Origin: Thiocapsa rosea | GTDB taxonomy: Bacteria > Pseudomonadota > Gammaproteobacteria > Chromatiales > Chromatiaceae | Assembly (NCBI RefSeq): GCF_003634315.1 | Contig: NZ_RBXL01000001.1 | Span: 2,398,501 to 2,462,500 of the forward strand | Direction: 5' to 3' | DNA: 64,000 nt | In this document: positions 1 to 64,000 of the stretch, in pieces | How positions within the stretch are numbered: the first letter of the stretch is position 1 | Layout of the letters: each line of letters opens with the position of its first letter | Position numbers and translations under genes: made by a program | The notes under the pieces: model-generated | The model's input: only the letters and a program-made list of their open reading frames with translations | Database searches by the model: none | What the model was told of the DNA's origin: nothing

Positions 1-246
1 GTGATCTTTTATCATTCGGATACGCAACGCGAGATCGCCGAGCGGGTGATCGCGCGTCTGAACGCCGAAGGCCTCTGGCCGGACCCCATCGTCACGCAGG
101 TCCAGCCCGCCCCGACCTTTTACCCGGCTGAGGCGTATCATCAGGACTATTACCGCCGCAATACGAGCCAGGGCTACTGCCAGGTCGTCATCTCGCCCAA
201 GCTCGCCAAACTCCGTGCGCGCCATGCCGCCCTCTTGTCCAATTAA
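1..246 (+). CDS. msrA: Peptide-methionine (S)-S-oxide reductase, C-terminal part (cut by window edge)
   Basis: This is the C-terminal 81 residues of an MsrA enzyme, which reduces methionine-S-sulfoxide in oxidised proteins using thioredoxin. The stretch FYPAEAYHQDYYRRN followed by GYCQVVI is the conserved C-terminal block of the family, normally just before a resolving-cysteine tail. The catalytic GCFWG motif would lie upstream, outside the window, so the true start is not visible and the first GTG should not be read as the start. The TAA stop at 244-246 lies inside the first bases of an intergenic repeat (243-330). Family call is firm; functional state cannot be judged from the fragment. Confidence 0.9.
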   Translation: MIFYHSDTQREIAERVIARLNAEGLWPDPIVTQVQPAPTFYPAEAYHQDYYRRNTSQGYCQVVISPKLAKLRARHAALLSN

Positions 247-330
247 ACCGCGCCAGGTGCGGTATGCGTCATTTGTTGGAATGGCTTGGCCGCGCCAGCT
301 CCGACGACTGTCGGAGCTGGCGCGGTTCAA
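243..330 (+). repeat. Intergenic palindromic module A1 (solo copy)
   Basis: An 88-bp element that opens with TTAAACCGCGCC and closes with GGCGCGGTTCAA, so the ends are inverted repeats. Its 3' half holds a perfect 15-bp stem with a 4-base loop (291-305 pairs with 310-324). Closely related copies lie at 17597, 41869, 47459 and, reversed, 21655. The left end supplies the stop codon of msrA. No downstream partner module follows this copy. Confidence 0.9.
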
Positions 331-371
331 TCACGGTCGACGAATCGGCGCAACCGGTGCAGCATAGCGCC

Positions 372-1085
372 ATGCCCGATTCATCCGTTCGACTCATCAC
401 CCTGGACCTGGACGACACCGTCTGGCCGTGCGTGCCCGTCATTCAGGCCGCCGAGGAGGCGTTTCACGACTGGCTGGTCCGACACGCCCCGCGTCTGGCC
501 GAGGCCCACGATCTGGCGAGCATGCGCCGTCACCGCCGCGAACTCATGGATGCCATGCCCGAGATCGCGCACGACCTGGGGCAGATCCGTCGCCGCTCGT
601 TGGCCATGCTGCTGGAGTCCTTCGACTATGCGGTGGGGCTGGCCGAGGAGGCGCTGGCGCTGTTCGACGAGCACCGCAATCGTGTCGAGCCCTTCGATGA
701 CGTACCCCCGGTGCTGCGGACGTTGTCCGCGCGTTACCGCTTGGTGTCGCTCACCAACGGCACCGCCAACCCCGAGGCGACGCCACTGCGCGGGCTGTTC
801 GAGCGCAGCATCACGGCCGCGGATGCGGGTGCCGCCAAGCCCCATCCGGCGCTCTTCATGCGAGCACTCGAGCACGCCGGTTGCGAGCCGAGTCAGTGTC
901 TGCACCTCGGCGACGACCCCTGGATGGATGTCGAAGGGGCACGCGCGGTCGGGATGACCGCCGTCTGGGTCAATCGCTACGGGCGGAGCTGGCCGGACGA
1001 TCTACCGCCGCCCGCCCTGACGGTGACGACCCTTCATCAACTTTTGGATTGGCTCGACGCCGAGCCGCAGCACGACCCGAGGTAA
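372..1085 (+). CDS. HAD-superfamily hydrolase (YigB-like phosphatase)
   Basis: A 238-residue haloacid-dehalogenase-fold phosphatase. Motif I is LDLDDTVW (nucleophile Asp12, acid/base Asp14). Motif II is the Ser/Thr of LVSLTNGTAN, motif III the Lys of AAKPHPALF, and motif IV the acidic GDDPWMDVEGA. The layout resembles the YigB/HAD-IA subfamily, whose members dephosphorylate small metabolites such as FMN or the riboflavin precursor. The substrate cannot be told from sequence. The frame is open further upstream into the repeat at 243-330, but the ATG at 372 gives the family's normal start just before motif I. It ends 6 bp before tgt and may share its transcript. Confidence 0.85.
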   Translation: MPDSSVRLITLDLDDTVWPCVPVIQAAEEAFHDWLVRHAPRLAEAHDLASMRRHRRELMDAMPEIAHDLGQIRRRSLAMLLESFDYAVGLAEEALALFDEHRNRVEPFDDVPPVLRTLSARYRLVSLTNGTANPEATPLRGLFERSITAADAGAAKPHPALFMRALEHAGCEPSQCLHLGDDPWMDVEGARAVGMTAVWVNRYGRSWPDDLPPPALTVTTLHQLLDWLDAEPQHDPR

Positions 1086-2201
<1,116 letters not shown>

Positions 2202-2227
2202 CCCAAGACGCGTCCTAAACCGCGTCC

Positions 2228-2311
2228 TAAACCGCGTCCAGAGCGACATGCGTCGTTTTCATGTTGCGTTTGGCTTTGGACGTGTCCTTGATCTCGGTGA
2301 GACGCGGTTTA
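2228..2311 (-). repeat. Intergenic palindromic module C (solo copy)
   Basis: An 84-bp element between tgt and yajC with ends TAAACCGCGTCC and GACGCGGTTTA. It matches the copy at 21549-21634 in its first 25 bases (GTCCAGAGCGA-ATGCGT) and in layout. A short duplicate of the end sequence (TAAACCGCGTCC) sits directly in front of it at 2216-2227. Relative to the B modules the element lies in reverse orientation. The remaining gap to yajC (2312-2477) shows no gene. Confidence 0.8.
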
Positions 2312-2477
2312 GGCCCGTCGCGACGGACGCGTCTTGCCCGACGCTGCAACTTGCTCCGCGCTATGCCATAATTCGGCGCCGAGTTTTCCGGAGGTCGAGC
2401 GGCCTTTGCCGGCCCTCTCCTCGTTCAAACCGCCGGATCGCGACCGAGCGATCCCCAGACCAATAGGCAATCGAATT

Positions 2478-2810
2478 ATGAGCTTCCTGATCTCAGATGC
2501 CGTCGCTCAAGGCGAGGCCGCTGCCGGTGCGGGTGACCCCTTTTTGGCACTGCTCCCGCTGGTGCTCTTTGCGGTCGTCTTTTATTTTCTCCTCATCCGT
2601 CCGCAGTCCAAGCGCCAGAAGGAGCACCGCAAGATGGTGGAGTCCTTGGCGAAGGGCGACGAGGTCGTGACGATGGGCGGCATTGCCGGGCGTATCGCCG
2701 ACATCGGGGACAACTTTGCGCTGCTCGACATCGCCGACGGTGTCGCGGTGAAGATCCGGCGCAGCTCGGTCGAGTCCGTGATGCCGAAAGGAACGCTGAA
2801 AGACCTGTAA
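2478..2810 (+). CDS. yajC: Sec translocon accessory subunit YajC
   Basis: A 110-residue inner-membrane protein that joins SecD and SecF in the holotranslocon. A single transmembrane segment (about residues 23-43, LALLPLVLFAVVFYFLLI) is followed by the family signature RPQSKRQKEH and a cytoplasmic domain with KGDEVVTMGGIAGRI. The frame is open further upstream, but the ATG at 2478 gives the usual YajC start and length. secD begins 147 bp downstream. A GC-rich hairpin (about 2821-2839) lies between them without a T-tract, so read-through into secD is likely. Confidence 0.95.
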   Translation: MSFLISDAVAQGEAAAGAGDPFLALLPLVLFAVVFYFLLIRPQSKRQKEHRKMVESLAKGDEVVTMGGIAGRIADIGDNFALLDIADGVAVKIRRSSVESVMPKGTLKDL

Positions 2811-2957
2811 GCCCTTCGCCCGCACCTCGGCCGCGGTGCCTCGTGCGCCGCGGCGTCTTGACCGGATTCCTCCGGATCAGGGCGCGGGCGCCCTCTTTGG
2901 CGCCGGCCGGTGTCCGGCCCATCCCCGATCGCGCCCGCTGTTGCGACTGGAATTGCA

Positions 2958-4814
2958 ATGAATCAATACCCCTTGTGGAAGAATCTCCTGATCTTGGGCG
3001 TCATCCTCGGCGCCTTGCTCCTTGCCGTTCCGAATCTCTTCTCTCAGGACCCGTCGATCGAGATCACCGCGGCGCGCGGCTCCGAGGTGACCGAGGCCAG
3101 TCTTGCCGAGGTGCGAGCGGCACTGGAAACCGCCGGTGTCCCCGTGAAGGATGTCGAGCCGCGCGAAGGCGGTAAGCTGTTGGTGCGTTTCCCCTCCTCG
3201 GCCGATCAGTTGGCCGGGCAGGATGCGATCGAACGGGCCCTCTCCGAGCGATACCGCACCGCGCTGACACTCTCGGCGGATCTGCCCGGCTGGGTGCGGT
3301 TTCTCGGTCTCAACCCCATGTCGATGGGTCTCGATCTGCGCGGCGGCATCCATGTCGTGATCGACGTGGATATGGAGGCTGCACTCGACCAGGCGCTCGA
3401 GCGCTATGTCGGCGACATCCGCACAGAGCTGCGCGATCGCAAGATCCGCTACCTGACCGTCGCACGCGAGGGCTCGCGCATCCTGATCAAGTTCAACGAT
3501 GCTGCGATGCGCGACGATGCCGAACGGGCGTTGAAAAGTGAGTTCCGCGATCTCGCCATCCAGCCCCTCGATGAAGGAGGCCATTTCGTCATCGCGGCGA
3601 GCCTCCCGCCGGCCCAGCAGGAGCAGATCCGCTCCTTCGCGCTGCAGCAGAACATCACCACCCTGCGCAACCGTGTCAATGCACTCGGCGTGGCCGAGCC
3701 CAGCATCGCGCGCCAAGGTGATCGCCGTATCGTGGTCCAGCTGCCCGGTGCGCAGGATCCGGGGCGCCTGAAGGAGCTGCTCGGTGCAACCGCGACCCTC
3801 GAATATCGCCTCGTCGACACCGAGCACAGCGTCGCCGATGCCCTCGACGGCCGTGTTCCCGTCGGCAGCCGGCTCTACCGCGAGCGTGACGGCAAGCCGA
3901 TCCTCCTCAACCGGCGCGTGATCGTCACGGGCGACCAGATCACCGATGCCTCCGCCGGTTTCGACAGCCAGAGCGGCAGTCCCGCAGTCTTCGTGAATCT
4001 CGACGGTCAGGGCGCGCGGCGGATGCGGACCATGACGACCGAGAACGTGGGCAAGCCGATGGCCGTGGTCTTCATCGAGAACGTCACCACCACCGAGATC
4101 GTCGACGGGGAGGCCGTGAAGCGCACCCGCAAGGTCGAAGAGGTGATCAGTGTGGCGACCATCCGTGAGCCCTTCGGACGCCGTTTCCAGACCACCGGAT
4201 TGGACAGCAGCAACGAGGCGCATAACCTCGCGCTCTTGCTGCGCTCCGGAGCCTTGGCGGCCCCGATCCAGATCGTCGAGGAGCGCACCATCGGTCCCAG
4301 CCTCGGCCAGGACAATATTGACCAGGGCTTCACGTCCGTCATGGTGGGTTTGGCGCTGGTCCTGCTCTTCATGGCGCTCTATTACCGCGTCTTCGGTTTG
4401 GTGGCAAACGTTGTCCTGGTCGCCAACGTGATCATGATCGTCGCGGTTCTGTCCATGTTGCAGGCGACCCTGACCTTGCCCGGAATCGCCGGAATCGTCT
4501 TGACCGTCGGTATGGCGGTCGATGCCAACGTGCTCATCTACGAGCGAATACGCGAGGAGATCCGTAACGGAAGCACCCCGCAGGCAAGTATCCATGCGGG
4601 GTATGACAAGGCACTCTCGAGTATCGTCGACGCGAACGTGACGACTCTCATTGCCGCTATCGTGTTGTTCAGTTTCGGGACGGGGCCGATCAAGGGATTT
4701 GCCGTGACGCTGGTCATCGGCATCTTGACCTCGCTGTTTACCGCCCTCTACGGCTCGCGTGCACTGATCAATCTGATCTACGGCGGACGGCGCGTGAAGA
4801 AGTTGGCCATTTGA
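2958..4814 (+). CDS. secD: Protein translocase subunit SecD
   Basis: A 618-residue SecD that works with SecF to pull exported proteins across the inner membrane using the proton motive force. An N-terminal transmembrane helix (about residues 9-27) precedes a large periplasmic domain containing the conserved LGLDLRGGIHVVIDVD block. Five C-terminal membrane segments include TVGMAVDANVLIYERIREE, the signature of the RND-like SecD/SecF pore. ATG at 2958 was chosen because it immediately precedes the conserved NQYPLWKN start of gammaproteobacterial SecD; the frame is open 48 bp further upstream. It is followed by an unusually long 255-bp gap before secF. Confidence 0.97.
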   Translation: MNQYPLWKNLLILGVILGALLLAVPNLFSQDPSIEITAARGSEVTEASLAEVRAALETAGVPVKDVEPREGGKLLVRFPSSADQLAGQDAIERALSERYRTALTLSADLPGWVRFLGLNPMSMGLDLRGGIHVVIDVDMEAALDQALERYVGDIRTELRDRKIRYLTVAREGSRILIKFNDAAMRDDAERALKSEFRDLAIQPLDEGGHFVIAASLPPAQQEQIRSFALQQNITTLRNRVNALGVAEPSIARQGDRRIVVQLPGAQDPGRLKELLGATATLEYRLVDTEHSVADALDGRVPVGSRLYRERDGKPILLNRRVIVTGDQITDASAGFDSQSGSPAVFVNLDGQGARRMRTMTTENVGKPMAVVFIENVTTTEIVDGEAVKRTRKVEEVISVATIREPFGRRFQTTGLDSSNEAHNLALLLRSGALAAPIQIVEERTIGPSLGQDNIDQGFTSVMVGLALVLLFMALYYRVFGLVANVVLVANVIMIVAVLSMLQATLTLPGIAGIVLTVGMAVDANVLIYERIREEIRNGSTPQASIHAGYDKALSSIVDANVTTLIAAIVLFSFGTGPIKGFAVTLVIGILTSLFTALYGSRALINLIYGGRRVKKLAI

Positions 4815-5069
4815 ACAGCGTACTCGGCCGGGGCTTGTTGCCCCGGTGCCGGGGTGTGCCGCCGAGTCCGCACGAGGTCTCGGCGTCGACGTGGTTCAAG
4901 CGAAGGTACGTCCATGGTTTCAATCGCGTTCTGCTCCGAGGCGTGTCGATGGCTGCCAAGCCGATTGCATGCTGAAACTCTGCATGCCGCGCCGAGCGCG
5001 ATTTAACCAAAGACGATCACAATCCAGGGCGTTCGATAACACGAACGTCCGAAATCAAGGGCGATTCCG

Positions 5070-6020
5070 ATGAGAGACCTGAGTGTCATCAACGAGCTGA
5101 ATATCGACTTCATGGGCATGCGCCGACCATGGGTCATCGTGTCCGGTGTGTTGATGGTGATCTTTATCCTGTCGATGCTGATACGCGGGTTCAACCTCGG
5201 TCTGGACTTCACCGGCGGTACCGTTCTCGAGGTGGGCTACCAAAACCCTGCCGAGCTGAGCGATGTGCGCGCCGCCCTCGAAGCCAAAGGTTTTACAGGG
5301 GCAACCATTCAGCATTTCGGTGCCCTCACCGACGTTCTGATCCGGCTCGCACCGCAGGAGGGCGAAGAGGCCAGCGCGCAATTGAGCGAGGAGGTCTTCA
5401 CGGCGCTCAGCGAAGCTGTCGGGGGACAGGTCGAGCTGCGTCGCGTCGAGTTCGTCGGCCCGCAAGTCGGCGAGGAGCTTCGTGAGCAAGGTGGCCTGGC
5501 GGTTCTCTTCGCGCTCATCGGCATCCTGATCTACGTGGCCTTGCGCTTCGAGTGGCGCTTCGCCGTCGGCGCCATCGCGGCCACCATGCACGATGCACTT
5601 TTTGTTGTCGGGGTTTTTTCCCTCTTGCAGATCCAGTTTGATCTGACGGTCCTGGCGGCGGTTCTCGCGGTCATCGGGTACTCGCTGAACGATACCATCG
5701 TCATATTCGATCGCGTCCGTGAGAGTTTTCGCAGGATCCGCAAGGGAACGGTGCTTGAGATCACCAACCTAGCGATCAACCAGACCATGTCGAGGACCAT
5801 CATTACCTCCGGCACGACCCTGCTTGTTCTCCTTTCACTGTACATCTTCGGCGGCGAGGCGCTCAGCGGCTTCTCGCTTGCGCTGATCATCGGGGTCTTT
5901 GTCGGGACCTACTCCACCGTTTTCATCGCCACCGCCACGGTGATCATGCTCGGGGTGAGTCGCGCCGATCTCCTTCCGGTTCCCAAGGAGGGCGCCGAGG
6001 CCGGCAATACCCTGCCTTAG
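5070..6020 (+). CDS. secF: Protein translocase subunit SecF
   Basis: A 316-residue SecF, partner of SecD. It shows the first membrane helix, the periplasmic FTGGTVLEV block near residues 48-56, and the C-terminal five-helix unit with [19 protein letters not shown]. Length is standard. secD and secF are usually nearly adjacent. Here 255 bp separate them, with a perfect 7-bp GC stem (4828-4846) just after the secD stop. That stem could be an attenuator or an mRNA-processing site; it has no T-run. No credible gene lies in the gap. Confidence 0.97.
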
Positions 6021-6054
6021 GCAAGCCGTCGACGGCGTGGATGAGGTTCTCTTG

Positions 6055-6378
6055 ATGGATATGATCCTCGTCCTCAAAGCACTCATCCCCGGCATCGTCG
6101 AGGGACTGACCGAGTTCTTGCCGATCTCCTCGACCGGGCATCTGATCATCGTCGGCTGCCTACTCGGCTATACCGACGAGCAGAGCAAGGTCTTCAAGAT
6201 CGTCATTCAATTCGGGGCCATCCTGGCGGTCTGTTGGCTTTGTCGCGAGCGGATCGTGCGCGTGGTGCGCCGTATGTAGTTGCCCACCCCGGAGCGGCGT
6301 TTCGCGTACAACATCCTGATCGCCTTCCTGCCCGCCATGGTGCTGGCGACGGCCTATACGGGGCTGGTGCAGTGGTGA
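6055..6378 (+). pseudogene. uppP: Undecaprenyl-diphosphatase relic, nonsense mutation plus lost 3' end
   Basis: The N-terminal part of a BacA/UppP undecaprenyl-pyrophosphate phosphatase, the membrane enzyme that recycles the peptidoglycan lipid carrier. The signature [14 protein letters not shown] near residues 16-29 is intact. After [11 protein letters not shown] a TAG stop at 6277-6279 interrupts the frame. The same frame then continues with a recognisable UppP stretch (ERRFAYNILIAFLPAMVL) up to TGA at 6376-6378. UppP is about 270 residues, so more than half is gone, including the second half of the active site. The convergent exporter gene starts right after the break. A functional copy or a PAP2-type phosphatase must exist elsewhere. 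Confidence 0.85.
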
Positions 6379-6397
6379 TACGGACGCTGGCCGAAGC

Positions 6398-7462
6398 TCA
6401 GCCTCGGGGTGTCGGCTCGGCGATCCATTCGCGCCAGACGGCAAGCAGAATGGCGATAACGATGGGGCCAATGAAGAGTCCGACCAAACCGAAGGCTGCA
6501 ATCCCGCCGAGCACCGCAAACAGAACCAGGACAAAGGGAATCCGCGCGGCACTGCTGATCACCAGCGGTCGAAGAAGATTGTCGATCTGGCCGACGACCA
6601 GGATTCCCCAGGCCGCAAGGCCGGCGGCCGCCCAAACCTCCCCCGTCAGGAACAACCACAGACACACCAACGCGATGACCAGCGGTGTGCCGAAGGGGAT
6701 CAGCGCCAGGAAAGTGGTGACCACGCTGAGCAGGATCGGCGTATCGATCCCTGCCACCCAATACCCGAGTCCCGCCAGCGTTCCCTGAAGCAGGGCCGTC
6801 AGGACCAATCCGTATAGGACACCCCGCGTCGTGTCGCCGATCGCCTTCAGATAAGACTCGGCGCGACCGCCGAGCAACCCCATCAAGAGCCGGCGCGTCT
6901 GCTCGAGCAATCGGTCCCCGTCGCGATACAGAAAGAAGGCGGTCAGTACGGCAAAGCTGAACTTGAAGGCAGTCGCCCCGATGTCGCCGACCAGTCTCAG
7001 CGAGTCGTTTACGAGGGGCTTGAGCCACTCGAGGATCTGGTGGCGCAGCGCCGTGGGGTCGTCGGCGGCCATGGCCAGCAGGCGCTCGAGCTCGGCTCCG
7101 ATCCACGGGAGCTTCGCGACGCCGGGCGGAAGGATCTCCGGCCCCTGTGTGAGGAGAGCGGCGGCCTGCGAGTAGAACGCCGGAACCTCCGACTGAAGCA
7201 TGAGGAGGACCCACAGCACGGGCAAGACGAAGACCAGGGTGAGCAGCACGCTCATGACGAAGGCGCTCACGCCGACGTAGGGGTTCAGGAGTTCTCTCAG
7301 CCGAAGATGTAGGGGCCAGGTGAGATAGACGAGGATCAGGCCCCAAGCAACCGGCACGAGAAAGAGGTGCAGCACCCGGTAGCTCAGGATCAGAAGGCCG
7401 ATCAAGAACGCGGTGAGGGCGATTCGCCCGCCGAGTGCCCCGGTAAACCCTTTGTCGGTCAT
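6398..7462 (-). CDS. AI-2E family transporter (PerM/YdiK-like)
   Basis: A 354-residue integral membrane protein of the AI-2 exporter/permease family. Two N-terminal helices (about residues 11-48), a long loop rich in Leu/Gln and a C-terminal set of five or more helices are visible. The C-terminal signature GLVGLFIGPIVIAILLAVWREW is characteristic. Members include autoinducer-2 exporters and Na+/H+ antiporters, so the cargo is unknown. It is convergent to the uppP relic and has no operon partner; upstream is 526 bp without a gene. Confidence 0.85.
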   Translation of the reverse strand: MTDKGFTGALGGRIALTAFLIGLLILSYRVLHLFLVPVAWGLILVYLTWPLHLRLRELLNPYVGVSAFVMSVLLTLVFVLPVLWVLLMLQSEVPAFYSQAAALLTQGPEILPPGVAKLPWIGAELERLLAMAADDPTALRHQILEWLKPLVNDSLRLVGDIGATAFKFSFAVLTAFFLYRDGDRLLEQTRRLLMGLLGGRAESYLKAIGDTTRGVLYGLVLTALLQGTLAGLGYWVAGIDTPILLSVVTTFLALIPFGTPLVIALVCLWLFLTGEVWAAAGLAAWGILVVGQIDNLLRPLVISSAARIPFVLVLFAVLGGIAAFGLVGLFIGPIVIAILLAVWREWIAEPTPRG

Positions 7463-7988
7463 GTTAGGAGGATGCCCTCACTGCGCGGAGAAAATGGTCG
7501 TGGTCGCCAAAGATACTCGATGCGGAGCAGTGGAACAGATCCCGTTCGCAGCGCAGTCGCGTTATTTGCAGCCGGGGCGTGCCCCGCTGCGAGAGTCGGC
7601 ACGTGTTTCGGAGCGGGTGCTACAATCGCGCCGCCGTTTCGAGGCCGGGCGCTCGCGCCCGTCGTCATGAGCAGTTCTTCCTTTACGCGGTGATCTGAGA
7701 TGGTTCTTTCCGGCATGAGCGTCTGGGAGCGTCTTATGGTGCTGGTCGCGGTGGTGCTCCCGTCGAGATCCAAGCGCCTTCCGGGCATCACGTCGGACCC
7801 GGCTTGGCCATTCGGGATTTCCGGCGCTCCGTCTCGGGCGACGGCGTTGCTGCTTCTAGCGTATCGGCGAAGGCCGACGACCGGGATTCGGCGTCCCCTC
7901 GACGGCCGTGAAGGAGGCATCGATGTGCTCGTCCCGGTGTGCGCGGCGCGGTCCGCATGCTGTCGATCCCGAGAGAGACGCGAGACGC
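7463..7988. other. Gene-free stretch
   Basis: No reading frame here on either strand has a recognisable domain, plausible start and family-like composition. Short frames exist but look like GC-rich noise. The stretch lies between the exporter and the apbE relic, so it probably holds decayed DNA from the deletion that removed part of apbE and its former neighbours. Confidence 0.5.
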
Positions 7989-8622
7989 ATGGATCCCTTT
8001 CCATCGCTGGTGGCCTTGTGTGCTTTGCTGCTGGCCGCCTGCGGTGAGCGTGCCGGCCATCCGCAAGACCCGGGGCGATGTCTACATCGATCTGTCCGCG
8101 CTCGGGGAAGGGTACGGTGCGGACCGGGTCGCGGCGGATCTTGATGCGCGCGGCGCGGCCGATTATATGGTTGCGGTGGCCGGCACCATCCGTGCGAAGG
8201 GGCTTAACGCCAAGGGTCGACCCTGGGCCATCGCGATCGAGGAGCCGCTGCCGGACCGGCGCGCCGTGCACCGGATCGTCCCGGTTTCCAACCGGGCCAT
8301 CTCGACCTCGGGTGACTATCGCAACGTCTTCGAGAAGGACGGCAAGCGCTATTCACACGAGATCGATCCCGCGACGGGTGTTCCGATCGAACGCAACCTG
8401 GGGTCGGCGACGGTCGTGGGCGAGCGCGCGACCGTCGTCGACGGGCTCGCGACTGCGTTTATGGTTCTCGGCGAGCTGCGCGGTCCGGCGCTTGCGACGT
8501 CAGAGGGGCTTGCAGCCTACTTCATCGTTCGCGACCGGGAGGAGCTGCGGGGTGTTGCGAGCCCGGCCTTCGAGGAATACCTTGCCCGGACCACGCACGA
8601 CGTTGGCCGGGAAGCCCAGTAG
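7989..8622 (+). pseudogene. apbE: FAD:protein FMN transferase (ApbE) relic with internal deletion and frame change
   Basis: The start (ATG 7989) encodes a clear lipoprotein signal, MDPFPSLVALCALLLAACGE, with lipobox LLAAC. After about 20-28 codons the frame changes. ApbE homology then resumes from about 8059 with IRKTRGDVYIDLSALGEGYGADRV and runs to the stop at 8622, including TSGDYRN, YSHEIDPATG and VDGLATAFMVLG. About 110-130 residues that normally lie between, including the MGTxY region of FAD binding, are missing. ApbE attaches FMN to subunits of Nqr/Rnf-type complexes. The gene is almost certainly dead: both a deletion and a frame shift are needed to explain the layout. Confidence 0.82.
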
Positions 8623-8658
8623 GACGTACGGTGCAACCGGTACATCGGAACAGCCCAA

Positions 8659-10053
8659 ATGACCTGGACATCTACGATCTTCCGAACGAAAGCCATCAAC
8701 GCCGATCACCCTCTCGGCGACACCGGCTTGAGCCGCGTATTGGGTCCGCTTGATCTGACTTTGCTCGGGATCGGGGCCATCATCGGTGCCGGGATCTTCG
8801 TGCTCACCGGCGTGGCGGCGGCCACTCAGGCGGGGCCCGCCATCGTGTTGTCCTATATGGTCGCAGGGACGGCCTGTGCCTTCGCCGCACTCGCCTATGC
8901 CGAGCTCGCCGCAGCAATCGGGGGCTGCGGCAGTGCTTACGGGTACTGCTACGCCGGGCTCGGCGAGCTCGTTGCCTGGATCATTGGCTGGGACCTCATC
9001 CTGGAGTACGGCGTGGCCGTTTCGGCGGTGGCGATCGGCTGGTCGGGGTATGCCAACAACGCGCTCGAGGCGGTCGGCTTGGGCCTTCCGGCCGTTTGGC
9101 TGCATGGACCCGCGGAGGGTGGTCTGGTCAATCTGCCTGCCGCCGCAATCGTGCTGACGCTTGCGCTCCTCCTCGGGGTGGGCATCCGCGAGAGTGTCCG
9201 GGTCAACGGCGTCATGGTCTTGATCAAGCTCTTGGCCATCGGCGTCTTCCTCGCCGTCGCAGTGGGTCGGGTCGACCCCGCCAACTGGGTGCCCTTCATG
9301 CCCTTCGGCTGGAACGGGGTCATGGGGGGCGCTGCGCTCATCTTCTTCGCCTACATCGGCTTCGATGCCGTCTCCACCGCCGCGGAGGAGGCCCGTCATC
9401 CGCAGCGCGATCTACCCATCGGGATCTTGGTTTCGCTGGCCGTCTGTACCCTGATCTATATCCTGGTCGCCGCCGTGCTGACGGGGGTTGTGCCATACCC
9501 GAGCCTCAATGTCGGCTCGCCGGTCGCCGATGTCATGTTGCGTCTCGGTCACTCCTGGGCGGCCGGTCTGGTGGCCGCCGGAGCCATCGCGGGTCTCACG
9601 ACCGTGATGCTGGTCCTGTATTACGGGCTGAGCCGCATCGTCCTTGCCATGTCCCGCGACGGGCTCTTGCCGCCGGTCTTCGCGCGGGTGAATCGACGGA
9701 CGCAGACCCCGCTCCGGGTGATCCTGATCGTCGGCCTCGCCATGGCTGCGGTCGCCGGGCTGACCCCCATCGGGGAGGTCGCCGAGCTGGTCAACATCGG
9801 CACACTCGCGGCCTTCTTTCTGGTCTGCGTTGGCGTGATCGTGCTGCGTGTCACGCAACCGGACCTGCCTCGGCCGTTTCGCACCCCCTGGTCCCCCTTG
9901 GTTCCGTTGCTTGGCGCCGCCTCCTGTCTTTATCTCGCACTGAGTCTGCCCTGGGTGACCTGGCTGCGGTTCGGGCTTTGGTTGGCGGCGGGGCTTGCGA
10001 TCTACGTCTATTACTCTCGTCACCACAGCGCGCTTGCGGCGCAGCATTCATAA
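8659..10053 (+). CDS. APC-family amino acid permease
   Basis: A 464-residue permease of the amino acid-polyamine-organocation superfamily, closest in style to cationic amino acid (YfnA/CAT-like) carriers. The first membrane helix carries the substrate-site motif GIGAIIGAGIFVLTG (about residues 37-51). About 12 hydrophobic segments follow and helix 6 carries FFAYIGFDAVSTAAEEA. The gene is intact although it lies between decayed neighbours, which suggests it is under selection. Substrate is not predictable beyond amino acids. It starts 36 bp after the apbE relic and is likely expressed alone. Confidence 0.88.
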   Translation: MTWTSTIFRTKAINADHPLGDTGLSRVLGPLDLTLLGIGAIIGAGIFVLTGVAAATQAGPAIVLSYMVAGTACAFAALAYAELAAAIGGCGSAYGYCYAGLGELVAWIIGWDLILEYGVAVSAVAIGWSGYANNALEAVGLGLPAVWLHGPAEGGLVNLPAAAIVLTLALLLGVGIRESVRVNGVMVLIKLLAIGVFLAVAVGRVDPANWVPFMPFGWNGVMGGAALIFFAYIGFDAVSTAAEEARHPQRDLPIGILVSLAVCTLIYILVAAVLTGVVPYPSLNVGSPVADVMLRLGHSWAAGLVAAGAIAGLTTVMLVLYYGLSRIVLAMSRDGLLPPVFARVNRRTQTPLRVILIVGLAMAAVAGLTPIGEVAELVNIGTLAAFFLVCVGVIVLRVTQPDLPRPFRTPWSPLVPLLGAASCLYLALSLPWVTWLRFGLWLAAGLAIYVYYSRHHSALAAQHS

Positions 10054-10065
10054 GAACAATCCGCC

Positions 10066-10119
10066 ATGTTGCATGCCTCGGTCGACTGGATTCTGGCCAC
10101 GGTCGGTGACTGGTGTTGA
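10066..10119 (+). pseudogene. Possible DedA-family N-terminal scrap
   Basis: Seventeen codons, MLHASVDWILATVGDWC, ending in TGA. The wording resembles the first residues of DedA membrane proteins (flippase-like, undecaprenyl-phosphate or lipid homeostasis), which often begin with a similar helix cap. Everything downstream is a different gene (trkH remnant), so this would be a deletion junction. The match is short, so confidence is low. Confidence 0.35.
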
Positions 10120-10128
10120 TCCTGCTGA

Positions 10129-10899
10129 TCTCGCGCGTTCCACTCGTCGCTCATTGAGGTGGTGATCATTGCCTTCATGGTGATCGCCGCGCTCAACTTC
10201 GCAACCCACTATACCGCCTGGCGGGCGCGCAGCCTGCGCGCCTATTGGCGTGACGCCGAGGCTAAGGGCGTAGTGGTTGTTTTGCTGGTCAGCACCCTGG
10301 GCTGCACGCTCTATCTCTTGATCGTCGGCACCTATAGCGATGTGCTGACCGCGCTGCGCGATGTGAGCTTTAATCTCATCAGCATTGCCACCGACTGCGG
10401 CTTCGTCAGTGTCGACTATGCGCAATGGCCGATCTTCGTGCCCTTCTGGATGCTCTTCCTCTCCTCCGTGACCGCCAGCTCGGGCTCCACCGGCGGCGGT
10501 ATCAAAATGATCCGCACCCTGATCCTGACACGTCAGAGTTCGCGCGAGTTCAGCCGTTTGATCCATCCCACGATGGCGGCACCCGTCACGGTCGGCTGCG
10601 TTCAGATCCCGAACCAGGTGGTCTTCGCCATCCTAGGCTTTATCTTTCTTTATGCCATGAGCATTGTCGGGCTAACCTTTCTGCTGATCCTTGGCGGCCT
10701 GGACTTCATCTCCGCCTTCACCGCCGTCATCGCCTGTATCAACAACGCCGGCCCCGGCCTCGGTCAGGTCGGTCCCGCCACCAATTACCAAAGCCTCACC
10801 GACTACGAAATCTGGGTCCTGAGCTTCACCATGCTGCTCGGAAGGCTGGAGATCTTCTCGCTCCTGATCCTCTTTACGCCGCGGTTTTGGCGCAAGTAA
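10129..10899 (+). pseudogene. trkH: Trk/Ktr potassium uptake channel subunit TrkH, N-terminal half missing
   Basis: About 255 codons matching the C-terminal half of TrkH, the K+-translocating membrane subunit of the Trk system (normally about 480 residues). Homology begins at FHSSLIEVVIIAFMVIAALNF (10138 onward). It continues with the selectivity-filter repeats ATDCGFVS and ACINNAGPGLG, the STGGGIKMIRTL segment, and the final helix FTMLLGRLEIFSLLILFTP. There is an in-frame TGA at 10126-10128 just upstream and no start giving the first two pore repeats. A protein from the internal GTG/ATG codons would lack half the channel, so this is a relic. TrkA is not present in the window. Confidence 0.82.
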
Positions 10900-11022
10900 G
10901 GCAAACGGGTCGCCACGGTTCCAGTCACCGTCGCAGGAGACCCCCCGCAATCATCTCTGCCGCCGCTCGACCTCCCACCCGCGGCGCGCCAATGCGATTC
11001 GACGCGGCACCGGTCGATTCTG

Positions 11023-11154
11023 CACACCGGCCCGGTTGCCCCGGAGATCTATGCGCTCGCTTGGCTAGGCATCCCGGTGGTGTTCGGTCTGGACGATGCG
11101 CGTAAGCGCTTGGCCGCCTATTGGGATCGGCGCTGTGCCGAATCGGGATCCTAA
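11023..11154 (+). other. Unrecognised coding remnant
   Basis: An open stretch of about 43 codons ending in TAA, reading HTGPVAPEIYALAWLGIP then VVFGLDDARKRLAAYWDRR. It has protein-like composition (a hydrophobic patch then an Asp/Arg-rich tail) but no start or recognisable family. It follows the trkH relic and overlaps the 3' end of the convergent exchanger gene by a few bases. Probably the tail of another deleted gene. Confidence 0.3.
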
Positions 11155-12242
11155 CCGCCGTTGGCCTTGCGCCGGCTGCTGACGTGATCCCTGGCGAAGA
11201 GAACCGCGAGGGTGACTCCGGTGAGCGGCAGCACGAACCAGAGCATCGCCGCGCCGTAGACGTCAAGCGCGGCGTGGTGCATGGCCGCCATCACCACGTA
11301 CGCCGTATAGGCCAGGTAATAGGCGAAGAAGAGCCCGCCTTCCCAGCGGGCGATCTCGCGTCCGGTCACGAAGATCGGCAAACAGGCAATCGCCACCGCT
11401 ACCATCACCGGGAGGTCGAACCGGAGCGCCTGTTCTGCGACCGCGATTCCCGAGGGCGAGACCAGGCTGGCGAGCCCTAGTACCGCAAGCAGGTTGAAGA
11501 CGTTGCTCCCGACCACGTTGCCGACCGCGATATCGCGCTCTCCGCGGATGCTGGCAACGACAGATGTAGCCAACTCCGGCAGCGAGGTGCCTGCGGCGAC
11601 GATGGTCAGTCCGATGACGAGTTCGCTCACGCCCAACGCCTGAGCGATGCTGACCGCGCTCGTGACCAAGAGGCGCGAGCCGATCACCAGGATCACCAGG
11701 CCGCCCAGCACCCACAGCGGATCGATCCACCAGTGTGTGCTCGACAGGCTCCGATCATCACCCGGGTTCACCCTGTCGGCGAGGGAGGTGCGCTCGCGCA
11801 AACCCTGACGGATCTGGAACCCGGTGTAGAGGATGATCCCGGAGAAGAGGATCGCCCCGTCGAGCCGGCCGATGTGACCGTCCAAGGCGAGCAGGAGCAC
11901 CAGTATGGATGCGCCGATCATCAGCGGCACGTCGACCCGGATCAGTTGACTGCCGATGGCGAGCGGTACGACCAGCGCAGAGAGACCCAGGATAAAGAGG
12001 ACGTTGAAGATGTTGCTGCCGACCACGTTGCCGAGCGCGATGTCGGCCTGATCGGACCAGGCGGCCGCCACGCTGACCGCCATCTCGGGCGCGCTGGTCC
12101 CGAAGGCGACGATGGTGAGGCCGACGATCAGCGACGGGATACCGAGGCGCGCGGCGATGTTGGATGCCCCGCGGACCAGTGACTCTGCGCCCGCCGTCAG
12201 AAGGACCAAACCAACCGCCAACGTCAGTATCGTCAATAACAT
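11151..12242 (-). CDS. Calcium/sodium antiporter, CaCA family (YrbG-like)
   Basis: A 363-residue cation exchanger that uses one ion gradient to export Ca2+ (or another cation) across the inner membrane. Two alpha repeats of the CaCA fold are clear: GLTIVAFGTSAPEMAVSV in the first half and GLTIVAAGTSLPELATSV in the second. Each is followed by GNVVGSNIFN or GNVVGSNVFN, and about ten membrane helices are expected. It is downstream of sbtA-sbtB on the same strand with a 145-bp gap. A sodium-coupled role beside a sodium-dependent bicarbonate importer is plausible, but that link is inference. Confidence 0.9.
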   Translation of the reverse strand: MLLTILTLAVGLVLLTAGAESLVRGASNIAARLGIPSLIVGLTIVAFGTSAPEMAVSVAAAWSDQADIALGNVVGSNIFNVLFILGLSALVVPLAIGSQLIRVDVPLMIGASILVLLLALDGHIGRLDGAILFSGIILYTGFQIRQGLRERTSLADRVNPGDDRSLSSTHWWIDPLWVLGGLVILVIGSRLLVTSAVSIAQALGVSELVIGLTIVAAGTSLPELATSVVASIRGERDIAVGNVVGSNVFNLLAVLGLASLVSPSGIAVAEQALRFDLPVMVAVAIACLPIFVTGREIARWEGGLFFAYYLAYTAYVVMAAMHHAALDVYGAAMLWFVLPLTGVTLAVLFARDHVSSRRKANGG

Positions 12243-12387
12243 ATCGATTGCCCTCGCGGTGGCTCTCTGCGTGGGCGCGGATCATGACACGCGGTCGGTC
12301 AGGTCACAAGATCAGCACGAAGGTCGCCGCGAGTGCCCCTCGGCCGTGGAGCGACAGCCCTCTATGCAGGCCGTTTTCTCGGCCCTC

Positions 12388-12711
12388 TCAGGCATCCATC
12401 GGTCGCTCGAACTTCTCATGTCCGAGCACCTCGACATCGGCCACGAATACGGTCAGGTGGTAGCCCTGACCGATCAAGGCATCCAGGTTATCGAGCAGGC
12501 CCGACAAGCGCTCCGGCGGCACAATGACCTTCAGAAGCAGGTTGGTGTCGATCTCCAGATTGCCCGACTGCAAACCGTCGGAGCCGGCGCCGCGGGCGCG
12601 CAGCAGGGTATAGCCGCTCAAGCCGCAGCGCCGCACCGCGGCGATCAGCCGTTGCTCGAGCACATCGGTGGTGATGACGGTGACGAGCTTCTCGGGGACA
12701 AGGCGGTGCAT
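12388..12711 (-). CDS. sbtB: PII-like regulator of the bicarbonate transporter SbtA
   Basis: A 107-residue PII-fold protein. SbtB proteins are trimers that bind adenyl nucleotides (cAMP, AMP, ADP, ATP) and gate SbtA. The chain shows the PII-like beta-alpha-beta pattern with VTVITTDVLEQRLIAAVRR, a short T-loop region RARGAGSDG, and LLLKVIVPPERLSGLLDNL. The C-terminal Cys-containing R-loop found in many cyanobacterial SbtB proteins is absent; the chain ends GHEKFERPMDA. It begins 66 bp after sbtA, so the two are probably one operon. Function rests on the neighbour plus fold; the ligand is not predictable. Confidence 0.8.
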   Translation of the reverse strand: MHRLVPEKLVTVITTDVLEQRLIAAVRRCGLSGYTLLRARGAGSDGLQSGNLEIDTNLLLKVIVPPERLSGLLDNLDALIGQGYHLTVFVADVEVLGHEKFERPMDA

Positions 12712-12777
12712 CTGGGTGGGCTCCTGCGGATTGAGATAGGACGGGCCGACCGGGCGCGAGGGTCGCCGCGTCGTCTG

Positions 12778-13794
12778 TCATGACCAGGTCCAGCCGACCA
12801 ACAGCTGGGCCAGATAGTGATAGATCGGGATGCCGACGACGACGTTGAACGGGAAGGTCACGCCGAGCGACAGGGTCAGATAAAGCGACGGATTGGCCTC
12901 CGGCACCGCCAAGCGCATCGCGGGCGGGACGGCGATATAGGAGGCGCTTGCACCGAGCACCCCGACCAGCGTCGTGCCGCCCACCCCGAAACCGAGCATT
13001 AGGTGTCCGACCGCCACGCCGATCACGCCGCCGATCAGCGGCATCACCAGCCCGAATGACACGAGAGCAAACCCGACGCGTCGAAAGTCGCCGAAGCGTC
13101 GCCCCGCCTCGAGTCCCATCTCCAAGAGGAACAGGCACAGCATGCCCATGAAGATGTCCGTCGTGAAGGGGTGTAGCGACTCCATGGCCGTCGGGTTGGC
13201 GATCGCACCGATCAGCATCGACCCGATCAGGAGGACCACGCTGCCGTTCGTAAATGCCTCGCGGAGGATGTCCCCCAGATGGCTTTGGCCGCGTTCGGTC
13301 CCGGTCGTACGGCTTGCGTTGGCCTTGGCGGCGCGACTGCGGCTCCAGCTCGCGAGCAAGAGGCCGACGACGATCGCCGGGGACTCCATCACCGCGAGCA
13401 TGATCAAGGGATAGCGTTCGTACTCGATCCCTTGACTCGACAGGAAGGCGATCGCGGTCAGGAAGGTGCCGGCGCTGACCGAGCCGTAGTGGGCGGCGAT
13501 TGCGGCGGCGTCGAGCGGTTCGACGCGCCGCATGGCAAGCAAGAGACCGAAGGCGATGATCGGCAGCAGGAACCCGAGCACCAGAGCCCAGATGACTGCC
13601 GCAAGGGCCTCGCCGAGGTCTGCATTCGCCAGTTCCACACCGCCGTGTAGGCCGATCGAGACCAGCAGGTAGATGGAGAGGATCTTCGCCAGATCGGGCG
13701 GAAAGCGCAGGTCAGACTTGATCAGACGTGCGATGAAGCCGAGCGCGAAGAAGAGCACGGCCGGGATCAGCAGGTTGGAAAACGCGGACATCAT
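12778..13794 (-). CDS. sbtA: Sodium-dependent bicarbonate transporter
   Basis: A 338-residue SbtA-family permease that imports HCO3- with Na+, feeding carbon fixation by Rubisco. Two inverted five-helix halves are visible. Conserved stretches include AHYGSVSAGTFLTAIAFL (about residues 89-106), LLEMGLEAGRR and VLGASASYIAVPPAMRLAVPEANPS. Two ATG codons in a row (13794 and 13791) can serve as start, with GAGAGG just upstream; the frame is open further but upstream residues are unlike the family. A regulator (sbtB) follows directly. The pair fits an autotrophic purple sulfur bacterium growing at limiting inorganic carbon. Confidence 0.9.
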   Translation of the reverse strand: MMSAFSNLLIPAVLFFALGFIARLIKSDLRFPPDLAKILSIYLLVSIGLHGGVELANADLGEALAAVIWALVLGFLLPIIAFGLLLAMRRVEPLDAAAIAAHYGSVSAGTFLTAIAFLSSQGIEYERYPLIMLAVMESPAIVVGLLLASWSRSRAAKANASRTTGTERGQSHLGDILREAFTNGSVVLLIGSMLIGAIANPTAMESLHPFTTDIFMGMLCLFLLEMGLEAGRRFGDFRRVGFALVSFGLVMPLIGGVIGVAVGHLMLGFGVGGTTLVGVLGASASYIAVPPAMRLAVPEANPSLYLTLSLGVTFPFNVVVGIPIYHYLAQLLVGWTWS

Positions 13795-14004
13795 GCCTCT
13801 CGGGTCCCGGACGGGGCTTGGATGATGGGGACTCGGGATGTATACCGAGCGCACATGGGTTCTTCGCCGCATTGCACGCCCCGCTCATGCAGGGCCTGTG
13901 TAGCACCTCCTCGCCGTTGGGGCCGCTACACCGTGTCGGCGTGCCTTGCGTCCCGATGCGCGCGGGACGCACCCTGCTCTCCGAAAAACCCACACTCTCT
14001 CACT

Positions 14005-14061
14005 CTAAACCGCGCCCAGCGCGGTATGCGATGATCTCGGAGAGGTCTGGACACGGTTTAG
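14005..14061 (+). repeat. Short module A2 with internal deletion
   Basis: A 57-bp remnant starting CTAAACCGCGCCCAGCGCGG and ending ACACGGTTTAG, upstream of sbtA. It keeps both ends of an A2 module but lacks about 30 bp of the middle. The next 80 bp hold a small perfect 7-bp palindrome (GATACAT...ATGTATC, 14101-14130). No gene is visible in 13795-14292. Confidence 0.7.
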
Positions 14062-14292
14062 CTTAACCCTGCGCAGGCCGTGGTAATAATCGATGGTTGT
14101 GATACATGACATCGATAAAAAAGATGTATCCGATATGGACCTGAACCGAGCCCAGCACGATTTGCGATGTTTTTGGATCGGGTCGGCCCCGGCAGACTTG
14201 ACGTCCGCTGGAGCCTAGGCAGTGTAACGCATTCAAAAATATATTATTTTAAACCGCGTCCCCGCTAAGGGCCGTGGATGGATCAAATGTCG

Positions 14293-15817
14293 GTAACTGT
14301 TCAGGTAGCCAACTGCCTTACGGCAAGTGCGGCATCGGAGGCTGACCCCGGAAGGTCATCACCAGGGCGGGATAGAGATCGATCGACTGCTTGCGCAGGG
14401 TGGACAGATAGGAGCGTACCGTGGCGAAGGCCGCGGCACCTTCGGGCGCGCGGAAGCAGCCCGAGACCTTTTGCTTGAGCTTGGGCATGCGCAGGTCGCG
14501 CTCGGCTTGGTTATTGTCGAAGGGGACGCGCAGGTCCGTGACAAACCGCATGACCTCGTCGCGGTGGGTGCGCAGGCGTGCGACCAGGTTGTAGGCCGGC
14601 GTCTGTTTGACCCGTCGTCGACTGCCCGGTGGCGGGAGGCGTTGGGGATGAAAGAAGGCCCCCTCGGCGAGGATGGTGTCGTAACGGGTGAAGAAGCCCT
14701 CCACCACCGGGCCGGGGAGGGTTTCGAGGCCGGCCGCGCGGGCGGCGATCGTGGCGTCGTTGGCCTCGCACAGCAAGGCGATCAGCTGCTTGGGCCAGGA
14801 CAGCACGGGGTCGGCTTCGGCCAGGGCGATAAGCTCGCGCAGGTGATGGGCATTGCAGAAGGCGTGCTGTGCCGGGGTGCTCAAGTACGCCCGCCAGTGG
14901 TCGTGGACCAGGATGCCGCGAAAGCCGTCGAGCAGACCGATGCCGGTCAACGCCTCGGCGCCGCGCTTGGCGTGCACGGCATAGAACGTCAGGACCGAGG
15001 TGCACAGCACATGCAGCCACTGCAGGGCGCCGGCGACGCGCATCCCCGTTTCATCGGCATGGGCCACGACGCTGCGCACGATGGATTGACCGATCGCCGC
15101 CACGGGTGCCGCCAAGCGCGCCGCCGCCTCGCGACCCATCCCGACGAGGGTGGCCGGGGAGAGCGTGATGCCCGCCAAGACACCGAGCAGCTCGGCGCTG
15201 CGCCGATAGGGTAAGAGCTGATAATGCGTCAAATACACCGCCAAGGCCGACAACCCGGGGCCATACTGCACCGGCGCACCGAGCGCGTCCGGGAAGGCGC
15301 TGCAATGCACTTGGTCGCAGCTACACACGCCGGTCACGGTCCGATACTCGGTGACCTCGCGGCGCACGACCAAATCGATGACCTGACGGCGCTCGGGCAA
15401 GACCTCGACAGCCAGCTCGGCGCAGTCGCGCCCGCAGCCGCAAAGCCCCTCCAGGGGCACAACGATGCGGTGCTCGGGATCCTCGACCAGGGCTCGGGTG
15501 GCACCGGGATGATCCTTCTGACCACCGGGCTTCATGCCGCTGCGCACGCGGCGCGAGCGCGGCGGCGGTTTCTTGAACGGCGGGTCCGAGGTCGGGGGCT
15601 TGCTGGAGTTGTGGCTATCCTTGCCCAAGCGCGCTTCCAGCTCGCGGATGCGCTGGAGCAGTTCGGCGATCTGTTTCGCCTGCTCGGCGTTCTGCGCCCG
15701 CAACCGCGTCAGCTCGGCATCTTTGCTGTCGGGGCGGTCGGTTGTCGGTGGCGGCTTAGGCATGTCGCAAACTTACCGCCCCAGGGTGTTGTTTGGCAAG
15801 CCAACCTGAACAGTTAC
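14293..15817 (-). mobile_element. Complete IS66-family insertion sequence, 1525 bp
   Basis: Terminal inverted repeats begin GTAACTGTTCAGGT on both ends (14293 onward and, reversed, ending 15817). The 8-bp direct repeat AAATGTCG flanks it at 14285-14292 and 15818-15825; 8 bp is the target-duplication length known for IS66. It contains one gene, a TnpC-type transposase, without the TnpA and TnpB genes of classic IS66, so it fits the single-gene ISBst12-like subgroup. Intact ends, gene and duplication indicate a recent, possibly still mobile, insertion. It landed inside an intergenic repeat and breaks no gene. Confidence 0.93.
14318..15763 (-). CDS. IS66-family transposase (TnpC type)
   Basis: A 481-residue DDE transposase. 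An N-terminal leucine-zipper-like helix spans about residues 17-47, followed by a basic proline-rich linker. A zinc-binding region carries cysteines at about 108, 110, 114 and 147, 149, 154. The catalytic triad is readable as Asp237 (AHADETG), Asp288 (VHDHWRAY) and Glu421 (NNQAERDLRMPK). No frameshift or stop interrupts it. It fills nearly all of the insertion element. Confidence 0.95.
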   Translation of the reverse strand: MPKPPPTTDRPDSKDAELTRLRAQNAEQAKQIAELLQRIRELEARLGKDSHNSSKPPTSDPPFKKPPPRSRRVRSGMKPGGQKDHPGATRALVEDPEHRIVVPLEGLCGCGRDCAELAVEVLPERRQVIDLVVRREVTEYRTVTGVCSCDQVHCSAFPDALGAPVQYGPGLSALAVYLTHYQLLPYRRSAELLGVLAGITLSPATLVGMGREAAARLAAPVAAIGQSIVRSVVAHADETGMRVAGALQWLHVLCTSVLTFYAVHAKRGAEALTGIGLLDGFRGILVHDHWRAYLSTPAQHAFCNAHHLRELIALAEADPVLSWPKQLIALLCEANDATIAARAAGLETLPGPVVEGFFTRYDTILAEGAFFHPQRLPPPGSRRRVKQTPAYNLVARLRTHRDEVMRFVTDLRVPFDNNQAERDLRMPKLKQKVSGCFRAPEGAAAFATVRSYLSTLRKQSIDLYPALVMTFRGQPPMPHLP

Positions 15818-15916
15818 AAATGTCGAACTCAATCGACAGTGAGCATCTCGCTCCGGACGCGGTTTAGGTCGATCAAACGGCTGCGCGCATTGCGGCTCGG
15901 CGGCCCTCCGGCAGGC

Positions 15917-16330
15917 TCAGCGGAAGTACTCGCCCGAGCGCTCGGGTTGGTAAGTGACCTCGTCGATGTATACCCGCAGCGTGCCTCCGCCCGGTTTCGG
16001 CCAGTCGATCTCGTCGCCCTCGGAGAGGCCCAGCAGGGCGCTTCCCACGGGGGCGAGTATCGAGACGGTCTGTCCGCTTTCATCGACGTCCTTCGGATAG
16101 ACCAGCGTTAAACAACGCTCTTCCGAAGACGACAGGATGTGGAATCGAACGGTCGATCGCATGGTGACGACCTTGGGCGGGATATCCTTCGCATCCACGA
16201 CGATTGCCCGAGAGAGCTCCGCCTCCAGATCGGCTTTGCCGGGGAAGTCGGCCGCGTCGACGGAGTCCAGAAGCCGCTCCAGCCGCTCGGCATCCGTTGT
16301 CGAAAGAATGATGTTGGGTCGCGTGCTCAT
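15917..16330 (-). CDS. rnk: Regulator of nucleoside diphosphate kinase, GreA/GreB C-domain protein
   Basis: A 137-residue protein with an N-terminal helical arm (RLERLLDSVDAADFPGKADL) and a C-terminal FKBP-like GreA/GreB domain. That domain carries ERCLTLVYPKDVDESGQTVS and ILAPVGSALLGLSEGDEIDW. Rnk binds RNA polymerase near the secondary channel and influences nucleotide metabolism and exopolysaccharide in other proteobacteria. It ends after the IS66-interrupted repeat and lies 12 bp downstream of the SQR-like gene on the same strand, so the two probably share a transcript. Confidence 0.88.
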   Translation of the reverse strand: MSTRPNIILSTTDAERLERLLDSVDAADFPGKADLEAELSRAIVVDAKDIPPKVVTMRSTVRFHILSSSEERCLTLVYPKDVDESGQTVSILAPVGSALLGLSEGDEIDWPKPGGGTLRVYIDEVTYQPERSGEYFR

Positions 16331-16342
16331 GTCGTGTCCTGA

Positions 16343-17470
16343 CTAACGGTAGGGGCGCAGATACCACCATTCGAAGCCGAGCTTCATCCAATGGAAGAGC
16401 CGTGTCGAAGGCAGTACCCAGTTGCTCTTTTCGGTGCGTGCGACCAGCATGCCCGTGTCGTTCGCGTCCACGATGCACACCAGCTCGACCTTGAAGGTCT
16501 CGCTCGGCGCTTGGCCTTCGAGCTCACCGAGCAGGTTCTTGACGGCTGCACGGGCCTGCAGGTCCGCCATGTGGGCCTGCTTCGGCATCCAGTCCGGACC
16601 CGGAAAGCTGCCCGAGTCGCCCGCGACATAGACCCGCTCGTAGCCGGCGACCCGGCAGTGTGCATCGGCCTGCAGCAATCCGCCCGGCGAGCGCGGCAGG
16701 TCGGTATTGTCGAACCAGGCATTGCCCGTCATGCCGGGCATGAAGAGGATGAGATCGGCGTCGAACTCCCCGCCCTCGGTCGTCACCTTTGTCTCCGAGA
16801 AGGATTTGAGCTTATGGCCCAGATGGGTCTCGATGCCGCGGCGCTTCATTTCCGCGAGGATACCGTCGACCGCCTTTGGGCCGAGCCGAGCGCCGGGGCG
16901 TTCGGCCGGGGTGAAGAAATGCAGGCGGAAGCGATCGCGACGACGTTCCTTGCGCAGTTGGCTGTCCATCCCGAAGATGAACTCGAAGATGGGTCCGCCG
17001 CGCATGGAGCTCGGCTCGTTGGGGTTGCCGGCGAAGCCCATGGCGATGCTGCCGCCGTCCATCGCCTTGACCCGATCGCGGATCGCCTCGACGGCGGCGA
17101 TGCCCTCGCATGGCGTGATGGCGTGCTCGATGCCCGGGAGCTTCTTGATAAAGCGCCCGCCGCTGCCGATGAGGAGCCCGTCGTTCTCGACCGGACCGGC
17201 GGTGGTTTCGAGCGTCCGCCCGTCCGCACTCAGTCCGGTCGCCTCCCCGGGGAGATGGTGCACGCGCATCCGTTTGAAGAAGGGGCGCAGGTCGATGCGC
17301 AGATCCTCGCCGCTGCGGATGCCGCAGGGGACCCAAATCAGGCCGGGATAGTAGATGAATTCGGGCTTCGCGCTGACGAGCGTGATCTCGGCGTCGGGTG
17401 CGGTGCGTCGGATGCTTTGGACGGCGGTGAGGCCGGCGAATCCGGAACCGACGATGGTGATGCGATGCAT
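16343..17470 (-). CDS. FAD-dependent oxidoreductase, sulfide:quinone reductase-like
   Basis: A 375-residue flavoprotein of the SQR/flavocytochrome c sulfide dehydrogenase superfamily. The FAD Rossmann motif is at the N-terminus (ITIVGSGFAGLTAV), a second nucleotide-type segment is in the middle, and the FAD-phosphate block is YVAGDSGSFPGPDWMPKQAHMAD. The C-terminus is amphipathic and aromatic (FHWMKLGFEWWYLRPYR), as in monotopic membrane-bound SQR enzymes that pass electrons to quinone. Cysteines occur in WVPCG, ITPCEG, DAHCR and LVCIV; I cannot confirm the canonical three-Cys active site. In a purple sulfur bacterium a sulfide or polysulfide role is likely. The exact SQR type is open. Confidence 0.75.
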   Translation of the reverse strand: MHRITIVGSGFAGLTAVQSIRRTAPDAEITLVSAKPEFIYYPGLIWVPCGIRSGEDLRIDLRPFFKRMRVHHLPGEATGLSADGRTLETTAGPVENDGLLIGSGGRFIKKLPGIEHAITPCEGIAAVEAIRDRVKAMDGGSIAMGFAGNPNEPSSMRGGPIFEFIFGMDSQLRKERRRDRFRLHFFTPAERPGARLGPKAVDGILAEMKRRGIETHLGHKLKSFSETKVTTEGGEFDADLILFMPGMTGNAWFDNTDLPRSPGGLLQADAHCRVAGYERVYVAGDSGSFPGPDWMPKQAHMADLQARAAVKNLLGELEGQAPSETFKVELVCIVDANDTGMLVARTEKSNWVLPSTRLFHWMKLGFEWWYLRPYR

Positions 17471-17488
17471 GAATGACTCCGGTGACCC

Positions 17489-17684
17489 TTAAACCGCGCC
17501 TAGCGCGGTATGCGATGTTCTTGGATGGGATCGGCCTCGGCCGACTTGACGACCGTTGAAGCCGACACGGTTTAATCGATTAAGAAATATATCATTTTAA
17601 ACCGCGCTCGGTGCGGTATGCGTCATGTGTTGGAATGGCTTCGCCGCGCCAGCACCGACGACTGTCGGAGTTGGCGCGGTTTAA
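17489..17684 (+). repeat. Composite repeat A2-spacer-A1
   Basis: Two palindromic modules, A2 (17489-17575) and A1 (17597-17684), joined by the 21-nt AT-rich spacer that contains AAATATATCATT. It lies upstream of the SQR-like gene and downstream of the tesA stop. It is the only composite here in which the second module is an A1 rather than a B or C. Confidence 0.88.
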
Positions 17685-17727
17685 CACGCACAGGGTTTGG
17701 GCTTCGGGTCGGGCGCGCCGCCGCGAC

Positions 17728-18378
17728 CTATCGGCTCGACTCCAGCAGCGGCTCCAGAACCGGCCAGACGTTGTCCAGGATGCGCGGCTGCGCCTCGGCC
17801 GTCGGGTGCAGTCCGTCGGCCTGCATCAGATCCCAATTCTCGGCGACTCCGGCGAGCAGATCCGGCACCAAGGGGATGGATTCGGTCTCGGCGACCTCCC
17901 GGAAGACGGCTTGAAAGCCGTCGGTGTAAGCCGCACCGTAGTTGGGCGGGAGGCGTAATCCGGCCAACAGGATACCGCTGCCGGCGTCTCGACTACGCTG
18001 GATCATTTGCGCGAGGTTGTTGCGGATGACCTCGAATCCCAGGCCGCGTAAGCCGTCGTTCGCACCGAGTTCGATCAGAACCAAAGCGGGTGCATGGTCG
18101 TCGAGCAGCGCACCGAGTCGTGTCAGCCCCCCGGCCGTCGTATCGCCCGAGATGCTCGCATTGACGACACGGTAGTCCAGTCCACGCTCGCGCAGACGCT
18201 CCTCGAGGAGCGACACCCAGCCGCTCTCGCGATCCAAACCGTAGCTCGCACTCAGGCTGTCGCCGAGGATCAAAATGACCGGCGGGCTGAGCGACGGGCT
18301 GGCCGGCGCGTCGGTCGCGGTTCTCCCGAGCGTCATGGCGGGCAACAACATACAGGTCAGTAGGAGTAGACGGATCAT
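17728..18378 (-). CDS. tesA: GDSL-family multifunctional esterase/thioesterase I
   Basis: A 216-residue periplasmic SGNH hydrolase (TesA/ApeA/PldC), which cleaves acyl-CoAs, lysophospholipids and aryl esters. A signal peptide (MIRLLLLTCMLLPAMTLG) is followed by GDSLSASYG with nucleophile Ser41, then ELGANDGLRGL with the oxyanion Gly/Asn, then DGLHPTAEAQ with catalytic Asp188 and His191. The start at 18378 gives the signal peptide; the frame is open upstream but without sense. It is divergent from ybbA, and the two ATG codons share the palindrome CATG at 18376-18379. Confidence 0.92.
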   Translation of the reverse strand: MIRLLLLTCMLLPAMTLGRTATDAPASPSLSPPVILILGDSLSASYGLDRESGWVSLLEERLRERGLDYRVVNASISGDTTAGGLTRLGALLDDHAPALVLIELGANDGLRGLGFEVIRNNLAQMIQRSRDAGSGILLAGLRLPPNYGAAYTDGFQAVFREVAETESIPLVPDLLAGVAENWDLMQADGLHPTAEAQPRILDNVWPVLEPLLESSR

Positions 18379-19066
18379 GTCAGGGCAAAGACCTCGGGCC
18401 GTGTCGAAAGCGGTCGCAGTGGGGAAGCATGTTACGGGGCCGGCCGGCGGCTTGACCATCCTGGAGCGTCTCGACCTGGAGATCCAGGCCGGCGAGGCGG
18501 TTGCCATCCTCGGTGCCTCCGGATCCGGCAAGTCCACACTATTGGGGCTCTTGGCCGGTCTCGACAGTGCCACCTCGGGCGAGGTGTGGCTGTGCGGCCA
18601 GCGCGTCGACGATCTCGACGAGGACGGGCGCGCGGCCCTGCGCAGCGGTCGGGTCGGCTTCGTCTTCCAGAACTTTCAGCTCCTGCCGACCCTGACCGCG
18701 CGCGAGAACGTGCTGCTTCCGCTCGAGCTGACCGGGACGCGCGATGCCGCGCGCCGCGCCGACGAGGCACTGGATCGGGTCGGTCTGACCCCGCGTGCCC
18801 GACACTATCCGCGCCAGCTCTCGGGCGGAGAACAGCAGCGTGTGGCCATTGCCCGCGCCTACGCCCCGCGTCCCGAGGTGCTGTTCGCCGACGAGCCGAC
18901 CGGCAACCTCGACCAAGTCACCGGTGAGCACATCATCGATCTCCTGTTGGAGCTGCGCAGCGACGCCGGTGCGGCTCTGGTGCTGGTCACCCATGACGCG
19001 CGTCTCGCCGAGCGCTGCGATCGGCGTCTGCACATGGCGGCCGGCCACTTGGAGCAAGGCGCGTGA
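18377..19066 (+). CDS. ybbA: ABC transporter ATP-binding protein YbbA
   Basis: A 229-residue LolD/MacB-type ATPase. Walker A is GASGSGKST, the Q-loop lies in FVFQNFQLLP, the signature is LSGGEQQR, Walker B is VLFADEPTGNLD and the H-loop His is in LVTHDAR. It pairs with the large permease YbbP, whose GTG start overlaps the ybbA stop by 4 bp. In E. coli ybbAP are also divergent from tesA. Cargo is unknown; MacB-like systems act on lipoproteins or hydrophobic substrates rather than by classic import. ATG at 18377 overlaps the tesA start on the other strand. Confidence 0.9.
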   Translation: MSGQRPRAVSKAVAVGKHVTGPAGGLTILERLDLEIQAGEAVAILGASGSGKSTLLGLLAGLDSATSGEVWLCGQRVDDLDEDGRAALRSGRVGFVFQNFQLLPTLTARENVLLPLELTGTRDAARRADEALDRVGLTPRARHYPRQLSGGEQQRVAIARAYAPRPEVLFADEPTGNLDQVTGEHIIDLLLELRSDAGAALVLVTHDARLAERCDRRLHMAAGHLEQGA

Positions 19067-21552
19067 AGACCTGGCGCATCACCCTGCGACTGCTCGGTCA
19101 GGACTGGCGCAGCGGCGAACTCTATCTGCTCGCCTCGGCCCTGATCCTGACCGTTGCTGCCATCACGGCGGTGGGCTTCTTCACTGATCGTGTCGAAAGC
19201 GCCATGGCCCGTCAAGGCGGGGAGCTGATTGCGGCGGATCTCGCCCTGGAGTCGGCCACACCGCTGTCGACCGAATACCGTGAGCAGGCGGAGCGTATGG
19301 GACTCGCTACCGCCGGGATCATCGAGTTTCGCAGTGTCGTGACGGGCGATGACGGTCCGCAGCTCGTCCAGGTGAAGGCTGTCGATACCGCCTATCCGTT
19401 GCGCGGAAAATTAAGCGTCCGCGATGCCTCCGACGCGCCGGTTCGCGAGGTCGAGACGGGTCCGCCGCCCGGCGAGGTCTGGGTCGAGTCGCGGCTCTTG
19501 CCCTTGCTCGGTGCGGCGCTCGGCGACGAGGTCGGTCTCGGCGAATCGCGTCCGCGCATGGGCGCCATCCTGAGCAACGAGCCGGACCGCGGCGGTGCAC
19601 TCTTCGCTCTGGCCCCGCGGGTCATGCTGAGCCAGTCGGACCTCGCGGCCACCGGCCTGATCACCGAGGCGAGCCGGGCCGAGCATCGCCTCTTGGTCGC
19701 CGGGGACGCTGCGGCCGTCGAGCGGTTCAAGCGGGCCGTCAAGCCGGTTCTGCCGGTCAACGTCGATCTGATCGACGGCAGCACCGCCCGGCCGGAGTTC
19801 GAGTCCGCGGTCGATCGCGCGTCGCGTTTCCTGCATCTCGCCACACTCGTCACCCTGCTGGTCGCCGGAGCGGCCATCGCGTTGGCCAGCCGTCGCTTCG
19901 TCGAGCGCCAGACCGACGCCGTCGCCGTGATGCGCTGTCTGGGGGCACCCAATCACCTGCTGATGCGGGTCTTCATGATGCGACTGGTGCTCTTCGGTCT
20001 GATCGCCAGCCTAGTCGGCTGTCTGCTCGGGTGGCTGGGACAGCTCGGGCTAATGAGCCTGCTGTCGGACTGGTTCGCGATGGATCTCCCGACGCCTTCC
20101 CTTGCACCGGTCGTCGTCGGCGTGGCAACGGGCCTGGTCGCGCTCTTGGGTTTTGCGCTCCCGCCCCTGTTCCAATTGGCGCAGGTCTCGCCCTTGCGTG
20201 CGCTGCGTCGCGACCTGGGTGCTCCGCGCGGCTCGGCCATCCTGACGGTGGTCGGTGCCGCGTCGGCCCTCGCCCTCCTGATCGTCTGGCAAGCGGATGA
20301 TTTCCAGCTTGCTTGGAAGCTGATGGCCGGCGTCCTCGGCGCGGTGGCGAGCCTGGTCATCACGGTCCTCGTGCTGGTGTGGCTCGCAGGCGGACTCGCC
20401 GGGCGCGCCCGTGGGGTCTGGCGACTTGGGCTCGCGGCCTTGGCGCGACGACCCTCCGCAGCGGTCCTGCAGATCTCCGGCCTGGGGCTCGGGATCCTGG
20501 CCTTGCTGCTGCTCGCCGTGGTGCGCGTCGATCTGCTCGCGGCCTGGCAGGAGACGCTGCCCGAGGGCGCGCCGAACCACTTTCTGATCAACATCCAGCC
20601 ACAGGATGTCGAGCCGCTGGGGCTGTTCCTGCGCGAGGCGGGGTTGGGCGAGTCGGCCATCTACCCGATGATCCGCGGCCGACTGGTGCGGATCAACGAT
20701 CGCACGGTCGTTCCGTCCGACTTCGAGAATCCGCGGGCCGAACAGCTCGCTTCGCGCGAGTTCAACCTGAGTCAGGGCGCCGACCTTCAATCCGACAACC
20801 GCATCGTCGCCGGCGCCTGGTGGCCCGACGCGGATGCGCCCCCGGAGTTCTCGGTGGAGGAGGGCATCGCCGAGACGCTCGGCATCGCCTTGGGCGACGA
20901 GATCGCCTTCCTGGTGTCAGGGCGCGAGGTGAGTGCGCCCGTGACCAGCCTGCGCGAGGTCCAGTGGGACAGCTTCAACGTCAACTTCTTCGTCATCTCC
21001 TCGCCCGCGCTCCTCGGGTCCGAGCCTGCGACCTACATCACCAGCTTCTATCTGCCCGAGGAGCGCGAGACGGTGGTCCCGGCGCTGGTGAAGGGCTTCC
21101 CGAGCGTGACCCTGCTCGACGTCGACGCCTTGCTCACGCAGGTCCGTCAGGTCGTCGACCGCGGCGTGATGGCTGTGGAATATGTCTTCCTCTTCACGCT
21201 CGCGGCCGGGATCCTGGTCATGTACGCCGGCATCCAAGCCAGCCTGGAAGAGCGCCGACTCGAGCACGGCATCCTGCGCACACTGGGCACCGGGCGCCGG
21301 GCACTGCTGACCAGTCTGGCCGTGGAGTTCACCGCAGCCGGCATCCTGGCCGGCGCGCTCGCGTCCGTCTTCGCCCAGTTGACCGGCTGGCTGCTGGCCG
21401 AGCAGCTTTTCGGCCTGACCTTCAGCTTCAACCCGACGCTCTGGCTGATCGGGGTCTTCGGCTCCGGGGCATTGATCGGAATCGCCGGGACACTGGCGAC
21501 CTATCCGCTGCTGATTCGCCCGCCGCTGCAGACGTTGCGGCAGGCGGGTTAA
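19063..21552 (+). CDS. ybbP: ABC transporter permease YbbP, FtsX-like
   Basis: An 829-residue permease with two FtsX-type cores. A first helix (about residues 21-42) is followed by a periplasmic domain, then three helices (about 262-390). A central pair of helices and a second periplasmic domain precede a final FtsX core ending LATYPLLIRPPLQTLRQAG. The layout matches E. coli YbbP. GTG start at 19063 overlaps ybbA (GTGA), indicating translational coupling. The TAA stop (21550-21552) lies inside the first bases of the following intergenic repeat. Confidence 0.92.
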   Translation: MKTWRITLRLLGQDWRSGELYLLASALILTVAAITAVGFFTDRVESAMARQGGELIAADLALESATPLSTEYREQAERMGLATAGIIEFRSVVTGDDGPQLVQVKAVDTAYPLRGKLSVRDASDAPVREVETGPPPGEVWVESRLLPLLGAALGDEVGLGESRPRMGAILSNEPDRGGALFALAPRVMLSQSDLAATGLITEASRAEHRLLVAGDAAAVERFKRAVKPVLPVNVDLIDGSTARPEFESAVDRASRFLHLATLVTLLVAGAAIALASRRFVERQTDAVAVMRCLGAPNHLLMRVFMMRLVLFGLIASLVGCLLGWLGQLGLMSLLSDWFAMDLPTPSLAPVVVGVATGLVALLGFALPPLFQLAQVSPLRALRRDLGAPRGSAILTVVGAASALALLIVWQADDFQLAWKLMAGVLGAVASLVITVLVLVWLAGGLAGRARGVWRLGLAALARRPSAAVLQISGLGLGILALLLLAVVRVDLLAAWQETLPEGAPNHFLINIQPQDVEPLGLFLREAGLGESAIYPMIRGRLVRINDRTVVPSDFENPRAEQLASREFNLSQGADLQSDNRIVAGAWWPDADAPPEFSVEEGIAETLGIALGDEIAFLVSGREVSAPVTSLREVQWDSFNVNFFVISSPALLGSEPATYITSFYLPEERETVVPALVKGFPSVTLLDVDALLTQVRQVVDRGVMAVEYVFLFTLAAGILVMYAGIQASLEERRLEHGILRTLGTGRRALLTSLAVEFTAAGILAGALASVFAQLTGWLLAEQLFGLTFSFNPTLWLIGVFGSGALIGIAGTLATYPLLIRPPLQTLRQAG

Positions 21553-21739
21553 ACCGCGTCCAGAGCGAGATGCGTAATTTTCAGGTTGTGTTCAGCGTCG
21601 AGGGCTTCCTCGATCTTGGCGAGGCGCGGTTTAAAATTTAATCTTTTTAATACCTTACCGCGCCAGATCCGACAGTCGTCGGAGCTGGCGCGGCCAAGCC
21701 AATCCAACAAATGACGCATAACACACCGGGCGCGGTTTC
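21549..21739 (-). repeat. Composite repeat A1-spacer-C, reverse orientation
   Basis: Module C (21549-21634, ends TTAAACCGCGTCC and GGCGCGGTTTAA), a 20-21-nt AT-rich spacer, and module A1 in reverse (21655-21739) containing the paired arms CGCCAGATCCGAC and GTCGGAGCTGGCG. Read on the minus strand the order is A1, spacer, C, the same order as the other composites. The left end provides the ybbP stop codon. The rest of the gap up to 21922 shows no gene. Confidence 0.85.
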
Positions 21740-21922
21740 AGTGTCGGCGGGCAGTCCCCGTCGCGTGCACTATTCCCGACGGACGGCGTTGGTTTCTTTT
21801 TGCTTTCGTCTACGCTTTTAGTGTGGTAAGGCTCAGGCCGTTCCTTTTTGTACGGTACGGCTCGGGCCGTTCCTAGTAGCGCGAATCGAAACAGAGGATC
21901 AATACAGAGAGGAGCCGCATCC

Positions 21923-22279
21923 ATGTCACAGAATGTCTTGCTGCCGGCGGCATTTGCCGTCACCCTGATCACGGCCCCGACCCTCGCTTGGTCGACGGAT
22001 CGCCCCGAGCTGCAGGGCGAGCAATTGTTCACCTACCATGGTTGTGTGAACTGTCACGGCGCTTCAGGGAAGGATCCCAGCAGTAAGCTGGTCCCCAAGA
22101 TCGGTGGCTTGGAGGCGGACGATATCCTGGCCAAGGCCCAGAAGATCCTGCGTGGCGAGGGTGAATCCGAGGAGGCGAAGCTGATGCATTCGGCCGTTGC
22201 CTACAGTCAGTCCTGCGACGCACCGCCGACCCAGCCCGAGCTCCAAAAGATCGCGACCTGGCTGGCGCTTCAGAAGTGA
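21923..22279 (+). CDS. Monohaem c-type cytochrome
   Basis: A 118-residue exported cytochrome c. A signal peptide (about residues 1-23) is followed by a CVNCH haem-binding motif (Cys41, Cys44, His45). A likely distal Met lies in EAKLMHSAVAY, and two further cysteines do not form a second haem site. It is a class I small periplasmic electron carrier; partner enzymes are not in the window. ATG at 21923 follows the ribosome-binding sequence GAGAGGAG. It overlaps the next cytochrome gene by 4 bp (GTGA), so both are made together. It could serve sulfur or photosynthetic electron flow, which is inference from the organism type. Confidence 0.85.
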   Translation: MSQNVLLPAAFAVTLITAPTLAWSTDRPELQGEQLFTYHGCVNCHGASGKDPSSKLVPKIGGLEADDILAKAQKILRGEGESEEAKLMHSAVAYSQSCDAPPTQPELQKIATWLALQK

Positions 22280-22890
22280 CCCTCCGCGCAAGGTGCTCCG
22301 GACCCCGGTTGCGGGTTTGCCGCCTTGCATTTGCGATCGTGCTCTGCTGTTTCGGCGTGGGTGCGGTACTCGCCGCATCTGCCGAACGGCAGGCGTTGGC
22401 CGCGCACTGCAACGGTTGTCACGGCATGAACGGCGTCAGCGCCGGGCCTGCATCGCCAAGCTTTGCCGGCTTCGACCGCCAATTCCTGATCCGCGTCCTC
22501 CAAGAGTTTCGCAACGGCGAGCGTGTACCCACCATCATGGATCGCATCATGAAGGGCTACACCGCCGGACAGATCCGCCAGTTGGCCACCTACTATGCCG
22601 AGCAACCCTGGCGGAGTGCCGACGTGCTGTTGGATCCGGTGGCCGTCGCCGCCGGCAAACGTCTGCATGACGAGGCGTGCGCCGAGTGTCACGAGGAAGA
22701 GGGGCGATACCAGGACCGCGACACCCCGCGGATCGCCGGTCAGTGGCCGGACTATCTGGTGTTTCAACTCCTGACCTATCGCGACCGGCCCGATTCGATC
22801 CCGCAGCCGACCAAGATGCGCGAGGCATTGGTCGGCCTTGCGGATGCGGATCTGCAGGCGCTTGCTCAGTTTTACGCGGATCAACAGTAG
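22276..22890 (+). CDS. Dihaem cytochrome c, c4/FccA-like
   Basis: A 204-residue protein with a signal segment (about residues 16-34) and two haem motifs, CNGCH (Cys45-His49) and CAECH (Cys135-His139), in two tandem cytochrome domains. The first domain wording (NGVSAGPASPSFAGFDRQFL and TIMDRIMKGYTAGQI) resembles cytochrome c4 and the dihaem subunit of flavocytochrome c sulfide dehydrogenase. No flavoprotein subunit lies next to it, so calling it FccA would be too strong. GTG start is coupled to the previous cytochrome. Confidence 0.83.
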   Translation: MTLRARCSGPRLRVCRLAFAIVLCCFGVGAVLAASAERQALAAHCNGCHGMNGVSAGPASPSFAGFDRQFLIRVLQEFRNGERVPTIMDRIMKGYTAGQIRQLATYYAEQPWRSADVLLDPVAVAAGKRLHDEACAECHEEEGRYQDRDTPRIAGQWPDYLVFQLLTYRDRPDSIPQPTKMREALVGLADADLQALAQFYADQQ

Positions 22891-22987
22891 GCTGCAGGCG
22901 AGAGGTCTCCACTCGGTGTCTGCGCGGCTCGTCCCGTGCGGGCGCGCACCCCGCGGATCGTCGTCGAGCAGACACAAAAGAGCAGAC

Positions 22988-23018
22988 ACAAAAAAAGGCG
23001 GGTCACCCCGCCTTCTTT
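22988..23018 (-). terminator. Intrinsic terminator of the 65-residue protein gene
   Basis: A perfect 8-bp stem AAGGCGGG/CCCGCCTT (22995-23002 with 23007-23014) and 4-base loop. On the minus strand it is followed directly by a run of T. It lies 20 bp after the stop of the gene at 23036-23233. On the plus strand it is followed by TTCTTTG and may also stop the cytochrome transcript. Confidence 0.85.
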
Positions 23019-23035
23019 GTTCGCCCGAATCGGGT

Positions 23036-23233
23036 TCAGGCTTTTACCCAGTCCCCGAAGTTATCGGTATTCTTCTCTTCGCCGTCGCCGTAGCCGGCCT
23101 CGTACGCCTCCGTGAGGCGCTGCTCTTCGCGCTTCGGATTCTGGAGGAAACCGCATTGCCAGCCTTGGATGTACTCGTCGTCGACGCCGAGTTGTTCCAT
23201 CTTGGTGACAGCGTCGTAATAGAACTGGTTCAT
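23036..23233 (-). CDS. Small acidic protein of unknown function (65 residues)
   Basis: Starts MNQFYYDAVTKMEQLGVDDE and ends TDNFGDWVKA. It has many acidic and aromatic residues, one cysteine, no signal peptide and no membrane segment. ATG at 23233 follows GGAGAG at a good distance; the frame extends upstream but without sense. It has its own terminator, which supports a real, singly transcribed gene. I do not recognise a domain. The MNQF-YY-(D/E)xVTKME opening and the GWQxGFL centre may define a small lineage-restricted family. Confidence 0.7.
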   Translation of the reverse strand: MNQFYYDAVTKMEQLGVDDEYIQGWQCGFLQNPKREEQRLTEAYEAGYGDGEEKNTDNFGDWVKA

Positions 23234-23649
23234 GTCCGCTCTCCGGGCTCTTGTCGTTGAGGAAGGGTCGGCTTGGAAACGCCTTGCCTTCAAAAACCTT
23301 GATCTTATTGGCGACGTGGATTCGGGTGCGTCGACCCGGATCCTCGGGTCCTCTCTCGAGTCTCGTATGGAGCCTTGCCCGCACGATCCACATGGTCATG
23401 ATGGGGCGAGAAGGGCTATAAGAATACAGCGTTTTTCTTATGTGTGACAAGGCGATCGCGCACCCGACCGAGCACGCACTGCATCCTGTCCAGGTGTTGC
23501 CTTGTGAAGGCGAGTGCTAAAACCCACTCTCATCACAACCCCATTGAGGTATCAACCGGATATCGGACCGCCTTCGGTCCGGGGTCCGCAGATGAGGCCC
23601 CGATGTCTCGGGACCCTCCTGATCAGAACGAAGAGGAAGACGACTCGCT
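23234..23649. other. Gene-free stretch upstream of the MoxR gene
   Basis: No credible reading frame. Small palindromes are visible, for instance GGACCGCCTTCGGTCC at about 23567-23582. A purine-rich GAAGAGGAAGA just before 23650 is the likely ribosome-binding region of the MoxR gene. Promoters for the two divergent genes must lie here but I cannot place them with confidence. Confidence 0.5.
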
Positions 23650-24693
23650 ATGCGTCCAGCCCAGTTGCTCCGCGTCCTCGAACGCGAGTTTTCGAGTACA
23701 GCGGAAGGCCACCATACCCCCGTCATGCTCTGGGGCCCTCCGGGGGTCGGAAAGTCGCAGATGGTGGCTCAGATCGCCGAGCGTCACCGGGTGCCCATGA
23801 TCGATATCCGTCTGTCGCAGATGGAGCCGAGCGATCTGCGCGGCATCCCCTTCCGCGCCGGGGAGCTGGTGGAGTGGGCGATCCCCGCCATCCTGCCGGA
23901 TGCCGCGCGTCATGGGCCGGCCGGGGTCCTCTTTCTCGACGAAATCACCTCGGCGCCTCCGGCGGTCTCTGCGGCGGCCTATCAGCTCATCCTGGATCGG
24001 CGGCTCGGCGAGTACCGCGTTCCCGAGCGGTGGGCGATCTTCGCGGCCGGCAATCGCCAGGGCGACCGGGGCGTGACCTACAGCATGCCCGCACCCTTGG
24101 CCAATCGCTTCTCGCACTTCGAGGTCGAGACCCATCTCGATGACTGGGTCGCCTGGGCCTATGCGCAGGGCATCGACGAGCGCGTGATCGGCTTCCTGCG
24201 GTTCCGCCCGGAGCTGCTGTTCGATTTCGACCCGGCACATAACCCGGTCGCCTTCCCCTCGCCGCGCTCCTGGGAGTTTGCGCATCGCTGTCTGAAGAAG
24301 TTCGAGGACATTCCGGAGCTGCTGCAGGGCACCTTGCAGGGGTGTGTCGGGCCGGCGGCGGGGATCGAGGTCGCGGCCTTCGTCGACAGCCTGGACCAAA
24401 TGCCCGATCTGGATGCCATCCTGGCAGGCGAGGTGGTGCCCGTGCCGCGCGAGATCGACCTTCAATACGCGGTCGCTGCCGCCCTGGTCGGCCGCGCCAT
24501 CCGCGCGCAGGGGGAGCCGGACAAGGACCGGGTGATCGGCAACATCCTCGCGTACGCGGGTCGTTTTCCGCAGCGCGAGATGGGTGTCATGCTGGTGTCG
24601 GATCTGCATCGCGCGGTCGGCAACAGCCTCTTCGAGGTGCCGGCCTTCGCCGATTGGGCCGCGGTTGTCGCCGATGTGATGCTCTATGAGTAG
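23650..24693 (+). CDS. MoxR-family AAA+ ATPase
   Basis: A 347-residue AAA+ protein with Walker A GPPGVGKS (residues 29-36), Walker B VLFLDEI (about 92-98), a sensor-1 Asn in AAGNRQ, and an arginine finger region PAPLANRFSHF. MoxR ATPases act as chaperones that insert cofactors or assemble complexes together with VWA-domain partners. The following gene is such a partner, overlapping by 8 bp. The target complex is unknown. No genes for methanol dehydrogenase or Rubisco activation are nearby. Confidence 0.9.
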   Translation: MRPAQLLRVLEREFSSTAEGHHTPVMLWGPPGVGKSQMVAQIAERHRVPMIDIRLSQMEPSDLRGIPFRAGELVEWAIPAILPDAARHGPAGVLFLDEITSAPPAVSAAAYQLILDRRLGEYRVPERWAIFAAGNRQGDRGVTYSMPAPLANRFSHFEVETHLDDWVAWAYAQGIDERVIGFLRFRPELLFDFDPAHNPVAFPSPRSWEFAHRCLKKFEDIPELLQGTLQGCVGPAAGIEVAAFVDSLDQMPDLDAILAGEVVPVPREIDLQYAVAAALVGRAIRAQGEPDKDRVIGNILAYAGRFPQREMGVMLVSDLHRAVGNSLFEVPAFADWAAVVADVMLYE

Positions 24694-25999
24694 CGACGTC
24701 GGCAGTCCGGGCGGCGCAGGCGCAGCCGATGCCGAACGGCGTGCGATCGAGACCAAGCTCGCGGCGGCCCGCACGCGCTTGATCCTGGACAAGCCCTTTC
24801 TCGGGGCCTTGGTGCTTCGCCTGCCCATGCATGCATCGAACCCCGAGTGGTGCCCGACCACGGCCACCGATGCGCGCGCCTTCTACTACAACCCCGAATA
24901 CATCGCGAGCCTGAGCCTGGACCAGACCCAGTTCATGCTCGCGCACGAGGCCCTGCATTGCGCGCTGTCGCATTTCGCACGGCGACAGCATCGCGTGAAG
25001 CACAAGTGGGATCTCGCCTGCGATTACGCCATCAACCCGCTCTTGATCGGCGAGGGTCTGAAGCCCCCGCCGAACGCCTTGGCGATGCCGGCCTACAAGG
25101 GCATGACCGCCGAGGAGATCTATCCGCTCATCGACGACAACGATGCGTCCGAGACCCTGGATACGCACGCCTACGACCGCGACAACCAACAGGGCGGCAG
25201 CCGGTCCGGCACGAGCGAGAAGGACCTCGATCGCCAGCACAAGCAGACGCAATCGCAGCAGGGCGAGTCCGATGCAGAGCAAGGGGCGACACGCTCGGCG
25301 CAACCGGGCCAAGCCGACGGGGCCGACGGCGGCCCCGGCCAACCCGAGCCCGAACCCCTGACCCCGGACGAGCAGGAAACCCTCTCGGTCCAGTGGCAGC
25401 AGCGTCTCGCCGGGGCGGCTCAACAGGCGCAGCAGGCCGGCAAGCTCGGCGGCGAGATGGCCCGCATCATCGACCATCTCCTGCAGCCGCGCCTGCCCTG
25501 GCGGATGCTGCTGGCGCGCTACATGACGGCCGTCTCGCGAGAGGACTACAGCTATGCGCGCCCCTCGCGTCGCGCAGGCGACTTCATCATGCCGAGCCTG
25601 CGCAGTCATCAGACGGATGTGGTGGTCGCCGTCGATACCTCGGGTTCGATCAAGGCGGCTGAGCTGGAGGAGTTTATCGGCGAGATCGACGCGCTCAAGG
25701 GCCAGGTGCGCGCACGCGTGACCCTCTTGCCCTGCGATGCGGCCTTGTGTGAAGGTGCACCCTTTCGGTTCGAGCCCTGGGAGGGCTTGCGGCTGCCCGA
25801 GGCGATCAACGGCGGCGGGGGTACGAGCTTCCGACCCGTCTTTCAGTGGATCGACCGCGAGGGCATCCGTCCGGACCTCCTGGTGTACTTCACCGATGCT
25901 CAAGGCGACTTTCCTCCGGTCGAGCCGGCGTTTCCGGTGATCTGGCTGGTGAAGGGGCAGGGAAAGGTGCCTTGGGGGCAGCGGATTCAGCTCAACTAA
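24686..25999 (+). CDS. VWA-like metallopeptidase-domain protein (DUF2201 type), MoxR partner
   Basis: A 437-residue protein. The N-terminal domain has a zinc-peptidase motif HEALH (residues 87-91). A low-complexity Gln/Gly/Asp/Pro-rich linker (about 150-235) leads to a C-terminal VWA-like domain with VAVDTSGSIKAAELEEF (a MIDAS-type DxSGS) and YFTDAQGDFP. This is the DUF2201 architecture that typically accompanies MoxR ATPases. ATG at 24686 overlaps the MoxR gene, implying coupled translation. Whether the HEALH site is catalytic is unknown. Confidence 0.88.
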   Translation: MSSDVGSPGGAGAADAERRAIETKLAAARTRLILDKPFLGALVLRLPMHASNPEWCPTTATDARAFYYNPEYIASLSLDQTQFMLAHEALHCALSHFARRQHRVKHKWDLACDYAINPLLIGEGLKPPPNALAMPAYKGMTAEEIYPLIDDNDASETLDTHAYDRDNQQGGSRSGTSEKDLDRQHKQTQSQQGESDAEQGATRSAQPGQADGADGGPGQPEPEPLTPDEQETLSVQWQQRLAGAAQQAQQAGKLGGEMARIIDHLLQPRLPWRMLLARYMTAVSREDYSYARPSRRAGDFIMPSLRSHQTDVVVAVDTSGSIKAAELEEFIGEIDALKGQVRARVTLLPCDAALCEGAPFRFEPWEGLRLPEAINGGGGTSFRPVFQWIDREGIRPDLLVYFTDAQGDFPPVEPAFPVIWLVKGQGKVPWGQRIQLN

Positions 26000-26001
26000 A
26001 A

Positions 26002-26087
26002 CTGAATCGCGTCCGGAGGGCTGTGGGTTGTTTCGAGTCGGTTTTTGCCATTGCAGGAATTAAGACCCTCGGAGCGACGCGATTCAG
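26002..26087 (-). repeat. Diverged module C (solo copy)
   Basis: An 86-bp element with ends CTGAATCGCGTCC and GACGCGATTCAG. Its ends carry matching changes (AAACCGCG to GAATCGCG on the left, CGCGGTTT to CGCGATTC on the right), so base pairing of the ends is kept although the sequence has drifted. It follows the VWA-protein gene directly. Confidence 0.7.
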
Positions 26088-26225
26088 GAGATTTCTCTCC
26101 CCAAGAAGCGCCTCCGCCACGAAGCTCGCGGATCGCGGATCGCGAAGAATGGAGGTCGTCGCAGCCGGCGAGGGGTTCGCCCGGCGTGCGATTCGAGGAA
26201 CTACGAGGTGTGCAATGCGTCTCAC

Positions 26226-26419
26226 CTAAAGCGCCTCCAGAGTGAGATGCTAACTTTCGAGTGAGTTCGACGTTTGTTAATCCATGACCCTTAGCGGGGG
26301 GCGCGATTCAGAAGTTTATATTTTTTAATATCTTAAACCGCGCCGGCTCCAACGGTCGTCAAGTCTGCCGGGGCCGATCCCATCCAAAAACATCACATAC
26401 CGCACCGGGCGCGGTTTAA
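26226..26419 (-). repeat. Composite repeat A2-spacer-B, reverse orientation
   Basis: Read on the minus strand: A2 module (26419-26333), AT-rich spacer with AAAAAATAT, then a B module (26312-26226) that contains ACTCACTCGAAAGTTAG. The B copy has several substitutions at both ends; the A2 copy is well kept. The region 26000-26421 between the VWA protein and the protease holds only this composite, the module at 26002 and unassigned sequence. Confidence 0.85.
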
Positions 26420-26421
26420 CC

Positions 26422-27942
26422 ATGATGATCCGCATGTTTATCGATCGGTGTCGGCGGTTGACGTTGTGCGGGCTCGCACTCTTGGCCGTTGTAGCGACGT
26501 CGGTATCCACGGCGGTGTCCGCCGATCCCTTCAGTCTGCCCGATATGGGTAGCTCTTCGGACAACATGATGACCCGGTCCGCCGAGGCGCGGCTCGGCAA
26601 GCTCTTCATGCGCAGCGTGCGCAAGGCGCTGCCGGTCATGGATGATCCGCTGGCGACCAGCTATATCGAGTCGCTCGGCACGGCATTGGTCGAGGCCGAC
26701 CGGACGGCCGGCGGGAGCTTCACTTTTTTCCTGATCGACGAGCCTGTCGTGAACGCCTTCGCAGGGCCGGGCGGCTATATCGGCATCTACGGCGGTCTCG
26801 TCTTGGCGGCGGAGACCGAGAGTGAGCTTGCCGCCGTCGTGGCGCACGAGATCGCCCATGTCACCCAGCGCCATCTGATGCGCGCGTTCGAGGACCAGAG
26901 CAAGCTCAGTCTGCCGACGACGGCCCTGCTGATCGCCGCGGCCGTTCTCGGTGCCCAAGTCTCGCCCGATGCCGGGGCCGCGGCCATCGCCGGCGTGCAG
27001 GCCGCCGCACTCCAGCGACGCATCAACTTCACCCGCGACAACGAGAAGGAGGCGGATCGCATCGGGATCCAGACCCTGGCCGGCGCCGGTCACGACCCCT
27101 TTGCGATGGCCGGCTTCTTCGAGCGCCTCGCCAAGGCGACGCGTGTCTACGAGTCCAGCGCCCCGGAGTATCTGCGCACGCATCCCGTGACGGCCGACCG
27201 CATCGCCGACTCGCTCGGGCGTGCCGAGGCGTTCGGCGTGCGTCAGCGTCCGGATAGTCTGCGGTTTCAATTGACGCGCGCCAAGCTGCGCGAACGCTCC
27301 TACCGGCGTGCCGAGCAGTCCGTCGCCCATTTCGAGGACACCTTGCGCGGCGGGCGTTTTCGCGAAGAGATTGCCGAGCGTTACGGCTATGCCCTCGCGC
27401 TGCAGCGCGCGCGACGGTTCACCGAGGCGAAGCGCGAGAGCGATAAGCTGATCGCACTCCATCCGAGCCAGGCCGAGTTCGTTGTCCTGGATGCCGAGCT
27501 CGATCTCGCGCTCGGCAACAGCGCCGATGCCTTGGCGCATCTGAAACAGGCGGTGAGCCTCTTCCCCGGTCAGTGGCCTTTACGGGTCGCCTACGCGGAG
27601 GCCCTCATGTCCGCGGGTCAGCCCGCCCGTGCGGTGGACGAGCTCAAGGCCGTCGCCCGTGTGCGGCCGTCCAACGCCATGCTGTACGCTGCGCTCGTAC
27701 AGGCGGCGACCAAGGCGGGCGATCGCACGACCGTCGATCGCTATCGCGCGGAGAAGCTCTATGTCGAGGGGGATCTCGAGCCCGCCATTCGGCACCTCGA
27801 GCTGGCCTTGCGTCGGCCCGATGTCCCGTATCACGAGGCGGCACAGATCCAGGTTCGCCTCGATGCGTGGCGCGAAGAGCAGCGCGACGAGAAGCGGCGG
27901 GGCGGGAACCCCCTGCGCGCGGCGACCTCGAACGGGCGATGA
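26422..27942 (+). CDS. bepA: M48-family periplasmic metalloprotease with TPR repeats (BepA/YfgC-like)
   Basis: A 506-residue exported zinc protease. A signal peptide (about residues 10-34) precedes the M48 domain with HEIAH (142-146) and the third ligand Glu210 in NEKEADRIG. LRTHPVTADRI is followed by a C-terminal TPR region of about 240 residues (ALALQRARRFTEAK and similar). BepA repairs or degrades outer-membrane protein assembly intermediates such as LptD. Length and order match BepA. The ATG pair at 26422 lies two bases after the repeat, so the repeat may reach into the leader. Confidence 0.9.
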   Translation: MMIRMFIDRCRRLTLCGLALLAVVATSVSTAVSADPFSLPDMGSSSDNMMTRSAEARLGKLFMRSVRKALPVMDDPLATSYIESLGTALVEADRTAGGSFTFFLIDEPVVNAFAGPGGYIGIYGGLVLAAETESELAAVVAHEIAHVTQRHLMRAFEDQSKLSLPTTALLIAAAVLGAQVSPDAGAAAIAGVQAAALQRRINFTRDNEKEADRIGIQTLAGAGHDPFAMAGFFERLAKATRVYESSAPEYLRTHPVTADRIADSLGRAEAFGVRQRPDSLRFQLTRAKLRERSYRRAEQSVAHFEDTLRGGRFREEIAERYGYALALQRARRFTEAKRESDKLIALHPSQAEFVVLDAELDLALGNSADALAHLKQAVSLFPGQWPLRVAYAEALMSAGQPARAVDELKAVARVRPSNAMLYAALVQAATKAGDRTTVDRYRAEKLYVEGDLEPAIRHLELALRRPDVPYHEAAQIQVRLDAWREEQRDEKRRGGNPLRAATSNGR

Positions 27943-28093
27943 AGTGCGTTCCAAGTCCGGTAGGACTGAGGTAACATTGTCCGGGTGTTGATGTCGGGAA
28001 AGCACTCGAGCGAGCGGACGTCAATCCCGTTGGATCGGGAGGCACGTTGGATCGGTAGGCCCGTTGAAACGGCGTCCGTCGACTCAGCGCATA

Positions 28094-28285
28094 TTAAACC
28101 GCGCCCAAAGCGGTATAGGATGTTTTCGGATGGGAGCGGCCCCGGCGGGCTTGACGCCCGTTGGAGCCGGCGCCGTTTAAGATACTAAAAAATATATCAT
28201 TTTAAGCCGCGTCCCGCTAAGAGTTGTCATGCAGCAAACGTCGAGTTCATTCGAAAGTGCGCATCTCGCTCTGGACGCGGTTTAA
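28094..28285 (+). repeat. Composite repeat A2-spacer-B
   Basis: A2 (28094-28180, complete ends TTAAACCGCGCC and GGCGCCGTTTAA), a 21-nt spacer with AAAAAATATATCATT, and B (28202-28285) ending GGACGCGGTTTAA. It sits in the 612-bp gap between the protease and soxY. The rest of that gap (27943-28093 and 28286-28554) shows no gene; the soxY promoter must lie in the second part. Confidence 0.9.
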
Positions 28286-28554
28286 GATCGAAAAGATGTG
28301 GAGGAGATCACCGTTCATGCCCCACGCGAGTCGGATCGGGCCGTGAGGACTCGAACGTCCGCGCCGTCGTATCCGATTCTCGGACGAGCGCCGGCACCCG
28401 GGTCGATCGAGTTCGGCAACCCTCCCGAGTGCTTGCATGCTTGTCGAACCGGTCTATCGGGGGCGTGGGTCTGGCTTCGGCCGCACCCTCTCCCGACGCG
28501 CGCGATGCTCAATGCATCCCAGTACACCCACCCCTGCTCCATAGGAGATGTCCC

Positions 28555-29028
28555 ATGATCGATGCAAAACGTCGAATCCTGCTGAAGGGTTCACTCGCCG
28601 CCGGTACCGTCGGAGTCGCTGTCGGCGCCGGTCTGCTGTCCCCTAGCTTGGTCCTTGCGAGCTGGAACGAGGCGGCCTTCCATGCGAAGGATCTGCCGGC
28701 AGCCTTGACGAGCCTGATGGGATCGGATGCCACCGAGACCAACGAGGCGATCAAGATCAAGGCCCCGGATATCGCCGAAAACGGCGCCGTGGTGCCGGTG
28801 ACCGTCGAGACGGATATGGACGGTGTCACGTCGATCGCGATCGTCGCCGATGCGAACCAGACACCCCTGATTGCCTCGTTCGATCTCGGCGAGGGCGCCG
28901 TTCCTTTCGTTTCCACCCGGATCAAGATGGCCAAGACATCCAACGTCGTCGCCGTGGTCCAAAGTGGCGACAAGCTCTACAGCAATGCCAAGGAAGTGAA
29001 GGTCACCATCGGCGGCTGCGGCGGCTGA
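28555..29028 (+). CDS. soxY: Thiosulfate oxidation carrier protein SoxY
   Basis: A 157-residue sulfur carrier. The C-terminal GGCGG (Cys155) is the swinging arm to which Sox pathway intermediates are covalently attached. The N-terminus has a twin-arginine-type signal, with Arg6-Arg7 before a hydrophobic run ending about residue 36, so the protein is exported folded. An immunoglobulin-like body precedes the arm. ATG at 28555 follows AGGAGATG. soxZ follows 54 bp later. SoxXAB and the other Sox genes are not in the window. Stand-alone soxYZ is known in Chromatiaceae, where SoxYZ acts with separately encoded SoxAX and SoxB. Confidence 0.96.
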   Translation: MIDAKRRILLKGSLAAGTVGVAVGAGLLSPSLVLASWNEAAFHAKDLPAALTSLMGSDATETNEAIKIKAPDIAENGAVVPVTVETDMDGVTSIAIVADANQTPLIASFDLGEGAVPFVSTRIKMAKTSNVVAVVQSGDKLYSNAKEVKVTIGGCGG

Positions 29029-29082
29029 TCGAGTCGATCCCCGTAGGACACGGCACAGACACCAAATTCGAGGTATACAGAG

Positions 29083-29394
29083 ATGTCAGACATCAAGATC
29101 CGCGCCAAGCTCAAAGACGGAGAAACCGAAGTCAAGTGTTTGATGAGTCACCCGATGGAGACCGGGCTGCGTAAAGACAGCAAGACCGGCGAGCTGGTTC
29201 CTGCGCACTTCATCCAGGAAGTCGTCTGCAAATCCAAGGATCAGGTCGTGATGACCGCCAATTGGAGCGGCGGCGTGTCCAAGAACCCCTATCTGGCGTT
29301 CAAGTTCAAAGGCGGCGAGGTCGGTGATCCGATCGAGATCGCCTGGACGGACAACATGGGCGAGACTCAAACCGCGACCGACAAGATCACCTGA
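29083..29394 (+). CDS. soxZ: Thiosulfate oxidation protein SoxZ
   Basis: A 103-residue SoxZ that forms the heterodimer holding the SoxY carrier arm. Conserved stretches include SHPMETGLRKD, FIQEVVCKSKDQVVM and NPYLAFKFKGG. There is no signal peptide, as expected for a partner carried through the Tat system with SoxY. It is the second gene of a soxYZ pair. A palindrome (29413-29430, GAGCAC/GTGCTC) lies just after the stop and overlaps the end of the convergent acyltransferase gene; it lacks a T-run. Confidence 0.96.
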   Translation: MSDIKIRAKLKDGETEVKCLMSHPMETGLRKDSKTGELVPAHFIQEVVCKSKDQVVMTANWSGGVSKNPYLAFKFKGGEVGDPIEIAWTDNMGETQTATDKIT

Positions 29395-29428
29395 TCTCGG
29401 GGTCGTCCGAGCGAGCACAGGGAGGTGC

Positions 29429-30421
29429 TCACGTCACGTCACACACTCCCCGCTGTAACCGCGACACTTGCGCGAGTGACTGCCCATCTGTCAGGGGTCC
29501 GTTGTAGATCCCCGGTGCGCCGTTCGGGCGGCGTCGAAAGCGCTTGTAGGGCCAAACGTATTGCTCCGGGCAGATCGAGACGCACTGCTCGATGCCTTTG
29601 TTCAGCGCGGTTGCTGCCTCGATATCGTCCTCGCTGTCGATTCCGACAGGTGCCGGGATGCAGTGCATCCTGAAGCCCTTTCCCCCCTTCAACCGTTCCG
29701 CGAACATGAAGATCACGGGCGCGCCCGTGCGGCGCGACAGTCGGTTCACCAAGAGCATGGTAAAGGCCGGAATCCCGAAGAAGGGTGCGAAGACAGCACC
29801 TTTGTCGGCCTTGGGCTCCTGATCGGGTAGGATGCCGACGTAATCGCCGCGTTCCAGCGCTTGGACCAGTACCCGGATGCCCTTCGCCGTGATCGGCGCC
29901 AGCTCGGCGCCGCTGCGGGCGCGCGAGGCCAGGATCATGTCGTCGAGATATTTCTGCGGCTTGTAGAAGATCGCCGTCGGACCCTGTGCCGCGAGGTGTA
30001 ACCCAGCCAGCTCCCAGGCGCCCAAGTGCGGCGAGAGTACGATCAAGCCCTTGCCGTCGCGCCGCTCCAACAGCTCGCCCCCTCTGACCTCGCGGACCAG
30101 CGCGAGCACCTCATGCGCCGGGCGCAGCCACAGATGTGCGATCTCGACATAGGTCTTGCCGAACTCACGCAGATTCCGGTTGCGCAACCGGACCTGTTCC
30201 TTCGCGTCGAGCTCCGGGAAGCAGAGAGCGATATTGATCAGGGCGTTGCGTCGTTGCTTGTTCGGCCATGACCCGATCAGCAGCCCGATGCCCGAGCCGA
30301 GGCGGTGCAGCGCGCCGAGCGGCAATCGGGCCAGCAGATGCATGAGGTTGCGCACCAAGGCATCCTTCAGGCCTGCGCTGTTCGGTCGTTCGACGGATTG
30401 CGCCTTGTGTTCCAAACCCAT
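29429..30421 (-). CDS. Lysophospholipid acyltransferase, LpxL/HtrB family
   Basis: A 330-residue inner-membrane acyltransferase. The catalytic HX4E motif is HLGAWE (His132, Glu137). A membrane-anchoring N-terminal region and LPDQEPKADKGAVFAPFFG are as in lipid A secondary acyltransferases. These enzymes add lauroyl or myristoyl chains to Kdo2-lipid IVA. Some homologues act on other lipids, for example ornithine lipids, so the exact substrate is open. It is convergent to soxZ. Confidence 0.85.
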   Translation of the reverse strand: MGLEHKAQSVERPNSAGLKDALVRNLMHLLARLPLGALHRLGSGIGLLIGSWPNKQRRNALINIALCFPELDAKEQVRLRNRNLREFGKTYVEIAHLWLRPAHEVLALVREVRGGELLERRDGKGLIVLSPHLGAWELAGLHLAAQGPTAIFYKPQKYLDDMILASRARSGAELAPITAKGIRVLVQALERGDYVGILPDQEPKADKGAVFAPFFGIPAFTMLLVNRLSRRTGAPVIFMFAERLKGGKGFRMHCIPAPVGIDSEDDIEAATALNKGIEQCVSICPEQYVWPYKRFRRRPNGAPGIYNGPLTDGQSLAQVSRLQRGVCDVT

Positions 30422-30581
30422 CTCCTTTCATTCTTCGCGGCCGGCCGATCCCGGTCGGATGCGACACTGCGTCGCCTCGCGGATTCGGATGACAGATCCG
30501 AATCGCTTGATAAACTGCCGAACGCCGCCTGTCTCCACGGGCCTGTATGAACCGGGGCCGGCGCGACGACAACGACAATGA

Positions 30582-30668
30582 TTAAACCGCGCCGACTCCA
30601 ACGGTCGTGACGTCTGCCGCGGCCGATCCCATCCAAAAACATCTCATGCCGCGCCTGGCGCGGTTTAA
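30582..30668 (-). repeat. Intergenic palindromic module A2 (solo copy, reverse)
   Basis: An 87-bp A2 element with both ends intact (ATTAAACCGCGCC and GGCGCGGTTTAACC). It lies between the acyltransferase and the rhodanese gene. A short ACGACAACGAC hexanucleotide-like run precedes it (30564-30579). The rhodanese start is 22 bp after it. Confidence 0.88.
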
Positions 30669-30690
30669 CCACCAAACGAGGTACACCCGC

Positions 30691-31119
30691 GTGAACGATG
30701 ATCATCCGAGACCACTGACGCCTCAAGAGGCGTTCGAAATGCTCGAAGAACATCCCCAGGCCGTCCTGGTGGATATCCGCTCCTCAATGGAGTTTCTGTT
30801 CGTGGGCCATCCCAAGGGGGCCGTGCATGTTCCCTGGATCGACGAGCCGGATTGGGTGGTCAATCCCCACTTCGTCACCGAGATCCGCAAGCTGTTGCTT
30901 GGCGGTGCCGTCTGCGAGCCGGGCGGGTCATGTGCGCCGGTCATCCTGATCTGTCGCAGCGGCAAGCGCTCGCTCGAAGCCGGCAAAGCGCTGGTCCAGG
31001 ACGGGCTCAAGGCCGTCTATCACGTCGACGAGGGCTTCGAGGGCGATCTCGACGAGCAGCACCACAGAAGCACCCAAGGGGGTTGGCGCTTTCGTGGTCT
31101 GCCATGGGAGCAGTGTTGA
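30691..31119 (+). CDS. Single-domain rhodanese-like protein
   Basis: A 142-residue cytoplasmic rhodanese. The active-site loop is CRSGKRS with Cys88 as the sulfur-carrying residue; LVDIRSSMEF is near residues 26-35 and VHVPWI near 46-51. An extra GGAVCEPGGSC insertion adds two cysteines (75 and 81). Rhodaneses move sulfane sulfur; in this organism it could feed sulfur oxidation or Fe-S assembly. GTG at 30691 is chosen: it follows ACGAGG at 8 bp, whereas upstream codons lie within the repeat. The neighbour on the other strand is the HscB-like gene. Confidence 0.86.
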   Translation: MNDDHPRPLTPQEAFEMLEEHPQAVLVDIRSSMEFLFVGHPKGAVHVPWIDEPDWVVNPHFVTEIRKLLLGGAVCEPGGSCAPVILICRSGKRSLEAGKALVQDGLKAVYHVDEGFEGDLDEQHHRSTQGGWRFRGLPWEQC

Positions 31120-31181
31120 GCCGATAGGCTTCGGACGTCGCTCGGCCCGATCTGTCCCGGACCGGGCGACCGAGGGATGGC

Positions 31182-31754
31182 TCAGGCCCTGGACGCCAAG
31201 GCCGCTCGACGGTCCTCCGCATCGCGTCGACAGGTCCCGAGGAGTTCGAGCCGGCGCAGGATCTCGCGCGCCGCGGCTAGGTTCTGGGGCGACGGATCGG
31301 CGAGCATGCGCTGCAGATCCTTCTCCAAAGACGCACCCTCCTCTGCGAGATGGGTCAACATCCCGGCCACGGCTGCAGCCGGATCGGGCCGGCTGGTCGC
31401 CTCGTCGAGGCTCTCCCGCAGCTCGATCTCGGCCATCAGGAAGCCCCCGAGGGCGGCGTATTCGGCGGCGCTCGCGCGGCCTTCGCTGCGGCAATCCAGC
31501 AGATCGAGAAGGTAGGCAGCGCGTGCCAAGGGATCGAGCAAGGTCCGGTACGCCAGCTCGATCTCGATCGGCGACTGTTCCTGCGCCGAGCTGTTCGCCG
31601 ATCGCGAATTGCCGTAGGACGTCGCGGCGTCCCCGCCGAGCAGTGCGCGATAGCGCTCGGAGAGACGGGATTGGTCGACGACAAACCCGATCGGCAGATC
31701 GAAGAGATCGAAATAGTTTTTGGAGCCGTCCACAACGGCGGAGATCGTTGCCAC
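31182..31754 (-). CDS. HscB-like co-chaperone with degenerate J-domain
   Basis: About 190 residues resembling HscB, the J-protein that presents the IscU scaffold to HscA. The opening KNYFDLFDLPIGFVVDQSRL and the C-terminal helical domain (AYRTLLDPLARAAYLLDLL, then SLEKDLQRML) are HscB-like. The HPD tripeptide required to stimulate the Hsp70 ATPase is missing: the segment after SERYRALL reads GGDAATSYGNS. The start is uncertain; GTG at 31754 is used because the conserved part begins soon after, while the open frame continues to 31889 without sense. It follows iscR where iscS-iscU-iscA would normally be. It may be non-catalytic or on the way to decay. Confidence 0.72.
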   Translation of the reverse strand: MATISAVVDGSKNYFDLFDLPIGFVVDQSRLSERYRALLGGDAATSYGNSRSANSSAQEQSPIEIELAYRTLLDPLARAAYLLDLLDCRSEGRASAAEYAALGGFLMAEIELRESLDEATSRPDPAAAVAGMLTHLAEEGASLEKDLQRMLADPSPQNLAAAREILRRLELLGTCRRDAEDRRAALASRA

Positions 31755-31917
31755 CTGCGGCGCGCCTCGACCCGGAATCCGACAACCGAGATCGAATCCT
31801 AGTGCGTGCGGGTGACCGAAGGCAAGCGCAGCGCGTCGTTTCGGCGTAGTCGAAACGCGCCGTCGGCTCGCAAGACACAGGTCCGGCACAACGAGGCAGC
31901 GGACGCCAAGGCCCGTT

Positions 31918-32400
31918 TCAGGCGTTCGCGACGATGCGCTGAACGCCGAGCTTGACGTCGACGGCCGTGCATGTCGTCCCGGGGCGGTTACCGGTGTCGT
32001 CGCGGCGGTCCACGAGCTGCTGCAGGCTGATGTTGTTGAGATAATCGTAGATGCGGTCGCTGAGGTCGTGCCAGAGATCGTGGGTCAGGCAGGGACCGTT
32101 GTTCTGGCAGTTGTGCGCGCCGCCGCACCGGGTGGTGTCGACGTTCTCGTCGACCGCAGCGATCACCTCGGCGATATGGATGTCGGCTGCCTGGCGGGAC
32201 AGGTTATACCCGCCGCCCGGCCCCCGGACGCTGGTGACGAGTGCGCGCCGCCGAAGCTTGGCGAACAGCTGCTCGAGGTAGGACAGCGAAATGCCTTGGC
32301 GTTGGGCAATGTCGGCCAACGCGATGGGGCCTTGGCCTTGATGGATGGCTAGATCGAGCATTGCCGTGACCGCATAGCGGCCCTTCGTCGTCAGTCTCAC
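31918..32400 (-). CDS. iscR: Iron-sulfur cluster regulator IscR
   Basis: A 160-residue Rrf2-family repressor. The winged-helix part (residues 1-70) contains [20 protein letters not shown] and [11 protein letters not shown]. The cluster ligands Cys92, Cys98, Cys104 and His107 are at the same numbers as in E. coli IscR. GTG start at 32400, with GAGGCGCAC just upstream. In related bacteria iscR heads iscRSUA-hscBA-fdx; here only an HscB-like gene follows. trmJ-cysE-iscR upstream order is the usual one. It probably represses its own promoter (see 32435-32463). Confidence 0.96.
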
Positions 32401-32434
32401 GTGCGCCTCGCTCGGTGATTCGATATTTCACAGA

Positions 32435-32463
32435 ATGATACGGTACCCGACCACGGCGATCAA
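32435..32463 (-). promoter_or_regulatory. Probable sigma-70 promoter of iscR
   Basis: On the minus strand: TTGATC (-35, 32463-32458), a 17-bp spacer, TATCAT (-10, 32440-32435). Transcription would start about 28 bp before the GTG of iscR. IscR autorepression sites overlap the promoter in E. coli; the sequence GGTCGGGTACC inside the spacer is a candidate but I cannot score it. Confidence 0.6.
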
Positions 32464-32485
32464 TTAATCCCTATCGAATTTGCGA

Positions 32486-33250
32486 TTAAACGTCCGAGTC
32501 GGTTGCGGGCGGGATCTCGATCTCGTCGAGCGTGGGATCGTGCTCGAAGTGCTGCATGATGCCGCGGCTTTCGAGTGCTCGGGACATCTGCTCGACGCGC
32601 TGGTCCATGTGGTGGATGTGATCGAGCATGCGGTTGATGGCGTTGGCGATCGGGTCCGGCGCATCGCGTGTGGCGCCGTAAGCGTCGAAGCCGATGCGCT
32701 TGGCGGTGTCGGCGCGCCGGCGGGCGGTCGCGTCCTTCGCCGGCTCGATGATGCGGCCCGGGACGCCGACCACCGTCGCGCCGGCCGGAACCGATTTCAC
32801 GACCACGGCATTGGAGCCGATCCGCACGCCGTCGCCGATCAGGAGCGGCCCCAAGACCTTGGCCCCGGCGCCGACGACGACGTCGCGCCCCAAGGTCGGA
32901 TGGCGTTTGCCTTTCTGCCAGGTGGTCCCGCCCAAGGTCACCCCGTGATAGAGGGTGCAGTCCTCGCCGATCACCGCCGTTTCGCCGATCACCACGCCCA
33001 TGCCGTGATCGATGAAGAAGCGCCGGCCGATCACGGCCCCCGGATGGATCTCGATCCCGGTAAAGAGTCGTGCCAGATTGGAGATGACGCGGGCGAGCCA
33101 CTTGAGGTTGCGTTTCCACAGCCGGTGCGTCAGGCGATGCGCCAGCACGGCGTGCAGCCCCGGGTAGGTGGTGAAGACCTCGAACGCGGTGCGCGCTGCC
33201 GGATCGCGCTCGAAGACGCAGGCGATGTCTTCCTTCAATCGTTCGAACAT
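32486..33250 (-). CDS. cysE: Serine O-acetyltransferase
   Basis: A 254-residue hexapeptide-repeat transferase that makes O-acetylserine for cysteine synthesis. An N-terminal helical domain ([19 protein letters not shown]) is followed by left-handed beta-helix repeats. Catalytic residues lie in [19 protein letters not shown] and [12 protein letters not shown] at 33250 is used; the frame continues upstream through the hexanucleotide repeat as a run of Val and Asp/Asn codons that is not protein-like. It lies between trmJ and iscR on the same strand, the usual arrangement. Confidence 0.94.
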
Positions 33251-33315
33251 AAGGCAAGCCTTTGAAACATTGGGTGGAGCAGTGCAGAGATTCCGAGACC
33301 GTCCGCGATCATTTT

Positions 33316-33368
33316 CGTTGTCGTTGTCGTAATCGACTATCGATACGACGACAACGACAACGACAACG
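33316..33368. repeat. Hexanucleotide inverted repeat, (GTTGTC)n / (GACAAC)n
   Basis: CGTTGTCGTTGTCGT on the left faces its complement ACGACAACGACAACG on the right around a short AT-containing centre (AATCGACTATCGAT). It lies between trmJ and cysE. Related copies are at 38305-38375 and 58062-58120. Confidence 0.85.
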
Positions 33369-33401
33369 AACGGTTTCGACACATCGGCCGTGCTGCAAGA
33401 G

Positions 33402-34199
33402 TCAGTCAGTCGGACGCGTTGGGCGTTTGCCGCTCTTGCGCCCTTGCGCGGCGCTCAGGATGCCGCGCAGGATGTTGATCTCGACACGATCCGGGCGCGC
33501 GCGATTGAAGAGATGGCGTAGGCGCAGCAGCAGTTTCTTGGAGCTGTCTGGATCGCCGAAGCCGATGTCGCGCAGGGTGTCGGCGAGGTGAGCGTGCAGA
33601 CCCTCGAGCTCCTGCGCCGTGGCGAGATCGCGCGGGGCCTCCTCACCCGACGGCGCATGCGTCGCCGCGCGCGTCGGCTCGGGGAGGTCCTCGCGCCAAC
33701 AATGCCGGATCTCGTAGGCGAAGACCTGTGCCGCGGCCGCCAAATTCAGCGAGCTGAAGTCCGGGTTCGTCGGGATGTGAACCAGAAACTGGCAGCGCGC
33801 CAGCTCCGCATTGGTCAGGCCGGAGCTCTCGCGTCCGAGCAGCAGCGCGACCTCGCCCTCGGTCGCCTCGGCGAGGAGTTTCCGGGCCGCCTCGGGTGGC
33901 TCCAGGTTCTCCCAGTCGAGCGTGCGCCTGCGTGCGCTCGTGCCGATGACGAGCCGACACTTGGCGATGGCCGCAGGCAGGTCCGCATGGATCCCTGCGT
34001 GCTGGAGCAGGTCGTCCGCTCCGCAGGCGCGGGCCAGGGCCTCGGCATCCGGACGCTGCTTGGGTGCGACCAGCTCCAGGCGCGAGAGGCCCATGGTCTT
34101 CATGGCCCTGGCGACGGCCCCGATGTTCCCGCTGAGGGTGGGCTCGACCAGGACGAAACGGATGCGCGCGAGCGCGTTGTCGGGATTCTCTGTCATCAT
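33402..34199 (-). CDS. trmJ: tRNA (cytidine/uridine-2'-O-)-methyltransferase TrmJ
   Basis: A 265-residue SPOUT methyltransferase that 2'-O-methylates position 32 of tRNA. The N-terminal [20 protein letters not shown] is the family signature. The knotted SAM site is formed by [15 protein letters not shown] and [16 protein letters not shown]. The C-terminal extension (about residues 165-265) is typical of TrmJ. Two ATG codons in a row (34199 and 34196) can start it. It is divergent from suhB across a 74-bp gap, a conserved arrangement. Confidence 0.95.
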
Positions 34200-34273
34200 G
34201 GATGCAAGTTCTTCAGAACATCAGTAGATTGTCAATCTTTGATCGGTAACGCGCATCGGTTATCTTGCACACT

Positions 34274-35074
34274 ATGCAACATCCAAGCCTCAATATCGCC
34301 ATTCGCGCCGCACGCAGTGCCGGCAAGCTGCTGCTGCGCTACATGGACCGCGTCGACTCGCTGAAGATCGAGTCCAAGAGCCGCAACGACTTCGTGAGCG
34401 ACATCGATCGCGGTGCGGAGGCGATCATCATCCAAGAGCTGCGGGCGCGCTTCCCGGATCATGCGATCCTCGCCGAGGAAAGCGGCGCACAGGGTCGCGG
34501 CGATTTCCAGTGGGTCATCGATCCGCTCGACGGCACGACCAACTATCTGCACGGATTCCCGCAGTTCTCGGTCTCGATCGCGCTCAAGCACAAGGGGCAG
34601 CTCGAGTGCGGCGTGGTCTATGATCCGCTGCGCGAGGAGATGTACAGTGCCGCCCGCGGCCAGGGCGCGCAGCTGAACGATCGCAAGATCCGCGTCGCCA
34701 ATCGCCCCTCGCTCGAAGGCGCCCTGATCGGGACCGGCTTCCCCTTCCGCGATCAGCGCCACATCGACGTCTATCTGCGCATGTTCAAGGACATGACCCT
34801 GGCGACCGCAGGTCTGCGCCGGCCGGGCTCGGCGGCGCTTGATCTCGCCTATGTCGCGGCCGGACGCACCGATGGATTCTGGGAGATCGGTCTCTCAGAA
34901 TGGGATTGCGCGGCGGGCGCGCTCCTCATCGCGGAGGCCGGCGGCACCGTCACGGATCTCGCCGGCGGGAAGACCTTTCTCGAGACCGGCAATCTGATCG
35001 CCGGAAACCTCAAGGTGCATCGCGCGATGCTGGATCTGCTGACACCGCATCTTACCGAGCAGTTGAAGGCTTGA
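34274..35074 (+). CDS. suhB: Inositol-1-monophosphatase SuhB
   Basis: A 266-residue Mg2+-dependent phosphatase. Metal-site motifs are AEES (Glu68/Glu69), VIDPLDGTTNYLHGFPQ (Asp83, Asp86) and EWDCAAGALLIAEAGG. In E. coli SuhB also joins the NusA/NusG antitermination complex for rRNA transcription. ATG at 34274 gives the conserved MQHPSLNIAIRAAR opening; a TTG nine bases earlier is also open. Divergent from trmJ. Confidence 0.95.
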   Translation: MQHPSLNIAIRAARSAGKLLLRYMDRVDSLKIESKSRNDFVSDIDRGAEAIIIQELRARFPDHAILAEESGAQGRGDFQWVIDPLDGTTNYLHGFPQFSVSIALKHKGQLECGVVYDPLREEMYSAARGQGAQLNDRKIRVANRPSLEGALIGTGFPFRDQRHIDVYLRMFKDMTLATAGLRRPGSAALDLAYVAAGRTDGFWEIGLSEWDCAAGALLIAEAGGTVTDLAGGKTFLETGNLIAGNLKVHRAMLDLLTPHLTEQLKA

Positions 35075-35138
35075 ACCGACGAACCTCGGCTGGAGGGTCT
35101 AGACTTCCCGGTGGGTCAATCCAGCGGAGGAGGTCATC

Positions 35139-35609
35139 ATGTCTATCCCGTGCACGCTCGAGTCTTACCTCAAGGAGCAATGCATCGACTTCACCTTGGT
35201 GCGTCATCCACACACGGGTGCGAGTATGCATACGGCGCAGGCGGCGCATGTCCCGGGCGACCATCTGGCGAAAGGGGTCGTCGTCAACCAAGACGGGCGC
35301 TATCTCCTGGTTGTCGTCCCGGCGGACTATCATGTCCACCTCGGGCGACTGCAACAGCACCTCGGCGAGCCGGTGGGCCTGGCGACCGAGTCCGAGTTGG
35401 CGGGGTTGTTTCCGGATTGCGAGCCCGGTGCCGTGCCGCCGATCGGTGCGGCCTACGAGCTGCGCACTCTCGTTGATCGTCATCTTATGGGCCTGCCGGA
35501 GGTCTACTTCGAATCCGGCGACCATGAGCACCTGATCAAGATCTCGGGAGCAGGATTTTCCGACCTCATGCGTGCAGCCGAAGTTGTCGACGTCGGTCGG
35601 CATCTTTGA
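35139..35609 (+). CDS. YbaK/aminoacyl-tRNA deacylase-domain protein
   Basis: A 156-residue protein with a YbaK/ProX-type fold that in relatives hydrolyses misacylated tRNA. Recognisable are VRHPHTGASMHTAQAAHVPGDHLAKGVVV, with the conserved lysine, then VPPIGAAYELRTLVD and YFESGDHEHLIKISGAGF. Homologues in other gammaproteobacteria are often near signalling genes; here suhB precedes and a CDP-archaeol-synthase-like gene follows. Specificity (Pro, Cys, Ala) cannot be assigned. Confidence 0.85.
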   Translation: MSIPCTLESYLKEQCIDFTLVRHPHTGASMHTAQAAHVPGDHLAKGVVVNQDGRYLLVVVPADYHVHLGRLQQHLGEPVGLATESELAGLFPDCEPGAVPPIGAAYELRTLVDRHLMGLPEVYFESGDHEHLIKISGAGFSDLMRAAEVVDVGRHL

Positions 35610-35681
35610 CGACTCTCGGGATGCCGCTCGGGTGCGAGCGGCTTTATTGCGGGGCGACCGTTCGGACATCATGCCGCGCCG

Positions 35682-36176
35682 ATGACTCCAACCCTACAGA
35701 TGCTGGCGTTGGTCGTCTGGGCGAACGGCGTTCCGGTTTTGTTGCGTTTGCTTCTCGGGCATCGCTTCGGGCATCCGCTCGATGCCGGACGCCTCTTTCG
35801 CGACGGTCGTCCTTGGCTGGGCGCCTCCAAGACCTGGCGCGGTCTCGGCGCGGCTGTGCTGACGACGCCGCTGCTCGCCGTCCTGCTCGGGCTGCCCTGG
35901 CTCCTTGGCCTGATCGCCGCGTTGGGCGCCATGTCGGGGGATCTCCTCGCCAGTTTCCTCAAACGACGTCTGGGGCGGCGGCCGAGTGAATCCGTTCTTT
36001 TCTTGGACGAGATCCCGGAGGCGCTGATTCCGGCGCTCCTGCTGATGACGCCCTTGAACGTCTCGGCAACCGGTGTCGTCATCGTCGTGATCGCCTTCGC
36101 GTTCATCGATCTGCTGCTGACGCCGGTCGCGGCGCGGCTGCGTCGCATGCTCAAGAGGACCCATGGATGGAGATGA
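35682..36176 (+). CDS. CDP-archaeol synthase-like membrane protein (CarS/DUF46 family)
   Basis: A 164-residue integral membrane protein with about five hydrophobic segments. The stretches DGRPWLGASKTWRG and SGDLLASFLKRRLGRRP match the CarS family, relatives of the CDP-diacylglycerol synthase CdsA. CarS makes CDP-archaeol in archaea; the bacterial members are widespread but not characterised. Its stop overlaps the start of the downstream PAS-GGDEF gene by 10 bp, so the two are co-translated. A lipid-linked role is plausible but unproven. Confidence 0.8.
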   Translation: MTPTLQMLALVVWANGVPVLLRLLLGHRFGHPLDAGRLFRDGRPWLGASKTWRGLGAAVLTTPLLAVLLGLPWLLGLIAALGAMSGDLLASFLKRRLGRRPSESVLFLDEIPEALIPALLLMTPLNVSATGVVIVVIAFAFIDLLLTPVAARLRRMLKRTHGWR

Positions 36177-38275
36177 CGACCCTTTTGGTTGCCGGGTTGG
36201 CGGTTTCGGTCGCCACCAACATCGGCATGGCGACGGTTCTTTTGACCCGCCGCACTTATCCGGGATTCGGATACTGGGTGCTCGGGACCTTTTGCCGAAC
36301 GCTCGGCGGGATTCTCATCCTGTCGCGCGGCGAGCTTTCCCCCTGGTTGACGGTCGTGCTGGCCAATGTCCTGTTGCTGGCCGATCTCACCTGTTATCTG
36401 CGTGGCTTGCAGCTCTTCCGAAATCGACCGACGCACGGCTGGGCGGAGTTCGGACTCTTGCTCTCGTTCGGGGCGTTGCTGGCCTGGTTGACCTTCATCG
36501 TGCCGAGTGTCAATGCGCGGATCGTCGTGTTCGGCATCTATTCCTGTGTCGTACAGATTTGGGCGCTGCACGTGCTCCTGACGCACCGTCCCGATGACTT
36601 CGGCTCAGGAGACCGCCTGCAGGTCTTCACCATCGCCGTTTTGACCCTGGCCGAGCTGACGCGTGCGGTCTATTCCGGGGTCCTGGCCGCACCGATCACG
36701 GATTTTCTTGCCTCGCCCCCGCATCACGGTCCGCTCATCCTCGTGGGGATCATGGCGATCCTGCTGCTCGCGTTGAGCCAGATCATCATGAACGCGCAGC
36801 GCATCGAGTACGACTATCGACGGGCTCAGCGGCGCCTCGAGGAGGATATCGCGGGGCGCGAGCGCGCGGCGGAGGCGCTGAGCGAGAGCGAGACCCGATT
36901 CCGTTTGGCGTTCGACAACGCCAATACCGGGATGGCGCTGGTCGATCTGCAGGGGCGGTTTCTGAAGGTGAACGAACGCATGAGCGACATCTTCGGCTAC
37001 ACGAGCGCGGAGCTCGAGGGGATGTCGGTCAATGCCCTGACGCTATCCGAAGACGCCGCCGTCAGCCCCGGCTTCATTGCGCGCGCGGTTCGAGGCGAGA
37101 CCGAGAGCGCGACCTTCGAGAAACGCTACCGGCATCGCCTGGGACATGTCGTTTACGGACAGGTCTCCTCCTCCTTGGTGCGCGATCCACGTGGACAGCC
37201 GCTTTACTTCATCTCCCAAGTGCAAGACATCAGCGAGCGCAGGCAGGCCGAGGAGGCGCTGCGACGCAGTCTCAGGGAGCTGCAACGCCACGATGCCCAA
37301 ATGGTCGCGCTTAATCGGATGAACGAGCGGCTCCTGTCCTGCGATGGGCGCGCCTCGGCCTACGGGATCTTCGCCGAAAGCGCAGAGGGTCTTTTCGGCC
37401 CGAACGGAGGCGGTTTGGTTGTCGTGCATGAGCAGGACGATGCCCTCGAGCTTGTCGCATCCTGGGGGGAGCGTCATGGTCTGCGCCCTCAGTTCGCGGC
37501 ATCCGACTGCTCGGCCTTCCGGCAGGGCGGGATCTTTGCCGTCCCCGATCCGCTGAGCTGCCGTGGTTGCAGGCGCTTTCAAGGCCCGCCCGAGAGTCGC
37601 TATCTCTGCGTCCCGCTGGCGATTCAGGATCAGCCGCTGGGATTGCTGCAGATCGTCGCGGCCGATACCTTGTGCGAAGGCGGTTTCGCCGAGCTTCGCA
37701 TGCTGGCCATGACGGTCGGCGAATCCATCAAGCTGACCTTGTCGAACCTGGCACTTCGCGAGGCGCTGCGCGAGCAGGCGATCCGAGACGGGCTGACCGG
37801 CCTGTTCAATCGCCGTTATCTGGAAGAGACCTTGCCGCGCGAACTTGCGCGGTGCAACCGGGTGGGCGAGCCGTTGACCGTCGCGATGCTCGATCTGGAT
37901 CATTTCAAGCGGTTCAACGATACCTACGGCCACGAGGCCGGCGATCTTGCCCTGTCGGCGGTGGGAAACCTTCTGGGTGAGTGGGTGCGCGGCAGCGATA
38001 TCGTTTGTCGCTATGGCGGGGAGGAGTTGATGCTGATCCTGCCCGCTACGACCCCGGACGGTGCTCGCGGTCGTCTCGAGGAGCTGCGATCGGCGGTCAC
38101 GCGCCTGCGGATGCACTGCAACGGCGTCGAGTTGCCGGGGATTACGGTCTCGATCGGATCGGCGGTGGCCGAGCCGCATGAGTCGGAAGCGACCGATCTG
38201 ATCCGCCGTGCCGATCTGGCCCTTTACCGAGCGAAGGCTCGCGGGCGCAACTGCGTTGTCGCCTTCGGCGACTAG
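36167..38275 (+). CDS. Membrane PAS-GAF-GGDEF diguanylate cyclase
   Basis: A 702-residue protein. Seven or so N-terminal membrane helices (about residues 1-205) lead to a PAS domain (about 238-360, FRLAFDNANTGMALVDLQGRFLKVN region). A GAF-like region (about 385-530) has a Cys-rich patch (DPLSCRGCRRF). The GGDEF domain is C-terminal. The catalytic loop reads RYGGEELML, and an RxxD inhibitory site (RGSD) sits five residues before it. The enzyme should make c-di-GMP and be product-inhibited. It is translationally coupled to the CarS-like gene. Confidence 0.9.
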   Translation: MEMTTLLVAGLAVSVATNIGMATVLLTRRTYPGFGYWVLGTFCRTLGGILILSRGELSPWLTVVLANVLLLADLTCYLRGLQLFRNRPTHGWAEFGLLLSFGALLAWLTFIVPSVNARIVVFGIYSCVVQIWALHVLLTHRPDDFGSGDRLQVFTIAVLTLAELTRAVYSGVLAAPITDFLASPPHHGPLILVGIMAILLLALSQIIMNAQRIEYDYRRAQRRLEEDIAGRERAAEALSESETRFRLAFDNANTGMALVDLQGRFLKVNERMSDIFGYTSAELEGMSVNALTLSEDAAVSPGFIARAVRGETESATFEKRYRHRLGHVVYGQVSSSLVRDPRGQPLYFISQVQDISERRQAEEALRRSLRELQRHDAQMVALNRMNERLLSCDGRASAYGIFAESAEGLFGPNGGGLVVVHEQDDALELVASWGERHGLRPQFAASDCSAFRQGGIFAVPDPLSCRGCRRFQGPPESRYLCVPLAIQDQPLGLLQIVAADTLCEGGFAELRMLAMTVGESIKLTLSNLALREALREQAIRDGLTGLFNRRYLEETLPRELARCNRVGEPLTVAMLDLDHFKRFNDTYGHEAGDLALSAVGNLLGEWVRGSDIVCRYGGEELMLILPATTPDGARGRLEELRSAVTRLRMHCNGVELPGITVSIGSAVAEPHESEATDLIRRADLALYRAKARGRNCVVAFGD

Positions 38276-38304
38276 TGCGGCACGGCAGCTGTGTCGAGAC
38301 CGAT

Positions 38305-38375
38305 CGTTGTCGTTGTCGTTGTCGTAATCGTAGTCGTATCGATGATCGATTACGACAACGACAACGACAACGACA
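38305..38375. repeat. Hexanucleotide perfect inverted repeat between convergent genes
   Basis: Two 26-bp arms (38305-38330 and 38347-38372) are exact complements, built from CGTTGT/ACAACG units plus TAATCG/CGATTA, with a 16-nt loop. The element fills the 108-bp gap between two convergent genes (ends 38275 and 38384) and could act as a transcription barrier for both. It has no T-run. Confidence 0.9.
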
Positions 38376-38383
38376 CTGCTCGA

Positions 38384-39358
38384 TTAGAGGGGCGCGCGCC
38401 GCAGCTCATGCACGGTGACCTCGGGTAGGCAGTTGAGTCTGGCGTTGACCACCGAGGTGCCGGCACCGACCGACGTGTAGCCGGTCAGCGGGCCGTAGCG
38501 CCAGGATCCCGACGCCATGGCGCGGGGACACCGGGCGTCCCAGACGACGGGGATGCCGCCGGGAAGACAGATCTGGCCGCCGTGAGTATGACCGCTCAGC
38601 ATCAGGTCGAACCCGGCATGTGCGGCCAGACGGTAGATCTCGGGGGTGTGCGAGAGGAGGATGGAGACGGCCTCGTCCGGGATCTCGGCGGAGGCGCGGT
38701 CGATGTTGTGGACCTGATAGTAATGGGCATCGTCCACGCCGGCGAGGTGGATCAACTGGCCATCGCGTTCGATGACGACCGCCTCGTTCAGCAGCAATCG
38801 AATCCCGAGCGCCTCCAAGCCCGGTACCAGACGCAGGGTGTCGTGGTTGCCGAGCACGCCGTAGACCGGCCCCTTGAGCTGGAGTCGGATCGTCGCCATG
38901 CCTGAAAGAACGCGGTCGATCGGCCCGAAGGTGCGGGCGCGATAGTCGCCGGTCAGAACGCATAGGTCGTAATGCAAGGCGCGGACGCATTCGCTGATGG
39001 CGTGGGTGTTGCGGTCCTCCATGTCCACGTGCAGATCGGTGAGATGCAGGATGCGAAAGCCTTCGAAAGCCGAGGGAAGGTTCGCGACGGCGACGCGGTG
39101 GTGTTTCACCTGGAGGTTGCGGGCGTTGCGCTGAGCGCGTCCGTAGAGTCCGCTGATCCGCAAGCAGGTGCGAATTGCGCCGTGAACCGAGTACCAATTC
39201 TCGGGGTAGAAGAAGTGTGCGCCGGGGCGGCGCAGCACGAAGACCTCGTGGTCGCCCTCCAGCCCCAGACGTTGGCGCAGGTGGGTGCGGCCGATGCGTG
39301 CCGTCAAGCCGGTGAGGTCGATACCCTCGAGATCTCGGGTCGTGTCTTCGGTGTCCAT
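38384..39358 (-). CDS. Calcineurin-like metallophosphoesterase
   Basis: A 324-residue phosphoesterase with all binuclear-metal motifs: LTDLHVD, TGDYRA, GNHDTL, LLSHTPEI and LMLSGHTHGGQ. The N-terminal 85 residues are a basic, aromatic extension without a clear domain; a membrane-associated form similar to YkuE/LpxG-like proteins is possible. The substrate is unknown. It is convergent to the PAS-GGDEF gene and divergent from the beta-glucosidase gene. Confidence 0.87.
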   Translation of the reverse strand: MDTEDTTRDLEGIDLTGLTARIGRTHLRQRLGLEGDHEVFVLRRPGAHFFYPENWYSVHGAIRTCLRISGLYGRAQRNARNLQVKHHRVAVANLPSAFEGFRILHLTDLHVDMEDRNTHAISECVRALHYDLCVLTGDYRARTFGPIDRVLSGMATIRLQLKGPVYGVLGNHDTLRLVPGLEALGIRLLLNEAVVIERDGQLIHLAGVDDAHYYQVHNIDRASAEIPDEAVSILLSHTPEIYRLAAHAGFDLMLSGHTHGGQICLPGGIPVVWDARCPRAMASGSWRYGPLTGYTSVGAGTSVVNARLNCLPEVTVHELRRAPL

Positions 39359-39543
39359 GCAGTGCTCGATGGCTTGACGGTCGTGGAAAGACGGGGTTGA
39401 GAGGTGTCCTGTCCGGGTCTGGGTTCAACCTGTTTGCGCTCGGTATATCATAAGGCAGGCCGCGAAAACGTGACCCGCATCCTACGCGCGGGCGGTGCCT
39501 TACGCCGTCCCGCAGCGGATCCGGGCGGAGAGGCTTCAGGACG

Positions 39544-40971
39544 ATGCGAATCCAATTTCCCGAGAACCTGATCTGGGGTGCCGCCACGGCGGCCTTTCAG
39601 ATCGAAGGCGCTCCCGATGTCGACGGTAAGGCGCCCTCGATCTGGGATCGCTTCACGGCGCGACCGGGGCGCGTCCAGGACGGCAGCCACGCGGGCGTCG
39701 CCTGCGATCATTATCGCCGCTACGCCGACGATTTGGATCTGATGGCGACGCTTGGCCTGGGGGCCTATCGCTTCTCGATCTCCTGGCCGCGGGTCATGAG
39801 CGGGCCGCATGCGCAGGTGAACCGGCGTGGCCTGGATTTCTACGATCGGCTGGTCGACGGGCTTCTCGAGCGCGAGATTCGGCCGTTCGCGACCCTGTAT
39901 CACTGGGATCTCCCCTGGTTCGAGGAGCAGCGCGGCGGCTGGGAGGCGCGTGCGACGGCCTGGCGTTTCGCCGATTACGCCGAGGTCGTTGCACGCCGTC
40001 TCGGGGATCGCGTCAAGCACTGGGTGACCGTGAACGAGCCGTTGACGGTGGTCGCCGCGGGTTATGTGTCCGGCGACCATGCGCCCGGCCGGCGTAACCC
40101 TTTGATGGCGTTTCGCGTCGCGCATCATCTTCTGCTGGCCCACGGTGCCGCGTTGCAGCGCCTGCGCGGTGTGGTGCCGGATGCGCATGTCGGACCTGCA
40201 CTGAACCTCTTCCCGGTGATCCCGCGACGGCGCGGCGATGTCCGGATCGCCGAGCGTATCGATGCGCTGGCGAACCGACTCTTCGCCGATCCCATCCTGG
40301 TCGGCAGGTACCCGAACCCGGTTCGGCGTCTGCTCTCGGCCTTCAATTGGACCTTGCGCCCGGGCGACTTGGACCTGATCGGCCAGCCGGTCGACTTCGT
40401 CGGCGTGAACCATTATTCGCGCATCATCATCGAGCGTAGCCGGCTGCCCTGGCTCGGTTTTAGACTGGCACGCAGTCCGGATCCGAACGCGGTGCATACC
40501 GATATGGACTGGGAGATCTTCCCGCGCAGCTTTCTCGATACGCTCACCTGGCTGCGCGAGCGTTACGACAATCCGCCGGTCTACATCACCGAGAACGGCG
40601 CGGCCTTCGCAGACCGGGTCGAGGACGACGGCAGCGTGCAGGACACGGCGCGGCGCGATTATCTGGAGGCCTATCTCTTCATGCTGCGCAAGGCGCTGGA
40701 TGCCGGCAGCGATGTCCGCGGCTATTTCGTGTGGAGTCTGCTGGACAATTTCGAATGGGCCTTGGGCCTCTCCAAGCGCTTCGGGCTCGTCCATGTCGAC
40801 TACGACACCCTGAAACGCACACCCAAGTCCAGTGCCTACTGGTACGCATCGGTCTGCAGCACGGGCGGGTTCGATCTCCCCGAGCCCATGTACCGCTCCT
40901 TGCTCACCACGGCGCTCGACGACTCGCTCGATCTCATCGAAGAGCATGACCTCGCGAGGGCAACACCATGA
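39544..40971 (+). CDS. Glycoside hydrolase family 1 beta-glucosidase
   Basis: A 475-residue GH1 enzyme with acid/base Glu165 in TVNEPLT and nucleophile Glu350 in YITENGAAF. N-terminal FPENLIWGAATAAFQIEGA and C-terminal SLLDNFEWALGLSKRFGLVHVDY are standard. No signal peptide is present, so it is cytoplasmic. It is translationally coupled (4-bp ATGA overlap) to a glycosyltransferase gene, which hints at turnover of a glycan, such as an osmoprotectant glucoside, rather than cellulose degradation. Purine-rich GGAGAGG precedes ATG at 39544. Confidence 0.93.
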   Translation: MRIQFPENLIWGAATAAFQIEGAPDVDGKAPSIWDRFTARPGRVQDGSHAGVACDHYRRYADDLDLMATLGLGAYRFSISWPRVMSGPHAQVNRRGLDFYDRLVDGLLEREIRPFATLYHWDLPWFEEQRGGWEARATAWRFADYAEVVARRLGDRVKHWVTVNEPLTVVAAGYVSGDHAPGRRNPLMAFRVAHHLLLAHGAALQRLRGVVPDAHVGPALNLFPVIPRRRGDVRIAERIDALANRLFADPILVGRYPNPVRRLLSAFNWTLRPGDLDLIGQPVDFVGVNHYSRIIIERSRLPWLGFRLARSPDPNAVHTDMDWEIFPRSFLDTLTWLRERYDNPPVYITENGAAFADRVEDDGSVQDTARRDYLEAYLFMLRKALDAGSDVRGYFVWSLLDNFEWALGLSKRFGLVHVDYDTLKRTPKSSAYWYASVCSTGGFDLPEPMYRSLLTTALDDSLDLIEEHDLARATP

Positions 40972-41861
40972 AGGCAAGCGTCATCATTCCCGCGTTGAAC
41001 GAGTCCAGCCTGCTGCCCAAGCTGCTCGATCGGCTCGACCGGCAGACCTTTCGCGACTTCGAGATCATCGTCGCGGACGCCGGCTCGACCGACGGCACGC
41101 GCGAGATCTGTCGCTCGCGCGGCGTGACCCTCGTCGACGGGGGGATGCCGGCGGTCGGCCGCAACCGTGGCGCGGCCGTCGCACAAGGCGCGCGTCTGTT
41201 CTTTTTCGACGCCGATGTCCTGCCTCCGGATGACTTTATGCAGAAGGCGCTCAAGGAAATGGACGCCGAAAGCATGCGGCTTGCCACCTGTTGGTTCGAG
41301 CCGGATTCGGAGAATCCGCTCGACGAGCTGCTCTTCGAGCTCGCCAACTATTTTGTCAAGCTCAATCTCAAGACGGATCCGCATGCCGGCGGATTCGCGA
41401 TCTTCGTCGATCGCGAGCTCTTCGACCGCGTCGGGGGATTCGACGAGTCGCTGCGTCTCGCCGAGGATCACGACTTCGTCAAGCGTGCTGCCCGGCATGC
41501 GTCCCTGCACATGCTCGAGTCGACCCGGATCAGGATGAGCGTGCGCCGCTTGAACAAGGACGGGCGCTTCAGCTACAGCGCCAAGTGTGTTCAGGTCGAG
41601 CTGTACCGCCTCTTCAAGGGCGAGGTCACCGAAGATATCGTCGACTACGGTTTCGGCTACGAGGAAAAGGACAAGGCCGGTGGAGCGGACGAGGCCCTGA
41701 AACGTCTAAGCGAGCGGATGGAGCAGTGGCGAAACGAGCACGCTGCAACGATCCGTCGGCTCTCCAAGGGGGTGACCCCGGAGGTTCAGGACGCCATGGC
41801 CGAGATCAGACGCAATTTCGACACCCTGAAAGAGTCCGTCCGGGCCTATCTCTCGCGCTGA
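40968..41861 (+). CDS. Family 2 glycosyltransferase
   Basis: A 297-residue GT-A fold transferase. The N-terminus is SVIIPALNESSLLPKLLDRL; donor-site motifs are ADAGSTDGTREI and the DxD in FFDADV; FDESLRLAEDHDFVKRA is near residue 160. The C-terminal 80 residues are helical and charged. Start ATG overlaps the stop of the beta-glucosidase gene, so both are produced together. Sugar donor and acceptor are unknown. Confidence 0.88.
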   Translation: MKASVIIPALNESSLLPKLLDRLDRQTFRDFEIIVADAGSTDGTREICRSRGVTLVDGGMPAVGRNRGAAVAQGARLFFFDADVLPPDDFMQKALKEMDAESMRLATCWFEPDSENPLDELLFELANYFVKLNLKTDPHAGGFAIFVDRELFDRVGGFDESLRLAEDHDFVKRAARHASLHMLESTRIRMSVRRLNKDGRFSYSAKCVQVELYRLFKGEVTEDIVDYGFGYEEKDKAGGADEALKRLSERMEQWRNEHAATIRRLSKGVTPEVQDAMAEIRRNFDTLKESVRAYLSR

Positions 41862-41868
41862 GGCGATC

Positions 41869-42063
41869 TTAAACCGCGCCCGGTGCGGTATGCGTCGTTT
41901 GTCGGATTGGCTTGGCCGCGCCAGCTCCGACAACGGTCGGAGTTGGCGCGGTTTAAGGTATTAAAAAATATTAGATTTTAAACCGCGTCACCACAAAGTT
42001 CGGAGAAATCCTTAAGCCCGACACGAAATGAAAATGGCGTATTTCACTCTGGACGCGGTTTAG
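41869..42063 (+). repeat. Composite repeat A1-spacer-B
   Basis: A1 (41869-41956), the AT-rich spacer with TTAAAAAATATT (41957-41977), and B (41978-42063). The B centre differs from other B copies, while both ends (TTAAACCGCGTC and GGACGCGGTTTA) are intact. The right end contains, on the opposite strand, the TAA stop of the small membrane-protein gene. The GT2 stop is 7 bp before the left end. Confidence 0.88.
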
Positions 42064-42245
42064 CCCTTGTCTCGCTTCGGCTCCTCGGCAGCGGTCTGCG
42101 CCGCCGAGTCGTCTTCGTGCTCGGCCTCCGGCTTCTCGGCGCCGGGGGTCGGCTGCTTCAGCGCCTTCATCTGGGAGTAGGCAAACCAGAAGAGGCCGCC
42201 TGCGATCAACACAACCTCGATTCCCTTAACGGCTCCGGCTGACAT
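42060..42245 (-). CDS. Small single-span membrane protein
   Basis: A 61-residue protein: start MSAGAVKGIEVVLIAGG, one membrane helix (about residues 8-25), then a charged, Glu/Ala/Lys-rich tail (EKPEAEHEDDSAAQT...). The start at 42245 follows GGAGACGC; an upstream in-frame ATG (42281) lacks one. No family recognised. Its stop codon is within the neighbouring repeat. It is divergent from the fasciclin gene. Confidence 0.65.
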   Translation of the reverse strand: MSAGAVKGIEVVLIAGGLFWFAYSQMKALKQPTPGAEKPEAEHEDDSAAQTAAEEPKRDKG

Positions 42246-42578
42246 TCGTGCGTCTCCTGTCGGTATTGGTTGGGTGTGCAAACACTGGGCAAGACCGGCT
42301 TCGGTCTTATCCGCTAAGTTTGCGGATACCGAACAAAATCAAGAACTGTGCATAAGATAAAAGACCCGCGGTGCCTCTGGCGCGGTTTCAATCCCGGGCC
42401 GTCAAGCCCGAAAGGGCAAAATGACCATGTTCTGAAAATAGTATTTCTTGTCTCTGTTCAGGTCGCCCTAATACTTGACCGCGTCGGTAGGTAAATGTGG
42501 TAGCTGCGCGATCTCGACGTCGCGTTCGCTACCGACGCAGTCCTTCAACTCGTTCAAACAACGCAGAGGAATTCGACC
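42246..42578. other. Structured intergenic leader upstream of the fasciclin gene
   Basis: No reading frame. Several perfect stems are visible: AAGACCG/CGGTCTT (about 42292-42309), ATCCGC/GCGGAT (about 42310-42328), CGGGC/GCCCG (about 42395-42410) and a 10-bp stem GCGTCGGTAG/CTACCGACGC (42481-42490 with 42529-42538) in the probable 5' leader. A weak promoter-like pair (TTGTCT...TAATAC) lies about 42448-42474. A short CCGCGGTGCC...CGCGGTTT (about 42366-42388) may be a scar of an A module. Confidence 0.45.
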
Positions 42579-43178
42579 ATGAGCAACGAAAAGGCACCCG
42601 AGACGAATCCCTGGACCATCGCCGTCGTTCTGGCCGTGGCCCTGGGGCCGCTGACCGCCCTCGCACTCGGGAGCAAGTACGCGGACGAGGAGACCCGCGA
42701 ACGGGCGCGCGCCGGACTGGTCAACGCGACGCCGACCGATTCACTCAATGCATATGACGCGACGCGTGCGCCCGGTTACGTCTCGGAGAAGACGCTCGGC
42801 GACATCACCGGTGGCTCGGCGATCTTCAGTCAGCTGCAGGCGGCCATCAAGGCGGCGGGTTCCGAGGCCATGCTCGAGGGCGAAGGCCCCTACACGGTCT
42901 TCGCACCCAGCAACGAGGCGTTCGCGCGGGTACCGAGGGAGCAGCTCGAAGCCCTGATGTCGGATCCCGTGGCACTCCAGTCGCTGATCTCCGCACACAT
43001 CGCCCCGGGTCGCCTGAGCGCGACCCAGATGATGCAGGGTCTGACGACCACCAATCTCGCCGGAGAGATGGTACCGGTCGGCGTGAAGGGCAATCTGAAG
43101 GTGGGTGATGCGACCGTGTCGCAGTCGATCGTCGCCAAGAACGGTATCGTCCATGTGATTGATCGCGTGATGCTCTAA
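42579..43178 (+). CDS. Fasciclin (FAS1)-domain protein
   Basis: A 199-residue protein with an N-terminal membrane anchor or signal (about residues 12-31) and one FAS1 domain (about 70-199). Landmarks are YTVFAPSNEAFARVP, LQSLISAHIAPGRLSA and IVAKNGIVHVIDRVML (the H2 motif). FAS1 proteins mediate adhesion or surface interactions and often act in the periplasm or outside. It has its own leader and terminator, so it is monocistronic. Confidence 0.9.
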   Translation: MSNEKAPETNPWTIAVVLAVALGPLTALALGSKYADEETRERARAGLVNATPTDSLNAYDATRAPGYVSEKTLGDITGGSAIFSQLQAAIKAAGSEAMLEGEGPYTVFAPSNEAFARVPREQLEALMSDPVALQSLISAHIAPGRLSATQMMQGLTTTNLAGEMVPVGVKGNLKVGDATVSQSIVAKNGIVHVIDRVML

Positions 43179-43213
43179 TCGGATCGGGCGGGTCAGCCGC
43201 CCGTGTGACCTCG

Positions 43214-43257
43214 AAGGGCGTGCCGACGCGGTATGGACTGCGCGGTGCGCCCTTTTT
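43214..43257 (+). terminator. Intrinsic terminator after the fasciclin gene
   Basis: A stem AAGGGCG/CGCCCTT with GC-rich extension and loop (43214-43253), followed by TTTTTG. A second hairpin GGGCGG/CCGCCC lies just before it (about 43186-43203). Confidence 0.75.
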
Positions 43258-43264
43258 GTTGCAC

Positions 43265-43289
43265 CTCAACCGCGCGCGGTGCGGTTTAG
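43265..43289. repeat. Minimal remnant of an A module
   Basis: Only the paired ends remain: CAACCGCGCG...GCGGTTTAG, about 25 bp. The TAA stop of the large GGDEF-EAL gene (43286-43288 on the minus strand) lies in its right end. Confidence 0.6.
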
Positions 43290-46200
43290 GATGATCGAGC
43301 CCGCGACTTCAGAGACGCCGGCTTGGTCAAGGCGGACTCCTGCGGATCGGCCCCCGGCTCGATGACCTGTCTTCGGAGCAGGGCCTCGATGTGATCGGCC
43401 GGTTCGGGTCGGCAGAACAGGTAGCCCTGACCCTCCCGGCAGCCGTGATCGATAAGAAAGGCTCTCTGAGCCTCGGTCTCGACCCCTTCGGCGATGACCT
43501 TGAGACCGAGGTTCGCACCCAGGCCGATGATCGCCTTGACGATCGTCTCGGCTTGAGGCTCCCCGGGTCCTCCTCTGCCGATCTCGGCGAGGAACGAGCG
43601 GTCGATCTTCAGCGTCTGCACCGGCAGGCGGTTCAGGTAGCTCAAGGAGGCGTAGCCGGTCCCGAAATCATCGATCGCGAGTGTAAATCCGTGGTCGTGC
43701 AACTGCGACAAAACCTCCACCGCTCGGTCGATCGAGCGCATGGCTGCGCTCTCCGTGACCTCGATCTCCAAGAGGCCCGGATCGATCCCGACCTCGGCTG
43801 CTGTCTTCGAGACCCGCTCGGCAAGCCCATCCTGATACAACTCGGCGGCGCTGAGATTCAGCGCCATCGGCACCGGGGAAATCCCGGCCCTGCGCCAAGC
43901 GGCGATCTGCTCGCAGGCGAGCCGTACGACGATGGGTCCGATGAACAGGATCAATCCACTGGACTCGGCGATCGGGATGAAGCGATCCGGCGGAATCAAC
44001 CCGAGCTCCGGGTGATTCCATCGCACCAAGGCTTCCAAGCCCCGAATGCGGCCGGTGACGATGTCGACACGCGGCTGGTAATGAAGCAGCAGCTCATCAC
44101 GATCGATCGCACGGCGCAGGGCCTGCTCGAGCCGAAACTGTTCCTGCAGATCATCGTTCAAGGCCGAGGTAAAGAACCGATGGAGCCCGCGGCCTTCCAT
44201 TTTTGCGCCGTGCAGCGCGGTGTCGGCATGACTGATCAGCTCTTCGGCCGTGCTCGCGTCCTCCGGATAGAGTGCGATGCCGATGCTGCAGCTCACCACG
44301 ACGCCCTGCTCGCCGAGGGCGATCGGTTGGGCCAGCGCGTCGCGAATGCGATCGGCAAGCAGTGCGGCGTCATCGGCCCGCCGCAACCCGGTGGCCAGGG
44401 CGATGAAGTTGTCGCCGCTGAATCGGGCCAGGGTATCCTCGTCGCGCAGGAGCGGCTGCCAGCGTTCGGCCACTGCGCGCAACAGCTCATCGCCCGCCGG
44501 GTGACCGAGCGAGTCGTTCACGGACCTCAGGTCGTCGACGTCGATCGAGAGGAGCGCGAGAATCCTGTCGGAATGTCGCGCGGCGATCAGGGCCTGCTCG
44601 ACGCGCTCGCGCATCGATGTCCGATTGGGCAGGCCGGTCAGCGGATCGTACTGGGCCAGATAGCTGACCTGCTGCGAGAGTGCCTTGCGGTCGCTGATAT
44701 CCTCGGCCAGCTTGACGTAGTGAGTGATCAGGCCCTGCTCGTTGCGCAACGGCGTGATGTGGGCGTACTCCCAATAGGAGTCGCCGGACTTCTTGCGATT
44801 CTGGATTTCTCCGGTCCAGACCTCGCCGTGTTGCAGCGCGCTCCAAATCTCCGAATCCGCGTTCGCGGTCAGCGTCGCCGGTTCAAGCATATCCACCGGT
44901 TGACCGAGGACCTCCTGCGGCCGATACCCGGTGCTCTCGCAGAAGCGTGCGTTGACGTACTCGATCGTCCCCGCGATGTCGGTGATCAGCACGATGCTCG
45001 GGCTTTGCTCGACCACCAAGGCAAGCCGCTCGATCTCGGCCTTGCGCGACTTGTGCTCGGTGACATCCAGGAGGCCGCCGTAGAGTCGACGCGCCGTCGG
45101 ATCGGTGTCTTCGGCGACGCATTCGGTCGTGGCGCGGAGCCAGCGTACCGCCCCGTCCTTCCGACGCAGACGCAGCTCGCAATCGGCCCTGGTCCCCGGG
45201 ACGAGTCCGGCAACCTTGTCGTTGAAGATCCCGACATCCTCGTCGATGACTAAACGGCGCCAGCATCCCATCTCCAGCACCTCGGCCAAGGCGTAGCCAG
45301 TCAGTGCTTCGACCGAATCGGTCATCCAGTCGATCCGGAATCCATCGCCTGGATGCTCCACACAAGAGTAGGCGACGTCGCTCATCATGGCCGTGACGCG
45401 CCGATAGAGGTTCTCGCTGGCCGCCAGACCGACCTCGGACGCAGTCCTGAGCAAGGCTGCGGCGACCACCTCGCCGATCACCTGCAACACCCGAATTTCA
45501 TCGGCGTTCCAGTCGTGCAGCTGCCTGACCGTTTCGATCCCGAGCGCACCCCAGACATGGCCATGGCTGGACATGGGCACGCTCACGGCCGACCGGACGG
45601 ATTCACGCTCGAGCTCCGCGCGTTCCCTCGCAGCCTCGTCCGGGAGCGCCGAGACATCCGGGATCGAGACGGGTGTGCGGGTGCGCAGCTGCTCGGCCCA
45701 CCAGGGAAACCGCTTGAGGGAGATCCCCTGGAAGTCCTGGATGAAGGGTTCGATACCCGCTGCACACCACTCATGGGTCATCTCCACGCTCGCGTATTCG
45801 TCCTCCAATCGGAATAGGTAGCAGCGATCGACGTCGAACACGGTGCCGATCCGTTCGAGTACCCAGCCGACGATGGGCTCGAGCGTATCGCCGGTGGCGT
45901 CGATGAAGCGTGACGAGACCTGAGCGACCAGAACCTGCAAATCCAATTGGCGTTTCAGCCCCCGTTCTGCCAGCTCGCGCTCGGTGACATCGGTTACGAT
46001 CCCGTGAAAATAGACGAGGGTCCCGTCCGGGCCGAAGACGCCGCGCGTCTCCTCCTCGACCCAATGCTCGGAGCCATCCGCCCAACAGACCCGGTAGGTC
46101 TGCCGGAAGACGTCGCGCTGCTCTTGGGCAAAGGTCTCGAAGGCCGCGACCAAGCGGTCGCAGTCTTGCGGATGAACGAGATCCAGGTAGGTCAATCGCC

Positions 46201-47308
46201 GTGCGAGAAGCTGCTCGAACGGATAGCCCCAACGGCGAACGTTCGGCGAGGCGTAGATGACCGGCCAACCCGGCTCCGGCGCCCAATGAAATGCGATCGT
46301 CGAGCTTGCATCGATGACCTCGGAGGCCATGCCGAGGTCCGTTTCGAGCGCGACCTTGTCGGTCACGTCCAGATTCGAGCCGCGGTGTCCGAGCGCGCGT
46401 CCGCCGTCGCCGCTGACCGGGACGCATAGATGCTCGATCCAACGCAGCTCGCCCGTGCGGGTGTAGATGCGAAACCGCAGCGGTTTGAACCGATGGGTCG
46501 TCTGCGTGCCGTGGAGATGCGTGAGATAGGTTTGGCGGTCGTCCGGATGGATGATCCGCGACAAGAGATCCGCGTCCTTCAGGAAGGCGGCTGCCGGGTA
46601 GCCGGTGATCCGCGCGCAGGCCGGGGAGACATAGCGAAAGCGTCCGTCCTCGCCCATCCAGTAGGCCCAGTCCGGTGCGAAATCGGCGACGATGTGATAG
46701 CGCTCTTCCTGAATGCGCAGGCGCCGGTTGGCGGCGACCAGATCCTCGCGCTGCGCGACCTGCTCGGTTTGATCGACAAGGTTGCAGATGATCTCGGCTT
46801 CGTTGCCTTCCATCTCCGGTAGACGGATCAGACGCAGATCGGCCGTCAGGATGTTGTCCCCCTGACCCCGCAGGGGAATCTCCCTGCAATCCGCGCGGCC
46901 GGTCTTGAGGGCATCGAGCATGGCGTTTTCGAGCAGTCTCGTCTGACCCTCGACGGCGAGATGGATGAAAAGCCGACGATCGAACGGCAGCATGCGTTGC
47001 GCCGCCGCGTTGCCTTCCTTCACGCGCCCTTGGGCGTTGATCAGCAGGACCGGGAAGGGCAGCTCGCGATAGAGCCGGGTGAAGCGTGCGAGTGCACGCT
47101 CGGTGAACTGCCGGCTGTCGTTCAGCGCCTGTTGCTGGATGTACAGCTCGGCATGGTAGATATGCAGCTCTTCGAGGAGCCGCTCGAAATCCAGAGTGCC
47201 CTGCTCGAAGGCATCGATGGACTCGTCGAACGAATGGTCGTGCAGGATCCGGCGCGCACGTTCGCGCAGATCCGTCATCTCGGCGGCGCCGAATTTATGT
47301 GTCGTCAT
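43286..47308 (-). CDS. Large multi-PAS/GAF protein with degenerate GGDEF and intact EAL domain
   Basis: A 1340-residue cytoplasmic protein. A helical N-terminus (about residues 10-85) is followed by four or five PAS/PAC domains, including HIVADFAPDWAYWMGEDGRFRYV. A central GAF (about 505-650, ESVRSAVSVPMSSHGHVWGALGIE) precedes two more PAS domains, then GGDEF and EAL. The GGDEF signature is degenerate (RFSGDNF) and unlikely to make c-di-GMP. The EAL part keeps EALVRW, NLSAAEL, EVTES, DDFGTGYASL and KIDRSF, so phosphodiesterase activity is likely. ATG at 47308 is chosen; another ATG at 47281 is possible. It follows the kaiBC block but an A1 repeat separates the two transcripts. Confidence 0.88.
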   Translation of the reverse strand: MTTHKFGAAEMTDLRERARRILHDHSFDESIDAFEQGTLDFERLLEELHIYHAELYIQQQALNDSRQFTERALARFTRLYRELPFPVLLINAQGRVKEGNAAAQRMLPFDRRLFIHLAVEGQTRLLENAMLDALKTGRADCREIPLRGQGDNILTADLRLIRLPEMEGNEAEIICNLVDQTEQVAQREDLVAANRRLRIQEERYHIVADFAPDWAYWMGEDGRFRYVSPACARITGYPAAAFLKDADLLSRIIHPDDRQTYLTHLHGTQTTHRFKPLRFRIYTRTGELRWIEHLCVPVSGDGGRALGHRGSNLDVTDKVALETDLGMASEVIDASSTIAFHWAPEPGWPVIYASPNVRRWGYPFEQLLARRLTYLDLVHPQDCDRLVAAFETFAQEQRDVFRQTYRVCWADGSEHWVEEETRGVFGPDGTLVYFHGIVTDVTERELAERGLKRQLDLQVLVAQVSSRFIDATGDTLEPIVGWVLERIGTVFDVDRCYLFRLEDEYASVEMTHEWCAAGIEPFIQDFQGISLKRFPWWAEQLRTRTPVSIPDVSALPDEAARERAELERESVRSAVSVPMSSHGHVWGALGIETVRQLHDWNADEIRVLQVIGEVVAAALLRTASEVGLAASENLYRRVTAMMSDVAYSCVEHPGDGFRIDWMTDSVEALTGYALAEVLEMGCWRRLVIDEDVGIFNDKVAGLVPGTRADCELRLRRKDGAVRWLRATTECVAEDTDPTARRLYGGLLDVTEHKSRKAEIERLALVVEQSPSIVLITDIAGTIEYVNARFCESTGYRPQEVLGQPVDMLEPATLTANADSEIWSALQHGEVWTGEIQNRKKSGDSYWEYAHITPLRNEQGLITHYVKLAEDISDRKALSQQVSYLAQYDPLTGLPNRTSMRERVEQALIAARHSDRILALLSIDVDDLRSVNDSLGHPAGDELLRAVAERWQPLLRDEDTLARFSGDNFIALATGLRRADDAALLADRIRDALAQPIALGEQGVVVSCSIGIALYPEDASTAEELISHADTALHGAKMEGRGLHRFFTSALNDDLQEQFRLEQALRRAIDRDELLLHYQPRVDIVTGRIRGLEALVRWNHPELGLIPPDRFIPIAESSGLILFIGPIVVRLACEQIAAWRRAGISPVPMALNLSAAELYQDGLAERVSKTAAEVGIDPGLLEIEVTESAAMRSIDRAVEVLSQLHDHGFTLAIDDFGTGYASLSYLNRLPVQTLKIDRSFLAEIGRGGPGEPQAETIVKAIIGLGANLGLKVIAEGVETEAQRAFLIDHGCREGQGYLFCRPEPADHIEALLRRQVIEPGADPQESALTKPASLKSRARSS

Positions 47309-47458
47309 CTCGTCGTCACGCCTCGCCGAGCGCCCCCGTGGCCCTCGTAACAGGATGCTGCGGCTCTTCGCCCGCCCTCGGACGGTCGCATGCCGCGATA
47401 GGCCCTCCGGCCTTGCTCTTAAGCCCCGCCTCGTCGCTGATCCGAGCCCCACGGTGGA

Positions 47459-47546
47459 TTAAACCGCGCCCGCTGCGGTATGCGTCATTCGTTGGAATGG
47501 CTTGGCCGCGCCGGTTCCGACGACTGTCGGAGCCGGCGCGGTTTAG
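47459..47546 (+). repeat. Intergenic palindromic module A1 (solo copy)
   Basis: An 88-bp A1 element with TTAAACCGCGCC and GGCGCGGTTTAG ends and the internal stem CGCGCCGGTTCCGAC/GTCGGAGCCGGCGCG. It lies upstream of the large GGDEF-EAL gene. The rest of the 427-bp gap (47309-47735) shows no gene; a further GC hairpin (GGCTCGCCGGTCCGAGCC, about 47644-47661) follows. Confidence 0.88.
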
Positions 47547-47735
47547 CGCCGTATGGACAAGCGCAGCGCAGTCCACCAGCCCCGGCGCCGGGCTCGATGG
47601 ACGTCGCTCTCGCTCGTCCACCCTACCGGTTATCGAGCGAGGCCGGCTCGCCGGTCCGAGCCGGCGTGGTATGCGCAATGATAGGCCCATCGTGAACGAT
47701 TCATGAACTGTCCGTGATCTTCCGGGCCGGCCGAG

Positions 47736-50087
47736 TCAAGACAAAAGCCGCAAAACCGCTTCCGGCGGTACCGGCGGGCTGAAAAGATAGCCTTGCGCAC
47801 GGCGGCAGCCGACCCCGAGCAGAAACCGTCGCTGTGCTTCGGTCTCGACGCCCTCCGCGAGGACATCGAATCCGAGACTGTTGCCGAGCGTGGTGACGGC
47901 GGTGACGATGGCCGCGCTGGCGGGGTCGTCCGGAAGTCCGCTGATGAAGCTTCGGTCGATCTTGAGTGTATCGAATGGCAGGCCCTTGAGATAGGCGAGC
48001 GAGGAATACCCCGTCCCGAAATCATCCATCGCCAAGGCGATCCCCAACTGCTTGAGAGCGCCGAGCAGCCGTGGCGCGTCCTCGCGCAGATCCATGACGA
48101 AGGTCTCGGTCAGCTCCAGTTCGAGACGTGCGGCGTCCAGTCCGGTGTCGTGCAGGATGGAGGCGAGCGTTTGTGCGAAATCGCTGCGCTGGATCTGAAT
48201 ACCGGAGACGTTCACGGCGATGCGTCCGAACGGGATCCCCGCGGTCTCCCACTCGCGTGCCTGGAGGCAAGCCCGTCGCAACACCCATGCGCCGAGAGGG
48301 ATGATGAGTCCGGTCTCTTCGGCCAACCGAATGAAGCTGTCCGGAAAGACCATGCCGCGCTCGGGATGCTGCCAACGCACCAAAACCTCGAGGCCGCTTA
48401 CCCGTCGGCTTGCGGTGTCGACCAACGGCTGGTAATGCAGGCGCAACTCGTTGCGCTCGATCGCGCGGTTAAGCTCCGAGGTCAAGGTCACGCGCTCACG
48501 CGCATAGTCCGTCAGGCCGCGCGCATAGTGGCGATAGCCGTTGCCGCCGGCCTCGCGGGCCTGGTAGAGGGCGGCGTCGCAGTTCTGCAGGAGCTCGGAG
48601 ACGTCGGTGCCGTCCTCGGGATAGATGGCGATCCCGATGCTCGCACTCATGAAGAGCTCTGCGCCCTTGACCGTGAAGGGTTTGTTCAGGCTCTCGCGGA
48701 TGCGCTCCGCCATCAGCGCGGCACGGGTGTCGATGTCCTCGTCGCACTCGATCAACAGGGCGAGCTCGTCGCCGCTCAGCCGTGCGACGGTTTCGTCGAT
48801 GCGCACCAGCGCGGTCAGGCGCTTGGCCACCTCGCGCAGCGCAAGGTCGCCGACCGCGTGCCCGAGGCTGTCGTTGATGTGCCTGAAACCGTCGATGTCG
48901 ACCAAGAGCATGCCGACACGGGCTCGGCTCGTGCTTGCGCGCAGCAGCGCCTGTTCCAAGCGGGTGCGGAACAGCAGCCGGTTGGGAAGGTCGGTGAGCG
49001 GATCGCGGTGCGCCAGGCGCTCGATCTGTGCCTCGGAGCGTTTGACGTCGCTCAGATCCGAGAAGACGCCGACATAGTGCGTCGTTTGGCCCAGCTCCGA
49101 GCGCACGGCATTGATGTTGACCCACTGCGGATAGATCTCTCCGTCTTTGCGGCGGTTCCAGACCTCGCCGCGCCAGTGGCCTCGGTCGAGCAGTGCCCGC
49201 CACATCTCCTCGTAGAAGGGTTGCTCGTGCTTTCCGGACTTGAGCAGGCTCGGGTTGCGACCCAACGCCTCCTCTGTGCTGTAGCCGTTGATCTCGGTGA
49301 AGGCCGGATTGACCGCGATGATCGTCGGGGTCGTGTCCGTGATGATCACGCCCTCGCTGGTATTTTCGAAGACGGCCGCCGAGAGGCGCAGGCGCTCCTC
49401 GGCGGCCTTGCGATCGGTGATATCCTGAAAGGCGCCTTGCACGTGCGTGATGCGGCCCGAGATGTCGCGAACCGCGGCACCGATGGTCCGCACCCAGACC
49501 CGCCGACCCTTCGCCGTGATGATCTGCAGTTCCTCGTCGTAGCCGATACCCTCGCGTGCGCAGGCCGTGAAGACGTGTGTGATGCGCTCGCGCCATTCGG
49601 GGGCATAATAAGAAATGCCGTCCTCCACGCGGACCACCGTGCCCGGCGGGTCCTCGTGAATGCGGCAGACCTCGTCCGACCAAGTCACCCGGTTGGCGAG
49701 GAGGTCGACATCCCATCCGCCGATCCGCGCGAGGTTCGCGGCCATTCGGATGAGACGTTCGCGGTCATTGAGCTTGGCCTCCGCGAGCTTGTGCACGGTG
49801 ACGTCGCGCAGATAGACCACGGACACATCCTGTCCGTCCATCGCCATCTCGACGCAGCGCATGTCCGCCGACACGATCCCGCCGGCGCGCGGAATCTCGA
49901 TCTCGGTCGGCTCGTCCGGGATCACGACGAAGCCGAAATCCGCGCCCACGAGCGCCTCGGTCGGGAGCTCGAAGAGGCGTTCAGCTGCTGCATTCGCGTA
50001 GCCAATCACGCCCTGATGGTCCAGCACCAAGATGGCGTCCGAGGCCAGGGCCACGATCTGCTCGAACTGAACCCAATCCCGACTCAT
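47736..50087 (-). CDS. PAS-GGDEF-EAL protein downstream of kaiB
   Basis: A 783-residue protein with three N-terminal PAS domains (about residues 1-120, 130-255, 255-380), a GGDEF domain whose signature reads RLSGDELAL (first Gly replaced by Ser), and an EAL domain with EVLVRW in place of EALVRW. The EAL metal and catalytic blocks NVSGIQI, ELTETF, MDDFGTGYSSL, KIDRSF and AEGVET are intact, so phosphodiesterase activity is likely. The cyclase domain may be weak or regulatory. Its start overlaps the kaiB stop by 4 bp, so it is translated with KaiB and KaiC. It may be the output of the Kai pair. Confidence 0.9.
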   Translation of the reverse strand: MSRDWVQFEQIVALASDAILVLDHQGVIGYANAAAERLFELPTEALVGADFGFVVIPDEPTEIEIPRAGGIVSADMRCVEMAMDGQDVSVVYLRDVTVHKLAEAKLNDRERLIRMAANLARIGGWDVDLLANRVTWSDEVCRIHEDPPGTVVRVEDGISYYAPEWRERITHVFTACAREGIGYDEELQIITAKGRRVWVRTIGAAVRDISGRITHVQGAFQDITDRKAAEERLRLSAAVFENTSEGVIITDTTPTIIAVNPAFTEINGYSTEEALGRNPSLLKSGKHEQPFYEEMWRALLDRGHWRGEVWNRRKDGEIYPQWVNINAVRSELGQTTHYVGVFSDLSDVKRSEAQIERLAHRDPLTDLPNRLLFRTRLEQALLRASTSRARVGMLLVDIDGFRHINDSLGHAVGDLALREVAKRLTALVRIDETVARLSGDELALLIECDEDIDTRAALMAERIRESLNKPFTVKGAELFMSASIGIAIYPEDGTDVSELLQNCDAALYQAREAGGNGYRHYARGLTDYARERVTLTSELNRAIERNELRLHYQPLVDTASRRVSGLEVLVRWQHPERGMVFPDSFIRLAEETGLIIPLGAWVLRRACLQAREWETAGIPFGRIAVNVSGIQIQRSDFAQTLASILHDTGLDAARLELELTETFVMDLREDAPRLLGALKQLGIALAMDDFGTGYSSLAYLKGLPFDTLKIDRSFISGLPDDPASAAIVTAVTTLGNSLGFDVLAEGVETEAQRRFLLGVGCRRAQGYLFSPPVPPEAVLRLLS

Positions 50088-50368
50088 CTGATCTCCCGAA
50101 GATCCAGACCCACCAAGACCTTCTCGCGTTCGCAGAGGTCACCGACGACGCGCCTGACCGGCGGGGGCAACTTCTTGATCACGACAGGCGTGGCCAGGAT
50201 GCGCTCATCCTCGGCCACTTGCGGATGCTCCAGGATGTCGATGACCTCGATCTCGAGCTGCAGATCCTCGCGGCCGATGTCCAGGACAATGCGCTCCAGG
50301 TTGTGGATGGCACGATCGGCGGCAGCCGTGTGGCCCGCGATATAGAGCCTTAGCACTTGTACGGTCAT
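50084..50368 (-). CDS. kaiB: KaiB-family circadian-clock-type protein
   Basis: A 94-residue KaiB homologue. The N-terminal VLRLYIAGHTAAADRAIHNL and the conserved C-terminal stretch KKLPPPVRRVVGDLCEREKV then LVGLDL match cyanobacterial KaiB along its length. KaiB is a fold-switching protein that binds the CI ring of KaiC. It overlaps kaiC by 4 bp upstream and the PAS-GGDEF-EAL gene by 4 bp downstream. No KaiA is visible. Without KaiA, KaiBC pairs in other purple bacteria act as an hourglass-type timer or stress regulator. Confidence 0.93.
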   Translation of the reverse strand: MTVQVLRLYIAGHTAAADRAIHNLERIVLDIGREDLQLEIEVIDILEHPQVAEDERILATPVVIKKLPPPVRRVVGDLCEREKVLVGLDLREIR

Positions 50369-52089
50369 GCGCGTCCTCGACCGATGGCTGCGCGGGCCCG
50401 CTCGCTGGCGGCCAGCCGTTGCTCGATCCGAGCGACCTGCCGGTCGAGATCCGCCGCCTTGGCCTCCTGCTCCGCGCGCATCAGTCGCTCGCTTGCAGCC
50501 TGGAGCTCGTCCAGATCCGTGCGCAACCGGCGTGCCCGATCGAGCTCCAAGTGCAGTTGCCCGATCGTCTCCTCATCCTCCGTCTGACGGGCCAGGCGTG
50601 CGGTTCCGTAGACGATCCCGCCCTCGCCGATATAGGGGTCTTCGATCCGCAGCCCCGTGCCGGTGATGCGGAACTCCTTGACTTGATCCGAGATCGGTAG
50701 GCCCCGTGCCTTGACGACGTGGATCAGCCGGTTCATCTCGCCGTTATGCTCGTGGCGGCGCAATTTGATCCAGACATCGATCATCGATGAGACGTCCAGA
50801 TGACTGACCCCTTGGCTGTCGTCGCTGAGCAGCTCCGTGGCCACGGCCGTGATGCCTTCTTCCTTGATGAGGTGCAGCAGACGCAGCAGGATCTCCTTCG
50901 CACCCAGCTCATCGCCTCGCCCGGCGAGGCTGCTGACCGGGTCGAGCACGACGAGCGCCGGGCGATGACGTTTGATCAGATGCATCACGCGCATCAGATG
51001 CTCCTCCAGCCCCAGCTCGACAGCCCGGATCGGCAGCATGACCAAGGTTCCCCGGTCGTCGTCGGCGAGATACCGCCCAATGTCGATCCCGAGACTGCGC
51101 TGGTTGCGGGTGAGCTCGGCCACGCTCTCCTCGAAACTGAGATAGAGCACGGGTATTCCGGCCGCGCAGGCCGCTTGGGTCAGGCTGCAGGCAATGCTGG
51201 TCTTGCCGGTTCCGGCTTGGCCGGAGAGCAGGATGGTAGAGCCCTGATACAGGCCTTGTCCGCCGAGCATGGCATCCAGGCCGGGAATCCCGGTCGACAG
51301 GCGTTGCTCCGAAACCGGAGCCCCGAGGACCGAGCCGGTGACCGGTACCAGGAAGAGTCCGTCGGTGTTCAGTAGGAAGGGATATTCGTTGGTTCCATGT
51401 CCCCGGCCGCGTCGCTTGACGACCCGCAGGACGCGTGTCATCACGCGGTGACTCACCTCTTGCTTCAGGGCGATCACGCAATCGGCGATGTAGTCTTCGA
51501 GGCCATAGCGCGCGCTGAACTGCGCGTGCTCGCCGGTGGTGATGAGACTGGTGACTCCGCGGTCGCGAATCCAGTCGAACACCCGGGTCAGCTCGGCGCG
51601 CAGGCTCTGCGAGCTTTCGAAGCCGGCCTCCATGGCGTCGATCGCATCCACGACCAGACGCGTTGCGCCCGTGCTATCCAAGGCATGGCCGATTCGGGCG
51701 AGGATCGCGGTCAGCTCGATGGTGTCGCCGACCTGCACCTCGTTGCGATCCGGGCGCATGTCGAGGATTCGCAGGTGCCCCTCGGCACGATGACGCCGGG
51801 CGGGAAAGCCGAAGCCCTCGGCGTGCTCCAACAAGGCATCGGGCGACTCGTCGAAGGTCACCAGCACGCCCTTGTCTCCGGCGGCGATCCCCTTGCAGAG
51901 AAAGGTCAGTGCGATGACGGTCTTGCCGGTGCCGGCAGCGCCGCGCAGCAGGGTGGGGCGCCCGGCCGGGAGACCGCCTTGAAGGACGAAATCGAGCCCT
52001 TCGATGCCGGTGGGGATCGGGTGCTTGCCCATGGATTCTTCGGCCAAGTCCGATGCTGGAACGCGGGCGTTGCTCGGCGGTGTGGTCAT
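50365..52089 (-). CDS. kaiC: KaiC-family double-ATPase clock protein
   Basis: A 574-residue KaiC with two RecA-like domains. Walker A motifs are GAAGTGKT (residues 50-57) and GQAGTGKT (290-297); catalytic acidic pairs are Asp80-Glu81 (TFDES) and Glu320-Glu321 (SFEES). The autophosphorylation site of cyanobacterial KaiC (Ser-Thr in ISTITD) aligns with Ser434-Ser435 in VSSMID. A C-terminal coiled-coil-like tail (about 505-567) replaces the KaiA-binding tail. ATG at 52089 follows GAAGG; a Met at residue 20 could also start it. It heads the operon kaiC-kaiB-PAS-GGDEF-EAL. The timing role is inferred from the family. Confidence 0.94.
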   Translation of the reverse strand: MTTPPSNARVPASDLAEESMGKHPIPTGIEGLDFVLQGGLPAGRPTLLRGAAGTGKTVIALTFLCKGIAAGDKGVLVTFDESPDALLEHAEGFGFPARRHRAEGHLRILDMRPDRNEVQVGDTIELTAILARIGHALDSTGATRLVVDAIDAMEAGFESSQSLRAELTRVFDWIRDRGVTSLITTGEHAQFSARYGLEDYIADCVIALKQEVSHRVMTRVLRVVKRRGRGHGTNEYPFLLNTDGLFLVPVTGSVLGAPVSEQRLSTGIPGLDAMLGGQGLYQGSTILLSGQAGTGKTSIACSLTQAACAAGIPVLYLSFEESVAELTRNQRSLGIDIGRYLADDDRGTLVMLPIRAVELGLEEHLMRVMHLIKRHRPALVVLDPVSSLAGRGDELGAKEILLRLLHLIKEEGITAVATELLSDDSQGVSHLDVSSMIDVWIKLRRHEHNGEMNRLIHVVKARGLPISDQVKEFRITGTGLRIEDPYIGEGGIVYGTARLARQTEDEETIGQLHLELDRARRLRTDLDELQAASERLMRAEQEAKAADLDRQVARIEQRLAASERARAAIGRGRA

Positions 52090-52120
52090 GGCGACCTTCG
52101 TGTCTCTTGTCGTAGCGATG

Positions 52121-52380
52121 TTAAGCCGCGTCCGGCGCGGTATGCGCTGTTTTTGGATGGGATCGGCCTCGGAAGACTTGACGGTCGCTGCAGCCGGCGC
52201 GGTTTAAGAGATTAAAAAATATAAAATTCTAAACCGCGTCCCCGCTATGGGCCGTGGATGCACCCAACGTCGAACTCACGCGAAAGTGAGCATCTCGCTC
52301 TGGACGCGGTTTAGTGGCCGTGGAGGCACCAAACGTCGAGCCCACTCGAAAAGGAGCCTCTCGCTCCGGACGTGGTTGAA
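52121..52380 (+). repeat. Composite repeat A2-spacer-B plus a partial second B
   Basis: A2 (52121-52207), spacer with TTAAAAAATATAAAATT, intact B (52230-52314), then a partial B copy (52315-52380) that lacks the first 20 bp and is more diverged. The intact B is the best reference for the IS66-split copy at 14249. It separates kaiC from the chemosensory operon upstream. Confidence 0.88.
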
Positions 52381-52388
52381 TAACACGA

Positions 52389-54770
52389 TCAGGAGCCTGG
52401 CTCGGGCGCGGATGCCGTTCGATCGGCCGACAGACGCACGCCCCCCTCCATCATGGACCAACTCTCCAGGAAGGCCGCTGCCGCCAAGGGTCGACCATAC
52501 AGGTAACCCTGCCCTTCGTCGCAGAATTCATCGCGCAGGAAATCATGCTGTGCGCGGGTCTCGATGCCCTCGGCGATGACCCCGAGTCCGAGACTGCGCC
52601 CCAACGCGATCACTGCGCGGGCGATTGCCTCGTCGTCGCGATCCTCGCCGAGTCGCTCGATGAAGGACTTGTCCATCTTCAGGCGGTTGAGGGGAAGCCG
52701 TTTCAGGTGAGCCAGGGATGAATGTCCCGTGCCGAAGTCGTCCAGCGCCAGGATCACGCCGAGTGCGCGCAAGGCATCGAGTGTGGTCACGGCGAGATCC
52801 AGGCGTCGCATGATCATGGACTCGGTGACCTCCAGCTCCAGACGATCCGGCGCCAAGCCGGTGCGTTCAAGCGTGCGGCGGACCCGGTTCACCAGGTCGG
52901 TGCGCTCGATCTCGCGCATCGGCAGATTCACGGCGAGACGCGGTACCCGGAAGCCGGCCTGATCCCAGAGAATGAGCTGACGGCAGGCCTGCTCGAGGAC
53001 CCAGGCGGTGAGATCGCCGATCAGGCCGCTGTCTTCGGCCACCGGGATGAATTGATCGGGGGCGACCAGACCCAAACGCGGGTGCTGCCAGCGGCACAGC
53101 GCCTCCACACCGCGCAGACTGCAGTCGCTCAGGGCGACCTGCGGCTGGTAGTGGAGCAGCATCTCGTTGCGCGCCAAGGCCCCGCGCAGCTCGTGCTCCA
53201 TACGCAGACGCTCCGCGGCGCCCGCCGACATGGCGGGTTCGTAGAAATTAAAGCCGTTGCGGCCGTTTTCCTTGGCCCGATACATGGCGATATCGGCATG
53301 GCGCAGGAGTGTGTCTATGTCCGCGCCGTCCTCCGGATAGAGGCTGATCCCGATACTGGCGGTGACATAGAGTTCGCGGGTCTCGGTCGCGAACGGCTGA
53401 TCCAGCGTCCCGAGGAGACGCCGCGCGAATCTGGCCGCGAAGCGCGGATTGCCCACATCGTCCATGATGACCACGAATTCGTCTCCGCCGAGGCGCGCGA
53501 TGGTGTCGGAGGAACGGACCTGCGTGGCGAGTGCTGCGGCAACCCGTTCGAGCAGCTGGTCGCCCACCGAATGACCGAGGCTGTCGTTGACGTATTTGAA
53601 ACGGTCCAGATCCAGGAACAGCAGGGCGACATGCGCGCCGCTGCGCGCCGCGCGTTGCAGACACAGCTCCAGGCGTGCGCGAAAGAGGCTCCGGTTTGCC
53701 AGACCCGTCAAAGGGTCGTGGTGGGCCAGGAACTCCAGTTGCTCCTCGGAGCGTTTGAGGTGGCTGATGTCCTGAATCGTACCCTGGAGCTTGGTCACGC
53801 GCCCCCCCTCGCAGATGGGTTGACAGGTCGCCTGGACCCAGATCGCACGGCCCTTGGCGGTGGTCATGCGCAGTTGCAGGTCATAGGGCTCGGCATGGGC
53901 GATCGCCCGGTCGATGCGATGCTCGAGCAATTGGCGGTCCTCGGGACTGAAGAAGGCCAACGCCTCGGTCAGGGACGGATCATCCGACGGGGACAGGTCG
54001 TGGATGCGATAGGTCATGTCGGTCCAGCGCACCTGGCCGGTCGACACGTCCATCTCCCAGCCGCCGACCTTTGCGATCCTTCCGGTGGCGTCGAGAAAGC
54101 GTTCGCTGCGGCGCAATCGCTCGGTCGCCTCGGCGAGGGCGCGACGTTGGCGCACGGTCTCGGTGCGATCCACGATCGCGCAGATCGTCCTGGGTTCCTC
54201 GTCGAGGGCGCAGGGGAGCTTGGCGAGATGTAGATCCCCGACGAAGCGCTCGCCTTTCAGTGTCAGAAACCGCAGCTCGGCGAGCTCGCGCGGTTGATCG
54301 CCGGAGAGGTTCGACCAGGCGTGGATGACCTCGCCGCGGTCGCTGTCCGCGATCAGGCGTGCGAAGAAGTGCTGGTGTCCGGGGCGGTCACGTAGGCCGA
54401 AGAGCGTGCGCGCGCCTTGGTTCGACTCCTTGATCAGACCCTGTCGATCGATGACGAGTCCGGCCAAGGGCAGGCTGTTGAAGAAGGCCGAGAAGCGTGC
54501 GGCTGCGTCTTGGGCGTGCTGTTGGCTGCGTTGCAGCTCCTCGTTCTGGATCTCCAGCTCCGCCTGGTAGACGCGCAGGTTCTCGACCAACTTGGCCAAT
54601 TGAAGCTCTTGGCCGTCGATGCCGGCCAGGATCTCGTCCGCGAGGTCGAAGCGCCCGCTTTCGAGCGCTTCGGCAGCCCGCACGCGCAAACGATCGACGG
54701 TCTCCTGTCCGCTTGGTGGTCGGCTGTGTTCGTGCGGGCTTCCCCGGTTGCTGTTGCGGGTGTCCGTCAT
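52389..54770 (-). CDS. PAS-GGDEF-EAL bifunctional c-di-GMP protein, last gene of the chemosensory operon
   Basis: A 793-residue protein with a helical N-terminus (about residues 20-95), two PAS domains (about 95-215 and 215-345), then canonical GGDEF (RLGGDEFVV, RxxD site RSSD five residues before) and canonical EAL (EALCRW, NLPMREI, EVTESM, LDDFGTGHSSL, KMDKSF, IAEGIET). Both activities are possible. It is the only protein in the island with both signatures intact. The GTG/ATG region overlaps the upstream CheW-like gene by 4 bp, which places it in the Wsp-like operon. Confidence 0.9.
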   Translation of the reverse strand: MTDTRNSNRGSPHEHSRPPSGQETVDRLRVRAAEALESGRFDLADEILAGIDGQELQLAKLVENLRVYQAELEIQNEELQRSQQHAQDAAARFSAFFNSLPLAGLVIDRQGLIKESNQGARTLFGLRDRPGHQHFFARLIADSDRGEVIHAWSNLSGDQPRELAELRFLTLKGERFVGDLHLAKLPCALDEEPRTICAIVDRTETVRQRRALAEATERLRRSERFLDATGRIAKVGGWEMDVSTGQVRWTDMTYRIHDLSPSDDPSLTEALAFFSPEDRQLLEHRIDRAIAHAEPYDLQLRMTTAKGRAIWVQATCQPICEGGRVTKLQGTIQDISHLKRSEEQLEFLAHHDPLTGLANRSLFRARLELCLQRAARSGAHVALLFLDLDRFKYVNDSLGHSVGDQLLERVAAALATQVRSSDTIARLGGDEFVVIMDDVGNPRFAARFARRLLGTLDQPFATETRELYVTASIGISLYPEDGADIDTLLRHADIAMYRAKENGRNGFNFYEPAMSAGAAERLRMEHELRGALARNEMLLHYQPQVALSDCSLRGVEALCRWQHPRLGLVAPDQFIPVAEDSGLIGDLTAWVLEQACRQLILWDQAGFRVPRLAVNLPMREIERTDLVNRVRRTLERTGLAPDRLELEVTESMIMRRLDLAVTTLDALRALGVILALDDFGTGHSSLAHLKRLPLNRLKMDKSFIERLGEDRDDEAIARAVIALGRSLGLGVIAEGIETRAQHDFLRDEFCDEGQGYLYGRPLAAAAFLESWSMMEGGVRLSADRTASAPEPGS

Positions 54771-55315
54771 GATCCCTGTCGCTGTTGGTCGCTCATCCGT
54801 GCCGGCGTCGTGTTGCGTGCGCCGAGAGCGGCCGTGCAGGCCTCTTCCGGGAGCCGCCGGGGGTCGAGCAGGATGGCGAGGTCATCCGTGTTTGTCGCCG
54901 AGAGCGCGACGAGCCCGCGCACGCAGGCCAGTTCGGACAGTGCCTCCATCAGTGCCGGCAGTGGATGGATCGCGTCTACCTGTGTGCGCCGCAGCGCGAT
55001 CGGCTCCTCGATGCGCACGCCCGGGCGCTGTGCCCCGTCCGATGCTCCATCCTGCGAGGTGTGCCTGAACCGGAGCAGACGCTCGCGCGCTCCATGCGCT
55101 TGGGCCGAGGCAGGGCCGGATGGGTGGCGCGGGAGGCCGAGCAGATCGGTCAATGCGGGCACTTGAGCCTCCGAGGTTTCGGCGAGATCGGCGATGCCCA
55201 GGATATGTTCGGAGGCAACCGCAAACCTCAGCGCGCCGACGCTGAAGAGGATCAGATCGATCCCGCCGTCGTCGCGCTCCTCCGGGGCCTCGTGTTTGCG
55301 CTTCATTCGCGTCAC
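54767..55315 (-). CDS. CheW-like coupling protein (second, diverged)
   Basis: A 182-residue CheW-type fold protein: IDLILFSVGALRFAVASEHI at the start and a final GLVALSATNTDDLAILLDPRRL. The central linker is longer and less conserved than in CheW. It lies between the first CheW gene (2-bp gap) and the PAS-GGDEF-EAL gene (4-bp overlap). Wsp systems use two CheW-like proteins; this could be the counterpart of WspB or WspD. A later ATG (4th codon) is also a possible start. Confidence 0.72.
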   Translation of the reverse strand: MTRMKRKHEAPEERDDGGIDLILFSVGALRFAVASEHILGIADLAETSEAQVPALTDLLGLPRHPSGPASAQAHGARERLLRFRHTSQDGASDGAQRPGVRIEEPIALRRTQVDAIHPLPALMEALSELACVRGLVALSATNTDDLAILLDPRRLPEEACTAALGARNTTPARMSDQQRQGS

Positions 55316-55317
55316 CG

Positions 55318-55860
55318 CTACTCGCGCAAGAGGGCCTGAAACACCCGATCCAGATCGAGCAGGATCACGATCTGTCCCTCATGCTCGAACACCCCGGTTG
55401 CGGGTCCGCGCAAGGGCTCGGGCAAGCTCTGCGGCGGCGCCTGGATGGACTCTTCCGGCACGTCCAGCACGTCGACTACGCGGTCGACCCGCAACCCGCT
55501 GCGCATCTGCGTGCCCTGGCCGAGCAAGATGGCCGAGCGACGGTCGGACGGGGCATGCGTCATGCCCAACAGATCGCCGAGACGGACCACCGAGGCGATG
55601 TCGCCGCGGACATTGATGACGCCCTCCAAGGCCGGCGGGCAGCCCGGGACGACATGGATGGTCGTGAGCGGCAGGATCTCCACCAGCCCGCGCGCAGGGA
55701 AGGCGAGCAGGGCCTCGCCGACCACAAAGATCACGAGCTTGACCTTGGCGGTCTCGACCTCGACGACCTGTGCACCGGCTTGGCGCCGCCGATCGAGGAT
55801 CATGTCGAGCTCGTCGCGATCGGAAGCGTCGGTTTCCGATACGGTTCGCTCAAGAGTCAT
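55318..55860 (-). CDS. Chemotaxis coupling protein CheW
   Basis: A 180-residue CheW with an N-terminal extension of about 35 residues and the domain starting at KLVIFVVGEALLAFPARGL. It contains VPGCPPALEGVINVRGDIASVVRLGDLLG, the block that contacts receptor and CheA, and VIGxLD-like ending DLDRVFQ. It overlaps the HPt-REC-REC-GGDEF gene by 11 bp. Confidence 0.9.
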   Translation of the reverse strand: MTLERTVSETDASDRDELDMILDRRRQAGAQVVEVETAKVKLVIFVVGEALLAFPARGLVEILPLTTIHVVPGCPPALEGVINVRGDIASVVRLGDLLGMTHAPSDRRSAILLGQGTQMRSGLRVDRVVDVLDVPEESIQAPPQSLPEPLRGPATGVFEHEGQIVILLDLDRVFQALLRE

Positions 55861-57649
55861 CGGACGTCCCCGTCGATTCGGATGAAGGCTCGGGCAAGGC
55901 GTCTTCCGGTGCGGCGACCTCCACCCGGTTGCGGCCGCCTTTCTTGGCCCGATAGAGCGCTCGGTCCGCGGCCTCGGTCATGGCGTCCGGGCTGTCGAAG
56001 GTCGGAAAGTCCGATACCCCGACGCTGAAGGTGCAGCGGAACTCCTGTCCGTCCGAGAAGAAGGTCACCCCCGCGAAGCTGATGCGCAAGGCATCGAGGA
56101 TGTGCTTGGCTTGCTCGACGTCCACGCCGCTCAAGACCACCGCGAACTCCTCGCCGCCGTAACGTCCGACCAGATCGTCCTCGCGCAGGCGCAGGCGAAG
56201 TGTGCGGCTCAGCGCCATCAGCACCTGATCTCCGGTCGGATGACCGTAGGTGTCGTTGACCGACTTGAAGTGATCGACGTCGATCATGGCGAAGCACAAG
56301 GACGTCCCGGCACGGCGCGCGTTTGCCACGGCGACCTCCAGGAACTGCATGATGGCGTTGTGGTTGAAGAGTCCGGTCAGGCCGTCGCGGACCATCAGCG
56401 AGTGCAGGATGCGCATGCGCTCGGCCCGCAGACCGACCTCGGCGATCAATCTGGCCGGCTCGATCGGTTTCGTCAGAAAGCCGTCGGCCCCGACTGCCAG
56501 CGCCTGATGTTGGCGCTTCAGGTCGGTCTCGGAGGAGACGTAGATGATCGGAAGGCTCACATGGCCCGGGATCTGGCGCAGGATCCGGGATAGCTCCGGG
56601 CCGGAGCAGTCCGGCATGTACATGTCCATCAGCACCAGATCGGCATCGAAGGTGTCGAGCAGACTGAGCACCTGCTCCGGATCACTCACCGCCTTGGCGA
56701 CCATCCCGGCTTCTTCCAGCACCGTCGCGTGGAACTGAGCCAGCTCGCGATCGTCGTCCACCACCAGGACGTTGATCGGCTCGGGAGGATGCGGGTTGGT
56801 GAGTCGATCGAGGAATTCCAGCAGCTCGACCGTCTTGATCGGCTTGGTGCAGTAAGCGCTGCCGCCGGCACGTACCGCCTGGAGGCGCCCGCCGAAGTCG
56901 TCGCGACAGGAGATGAAGATGCAGGGGATCGCCTCGTCCGCTTCGGCCGTGAGTTCGGCCAGCATCTTCGGCCCCGCGTTCTCGTCCTCGGGAAAGACCA
57001 CGTCGAGGATCATCGCCGAGGGGCGTTCGATGCCGACTGCCTCGCGCAGGTCGGCGAGGTTTGTGAAGGCACGCACGCGATAGCCGAAACAACCGAGCTG
57101 ACCGGCCAGTTGCGCGGCAAGATCCGGGTCGTCGTCGCAGAGATAGACCATCCGTTGGCTGCGGTCCGCGGGTTGTCCCGGGCGTGCGTCGGGTGCTTGT
57201 CCGGATGGCGGCTCGGGCTGCGTCTCCGGCTCGGGAAGCTCGAATCCGGGAGCCACATCGGGGTCCACCTGCACATGGGCGGCGAGTGCGAGCGCGTCCA
57301 GGTCGTCCATCAGCCGCGCGAGCTCGGTCGGCAGTACGGCCTCGACGCTCCCGCCCGCGTCCATGGCGTGGCGCACCGCCTGCTCGGCGTTCTTGGCGGC
57401 ATCGCTGATCTGTCGGAAGCCGAAGGTGGCGCCCGATCCCTTCAGGGTGTGGAAGAGGACGTAGAGGGCGTCGAGCCGGGCATGATCGACCTCGCCCGGG
57501 TGCAGCTCGGCGACGGCACGGCGCGCGTCGGCAAGACGCCCGGGCAGCTGCGACAGAAATGATGTGCGCAGACGCGCCTTGCGGATCTGAAAGGATTCGC
57601 CCTTGTGCGGCTCGGCGGGACTGGAGGCATTTCCCCGTTCGGCGACCAT
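55850..57649 (-). CDS. HPt-REC-REC-GGDEF response regulator (WspR-like output)
   Basis: A 599-residue protein. The HPt domain has phospho-His67 in LFHTLKGSGATFGF. Receiver 1 (about 165-285) has Asp in LDVVFPEDE; receiver 2 (about 293-410) has Asp in LVLMDMYMPDCSG; both carry the expected Lys (TKPI). The C-terminal GGDEF (about 430-580) has RYGGEEFAVV and an RxxD site (REDD) five residues before it. In the Wsp pathway WspR is a single-receiver diguanylate cyclase. Here two receivers and an HPt add a phosphorelay step. It should be activated by CheA. Confidence 0.92.
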   Translation of the reverse strand: MVAERGNASSPAEPHKGESFQIRKARLRTSFLSQLPGRLADARRAVAELHPGEVDHARLDALYVLFHTLKGSGATFGFRQISDAAKNAEQAVRHAMDAGGSVEAVLPTELARLMDDLDALALAAHVQVDPDVAPGFELPEPETQPEPPSGQAPDARPGQPADRSQRMVYLCDDDPDLAAQLAGQLGCFGYRVRAFTNLADLREAVGIERPSAMILDVVFPEDENAGPKMLAELTAEADEAIPCIFISCRDDFGGRLQAVRAGGSAYCTKPIKTVELLEFLDRLTNPHPPEPINVLVVDDDRELAQFHATVLEEAGMVAKAVSDPEQVLSLLDTFDADLVLMDMYMPDCSGPELSRILRQIPGHVSLPIIYVSSETDLKRQHQALAVGADGFLTKPIEPARLIAEVGLRAERMRILHSLMVRDGLTGLFNHNAIMQFLEVAVANARRAGTSLCFAMIDVDHFKSVNDTYGHPTGDQVLMALSRTLRLRLREDDLVGRYGGEEFAVVLSGVDVEQAKHILDALRISFAGVTFFSDGQEFRCTFSVGVSDFPTFDSPDAMTEAADRALYRAKKGGRNRVEVAAPEDALPEPSSESTGTSDDS

Positions 57650-57660
57650 GGTGACCTCTT

Positions 57661-58011
57661 TTAGAGTCGGGCGACAGCCGCCGGCAACGTAGCCTCGAGC
57701 GACGCATCCTTCATCAGGCAGGCAGCGATCCCCGGCGCTTGTGCGTGGAGCGGCTCCGGGTCGTCCCCGGTCAGGAGGACGAAGGGGGTGGGAATGCCCC
57801 GATCGCGCATCTCCCGGAACAGGTCCAAACCGCTCAAGAGCGGCATGTGCATATCCGAAATGACCAGGTCGAATGCCTCGTGTTCCTCGCCGAGGGCGTC
57901 GAGTGCCTCCACGCCGCTCTCCACGAGCAGACAGTCGTGACCCTCCGCATCCAGAATGGCCTCTGCCATCGCTCCGGCGAAAGGGTCATCGTCGACGATC
58001 AAGATACGCAT
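57661..58011 (-). CDS. Single-domain response regulator (CheY-like)
   Basis: A 116-residue stand-alone receiver. LIVDDDPFAGAMAEAIL, Asp near residue 52 in LVISDMHMPLLSG, Thr in VLLTGDDPE and a Lys in LMKDASL. It could carry phosphate from CheA to the HPt-REC-REC-GGDEF protein or act as a sink. It begins after a hexanucleotide repeat downstream of cheA and is 11 bp before the GGDEF gene. Confidence 0.88.
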   Translation of the reverse strand: MRILIVDDDPFAGAMAEAILDAEGHDCLLVESGVEALDALGEEHEAFDLVISDMHMPLLSGLDLFREMRDRGIPTPFVLLTGDDPEPLHAQAPGIAACLMKDASLEATLPAAVARL

Positions 58012-58061
58012 CGCAATGGGTCCTTAGTCACGTGTTGGAAATCGGTTGAGTAGGGAAACGA

Positions 58062-58120
58062 ATTGTTGTCGATCTGGATTTCGATCTCGATTACGACAAC
58101 GACAACGACAACGACAACGG
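58062..58120. repeat. Hexanucleotide repeat, (ACGACA)n
   Basis: Four ACGACA/ACAACG units run to 58120, with one TTGTTGTCGAT partner on the left and a central TCGATCTCGATTACGAC. Same family as the copies at 33316 and 38305, but the left arm is short. It lies in the 177-bp gap between cheA and the receiver gene, the only large gap in the chemosensory operon. No gene is visible in it. Confidence 0.75.
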
Positions 58121-58188
58121 TGGCAAAGGGATTTTCTCGTTGCTTTGTCCTACTTATTCTTGAACCGTTCGCTATAGGCTTTGTGTGA

Positions 58189-60501
58189 TCAGCCGAGCAG
58201 ATTCCGTAAGGTGTCGACGAGATTGGATTGGTCGAAATCGCCTTTGACGATATAGGCGTCGGCGCCGACCTGAATGCCCCGCTGTTTGTCCTCGCGGGTC
58301 TGACGCGAGGTGACGATGATGATCGGCGTGGAGCGGTACTTGTCATTCTCGCGCAGCTTGGCGGTGAGCGAGAAGCCATCCAGACCGGGCATCTCCACGT
58401 CGGTGAGGACCGCATCGAAGCGCCCGCCCACCGCCTTCTGCCAGCCGTCGAGACCGTCCTCGGCCAGGGTGACGCGGTAGCCGGATGCCTCGAGCACCTC
58501 TTTTTCGATCTCCCGCGTGTTCAGCGAGTCGTCCACCACCAGGATGTGCTGGCCCTGTTGTCCGTCGTGCCGGCGTGCCGAGTCCTTCACTGCCGCCTTG
58601 ATTGCCTCGCCGCGGATGCGTCGTGCCGCGTCCAGCAGGGCAGGGGCCTGGAGCAGGCTGACCAGCGCGTTGGTGCCCGTGACGACCACGCCGCCGACCA
58701 GGCCGCCGAGGACACCCCGGCCGCGCATGTGCTCGGGCAGCGGCTTGAGAACCATGTCGCGCTCGTCGACGAGCTGATCCACCACCAGCCCAAGCTTCGC
58801 CTGCCGCACCCCGATGATGACGACCAAGAGGGTCTCCTCGTCGAGTCCGTGTCGCTGCCGCCCGGATGACGCGGCCGATTCGGGCAGACCCAGGAGATCG
58901 ACGAGAGGAATCAGGGGGACCAGTTCGTTGCGGAGCACGACCGCCGGGCGTCCGGCGACCTGAATCGTCTCGGAGCGGGAGGTGCGGATCAGCTCGGAGA
59001 CGTGAGCCGCGCTGATTCCGAAACAGTGCCCGCCGGCTTCGAGCAGCAAGATGCGCATCACCGCCAGCGAGAGCGGGAGCTTGAGCGTCAAGGTGGTTCC
59101 GGCGCCCGGTCGACTCTTGATCGAGACCGAGCCCTGCAGGTCGTCGGTGATGGCGCGCTTGACCACGTCCAACCCGACACCGCGACCCGAGACCTCGGTG
59201 ATGATGGGGCTGGTGCTGAAACCGGGTTGGAAGATAAGGTCGGCGACCTGCTCGTCGGTGATCTCTTGGCTGGCGCCGGCATCGATCAGACCCTTTTGCA
59301 TGGCCTTCTCGAGGATACGTGCGCGGTCGAGTCCGCGACCGTCGTCGACGATGGCGATCATCACGGCGCCGCCCTCCTGACGTGCCGAGACTCGGATCTC
59401 CCCGAGCGTCGGCTTGCCCGCCGTTAGACGCTCCTCGGTCGACTCGATGCCGTGGTCGATGGCGTTGCGCAGCAGGTGGACCAGCGCGTCGCTGAGGTGG
59501 TCGATGATCTGGCGGTCGAGCTCGATCTCGCTGCCGCTCACCTCGCATCGGATCTCCTTGCCGAGCGAGCGTCCAAGCTCGCGCGCAATCCGGGCGATCG
59601 GGTCCAGAACCGTACCCAGAGGCAGCATCCGCATACCGAGTGCGCGGTCGTTGAGCTCGCCGATGAGCCGCTCCTGATCGAGCGTCAGGTCGCGCAGATC
59701 GAGCGTGAACCTGTGCAGTGCGCGCGCAAGCTCGGCCGACTCGGCCCCCGGGTCGGCAACGGTGCGTGCGGCGCGCGTGCGCGCCGAGGCATCGAGCAGG
59801 CGTGCCTCGCCTAGGATGTGACGCAGCCGCGCCTGGTTGGAGACCATCTCGCCCATCAGTTTGACCAGGGCGTCGAGCTTGTCCATCCGCACGCGCACGC
59901 TCTCGGGTGCGCGGATGCGTGTCGCGGCCTCGGTGCCTGTCGGTTGCGGGGCCGTGGGCGCCGGGTCTGGCGCGGGTGAGGACGGCCTCGGGTTTTCGGG
60001 CGGAATGTCGCTCTGAATCGCGGCCGGGATCGAGTCAGGGAGCGAGCTTGCATCGGCAGCGGCCGAATGGTCGGGAACGGACCTCGGGCCCGGCTCCGAC
60101 CAATCGCCCGCGGCGGCCCTGGCGAGCCGCTCGCACAGGGCTTGATCCGGTGGTCCGGAGGCTGCGCCTGCTCCCGATGCGGCGACCTCTTCGATCATTG
60201 CGCCGATCGTATCGACGGCGCGCATCAGGAGTGCGGCGAGCGCCGGATCGGGCTGGATCTTACCTTCACGCAGAACGCCGAGCACGTCCTCGAGATGGTG
60301 GGCGGTCTCGGCGATGCTCGCGAGCTTGAGCATCCGCGAGGATCCCTTGATGGTGTGGGCGGAGCGGAACAGGGCGTCGATCCCGTCCCGGCCGCCGCCG
60401 TCCGTCGTACCGAGCGTGGCGAGTCCGGTCTCCAGTCGGGCGATATGCTCGCGCGCCTCGTCGACGAAACGGCCGATGAATTTGGTGATGTCGAGTGCCA
60501 T
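58189..60501 (-). CDS. Hybrid chemotaxis kinase CheA-REC (WspE-like)
   Basis: A 770-residue kinase. HPt with phospho-His49 (FRSAHTIKGSSRM), a proline/alanine-rich linker (about 140-200), a dimerisation region, then a histidine-kinase ATPase with the N-box LVHLLRNAIDHGIES and IVDDGRGLDRARI. A CheW-like domain (about 475-610) and a C-terminal receiver with Asp in AVLTDVEMPGLDG follow. This is the CheA-REC form of WspE. It lies 10 bp after cheR and is followed by the hexanucleotide repeat and two response regulators. Confidence 0.94.
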   Translation of the reverse strand: MALDITKFIGRFVDEAREHIARLETGLATLGTTDGGGRDGIDALFRSAHTIKGSSRMLKLASIAETAHHLEDVLGVLREGKIQPDPALAALLMRAVDTIGAMIEEVAASGAGAASGPPDQALCERLARAAAGDWSEPGPRSVPDHSAAADASSLPDSIPAAIQSDIPPENPRPSSPAPDPAPTAPQPTGTEAATRIRAPESVRVRMDKLDALVKLMGEMVSNQARLRHILGEARLLDASARTRAARTVADPGAESAELARALHRFTLDLRDLTLDQERLIGELNDRALGMRMLPLGTVLDPIARIARELGRSLGKEIRCEVSGSEIELDRQIIDHLSDALVHLLRNAIDHGIESTEERLTAGKPTLGEIRVSARQEGGAVMIAIVDDGRGLDRARILEKAMQKGLIDAGASQEITDEQVADLIFQPGFSTSPIITEVSGRGVGLDVVKRAITDDLQGSVSIKSRPGAGTTLTLKLPLSLAVMRILLLEAGGHCFGISAAHVSELIRTSRSETIQVAGRPAVVLRNELVPLIPLVDLLGLPESAASSGRQRHGLDEETLLVVIIGVRQAKLGLVVDQLVDERDMVLKPLPEHMRGRGVLGGLVGGVVVTGTNALVSLLQAPALLDAARRIRGEAIKAAVKDSARRHDGQQGQHILVVDDSLNTREIEKEVLEASGYRVTLAEDGLDGWQKAVGGRFDAVLTDVEMPGLDGFSLTAKLRENDKYRSTPIIIVTSRQTREDKQRGIQVGADAYIVKGDFDQSNLVDTLRNLLG

Positions 60502-60511
60502 GACGCGGATC

Positions 60512-62026
60512 TCAGGCCACGGCGTCGGCGAGACGGGCCAGACGCGTCTCGCAGAGGAAGCGCAGATCCTTCACCGACAGGAGCGAGGGCAGCGCGCCCG
60601 TGCTTTGCATCGCGAGTGTCTCGTTCTGCAACTGGCGCAGCACGATGCGATATTCCCGTTCGGCCGGACCGGTCTCGCCTTGCTGGCGGTAGGTTTCGGC
60701 GAGCTGATAATGGGCCCGCCAGCAGCTCGGCTTGTCGTAGACCACCCGACGCAAGGCGCCGATCGCTTCCTGTGAGTCGCCGCGCAGACGCGCGCAGCGC
60801 CCGAGCAGAAGGAGCGCGTCCGACGACCAGGGGTCTTGCCCCAGCGCGCGCTGCGCGGCGGTTTCGGCACCGGCCGTGTCGCCGCGCTCGAGCAGCAGAT
60901 GGGCCTGGAGTGCGAGATGCTCGGCGGCGGCATCCTCGCGATCGCAGAGCGGGGCGAGACGGCGAAGCGCCTCCTCGAAACGCTCGGAGCGGGCCGAGCT
61001 CAGGGCCTGCTCGTAAGGCTCTCGATCGACCGGGTTCCCGGCCGGCGCGCTCGGTCGGGGTGGATCCGGGCGAGCGTCGATCGAGCCCGAATCGCCTCGG
61101 CCCGTCGAGGCGGACCGCACGGCGGCGGCTCGCGGCGCGCGGGTGCTCGGGCCCGTCTGCGCCGTCGTGTCCGCGCGTACGCCTTGTCCCGGCTTCACAC
61201 GCCCCGGCGAGGGCTCGACCGGGGCCTTCTCGAACAGGAAGACGCCGTCCAGCGCGATCAGGCGCATCAAGCCGAAGTCGTTGGCGAGCGTCTCCGAGGC
61301 GCCGACGATCAGATGACCTTTCGGCACGAGTAGGTCGCGTAACCGCGCCATGACCGCCTTGCGGGTCGCCGGATCGAAATAGATGGAGACGTTGCGGAAG
61401 AAGATGACGTCTTGCCCCTGCATCGCCTTTGGGAAGTCAGGCGCAAGCAGGTTCCAGGACATGAAATCGACCTGTCGCCGGATCGTCGCATCGATGCGGC
61501 GATGCGTTCCGTCGAGCGGCGAGAACCAGCGATCGCGAAGCTCCGCAGGCAGCGTCCGAAAGGCGAGCGGGCCGTATTCCGCCGCGTGGGCACGCTCGAG
61601 TGCGGCGTCGTCGACATCGCCCGCAGTGATGCGGAACAGGCGCTCGGCGAGATCGCCGTAACGCTCGCGCAAGGCGATGGCGATCGAATAGGGTTCCTCG
61701 CCGGTGGAGCACCCCAAGGAGAGTATTCGGATCGGATTGCCCTTCTCGGCTTGCGCCAGGCGCGCGGGCACGAGCCGCTCCACGAGCAGATTCAGATGGT
61801 CGGGCTCACGGTAAAAGTAGGTTTCGTTGACCGTCAGCAGACTGGTCAGACGCCCAAACTCGACCGGATCGGCAGCGACGGATTTCAGATAGGCGTCGAT
61901 CGATCCCGCGGCGGTTGCCGCGATCCTACCCGCCAGGATGGACTGGAGTCGCCCGTCCGCCTCCGAGCCGAAGTGCAGCCCGAGGCGATCCTTGACGAAG
62001 GACTTGAAGGAGTGGATCGGCATCAT
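60512..62026 (-). CDS. cheR: Chemoreceptor methyltransferase CheR with TPR tail (WspC-like)
   Basis: A 504-residue methyltransferase. The CheR N-domain includes LTVNETYFYREPDHL; the SAM site is RILSLGCSTGEEPYSIAIAL and DVIFFRNVSIYFD, with KGHLIVGASETL near the end. The C-terminal 200 residues contain a Pro/Ser-rich linker and TPR motifs (EHLALQAHLLLERGDTAGA, DALLLLGRCARLRGDSQEA). CheR with C-terminal TPR is characteristic of Wsp-type systems. It overlaps cheB by 4 bp. Confidence 0.93.
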   Translation of the reverse strand: MMPIHSFKSFVKDRLGLHFGSEADGRLQSILAGRIAATAAGSIDAYLKSVAADPVEFGRLTSLLTVNETYFYREPDHLNLLVERLVPARLAQAEKGNPIRILSLGCSTGEEPYSIAIALRERYGDLAERLFRITAGDVDDAALERAHAAEYGPLAFRTLPAELRDRWFSPLDGTHRRIDATIRRQVDFMSWNLLAPDFPKAMQGQDVIFFRNVSIYFDPATRKAVMARLRDLLVPKGHLIVGASETLANDFGLMRLIALDGVFLFEKAPVEPSPGRVKPGQGVRADTTAQTGPSTRAPRAAAVRSASTGRGDSGSIDARPDPPRPSAPAGNPVDREPYEQALSSARSERFEEALRRLAPLCDREDAAAEHLALQAHLLLERGDTAGAETAAQRALGQDPWSSDALLLLGRCARLRGDSQEAIGALRRVVYDKPSCWRAHYQLAETYRQQGETGPAEREYRIVLRQLQNETLAMQSTGALPSLLSVKDLRFLCETRLARLADAVA

Positions 62027-63090
62027 ACAATCCCGGCGCCGAGTGCTGCACGACGCCCCGCCAGCATGCAGAGCTTGCCTGCGATGAGATCGAGCGGCAG
62101 CGTCATCTGCACGCCGCCGGCGAGGATCGCCTCGCGGTTCATTCCGAAGATCACCGAAGTGGCCTCGTCTTGAGCGATGGTCGCCCCGCCTGCCTTTGCG
62201 AGCGCGAGCATCCCCTGTGCTCCGTCGCGTCCCATGCCGGTGAGGACGACGCCGATGGCATCGAGGCCGACCTCGGCCGCCACGCTGGTGAGCAACCGAT
62301 CGCAGCTCGGGCGATACATGTCCGAATCCAGACGCGCTACCAGTCGGATCCGTCGTCCGGCACCGAGTGTCATGTGGGTCACCGAATCGGCCAGATAGAC
62401 GTGGCCGGCCACGATCGGCTCCCCCTCGGAGGGGATGGTCACGGGCAGCGCGCAGAGTCGGCTCAACCAGTCGGCCATCGCCCCGGCGAACCCGTCGGAG
62501 ATGTGCTGGGCGATCAGAACCGGGGCCGCAAAATCGGCGGGAAGGTCGGGGAGGATCCGAGCCAGGGCCTGAGGCCCGCCGGTCGAGGAGGCGATGGCGA
62601 CGACGGGCGAGCCGGATCGGGGCGGGTCGGTTTGTATCCGCTCTTCACGCCGAGCCGGCGAGGCCGGGTCGGGCTTGAGGGTGAGCGCGCCGTTGCGGCG
62701 GATATGGCGGATGACGGGGATGCGCGCCAGGATACGCAGGCGCAACGCCAGTCCGGGTCCCTCGTCGAAGGTCGGCTTGCGCGCGGCCTCGAGCGCACCG
62801 CGCGCGACCGCGGCCATGGCGTTGGGTGCGTCGGCCAGGTCGGAGAGAACCAGGATTGGGACGGCGTAGCGGGCCATGATCTCCTCGATCGCCTGCATTC
62901 CGTCCATCTCGGGCATCTGAAGATCCATGGTGACGACGTCTGGCTTGAGCGCCAGGGTCCTTTCGACCGCCTCCCGGCCATCCGCGGCCTCGCCGCAGAC
63001 GACCAGACCCGGCGCCGCCTCGATGAGCGCCCGGATCAGGCTTCGCGCCGAGCGGCTGTCGTCGACCACCAAGACCCGTACAGGTTGCAT
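62023..63090 (-). CDS. cheB: Chemoreceptor methylesterase CheB
   Basis: A 355-residue CheB. Receiver domain with Asp56 (TMDLQMPEMDG), and a C-terminal esterase with Ser169 in AIASSTGGPQAL, His196 in IAQHISDG and Asp289 in LTGMGRDGAQG. It removes receptor methyl groups, providing adaptation together with CheR. It is the WspF counterpart and lies 14 bp after the receptor gene. The gene is complete. Confidence 0.95.
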   Translation of the reverse strand: MQPVRVLVVDDSRSARSLIRALIEAAPGLVVCGEAADGREAVERTLALKPDVVTMDLQMPEMDGMQAIEEIMARYAVPILVLSDLADAPNAMAAVARGALEAARKPTFDEGPGLALRLRILARIPVIRHIRRNGALTLKPDPASPARREERIQTDPPRSGSPVVAIASSTGGPQALARILPDLPADFAAPVLIAQHISDGFAGAMADWLSRLCALPVTIPSEGEPIVAGHVYLADSVTHMTLGAGRRIRLVARLDSDMYRPSCDRLLTSVAAEVGLDAIGVVLTGMGRDGAQGMLALAKAGGATIAQDEATSVIFGMNREAILAGGVQMTLPLDLIAGKLCMLAGRRAALGAGIV

Positions 63091-63104
63091 TGATCACTCC
63101 GTCA

Positions 63105-64000
63105 TCAGGACCGGCTCGAGACGCCGGGATCGGCCGACGGCGTGCGTGCTCCGTCGAGTACAAACTGATCCAGGCTGCCCTTCAGGGCACCCGAGAGATC
63201 GTTCATATCCCGCGCGATATCGGCGATCCGGCGCACGGCGCCTGCGGTCTCCGAGCTGGCGGTGACGATCTCGCGCAAGGCGACCACGACCTGACCGCTG
63301 GCAGTGCGCTGTTGTTGCGTGGAGAGACTGATCTGCTGGGCGGAGGTCGAGGTCTCGCTCGCCGCCTCGACGATGGCCTGGAGGATATCCGCCGTGCTGG
63401 CCGAGTCCGCGATCCCCTCATGGATCCCGGTGGAGCCTTTCTCCGAGCTGATCACGAGCCGGTTGATCGATTCCTGGATCTCGGCGACCTTGCCGGTGAT
63501 CTCTCCTGTGGATTCGGTCACCGAATCGGCCAGCCTGCGGATCTCGGCGGCGACGACGCCGAAGCGTTTTCCCGCCTCGCCCGCCGAGGATGCCTCCAAG
63601 GCGGCGTTGAAGGCGATCAGCTTGGTCTGATCCGCCACCGTATCGATGATCTGCATGATCTTGGAGATCTCCTTGGAGCGGGTGCCGAGCGCGAGGATCT
63701 CGTTCAGCGCGCTCTGATTGTCCTCGCCGATCCGTCGCATCTTCTCCACCAGGCTCTGCATGGCATCCGAGCCGCGCAGGCTGTCGTCGTAGGTCCGACC
63801 GGCGATGGTCACGACGGACTCGGAGTATTCCGCGATCTGGGTCGATGAGGCGGAGAGCTCCTCCATCGTCGAGGTGATCTCGGCCACCGAGGCCGACATC
63901 TGACTGGATGTCGCCGCCTGTCCGTCGACCGCCTGCGCGATCTCGCGCGATGCCGCGTGGACCGAGAAGGCGGTCGTCTCCACGCCCGTCACCAACGCGT
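63105..64000 (-). CDS. Methyl-accepting chemotaxis protein, C-terminal part (cut by window edge)
   Basis: The 299 visible codons cover the cytoplasmic signalling domain. The hairpin tip reads QTKLIAFNAALEASSAGEAGKRFGVVAAEIRRLAD, the part that contacts CheA and CheW, flanked by long coiled-coil heptads. The frame is open to the window end, so the sensor part and start lie outside. It heads the che operon; as the only receptor in view it is the likely input (WspA-like). A TTG at 63995 should not be read as the start. Confidence 0.93.
   Translation of the reverse strand, partial: ALVTGVETTAFSVHAASREIAQAVDGQAATSSQMSASVAEITSTMEELSASSTQIAEYSESVVTIAGRTYDDSLRGSDAMQSLVEKMRRIGEDNQSALNEILALGTRSKEISKIMQIIDTVADQTKLIAFNAALEASSAGEAGKRFGVVAAEIRRLADSVTESTGEITGKVAEIQESINRLVISSEKGSTGIHEGIADSASTADILQAIVEAASETSTSAQQISLSTQQQRTASGQVVVALREIVTASSETAGAVRRIADIARDMNDLSGALKGSLDQFVLDGARTPSADPGVSSRS

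Follow-up and report, generated by a model that had tools for sequence, protein, structure and literature searches.

The analysed DNA, a 64,000-nucleotide stretch of Thiocapsa rosea (the window), holds an island in which two published kinds of module are united: a chemosensory operon of the Halomonas-type chemosensory cluster 2 kind, and a kaiC-kaiB pair linked to c-di-GMP enzymes. Each half is already known. The initial annotation had taken their combination to be undescribed, and no report of it was found in searches of an open-licence library of papers. We read the island as a c-di-GMP control locus with two inputs, chemosensory and KaiBC, a reading to which we give slightly less than an even chance. 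The genes and domains named for the island were confirmed by open reading frames and Pfam, the second CheW excepted, and are as follows (positions in the window).

43286 to 47452, minus strand: multi-PAS/GAF-GGDEF-EAL protein, 1388 aa (Pfam, motif scan; the true start possibly lies downstream)
47736 to 50087, minus strand: PAS1-PAS-PAS-GGDEF-EAL protein, 783 aa, the kai-linked enzyme (Pfam, motif scan, orthologs after kaiB)
49803 to 50087, minus strand: PAS1, the compact N-terminal PAS domain of the 783-aa protein, from a subfamily over-represented at kaiBC loci (profile comparisons, predicted fold)
50084 to 50368, minus strand: kaiB, 94 aa (Pfam KaiB, 75.1 bits against a cut-off of 27; KaiB relatives in the PDB)
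50365 to 52089, minus strand: kaiC, 574 aa (two KaiC domains, both Walker A motifs, C-terminal extension)
52250 to 52377, no strand: a 66-bp dispersed repeat in two copies, where the che block gives way to the kai block
52389 to 54770, minus strand: PAS-GGDEF-EAL protein, 793 aa (Pfam, motif scan)
54767 to 55315, minus strand: second CheW-like protein, 182 aa, CheW3 of cluster 2 (position, published equivalent)
55318 to 55860, minus strand: CheW, 180 aa (Pfam CheW, 99.9 bits)
55850 to 57649, minus strand: diguanylate cyclase HPt-REC-REC-GGDEF, 599 aa (Pfam, motif scan)
57661 to 58011, minus strand: single REC protein, CheY-like (Pfam)
58189 to 60501, minus strand: CheA with C-terminal REC, 770 aa (Pfam, motif scan)
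60512 to 62026, minus strand: CheR with C-terminal TPRs, 504 aa (Pfam)
62023 to 63090, minus strand: CheB, 355 aa (Pfam REC and CheB_methylest; NCBIfam PRK00742, 313.4 bits against a cut-off of 293)
63105 to 64000, minus strand: MCP, C-terminal part (full protein 650 aa, dCache_3-HAMP-MCPsignal by Pfam)

The start of the MCP lies about 1.06 kb beyond the window end (L005:3558). The second CheW has no Pfam or NCBIfam match, and its identity is carried by position, by conservation in relatives and by the Halomonas equivalent CheW3, itself CheW-like by structure only (PMC5907407). It had also been claimed that stops and starts overlap within each block. This is so at some joints, with overlaps of 4 nt for kaiC/kaiB, kaiB/783-aa gene, second CheW/793-aa gene and CheR/CheB and of 11 nt for the first CheW and the cyclase, but gaps separate CheA from the single REC gene (177 nt), the 793-aa gene from kaiC (299 nt) and the 783-aa from the 1388-aa gene (at least 283 nt, given as a minimum because the start of the latter is uncertain). 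Because of the 299-nt gap, co-transcription of the che and kai blocks is uncertain in this genome. The tandem repeat in this gap was dropped as a candidate kai regulatory element: it matched at 40 of 40 scored places (the best 40 of 440 first-look candidates in this genome), and, being scattered genome-wide, it gives no kai-specific element. A promoter and terminator scan of 47000-58500 was uninformative: it gave 1 promoter-like site where 1.3 were expected and 5 terminator-like sites where 5.1 were.

To which kind does the chemosensory block belong? It had been called Wsp-like, and on gene order and output domains this identity is replaced by that of cluster 2. The cluster 2 of Halomonas titanicae KHS3 (PMC5907407) reads MCP-CheB2-CheR2(TPR)-CheA2(REC)-CheY2-DGC(HPt-REC-REC-GGDEF)-CheW2-CheW3, and the genes here follow the same order, MCP, CheB, CheR, CheA, CheY, diguanylate cyclase, CheW, CheW, the last by position only. 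The cyclase has the HPt and two REC domains with every phospho-acceptor present (Pfam, motifs); the HPt His, both REC Asp, GGEEF and the RxxD I-site were all found by motif scan. Hosts of cluster 2 include Chromatiales (PMC5907407), and of 194 family genomes 44 or more hold a match to the cyclase at E 1e-110; with 7 and 6 first-look candidates scored in each genome, our two surveys of the family give totals that are lower bounds. The Pseudomonas Wsp system likewise has MCP, CheR-TPR, CheA-REC, CheB, two CheW and a cyclase output (comparison in PMC5907407). Wsp proper was rejected, as the gene order differs, there is an additional CheY-like protein, and the output is HPt-REC-REC-GGDEF in place of REC-GGDEF (WspR) or WspH. 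The words 'Kai' and 'EAL' have 0 occurrences in the main text of PMC5907407, therefore the kai block and the GGDEF-EAL tail are not described there.

The KaiC scores 527.5 bits against PRK09302 (cut-off 408) and is thus a double-domain KaiC by the curated standard; its assignment to cyanobacterial KaiC (TIGR02655) was rejected, with 269.7 bits under a curated cut-off of 546.25. The motif scan gave the Walker A motifs GAAGTGKT and GQAGTGKT, and where paired catalytic Glu would be expected, CII has EE and CI has Asp-Glu. The closest solved relative is the KaiC of R. sphaeroides, whose Ser-Ser sites are kept: Ser434-Ser435 align with its phosphosites and do not vary among 7 aligned orthologs. A search for KaiA, whose control recovered that of S. 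elongatus, gave 0 of 11 Thiocapsa genomes. In R. sphaeroides, KaiBC works without KaiA as an hourglass driven by ATP/ADP (PMC10076222), and it shares with the system here the double-domain KaiC, the Ser-Ser sites, the C-terminal extension, KaiB and the lack of KaiA. The kaiBC operon of that species includes a histidine kinase gene (PMC5520375), whereas the neighbour here is a c-di-GMP enzyme.

That KaiBC is tied to a PAS-GGDEF-EAL protein, as first proposed, is supported by the 4-nt overlaps and by recurrence of the unit in other genera, where the 783-aa ortholog sits after kaiB (Thiococcus, another Chromatiaceae genus, G041, and Halorhodospira). Because the genes overlap, the 783-aa gene is probably translationally coupled to kaiB. 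Its product is a probable phosphodiesterase judging from its motifs, as the GGDEF is degenerate (SGDEL) and the EAL motifs are intact (EVL, NVS, ELTET, DDFG, KID, EGVE, QGY by motif scan, which we take to be the catalytic motifs). The 1388-aa protein is probably a phosphodiesterase also, with degenerate GGDEF (SGDNF) and intact EAL motifs, and the 793-aa protein has an intact GGDEF motif and I-site and most EAL motifs (motif scan). The open reading frames and Pfam also bear out that the kai and che blocks both end in a GGDEF-EAL gene and so converge on c-di-GMP. A GGDEF/EAL gene beside kaiBC was already in print in 2011 (PMC3164672), and in Thiodictyon a diguanylate cyclase lies beside kaiCBB (PMC5944118, 2018). 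Both loci share with the present one a GGDEF/EAL protein adjoining kaiC/kaiB outside cyanobacteria, but the examined text of these papers holds no count, shared PAS subfamily or chemosensory operon.

How common is this neighbourhood? Of 31 gammaproteobacterial kaiB loci, 16 have a same-strand GGDEF/EAL gene no further than 400 bp from the kai block, as have 11 of the 37 kaiB loci from elsewhere. The corresponding numbers are 4 of 31 and 16 of 37 for a histidine kinase, and 12 of 31 and 10 of 37 for neither. Thus, among the loci counted, kaiB in Gammaproteobacteria most often has a c-di-GMP enzyme as its signalling neighbour, and outside the class kinases lead. The counts cover KaiB places over the Pfam cut-off, own genome excluded, with domains called by single-sequence phmmer queries from the window and L006 proteins, not by Pfam; of 70 regions classified 68 were counted, two (L294 in G299 and L301 in G718:C162) being dropped where the phmmer query found no KaiB, and some end at contig ends (e.g. 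L298, L300), so neighbours may be hidden. By chance about 1.3 of 29 class loci would show the adjacency, against 17 of 29 in a looser count (either strand, fragments allowed), under a model of random placement that takes no account of kinship, with genome sizes rounded and genes set at 2.4 kb in length. Outside the neighbour count, GGDEF-EAL is directly downstream in 6 of eight Chromatiaceae KaiC loci (L214-L221).

Which part of the 783-aa protein could read the timer? PAS1 is predicted to take the PAS fold (mean pLDDT 82.4) and is kept in 10 of 10 orthologs (in G001 as a separate reading frame); the count of PAS domains downstream of it varies. In the 194 family genomes, 9 of the 9 strongest PAS1 matches adjoin this kaiB, and among weaker ones 1 of 3 lies beside a divergent kaiC/kaiB. 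PAS1 was rejected as a kai-exclusive domain, since 7 of 15 strong profile matches in the class, own genome excluded, are not beside kaiB, two of these (G513, G439) in genomes with KaiB elsewhere. KaiB is carried by 7 of the 12 genomes with a strong match versus 27 of 368 overall (p ~3e-6, relatedness ignored); at most 13 first-look candidates were scored per genome, and the weaker matches are a lower bound. The PAS1-type domain recurs at kaiBC on histidine kinases as well as on c-di-GMP enzymes, so that one PAS subfamily is common to both neighbour kinds. PAS1 may thus be the element through which KaiBC is read, although it is found outside kai loci as well. A compact PAS1 on a kai-linked phosphodiesterase is possibly new, and as a small expressible fragment (~95 residues) it suits KaiB or KaiC binding tests.

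The mechanism we infer for the two-input reading would run as follows. The array (MCP, CheW, CheW, CheA-REC) would phosphorylate the HPt-REC-REC-GGDEF protein and c-di-GMP would be made. KaiBC would be a KaiA-less hourglass tracking how the ATP/ADP state changes through the day and would signal, probably through contact with PAS1, to the 783-aa protein, which would degrade c-di-GMP. Both blocks would act on one c-di-GMP pool, and stimuli and time or energy state would jointly set attachment or aggregation.

Are the two modules only neighbours without cross-talk? The kaiCB-phosphodiesterase unit could be a self-contained cassette with its own target, which entered by chance or by recombination between GGDEF-EAL genes, the che operon being independent; we consider this quite possible, if on the doubtful side. 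The modules do occur separately: the che operon is without kai in G007 and at 12 aligned che loci of other genera, G036 and G042 among the genomes concerned (in these two a relative of the 1388-aa gene follows the same operon), and in Thiococcus, G041 and Halorhodospira the kaiC-kaiB-PAS1..GGDEF-EAL unit has no che genes with it. In Ectothiorhodospira, at the two loci that could be read, what comes after the same KaiC-KaiB is a glutamate-cysteine ligase gene in the opposing orientation, not a GGDEF-EAL gene. Among 24 family genomes with strong matches to both KaiC and HPt-REC-REC-GGDEF, only 6, all Thiocapsa, have them within 20 kb; 6 have them at least 140 kb apart on the same contig and 12 on separate contigs. 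Gene order was conserved in other Thiocapsa, the junction being confined to this genus among the Chromatiaceae examined. A single contig scan, made with two peptide patterns, gave 14 loci and is biased toward close relatives. The junction is present in 7 of 11 Thiocapsa genomes. That it has been retained between T. imhoffii (G002), whose proteins are 59-79% identical across most of the island and 41% identical in the second CheW, and the other species argues against mere neighbours, as does the single diffusible messenger on which the last enzymes of the two modules act. The order is beyond chance because it is conserved across other Thiocapsa genomes. However, the flanking 4-alpha-glucanotransferase gene is syntenic too, and the fasciclin gene where the contig extends that far, so order retained in one genus is weak evidence of coupling.

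Then is the locus still in use? KaiBC may no longer keep time, leaving only the che-driven cyclase to matter. Within Thiocapsa kaiC and the 793-aa gene were repeatedly lost or broken: kaiC is intact in 5 genomes with the junction, and broken or lost in 3 of the 8 that have or once had the block (in two frames in G005, without the first 478 residues in G008, deleted in G009); the 793-aa gene is decayed in G001, G003 and G009, and the 783-aa gene is split across two frames in G001. Such decay is very unlikely in our genome, where kaiC, kaiB and the two phosphodiesterase genes all have uninterrupted reading frames and retain their catalytic motifs. What is more, Thiocapsa lineages seem to have exchanged kaiC and kaiB alleles with one another, both genes together as a pair. 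The main support for this is the KaiC test (p 0.00017, with the tested clade chosen after identities were seen) and an identity switch. Grouping of our genome with G005 was rejected by the AU test for the 1388-aa protein only (p 0.003), and not for the 783-aa protein (0.32), CheA (0.12) or the cyclase (0.067); the single REC is 91% identical in G005, slightly above the others (at most 90%). Because the junction is confined to Thiocapsa and kaiC is lost or broken in 3 genomes, the arrangement is lineage-specific and not essential. In other genomes histidine kinases take the same place beside kaiBC, where a kinase is more easily understood as an output, like cyanobacterial SasA; this counts against the opposite direction of signalling, with the PAS-GGDEF-EAL protein as timer input and sensor state or c-di-GMP tuning KaiBC, which we think improbable. 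That direction would accord with the altered period, phase and amplitude of the Synechococcus elongatus clock upon c-di-GMP change (PMC13001216).

The meaning of the two-input reading may reach beyond this genome. In SasA of cyanobacteria the reader part is a KaiB-like domain. It is conceivable, though rather unlikely, that the compact PAS subfamily is a general KaiBC reader outside cyanobacteria, on kinases or c-di-GMP enzymes, and that in Thiocapsa one such reader has come to lie downstream of a chemosensory cyclase. If so, it would be the counterpart of the KaiB-like domain, and in Thiocapsa the timer and the chemoreceptor array would act on one second-messenger pool. These purple sulfur bacteria allow one locus to be compared in naturally occurring forms with and without kai, and the joining of the two modules here, only in Thiocapsa, suggests that cell behaviour is governed jointly by time of day and outside stimuli.

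The initial annotation had placed GGDEF-EAL proteins, Wsp-like che genes and KaiBC in one stretch, and this observation as a whole was right: every ORF it named is present on the minus strand, and the domains and their order were confirmed by Pfam and NCBIfam. Starting at the operon's 5' end, the che block runs MCP, CheB, CheR-TPR, CheA-REC, REC, HPt-REC-REC-GGDEF (the 599-aa cyclase), CheW, a second CheW-like protein that found no match in the Pfam search, and a 793-aa PAS-GGDEF-EAL protein. A 299-nt gap separates the 793-aa gene from kaiC, and the kai block and a 1388-aa gene follow.

MCP: start outside the window at L005:3558 (DNA region around the locus), minus strand, 650 aa, dCache_3-HAMP-MCPsignal
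kaiC: after the 299-nt gap, minus strand, 574 aa
kaiB: after kaiC, minus strand, 94 aa
783-aa protein: after kaiB, minus strand, PAS-PAS-PAS-GGDEF-EAL (Pfam)
1388-aa protein: at least 283 nt after the 783-aa gene, minus strand, multi-PAS/GAF-GGDEF-EAL (Pfam)

The kaiC/kaiB and kaiB/783-aa joints each overlap by 4 nt. The repeat in the 299-nt gap (52250-52377) consists of two copies of a 66-bp dispersed genomic repeat, which was matched at all 40 places scored in the T. rosea genome out of 440 first-look candidates; its unit contains a short inverted repeat. cheA and the REC gene are separated by a gap with a perfect 6-bp tandem repeat of 4.5 copies (58093-58119).

What would these c-di-GMP enzymes do? 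In a motif scan the cyclase has the HPt His, both REC Asp, GGEEF and the RxxD I-site. The 783-aa and 1388-aa proteins have SGDEL and SGDNF, respectively, in place of GGDEF, both with intact EAL motifs, and the 793-aa protein keeps GGDEF and most EAL motifs. With the generally known functions of HPt, REC, GGDEF, I-site and EAL motifs, these states predict that the 599-aa protein is a phosphorelay cyclase, that the 783-aa and 1388-aa proteins are probable phosphodiesterases and that the 793-aa protein is possibly bifunctional.

The chemosensory half of the island is already known. Its domains and gene order equal those of 'chemosensory cluster 2' of Halomonas titanicae KHS3, which its authors set apart from Wsp and reported from Chromatiales and other orders (PMC5907407). 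The cyclase is matched at E 1e-110 in at least 44 of the 194 family genomes; with six candidates scored per genome, the true number may be higher.

The kai half, too, belongs to a known kind. Its KaiC scores above the NCBIfam PRK09302 cut-off (527.5 vs 408) and below that of the cyanobacterial TIGR02655 (269.7 vs 546.25). Two serines align with those of R. sphaeroides KaiC, its best solved relative, and both are invariant among seven aligned orthologs. No KaiA was found in the 11 genus genomes by a search whose control was positive. A GGDEF/EAL protein adjoining kaiC/kaiB outside cyanobacteria was already reported in 2011 by De Luca and colleagues (PMC3164672), and a 2018 genome paper describes a diguanylate cyclase adjoining kaiCBB in Thiodictyon (PMC5944118). 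The R. sphaeroides Kai system is described as an hourglass driven by ATP/ADP without KaiA (PMC10076222).

In Thiococcus pfennigii, Halorhodospira abdelmalekii and a further genome (G041) the kaiC-kaiB-783 unit stands alone, without che genes, and kaiB is followed by the 783 ortholog. At two Ectothiorhodospira loci (L129, L130) the same KaiC-KaiB pair instead precedes a glutamate-cysteine ligase gene of opposite orientation, and a third locus (L128) stops at a contig edge. The T. rosea genome holds a second kai locus (L006:8294-13727; G000:C1:1021293-1026726) with kaiC, kaiB, a second KaiB-domain protein, a PAS-histidine kinase-REC protein and a REC-LuxR regulator. Therefore one genome has kai genes beside a phosphorelay and kai genes beside c-di-GMP enzymes, that is, two Kai systems with different neighbours within one cell.

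How general is the link of kaiB to c-di-GMP enzymes? KaiB exceeds the Pfam cut-off in 28 of 369 class (Gammaproteobacteria) and 37 of 398 phylum (Pseudomonadota) genomes. At the 68 countable loci of this kind outside the T. rosea genome, 31 gammaproteobacterial and 37 other, neighbours were tallied on the same strand up to 400 bp from the kai block. A GGDEF/EAL gene is adjacent at 16/31 and 11/37, a histidine kinase at 4/31 and 16/37, and neither at 12/31 and 10/37, respectively; one gammaproteobacterial locus has both. A looser count gives a GGDEF/EAL neighbour at 17 of 29 class loci, and about 1.3 of 29 are expected from random placement given the GGDEF counts of these genomes. No published count was found in the open-licence literature.

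Residues 1-95 of the 783-aa protein form a compact PAS domain (PAS1), which is kept in 10/10 orthologs while the number of PAS domains behind it varies. At E 1e-8 it has 12 matches in the 194 family genomes, nine of them 783-aa orthologs beside kaiB. Another, in G067 (L182:3900-8226), lies in a PAS1-PAS-GGDEF-EAL protein encoded after a divergent kaiC-kaiB; the C-terminus of this protein weakly matches the chemoreceptor zinc-binding (CZB) domain, with a score under the Pfam cut-off. The regions of 9.6 and 5.7 kb around the matches in G026 and G028 hold no kai gene. Phylum-wide, the same compact PAS occurs in many kinases and cyclases adjoining kaiBC. Some kai loci outside Gammaproteobacteria (L224, L225, L226, L254) have two successive compact-PAS proteins, of which one contains GGDEF; its partner in L254 is a hybrid histidine kinase. 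A profile trained on Chromatiales and non-gammaproteobacterial loci and run on the class gave 15 matches of at least 70 bits outside the T. rosea genome, below which scores fall to 58 and merge into generic PAS domains. Eight of the 15 lie within about 2.5 kb of KaiB and seven do not, thus the subfamily is strongly enriched at kai loci and not confined to them. We found no published report of it in the open-licence literature. The predicted structure of PAS1 is a PAS fold (mean pLDDT 82.4) without a modelled helix at residues 47-60, and its best structural matches are FixL-type PAS domains. In FixL the heme is borne by a helix. As this helix seems to be missing in PAS1, a protein-contact role would fit better than cofactor sensing.

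Is the gene order conserved in other Chromatiaceae, as the initial annotation had proposed to check? In six other Thiocapsa genomes (G001, T. imhoffii, T. marina 5811, T. roseopersicina DSM 217, Thiocapsa sp. KS1 and G008) the linked blocks are syntenic, with a 4-alpha-glucanotransferase gene at one side; a fasciclin gene bounds the other, except in G008, whose contig stops inside the 783-aa gene. The cyclase is present at E 1e-110 in 9 of 11 genus genomes, seven of which have the kai block. A full open kaiC frame remains in five (T. rosea, G001, T. imhoffii, T. marina, T. roseopersicina); in KS1 kaiC is split across two reading frames, and in G008 its N-terminal 478 residues are missing. G007 has che genes without kai at that place, and G009 keeps only fragments of the stretch running from the 793-aa through the 783-aa gene. 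The scar in G009 (L105:14551-15043), where pieces of these two GGDEF-EAL genes lie side by side, suggests that kaiC-kaiB were lost via recombination between the related genes. The 793-aa gene is decayed in G001, T. marina and G009, as short remnants beside remaining che and kai genes in the first two (L040/L041, L044/L045), and the 783-aa gene of G001 is frame-split.

The kaiC-kaiB pair shows an identity pattern of its own. KaiC and KaiB of T. rosea are 92% and 97% identical to those of KS1, and 71-78% to those of the other five syntenic genomes. In 12 of the 13 other gene comparisons, one or more of these five equals or exceeds KS1 in identity to T. rosea; the exception is the single REC (91% to KS1, at most 90% to other species). 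Along the DNA, the switch in identity falls at about 52.05 kb, where kaiC starts, and at about 49.95 kb, in the opening codons of the 783-aa gene. In AU tests, a KaiC clade of T. rosea, G001, T. marina and T. roseopersicina was rejected (p 0.00017). For the neighbouring proteins, a grouping of T. rosea with KS1 was rejected with the 1388-aa protein (p 0.003), whereas the 783-aa protein (0.32), CheA (0.12) and the cyclase (0.067) did not reject it. We read this as a probable replacement, in which a divergent allele took the place of the kaiC-kaiB pair along with the beginning of the 783-aa gene.

Outside Thiocapsa the linkage was not seen at the loci compared: 12 of 13 aligned cyclase loci of other genera show che genes, and 0 of 13 have kai genes. 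Two of the compared genomes (G036: che, 1388-type protein, fasciclin; G042: 4-alpha-glucanotransferase, che, 1388-type protein) look like the state preceding kai arrival. Strong KaiC and cyclase matches occur together in 24 family genomes and lie less than 20 kb apart in six, all Thiocapsa; linkage elsewhere may sometimes be hidden by the fragmentation of many of the other genomes. G008 is a seventh genome with the junction, judged by kaiB and the 783-aa gene. On this evidence, the che-kai junction is specific to the genus. The parts of the island are of known kinds, and their junction is a Thiocapsa-specific variant.
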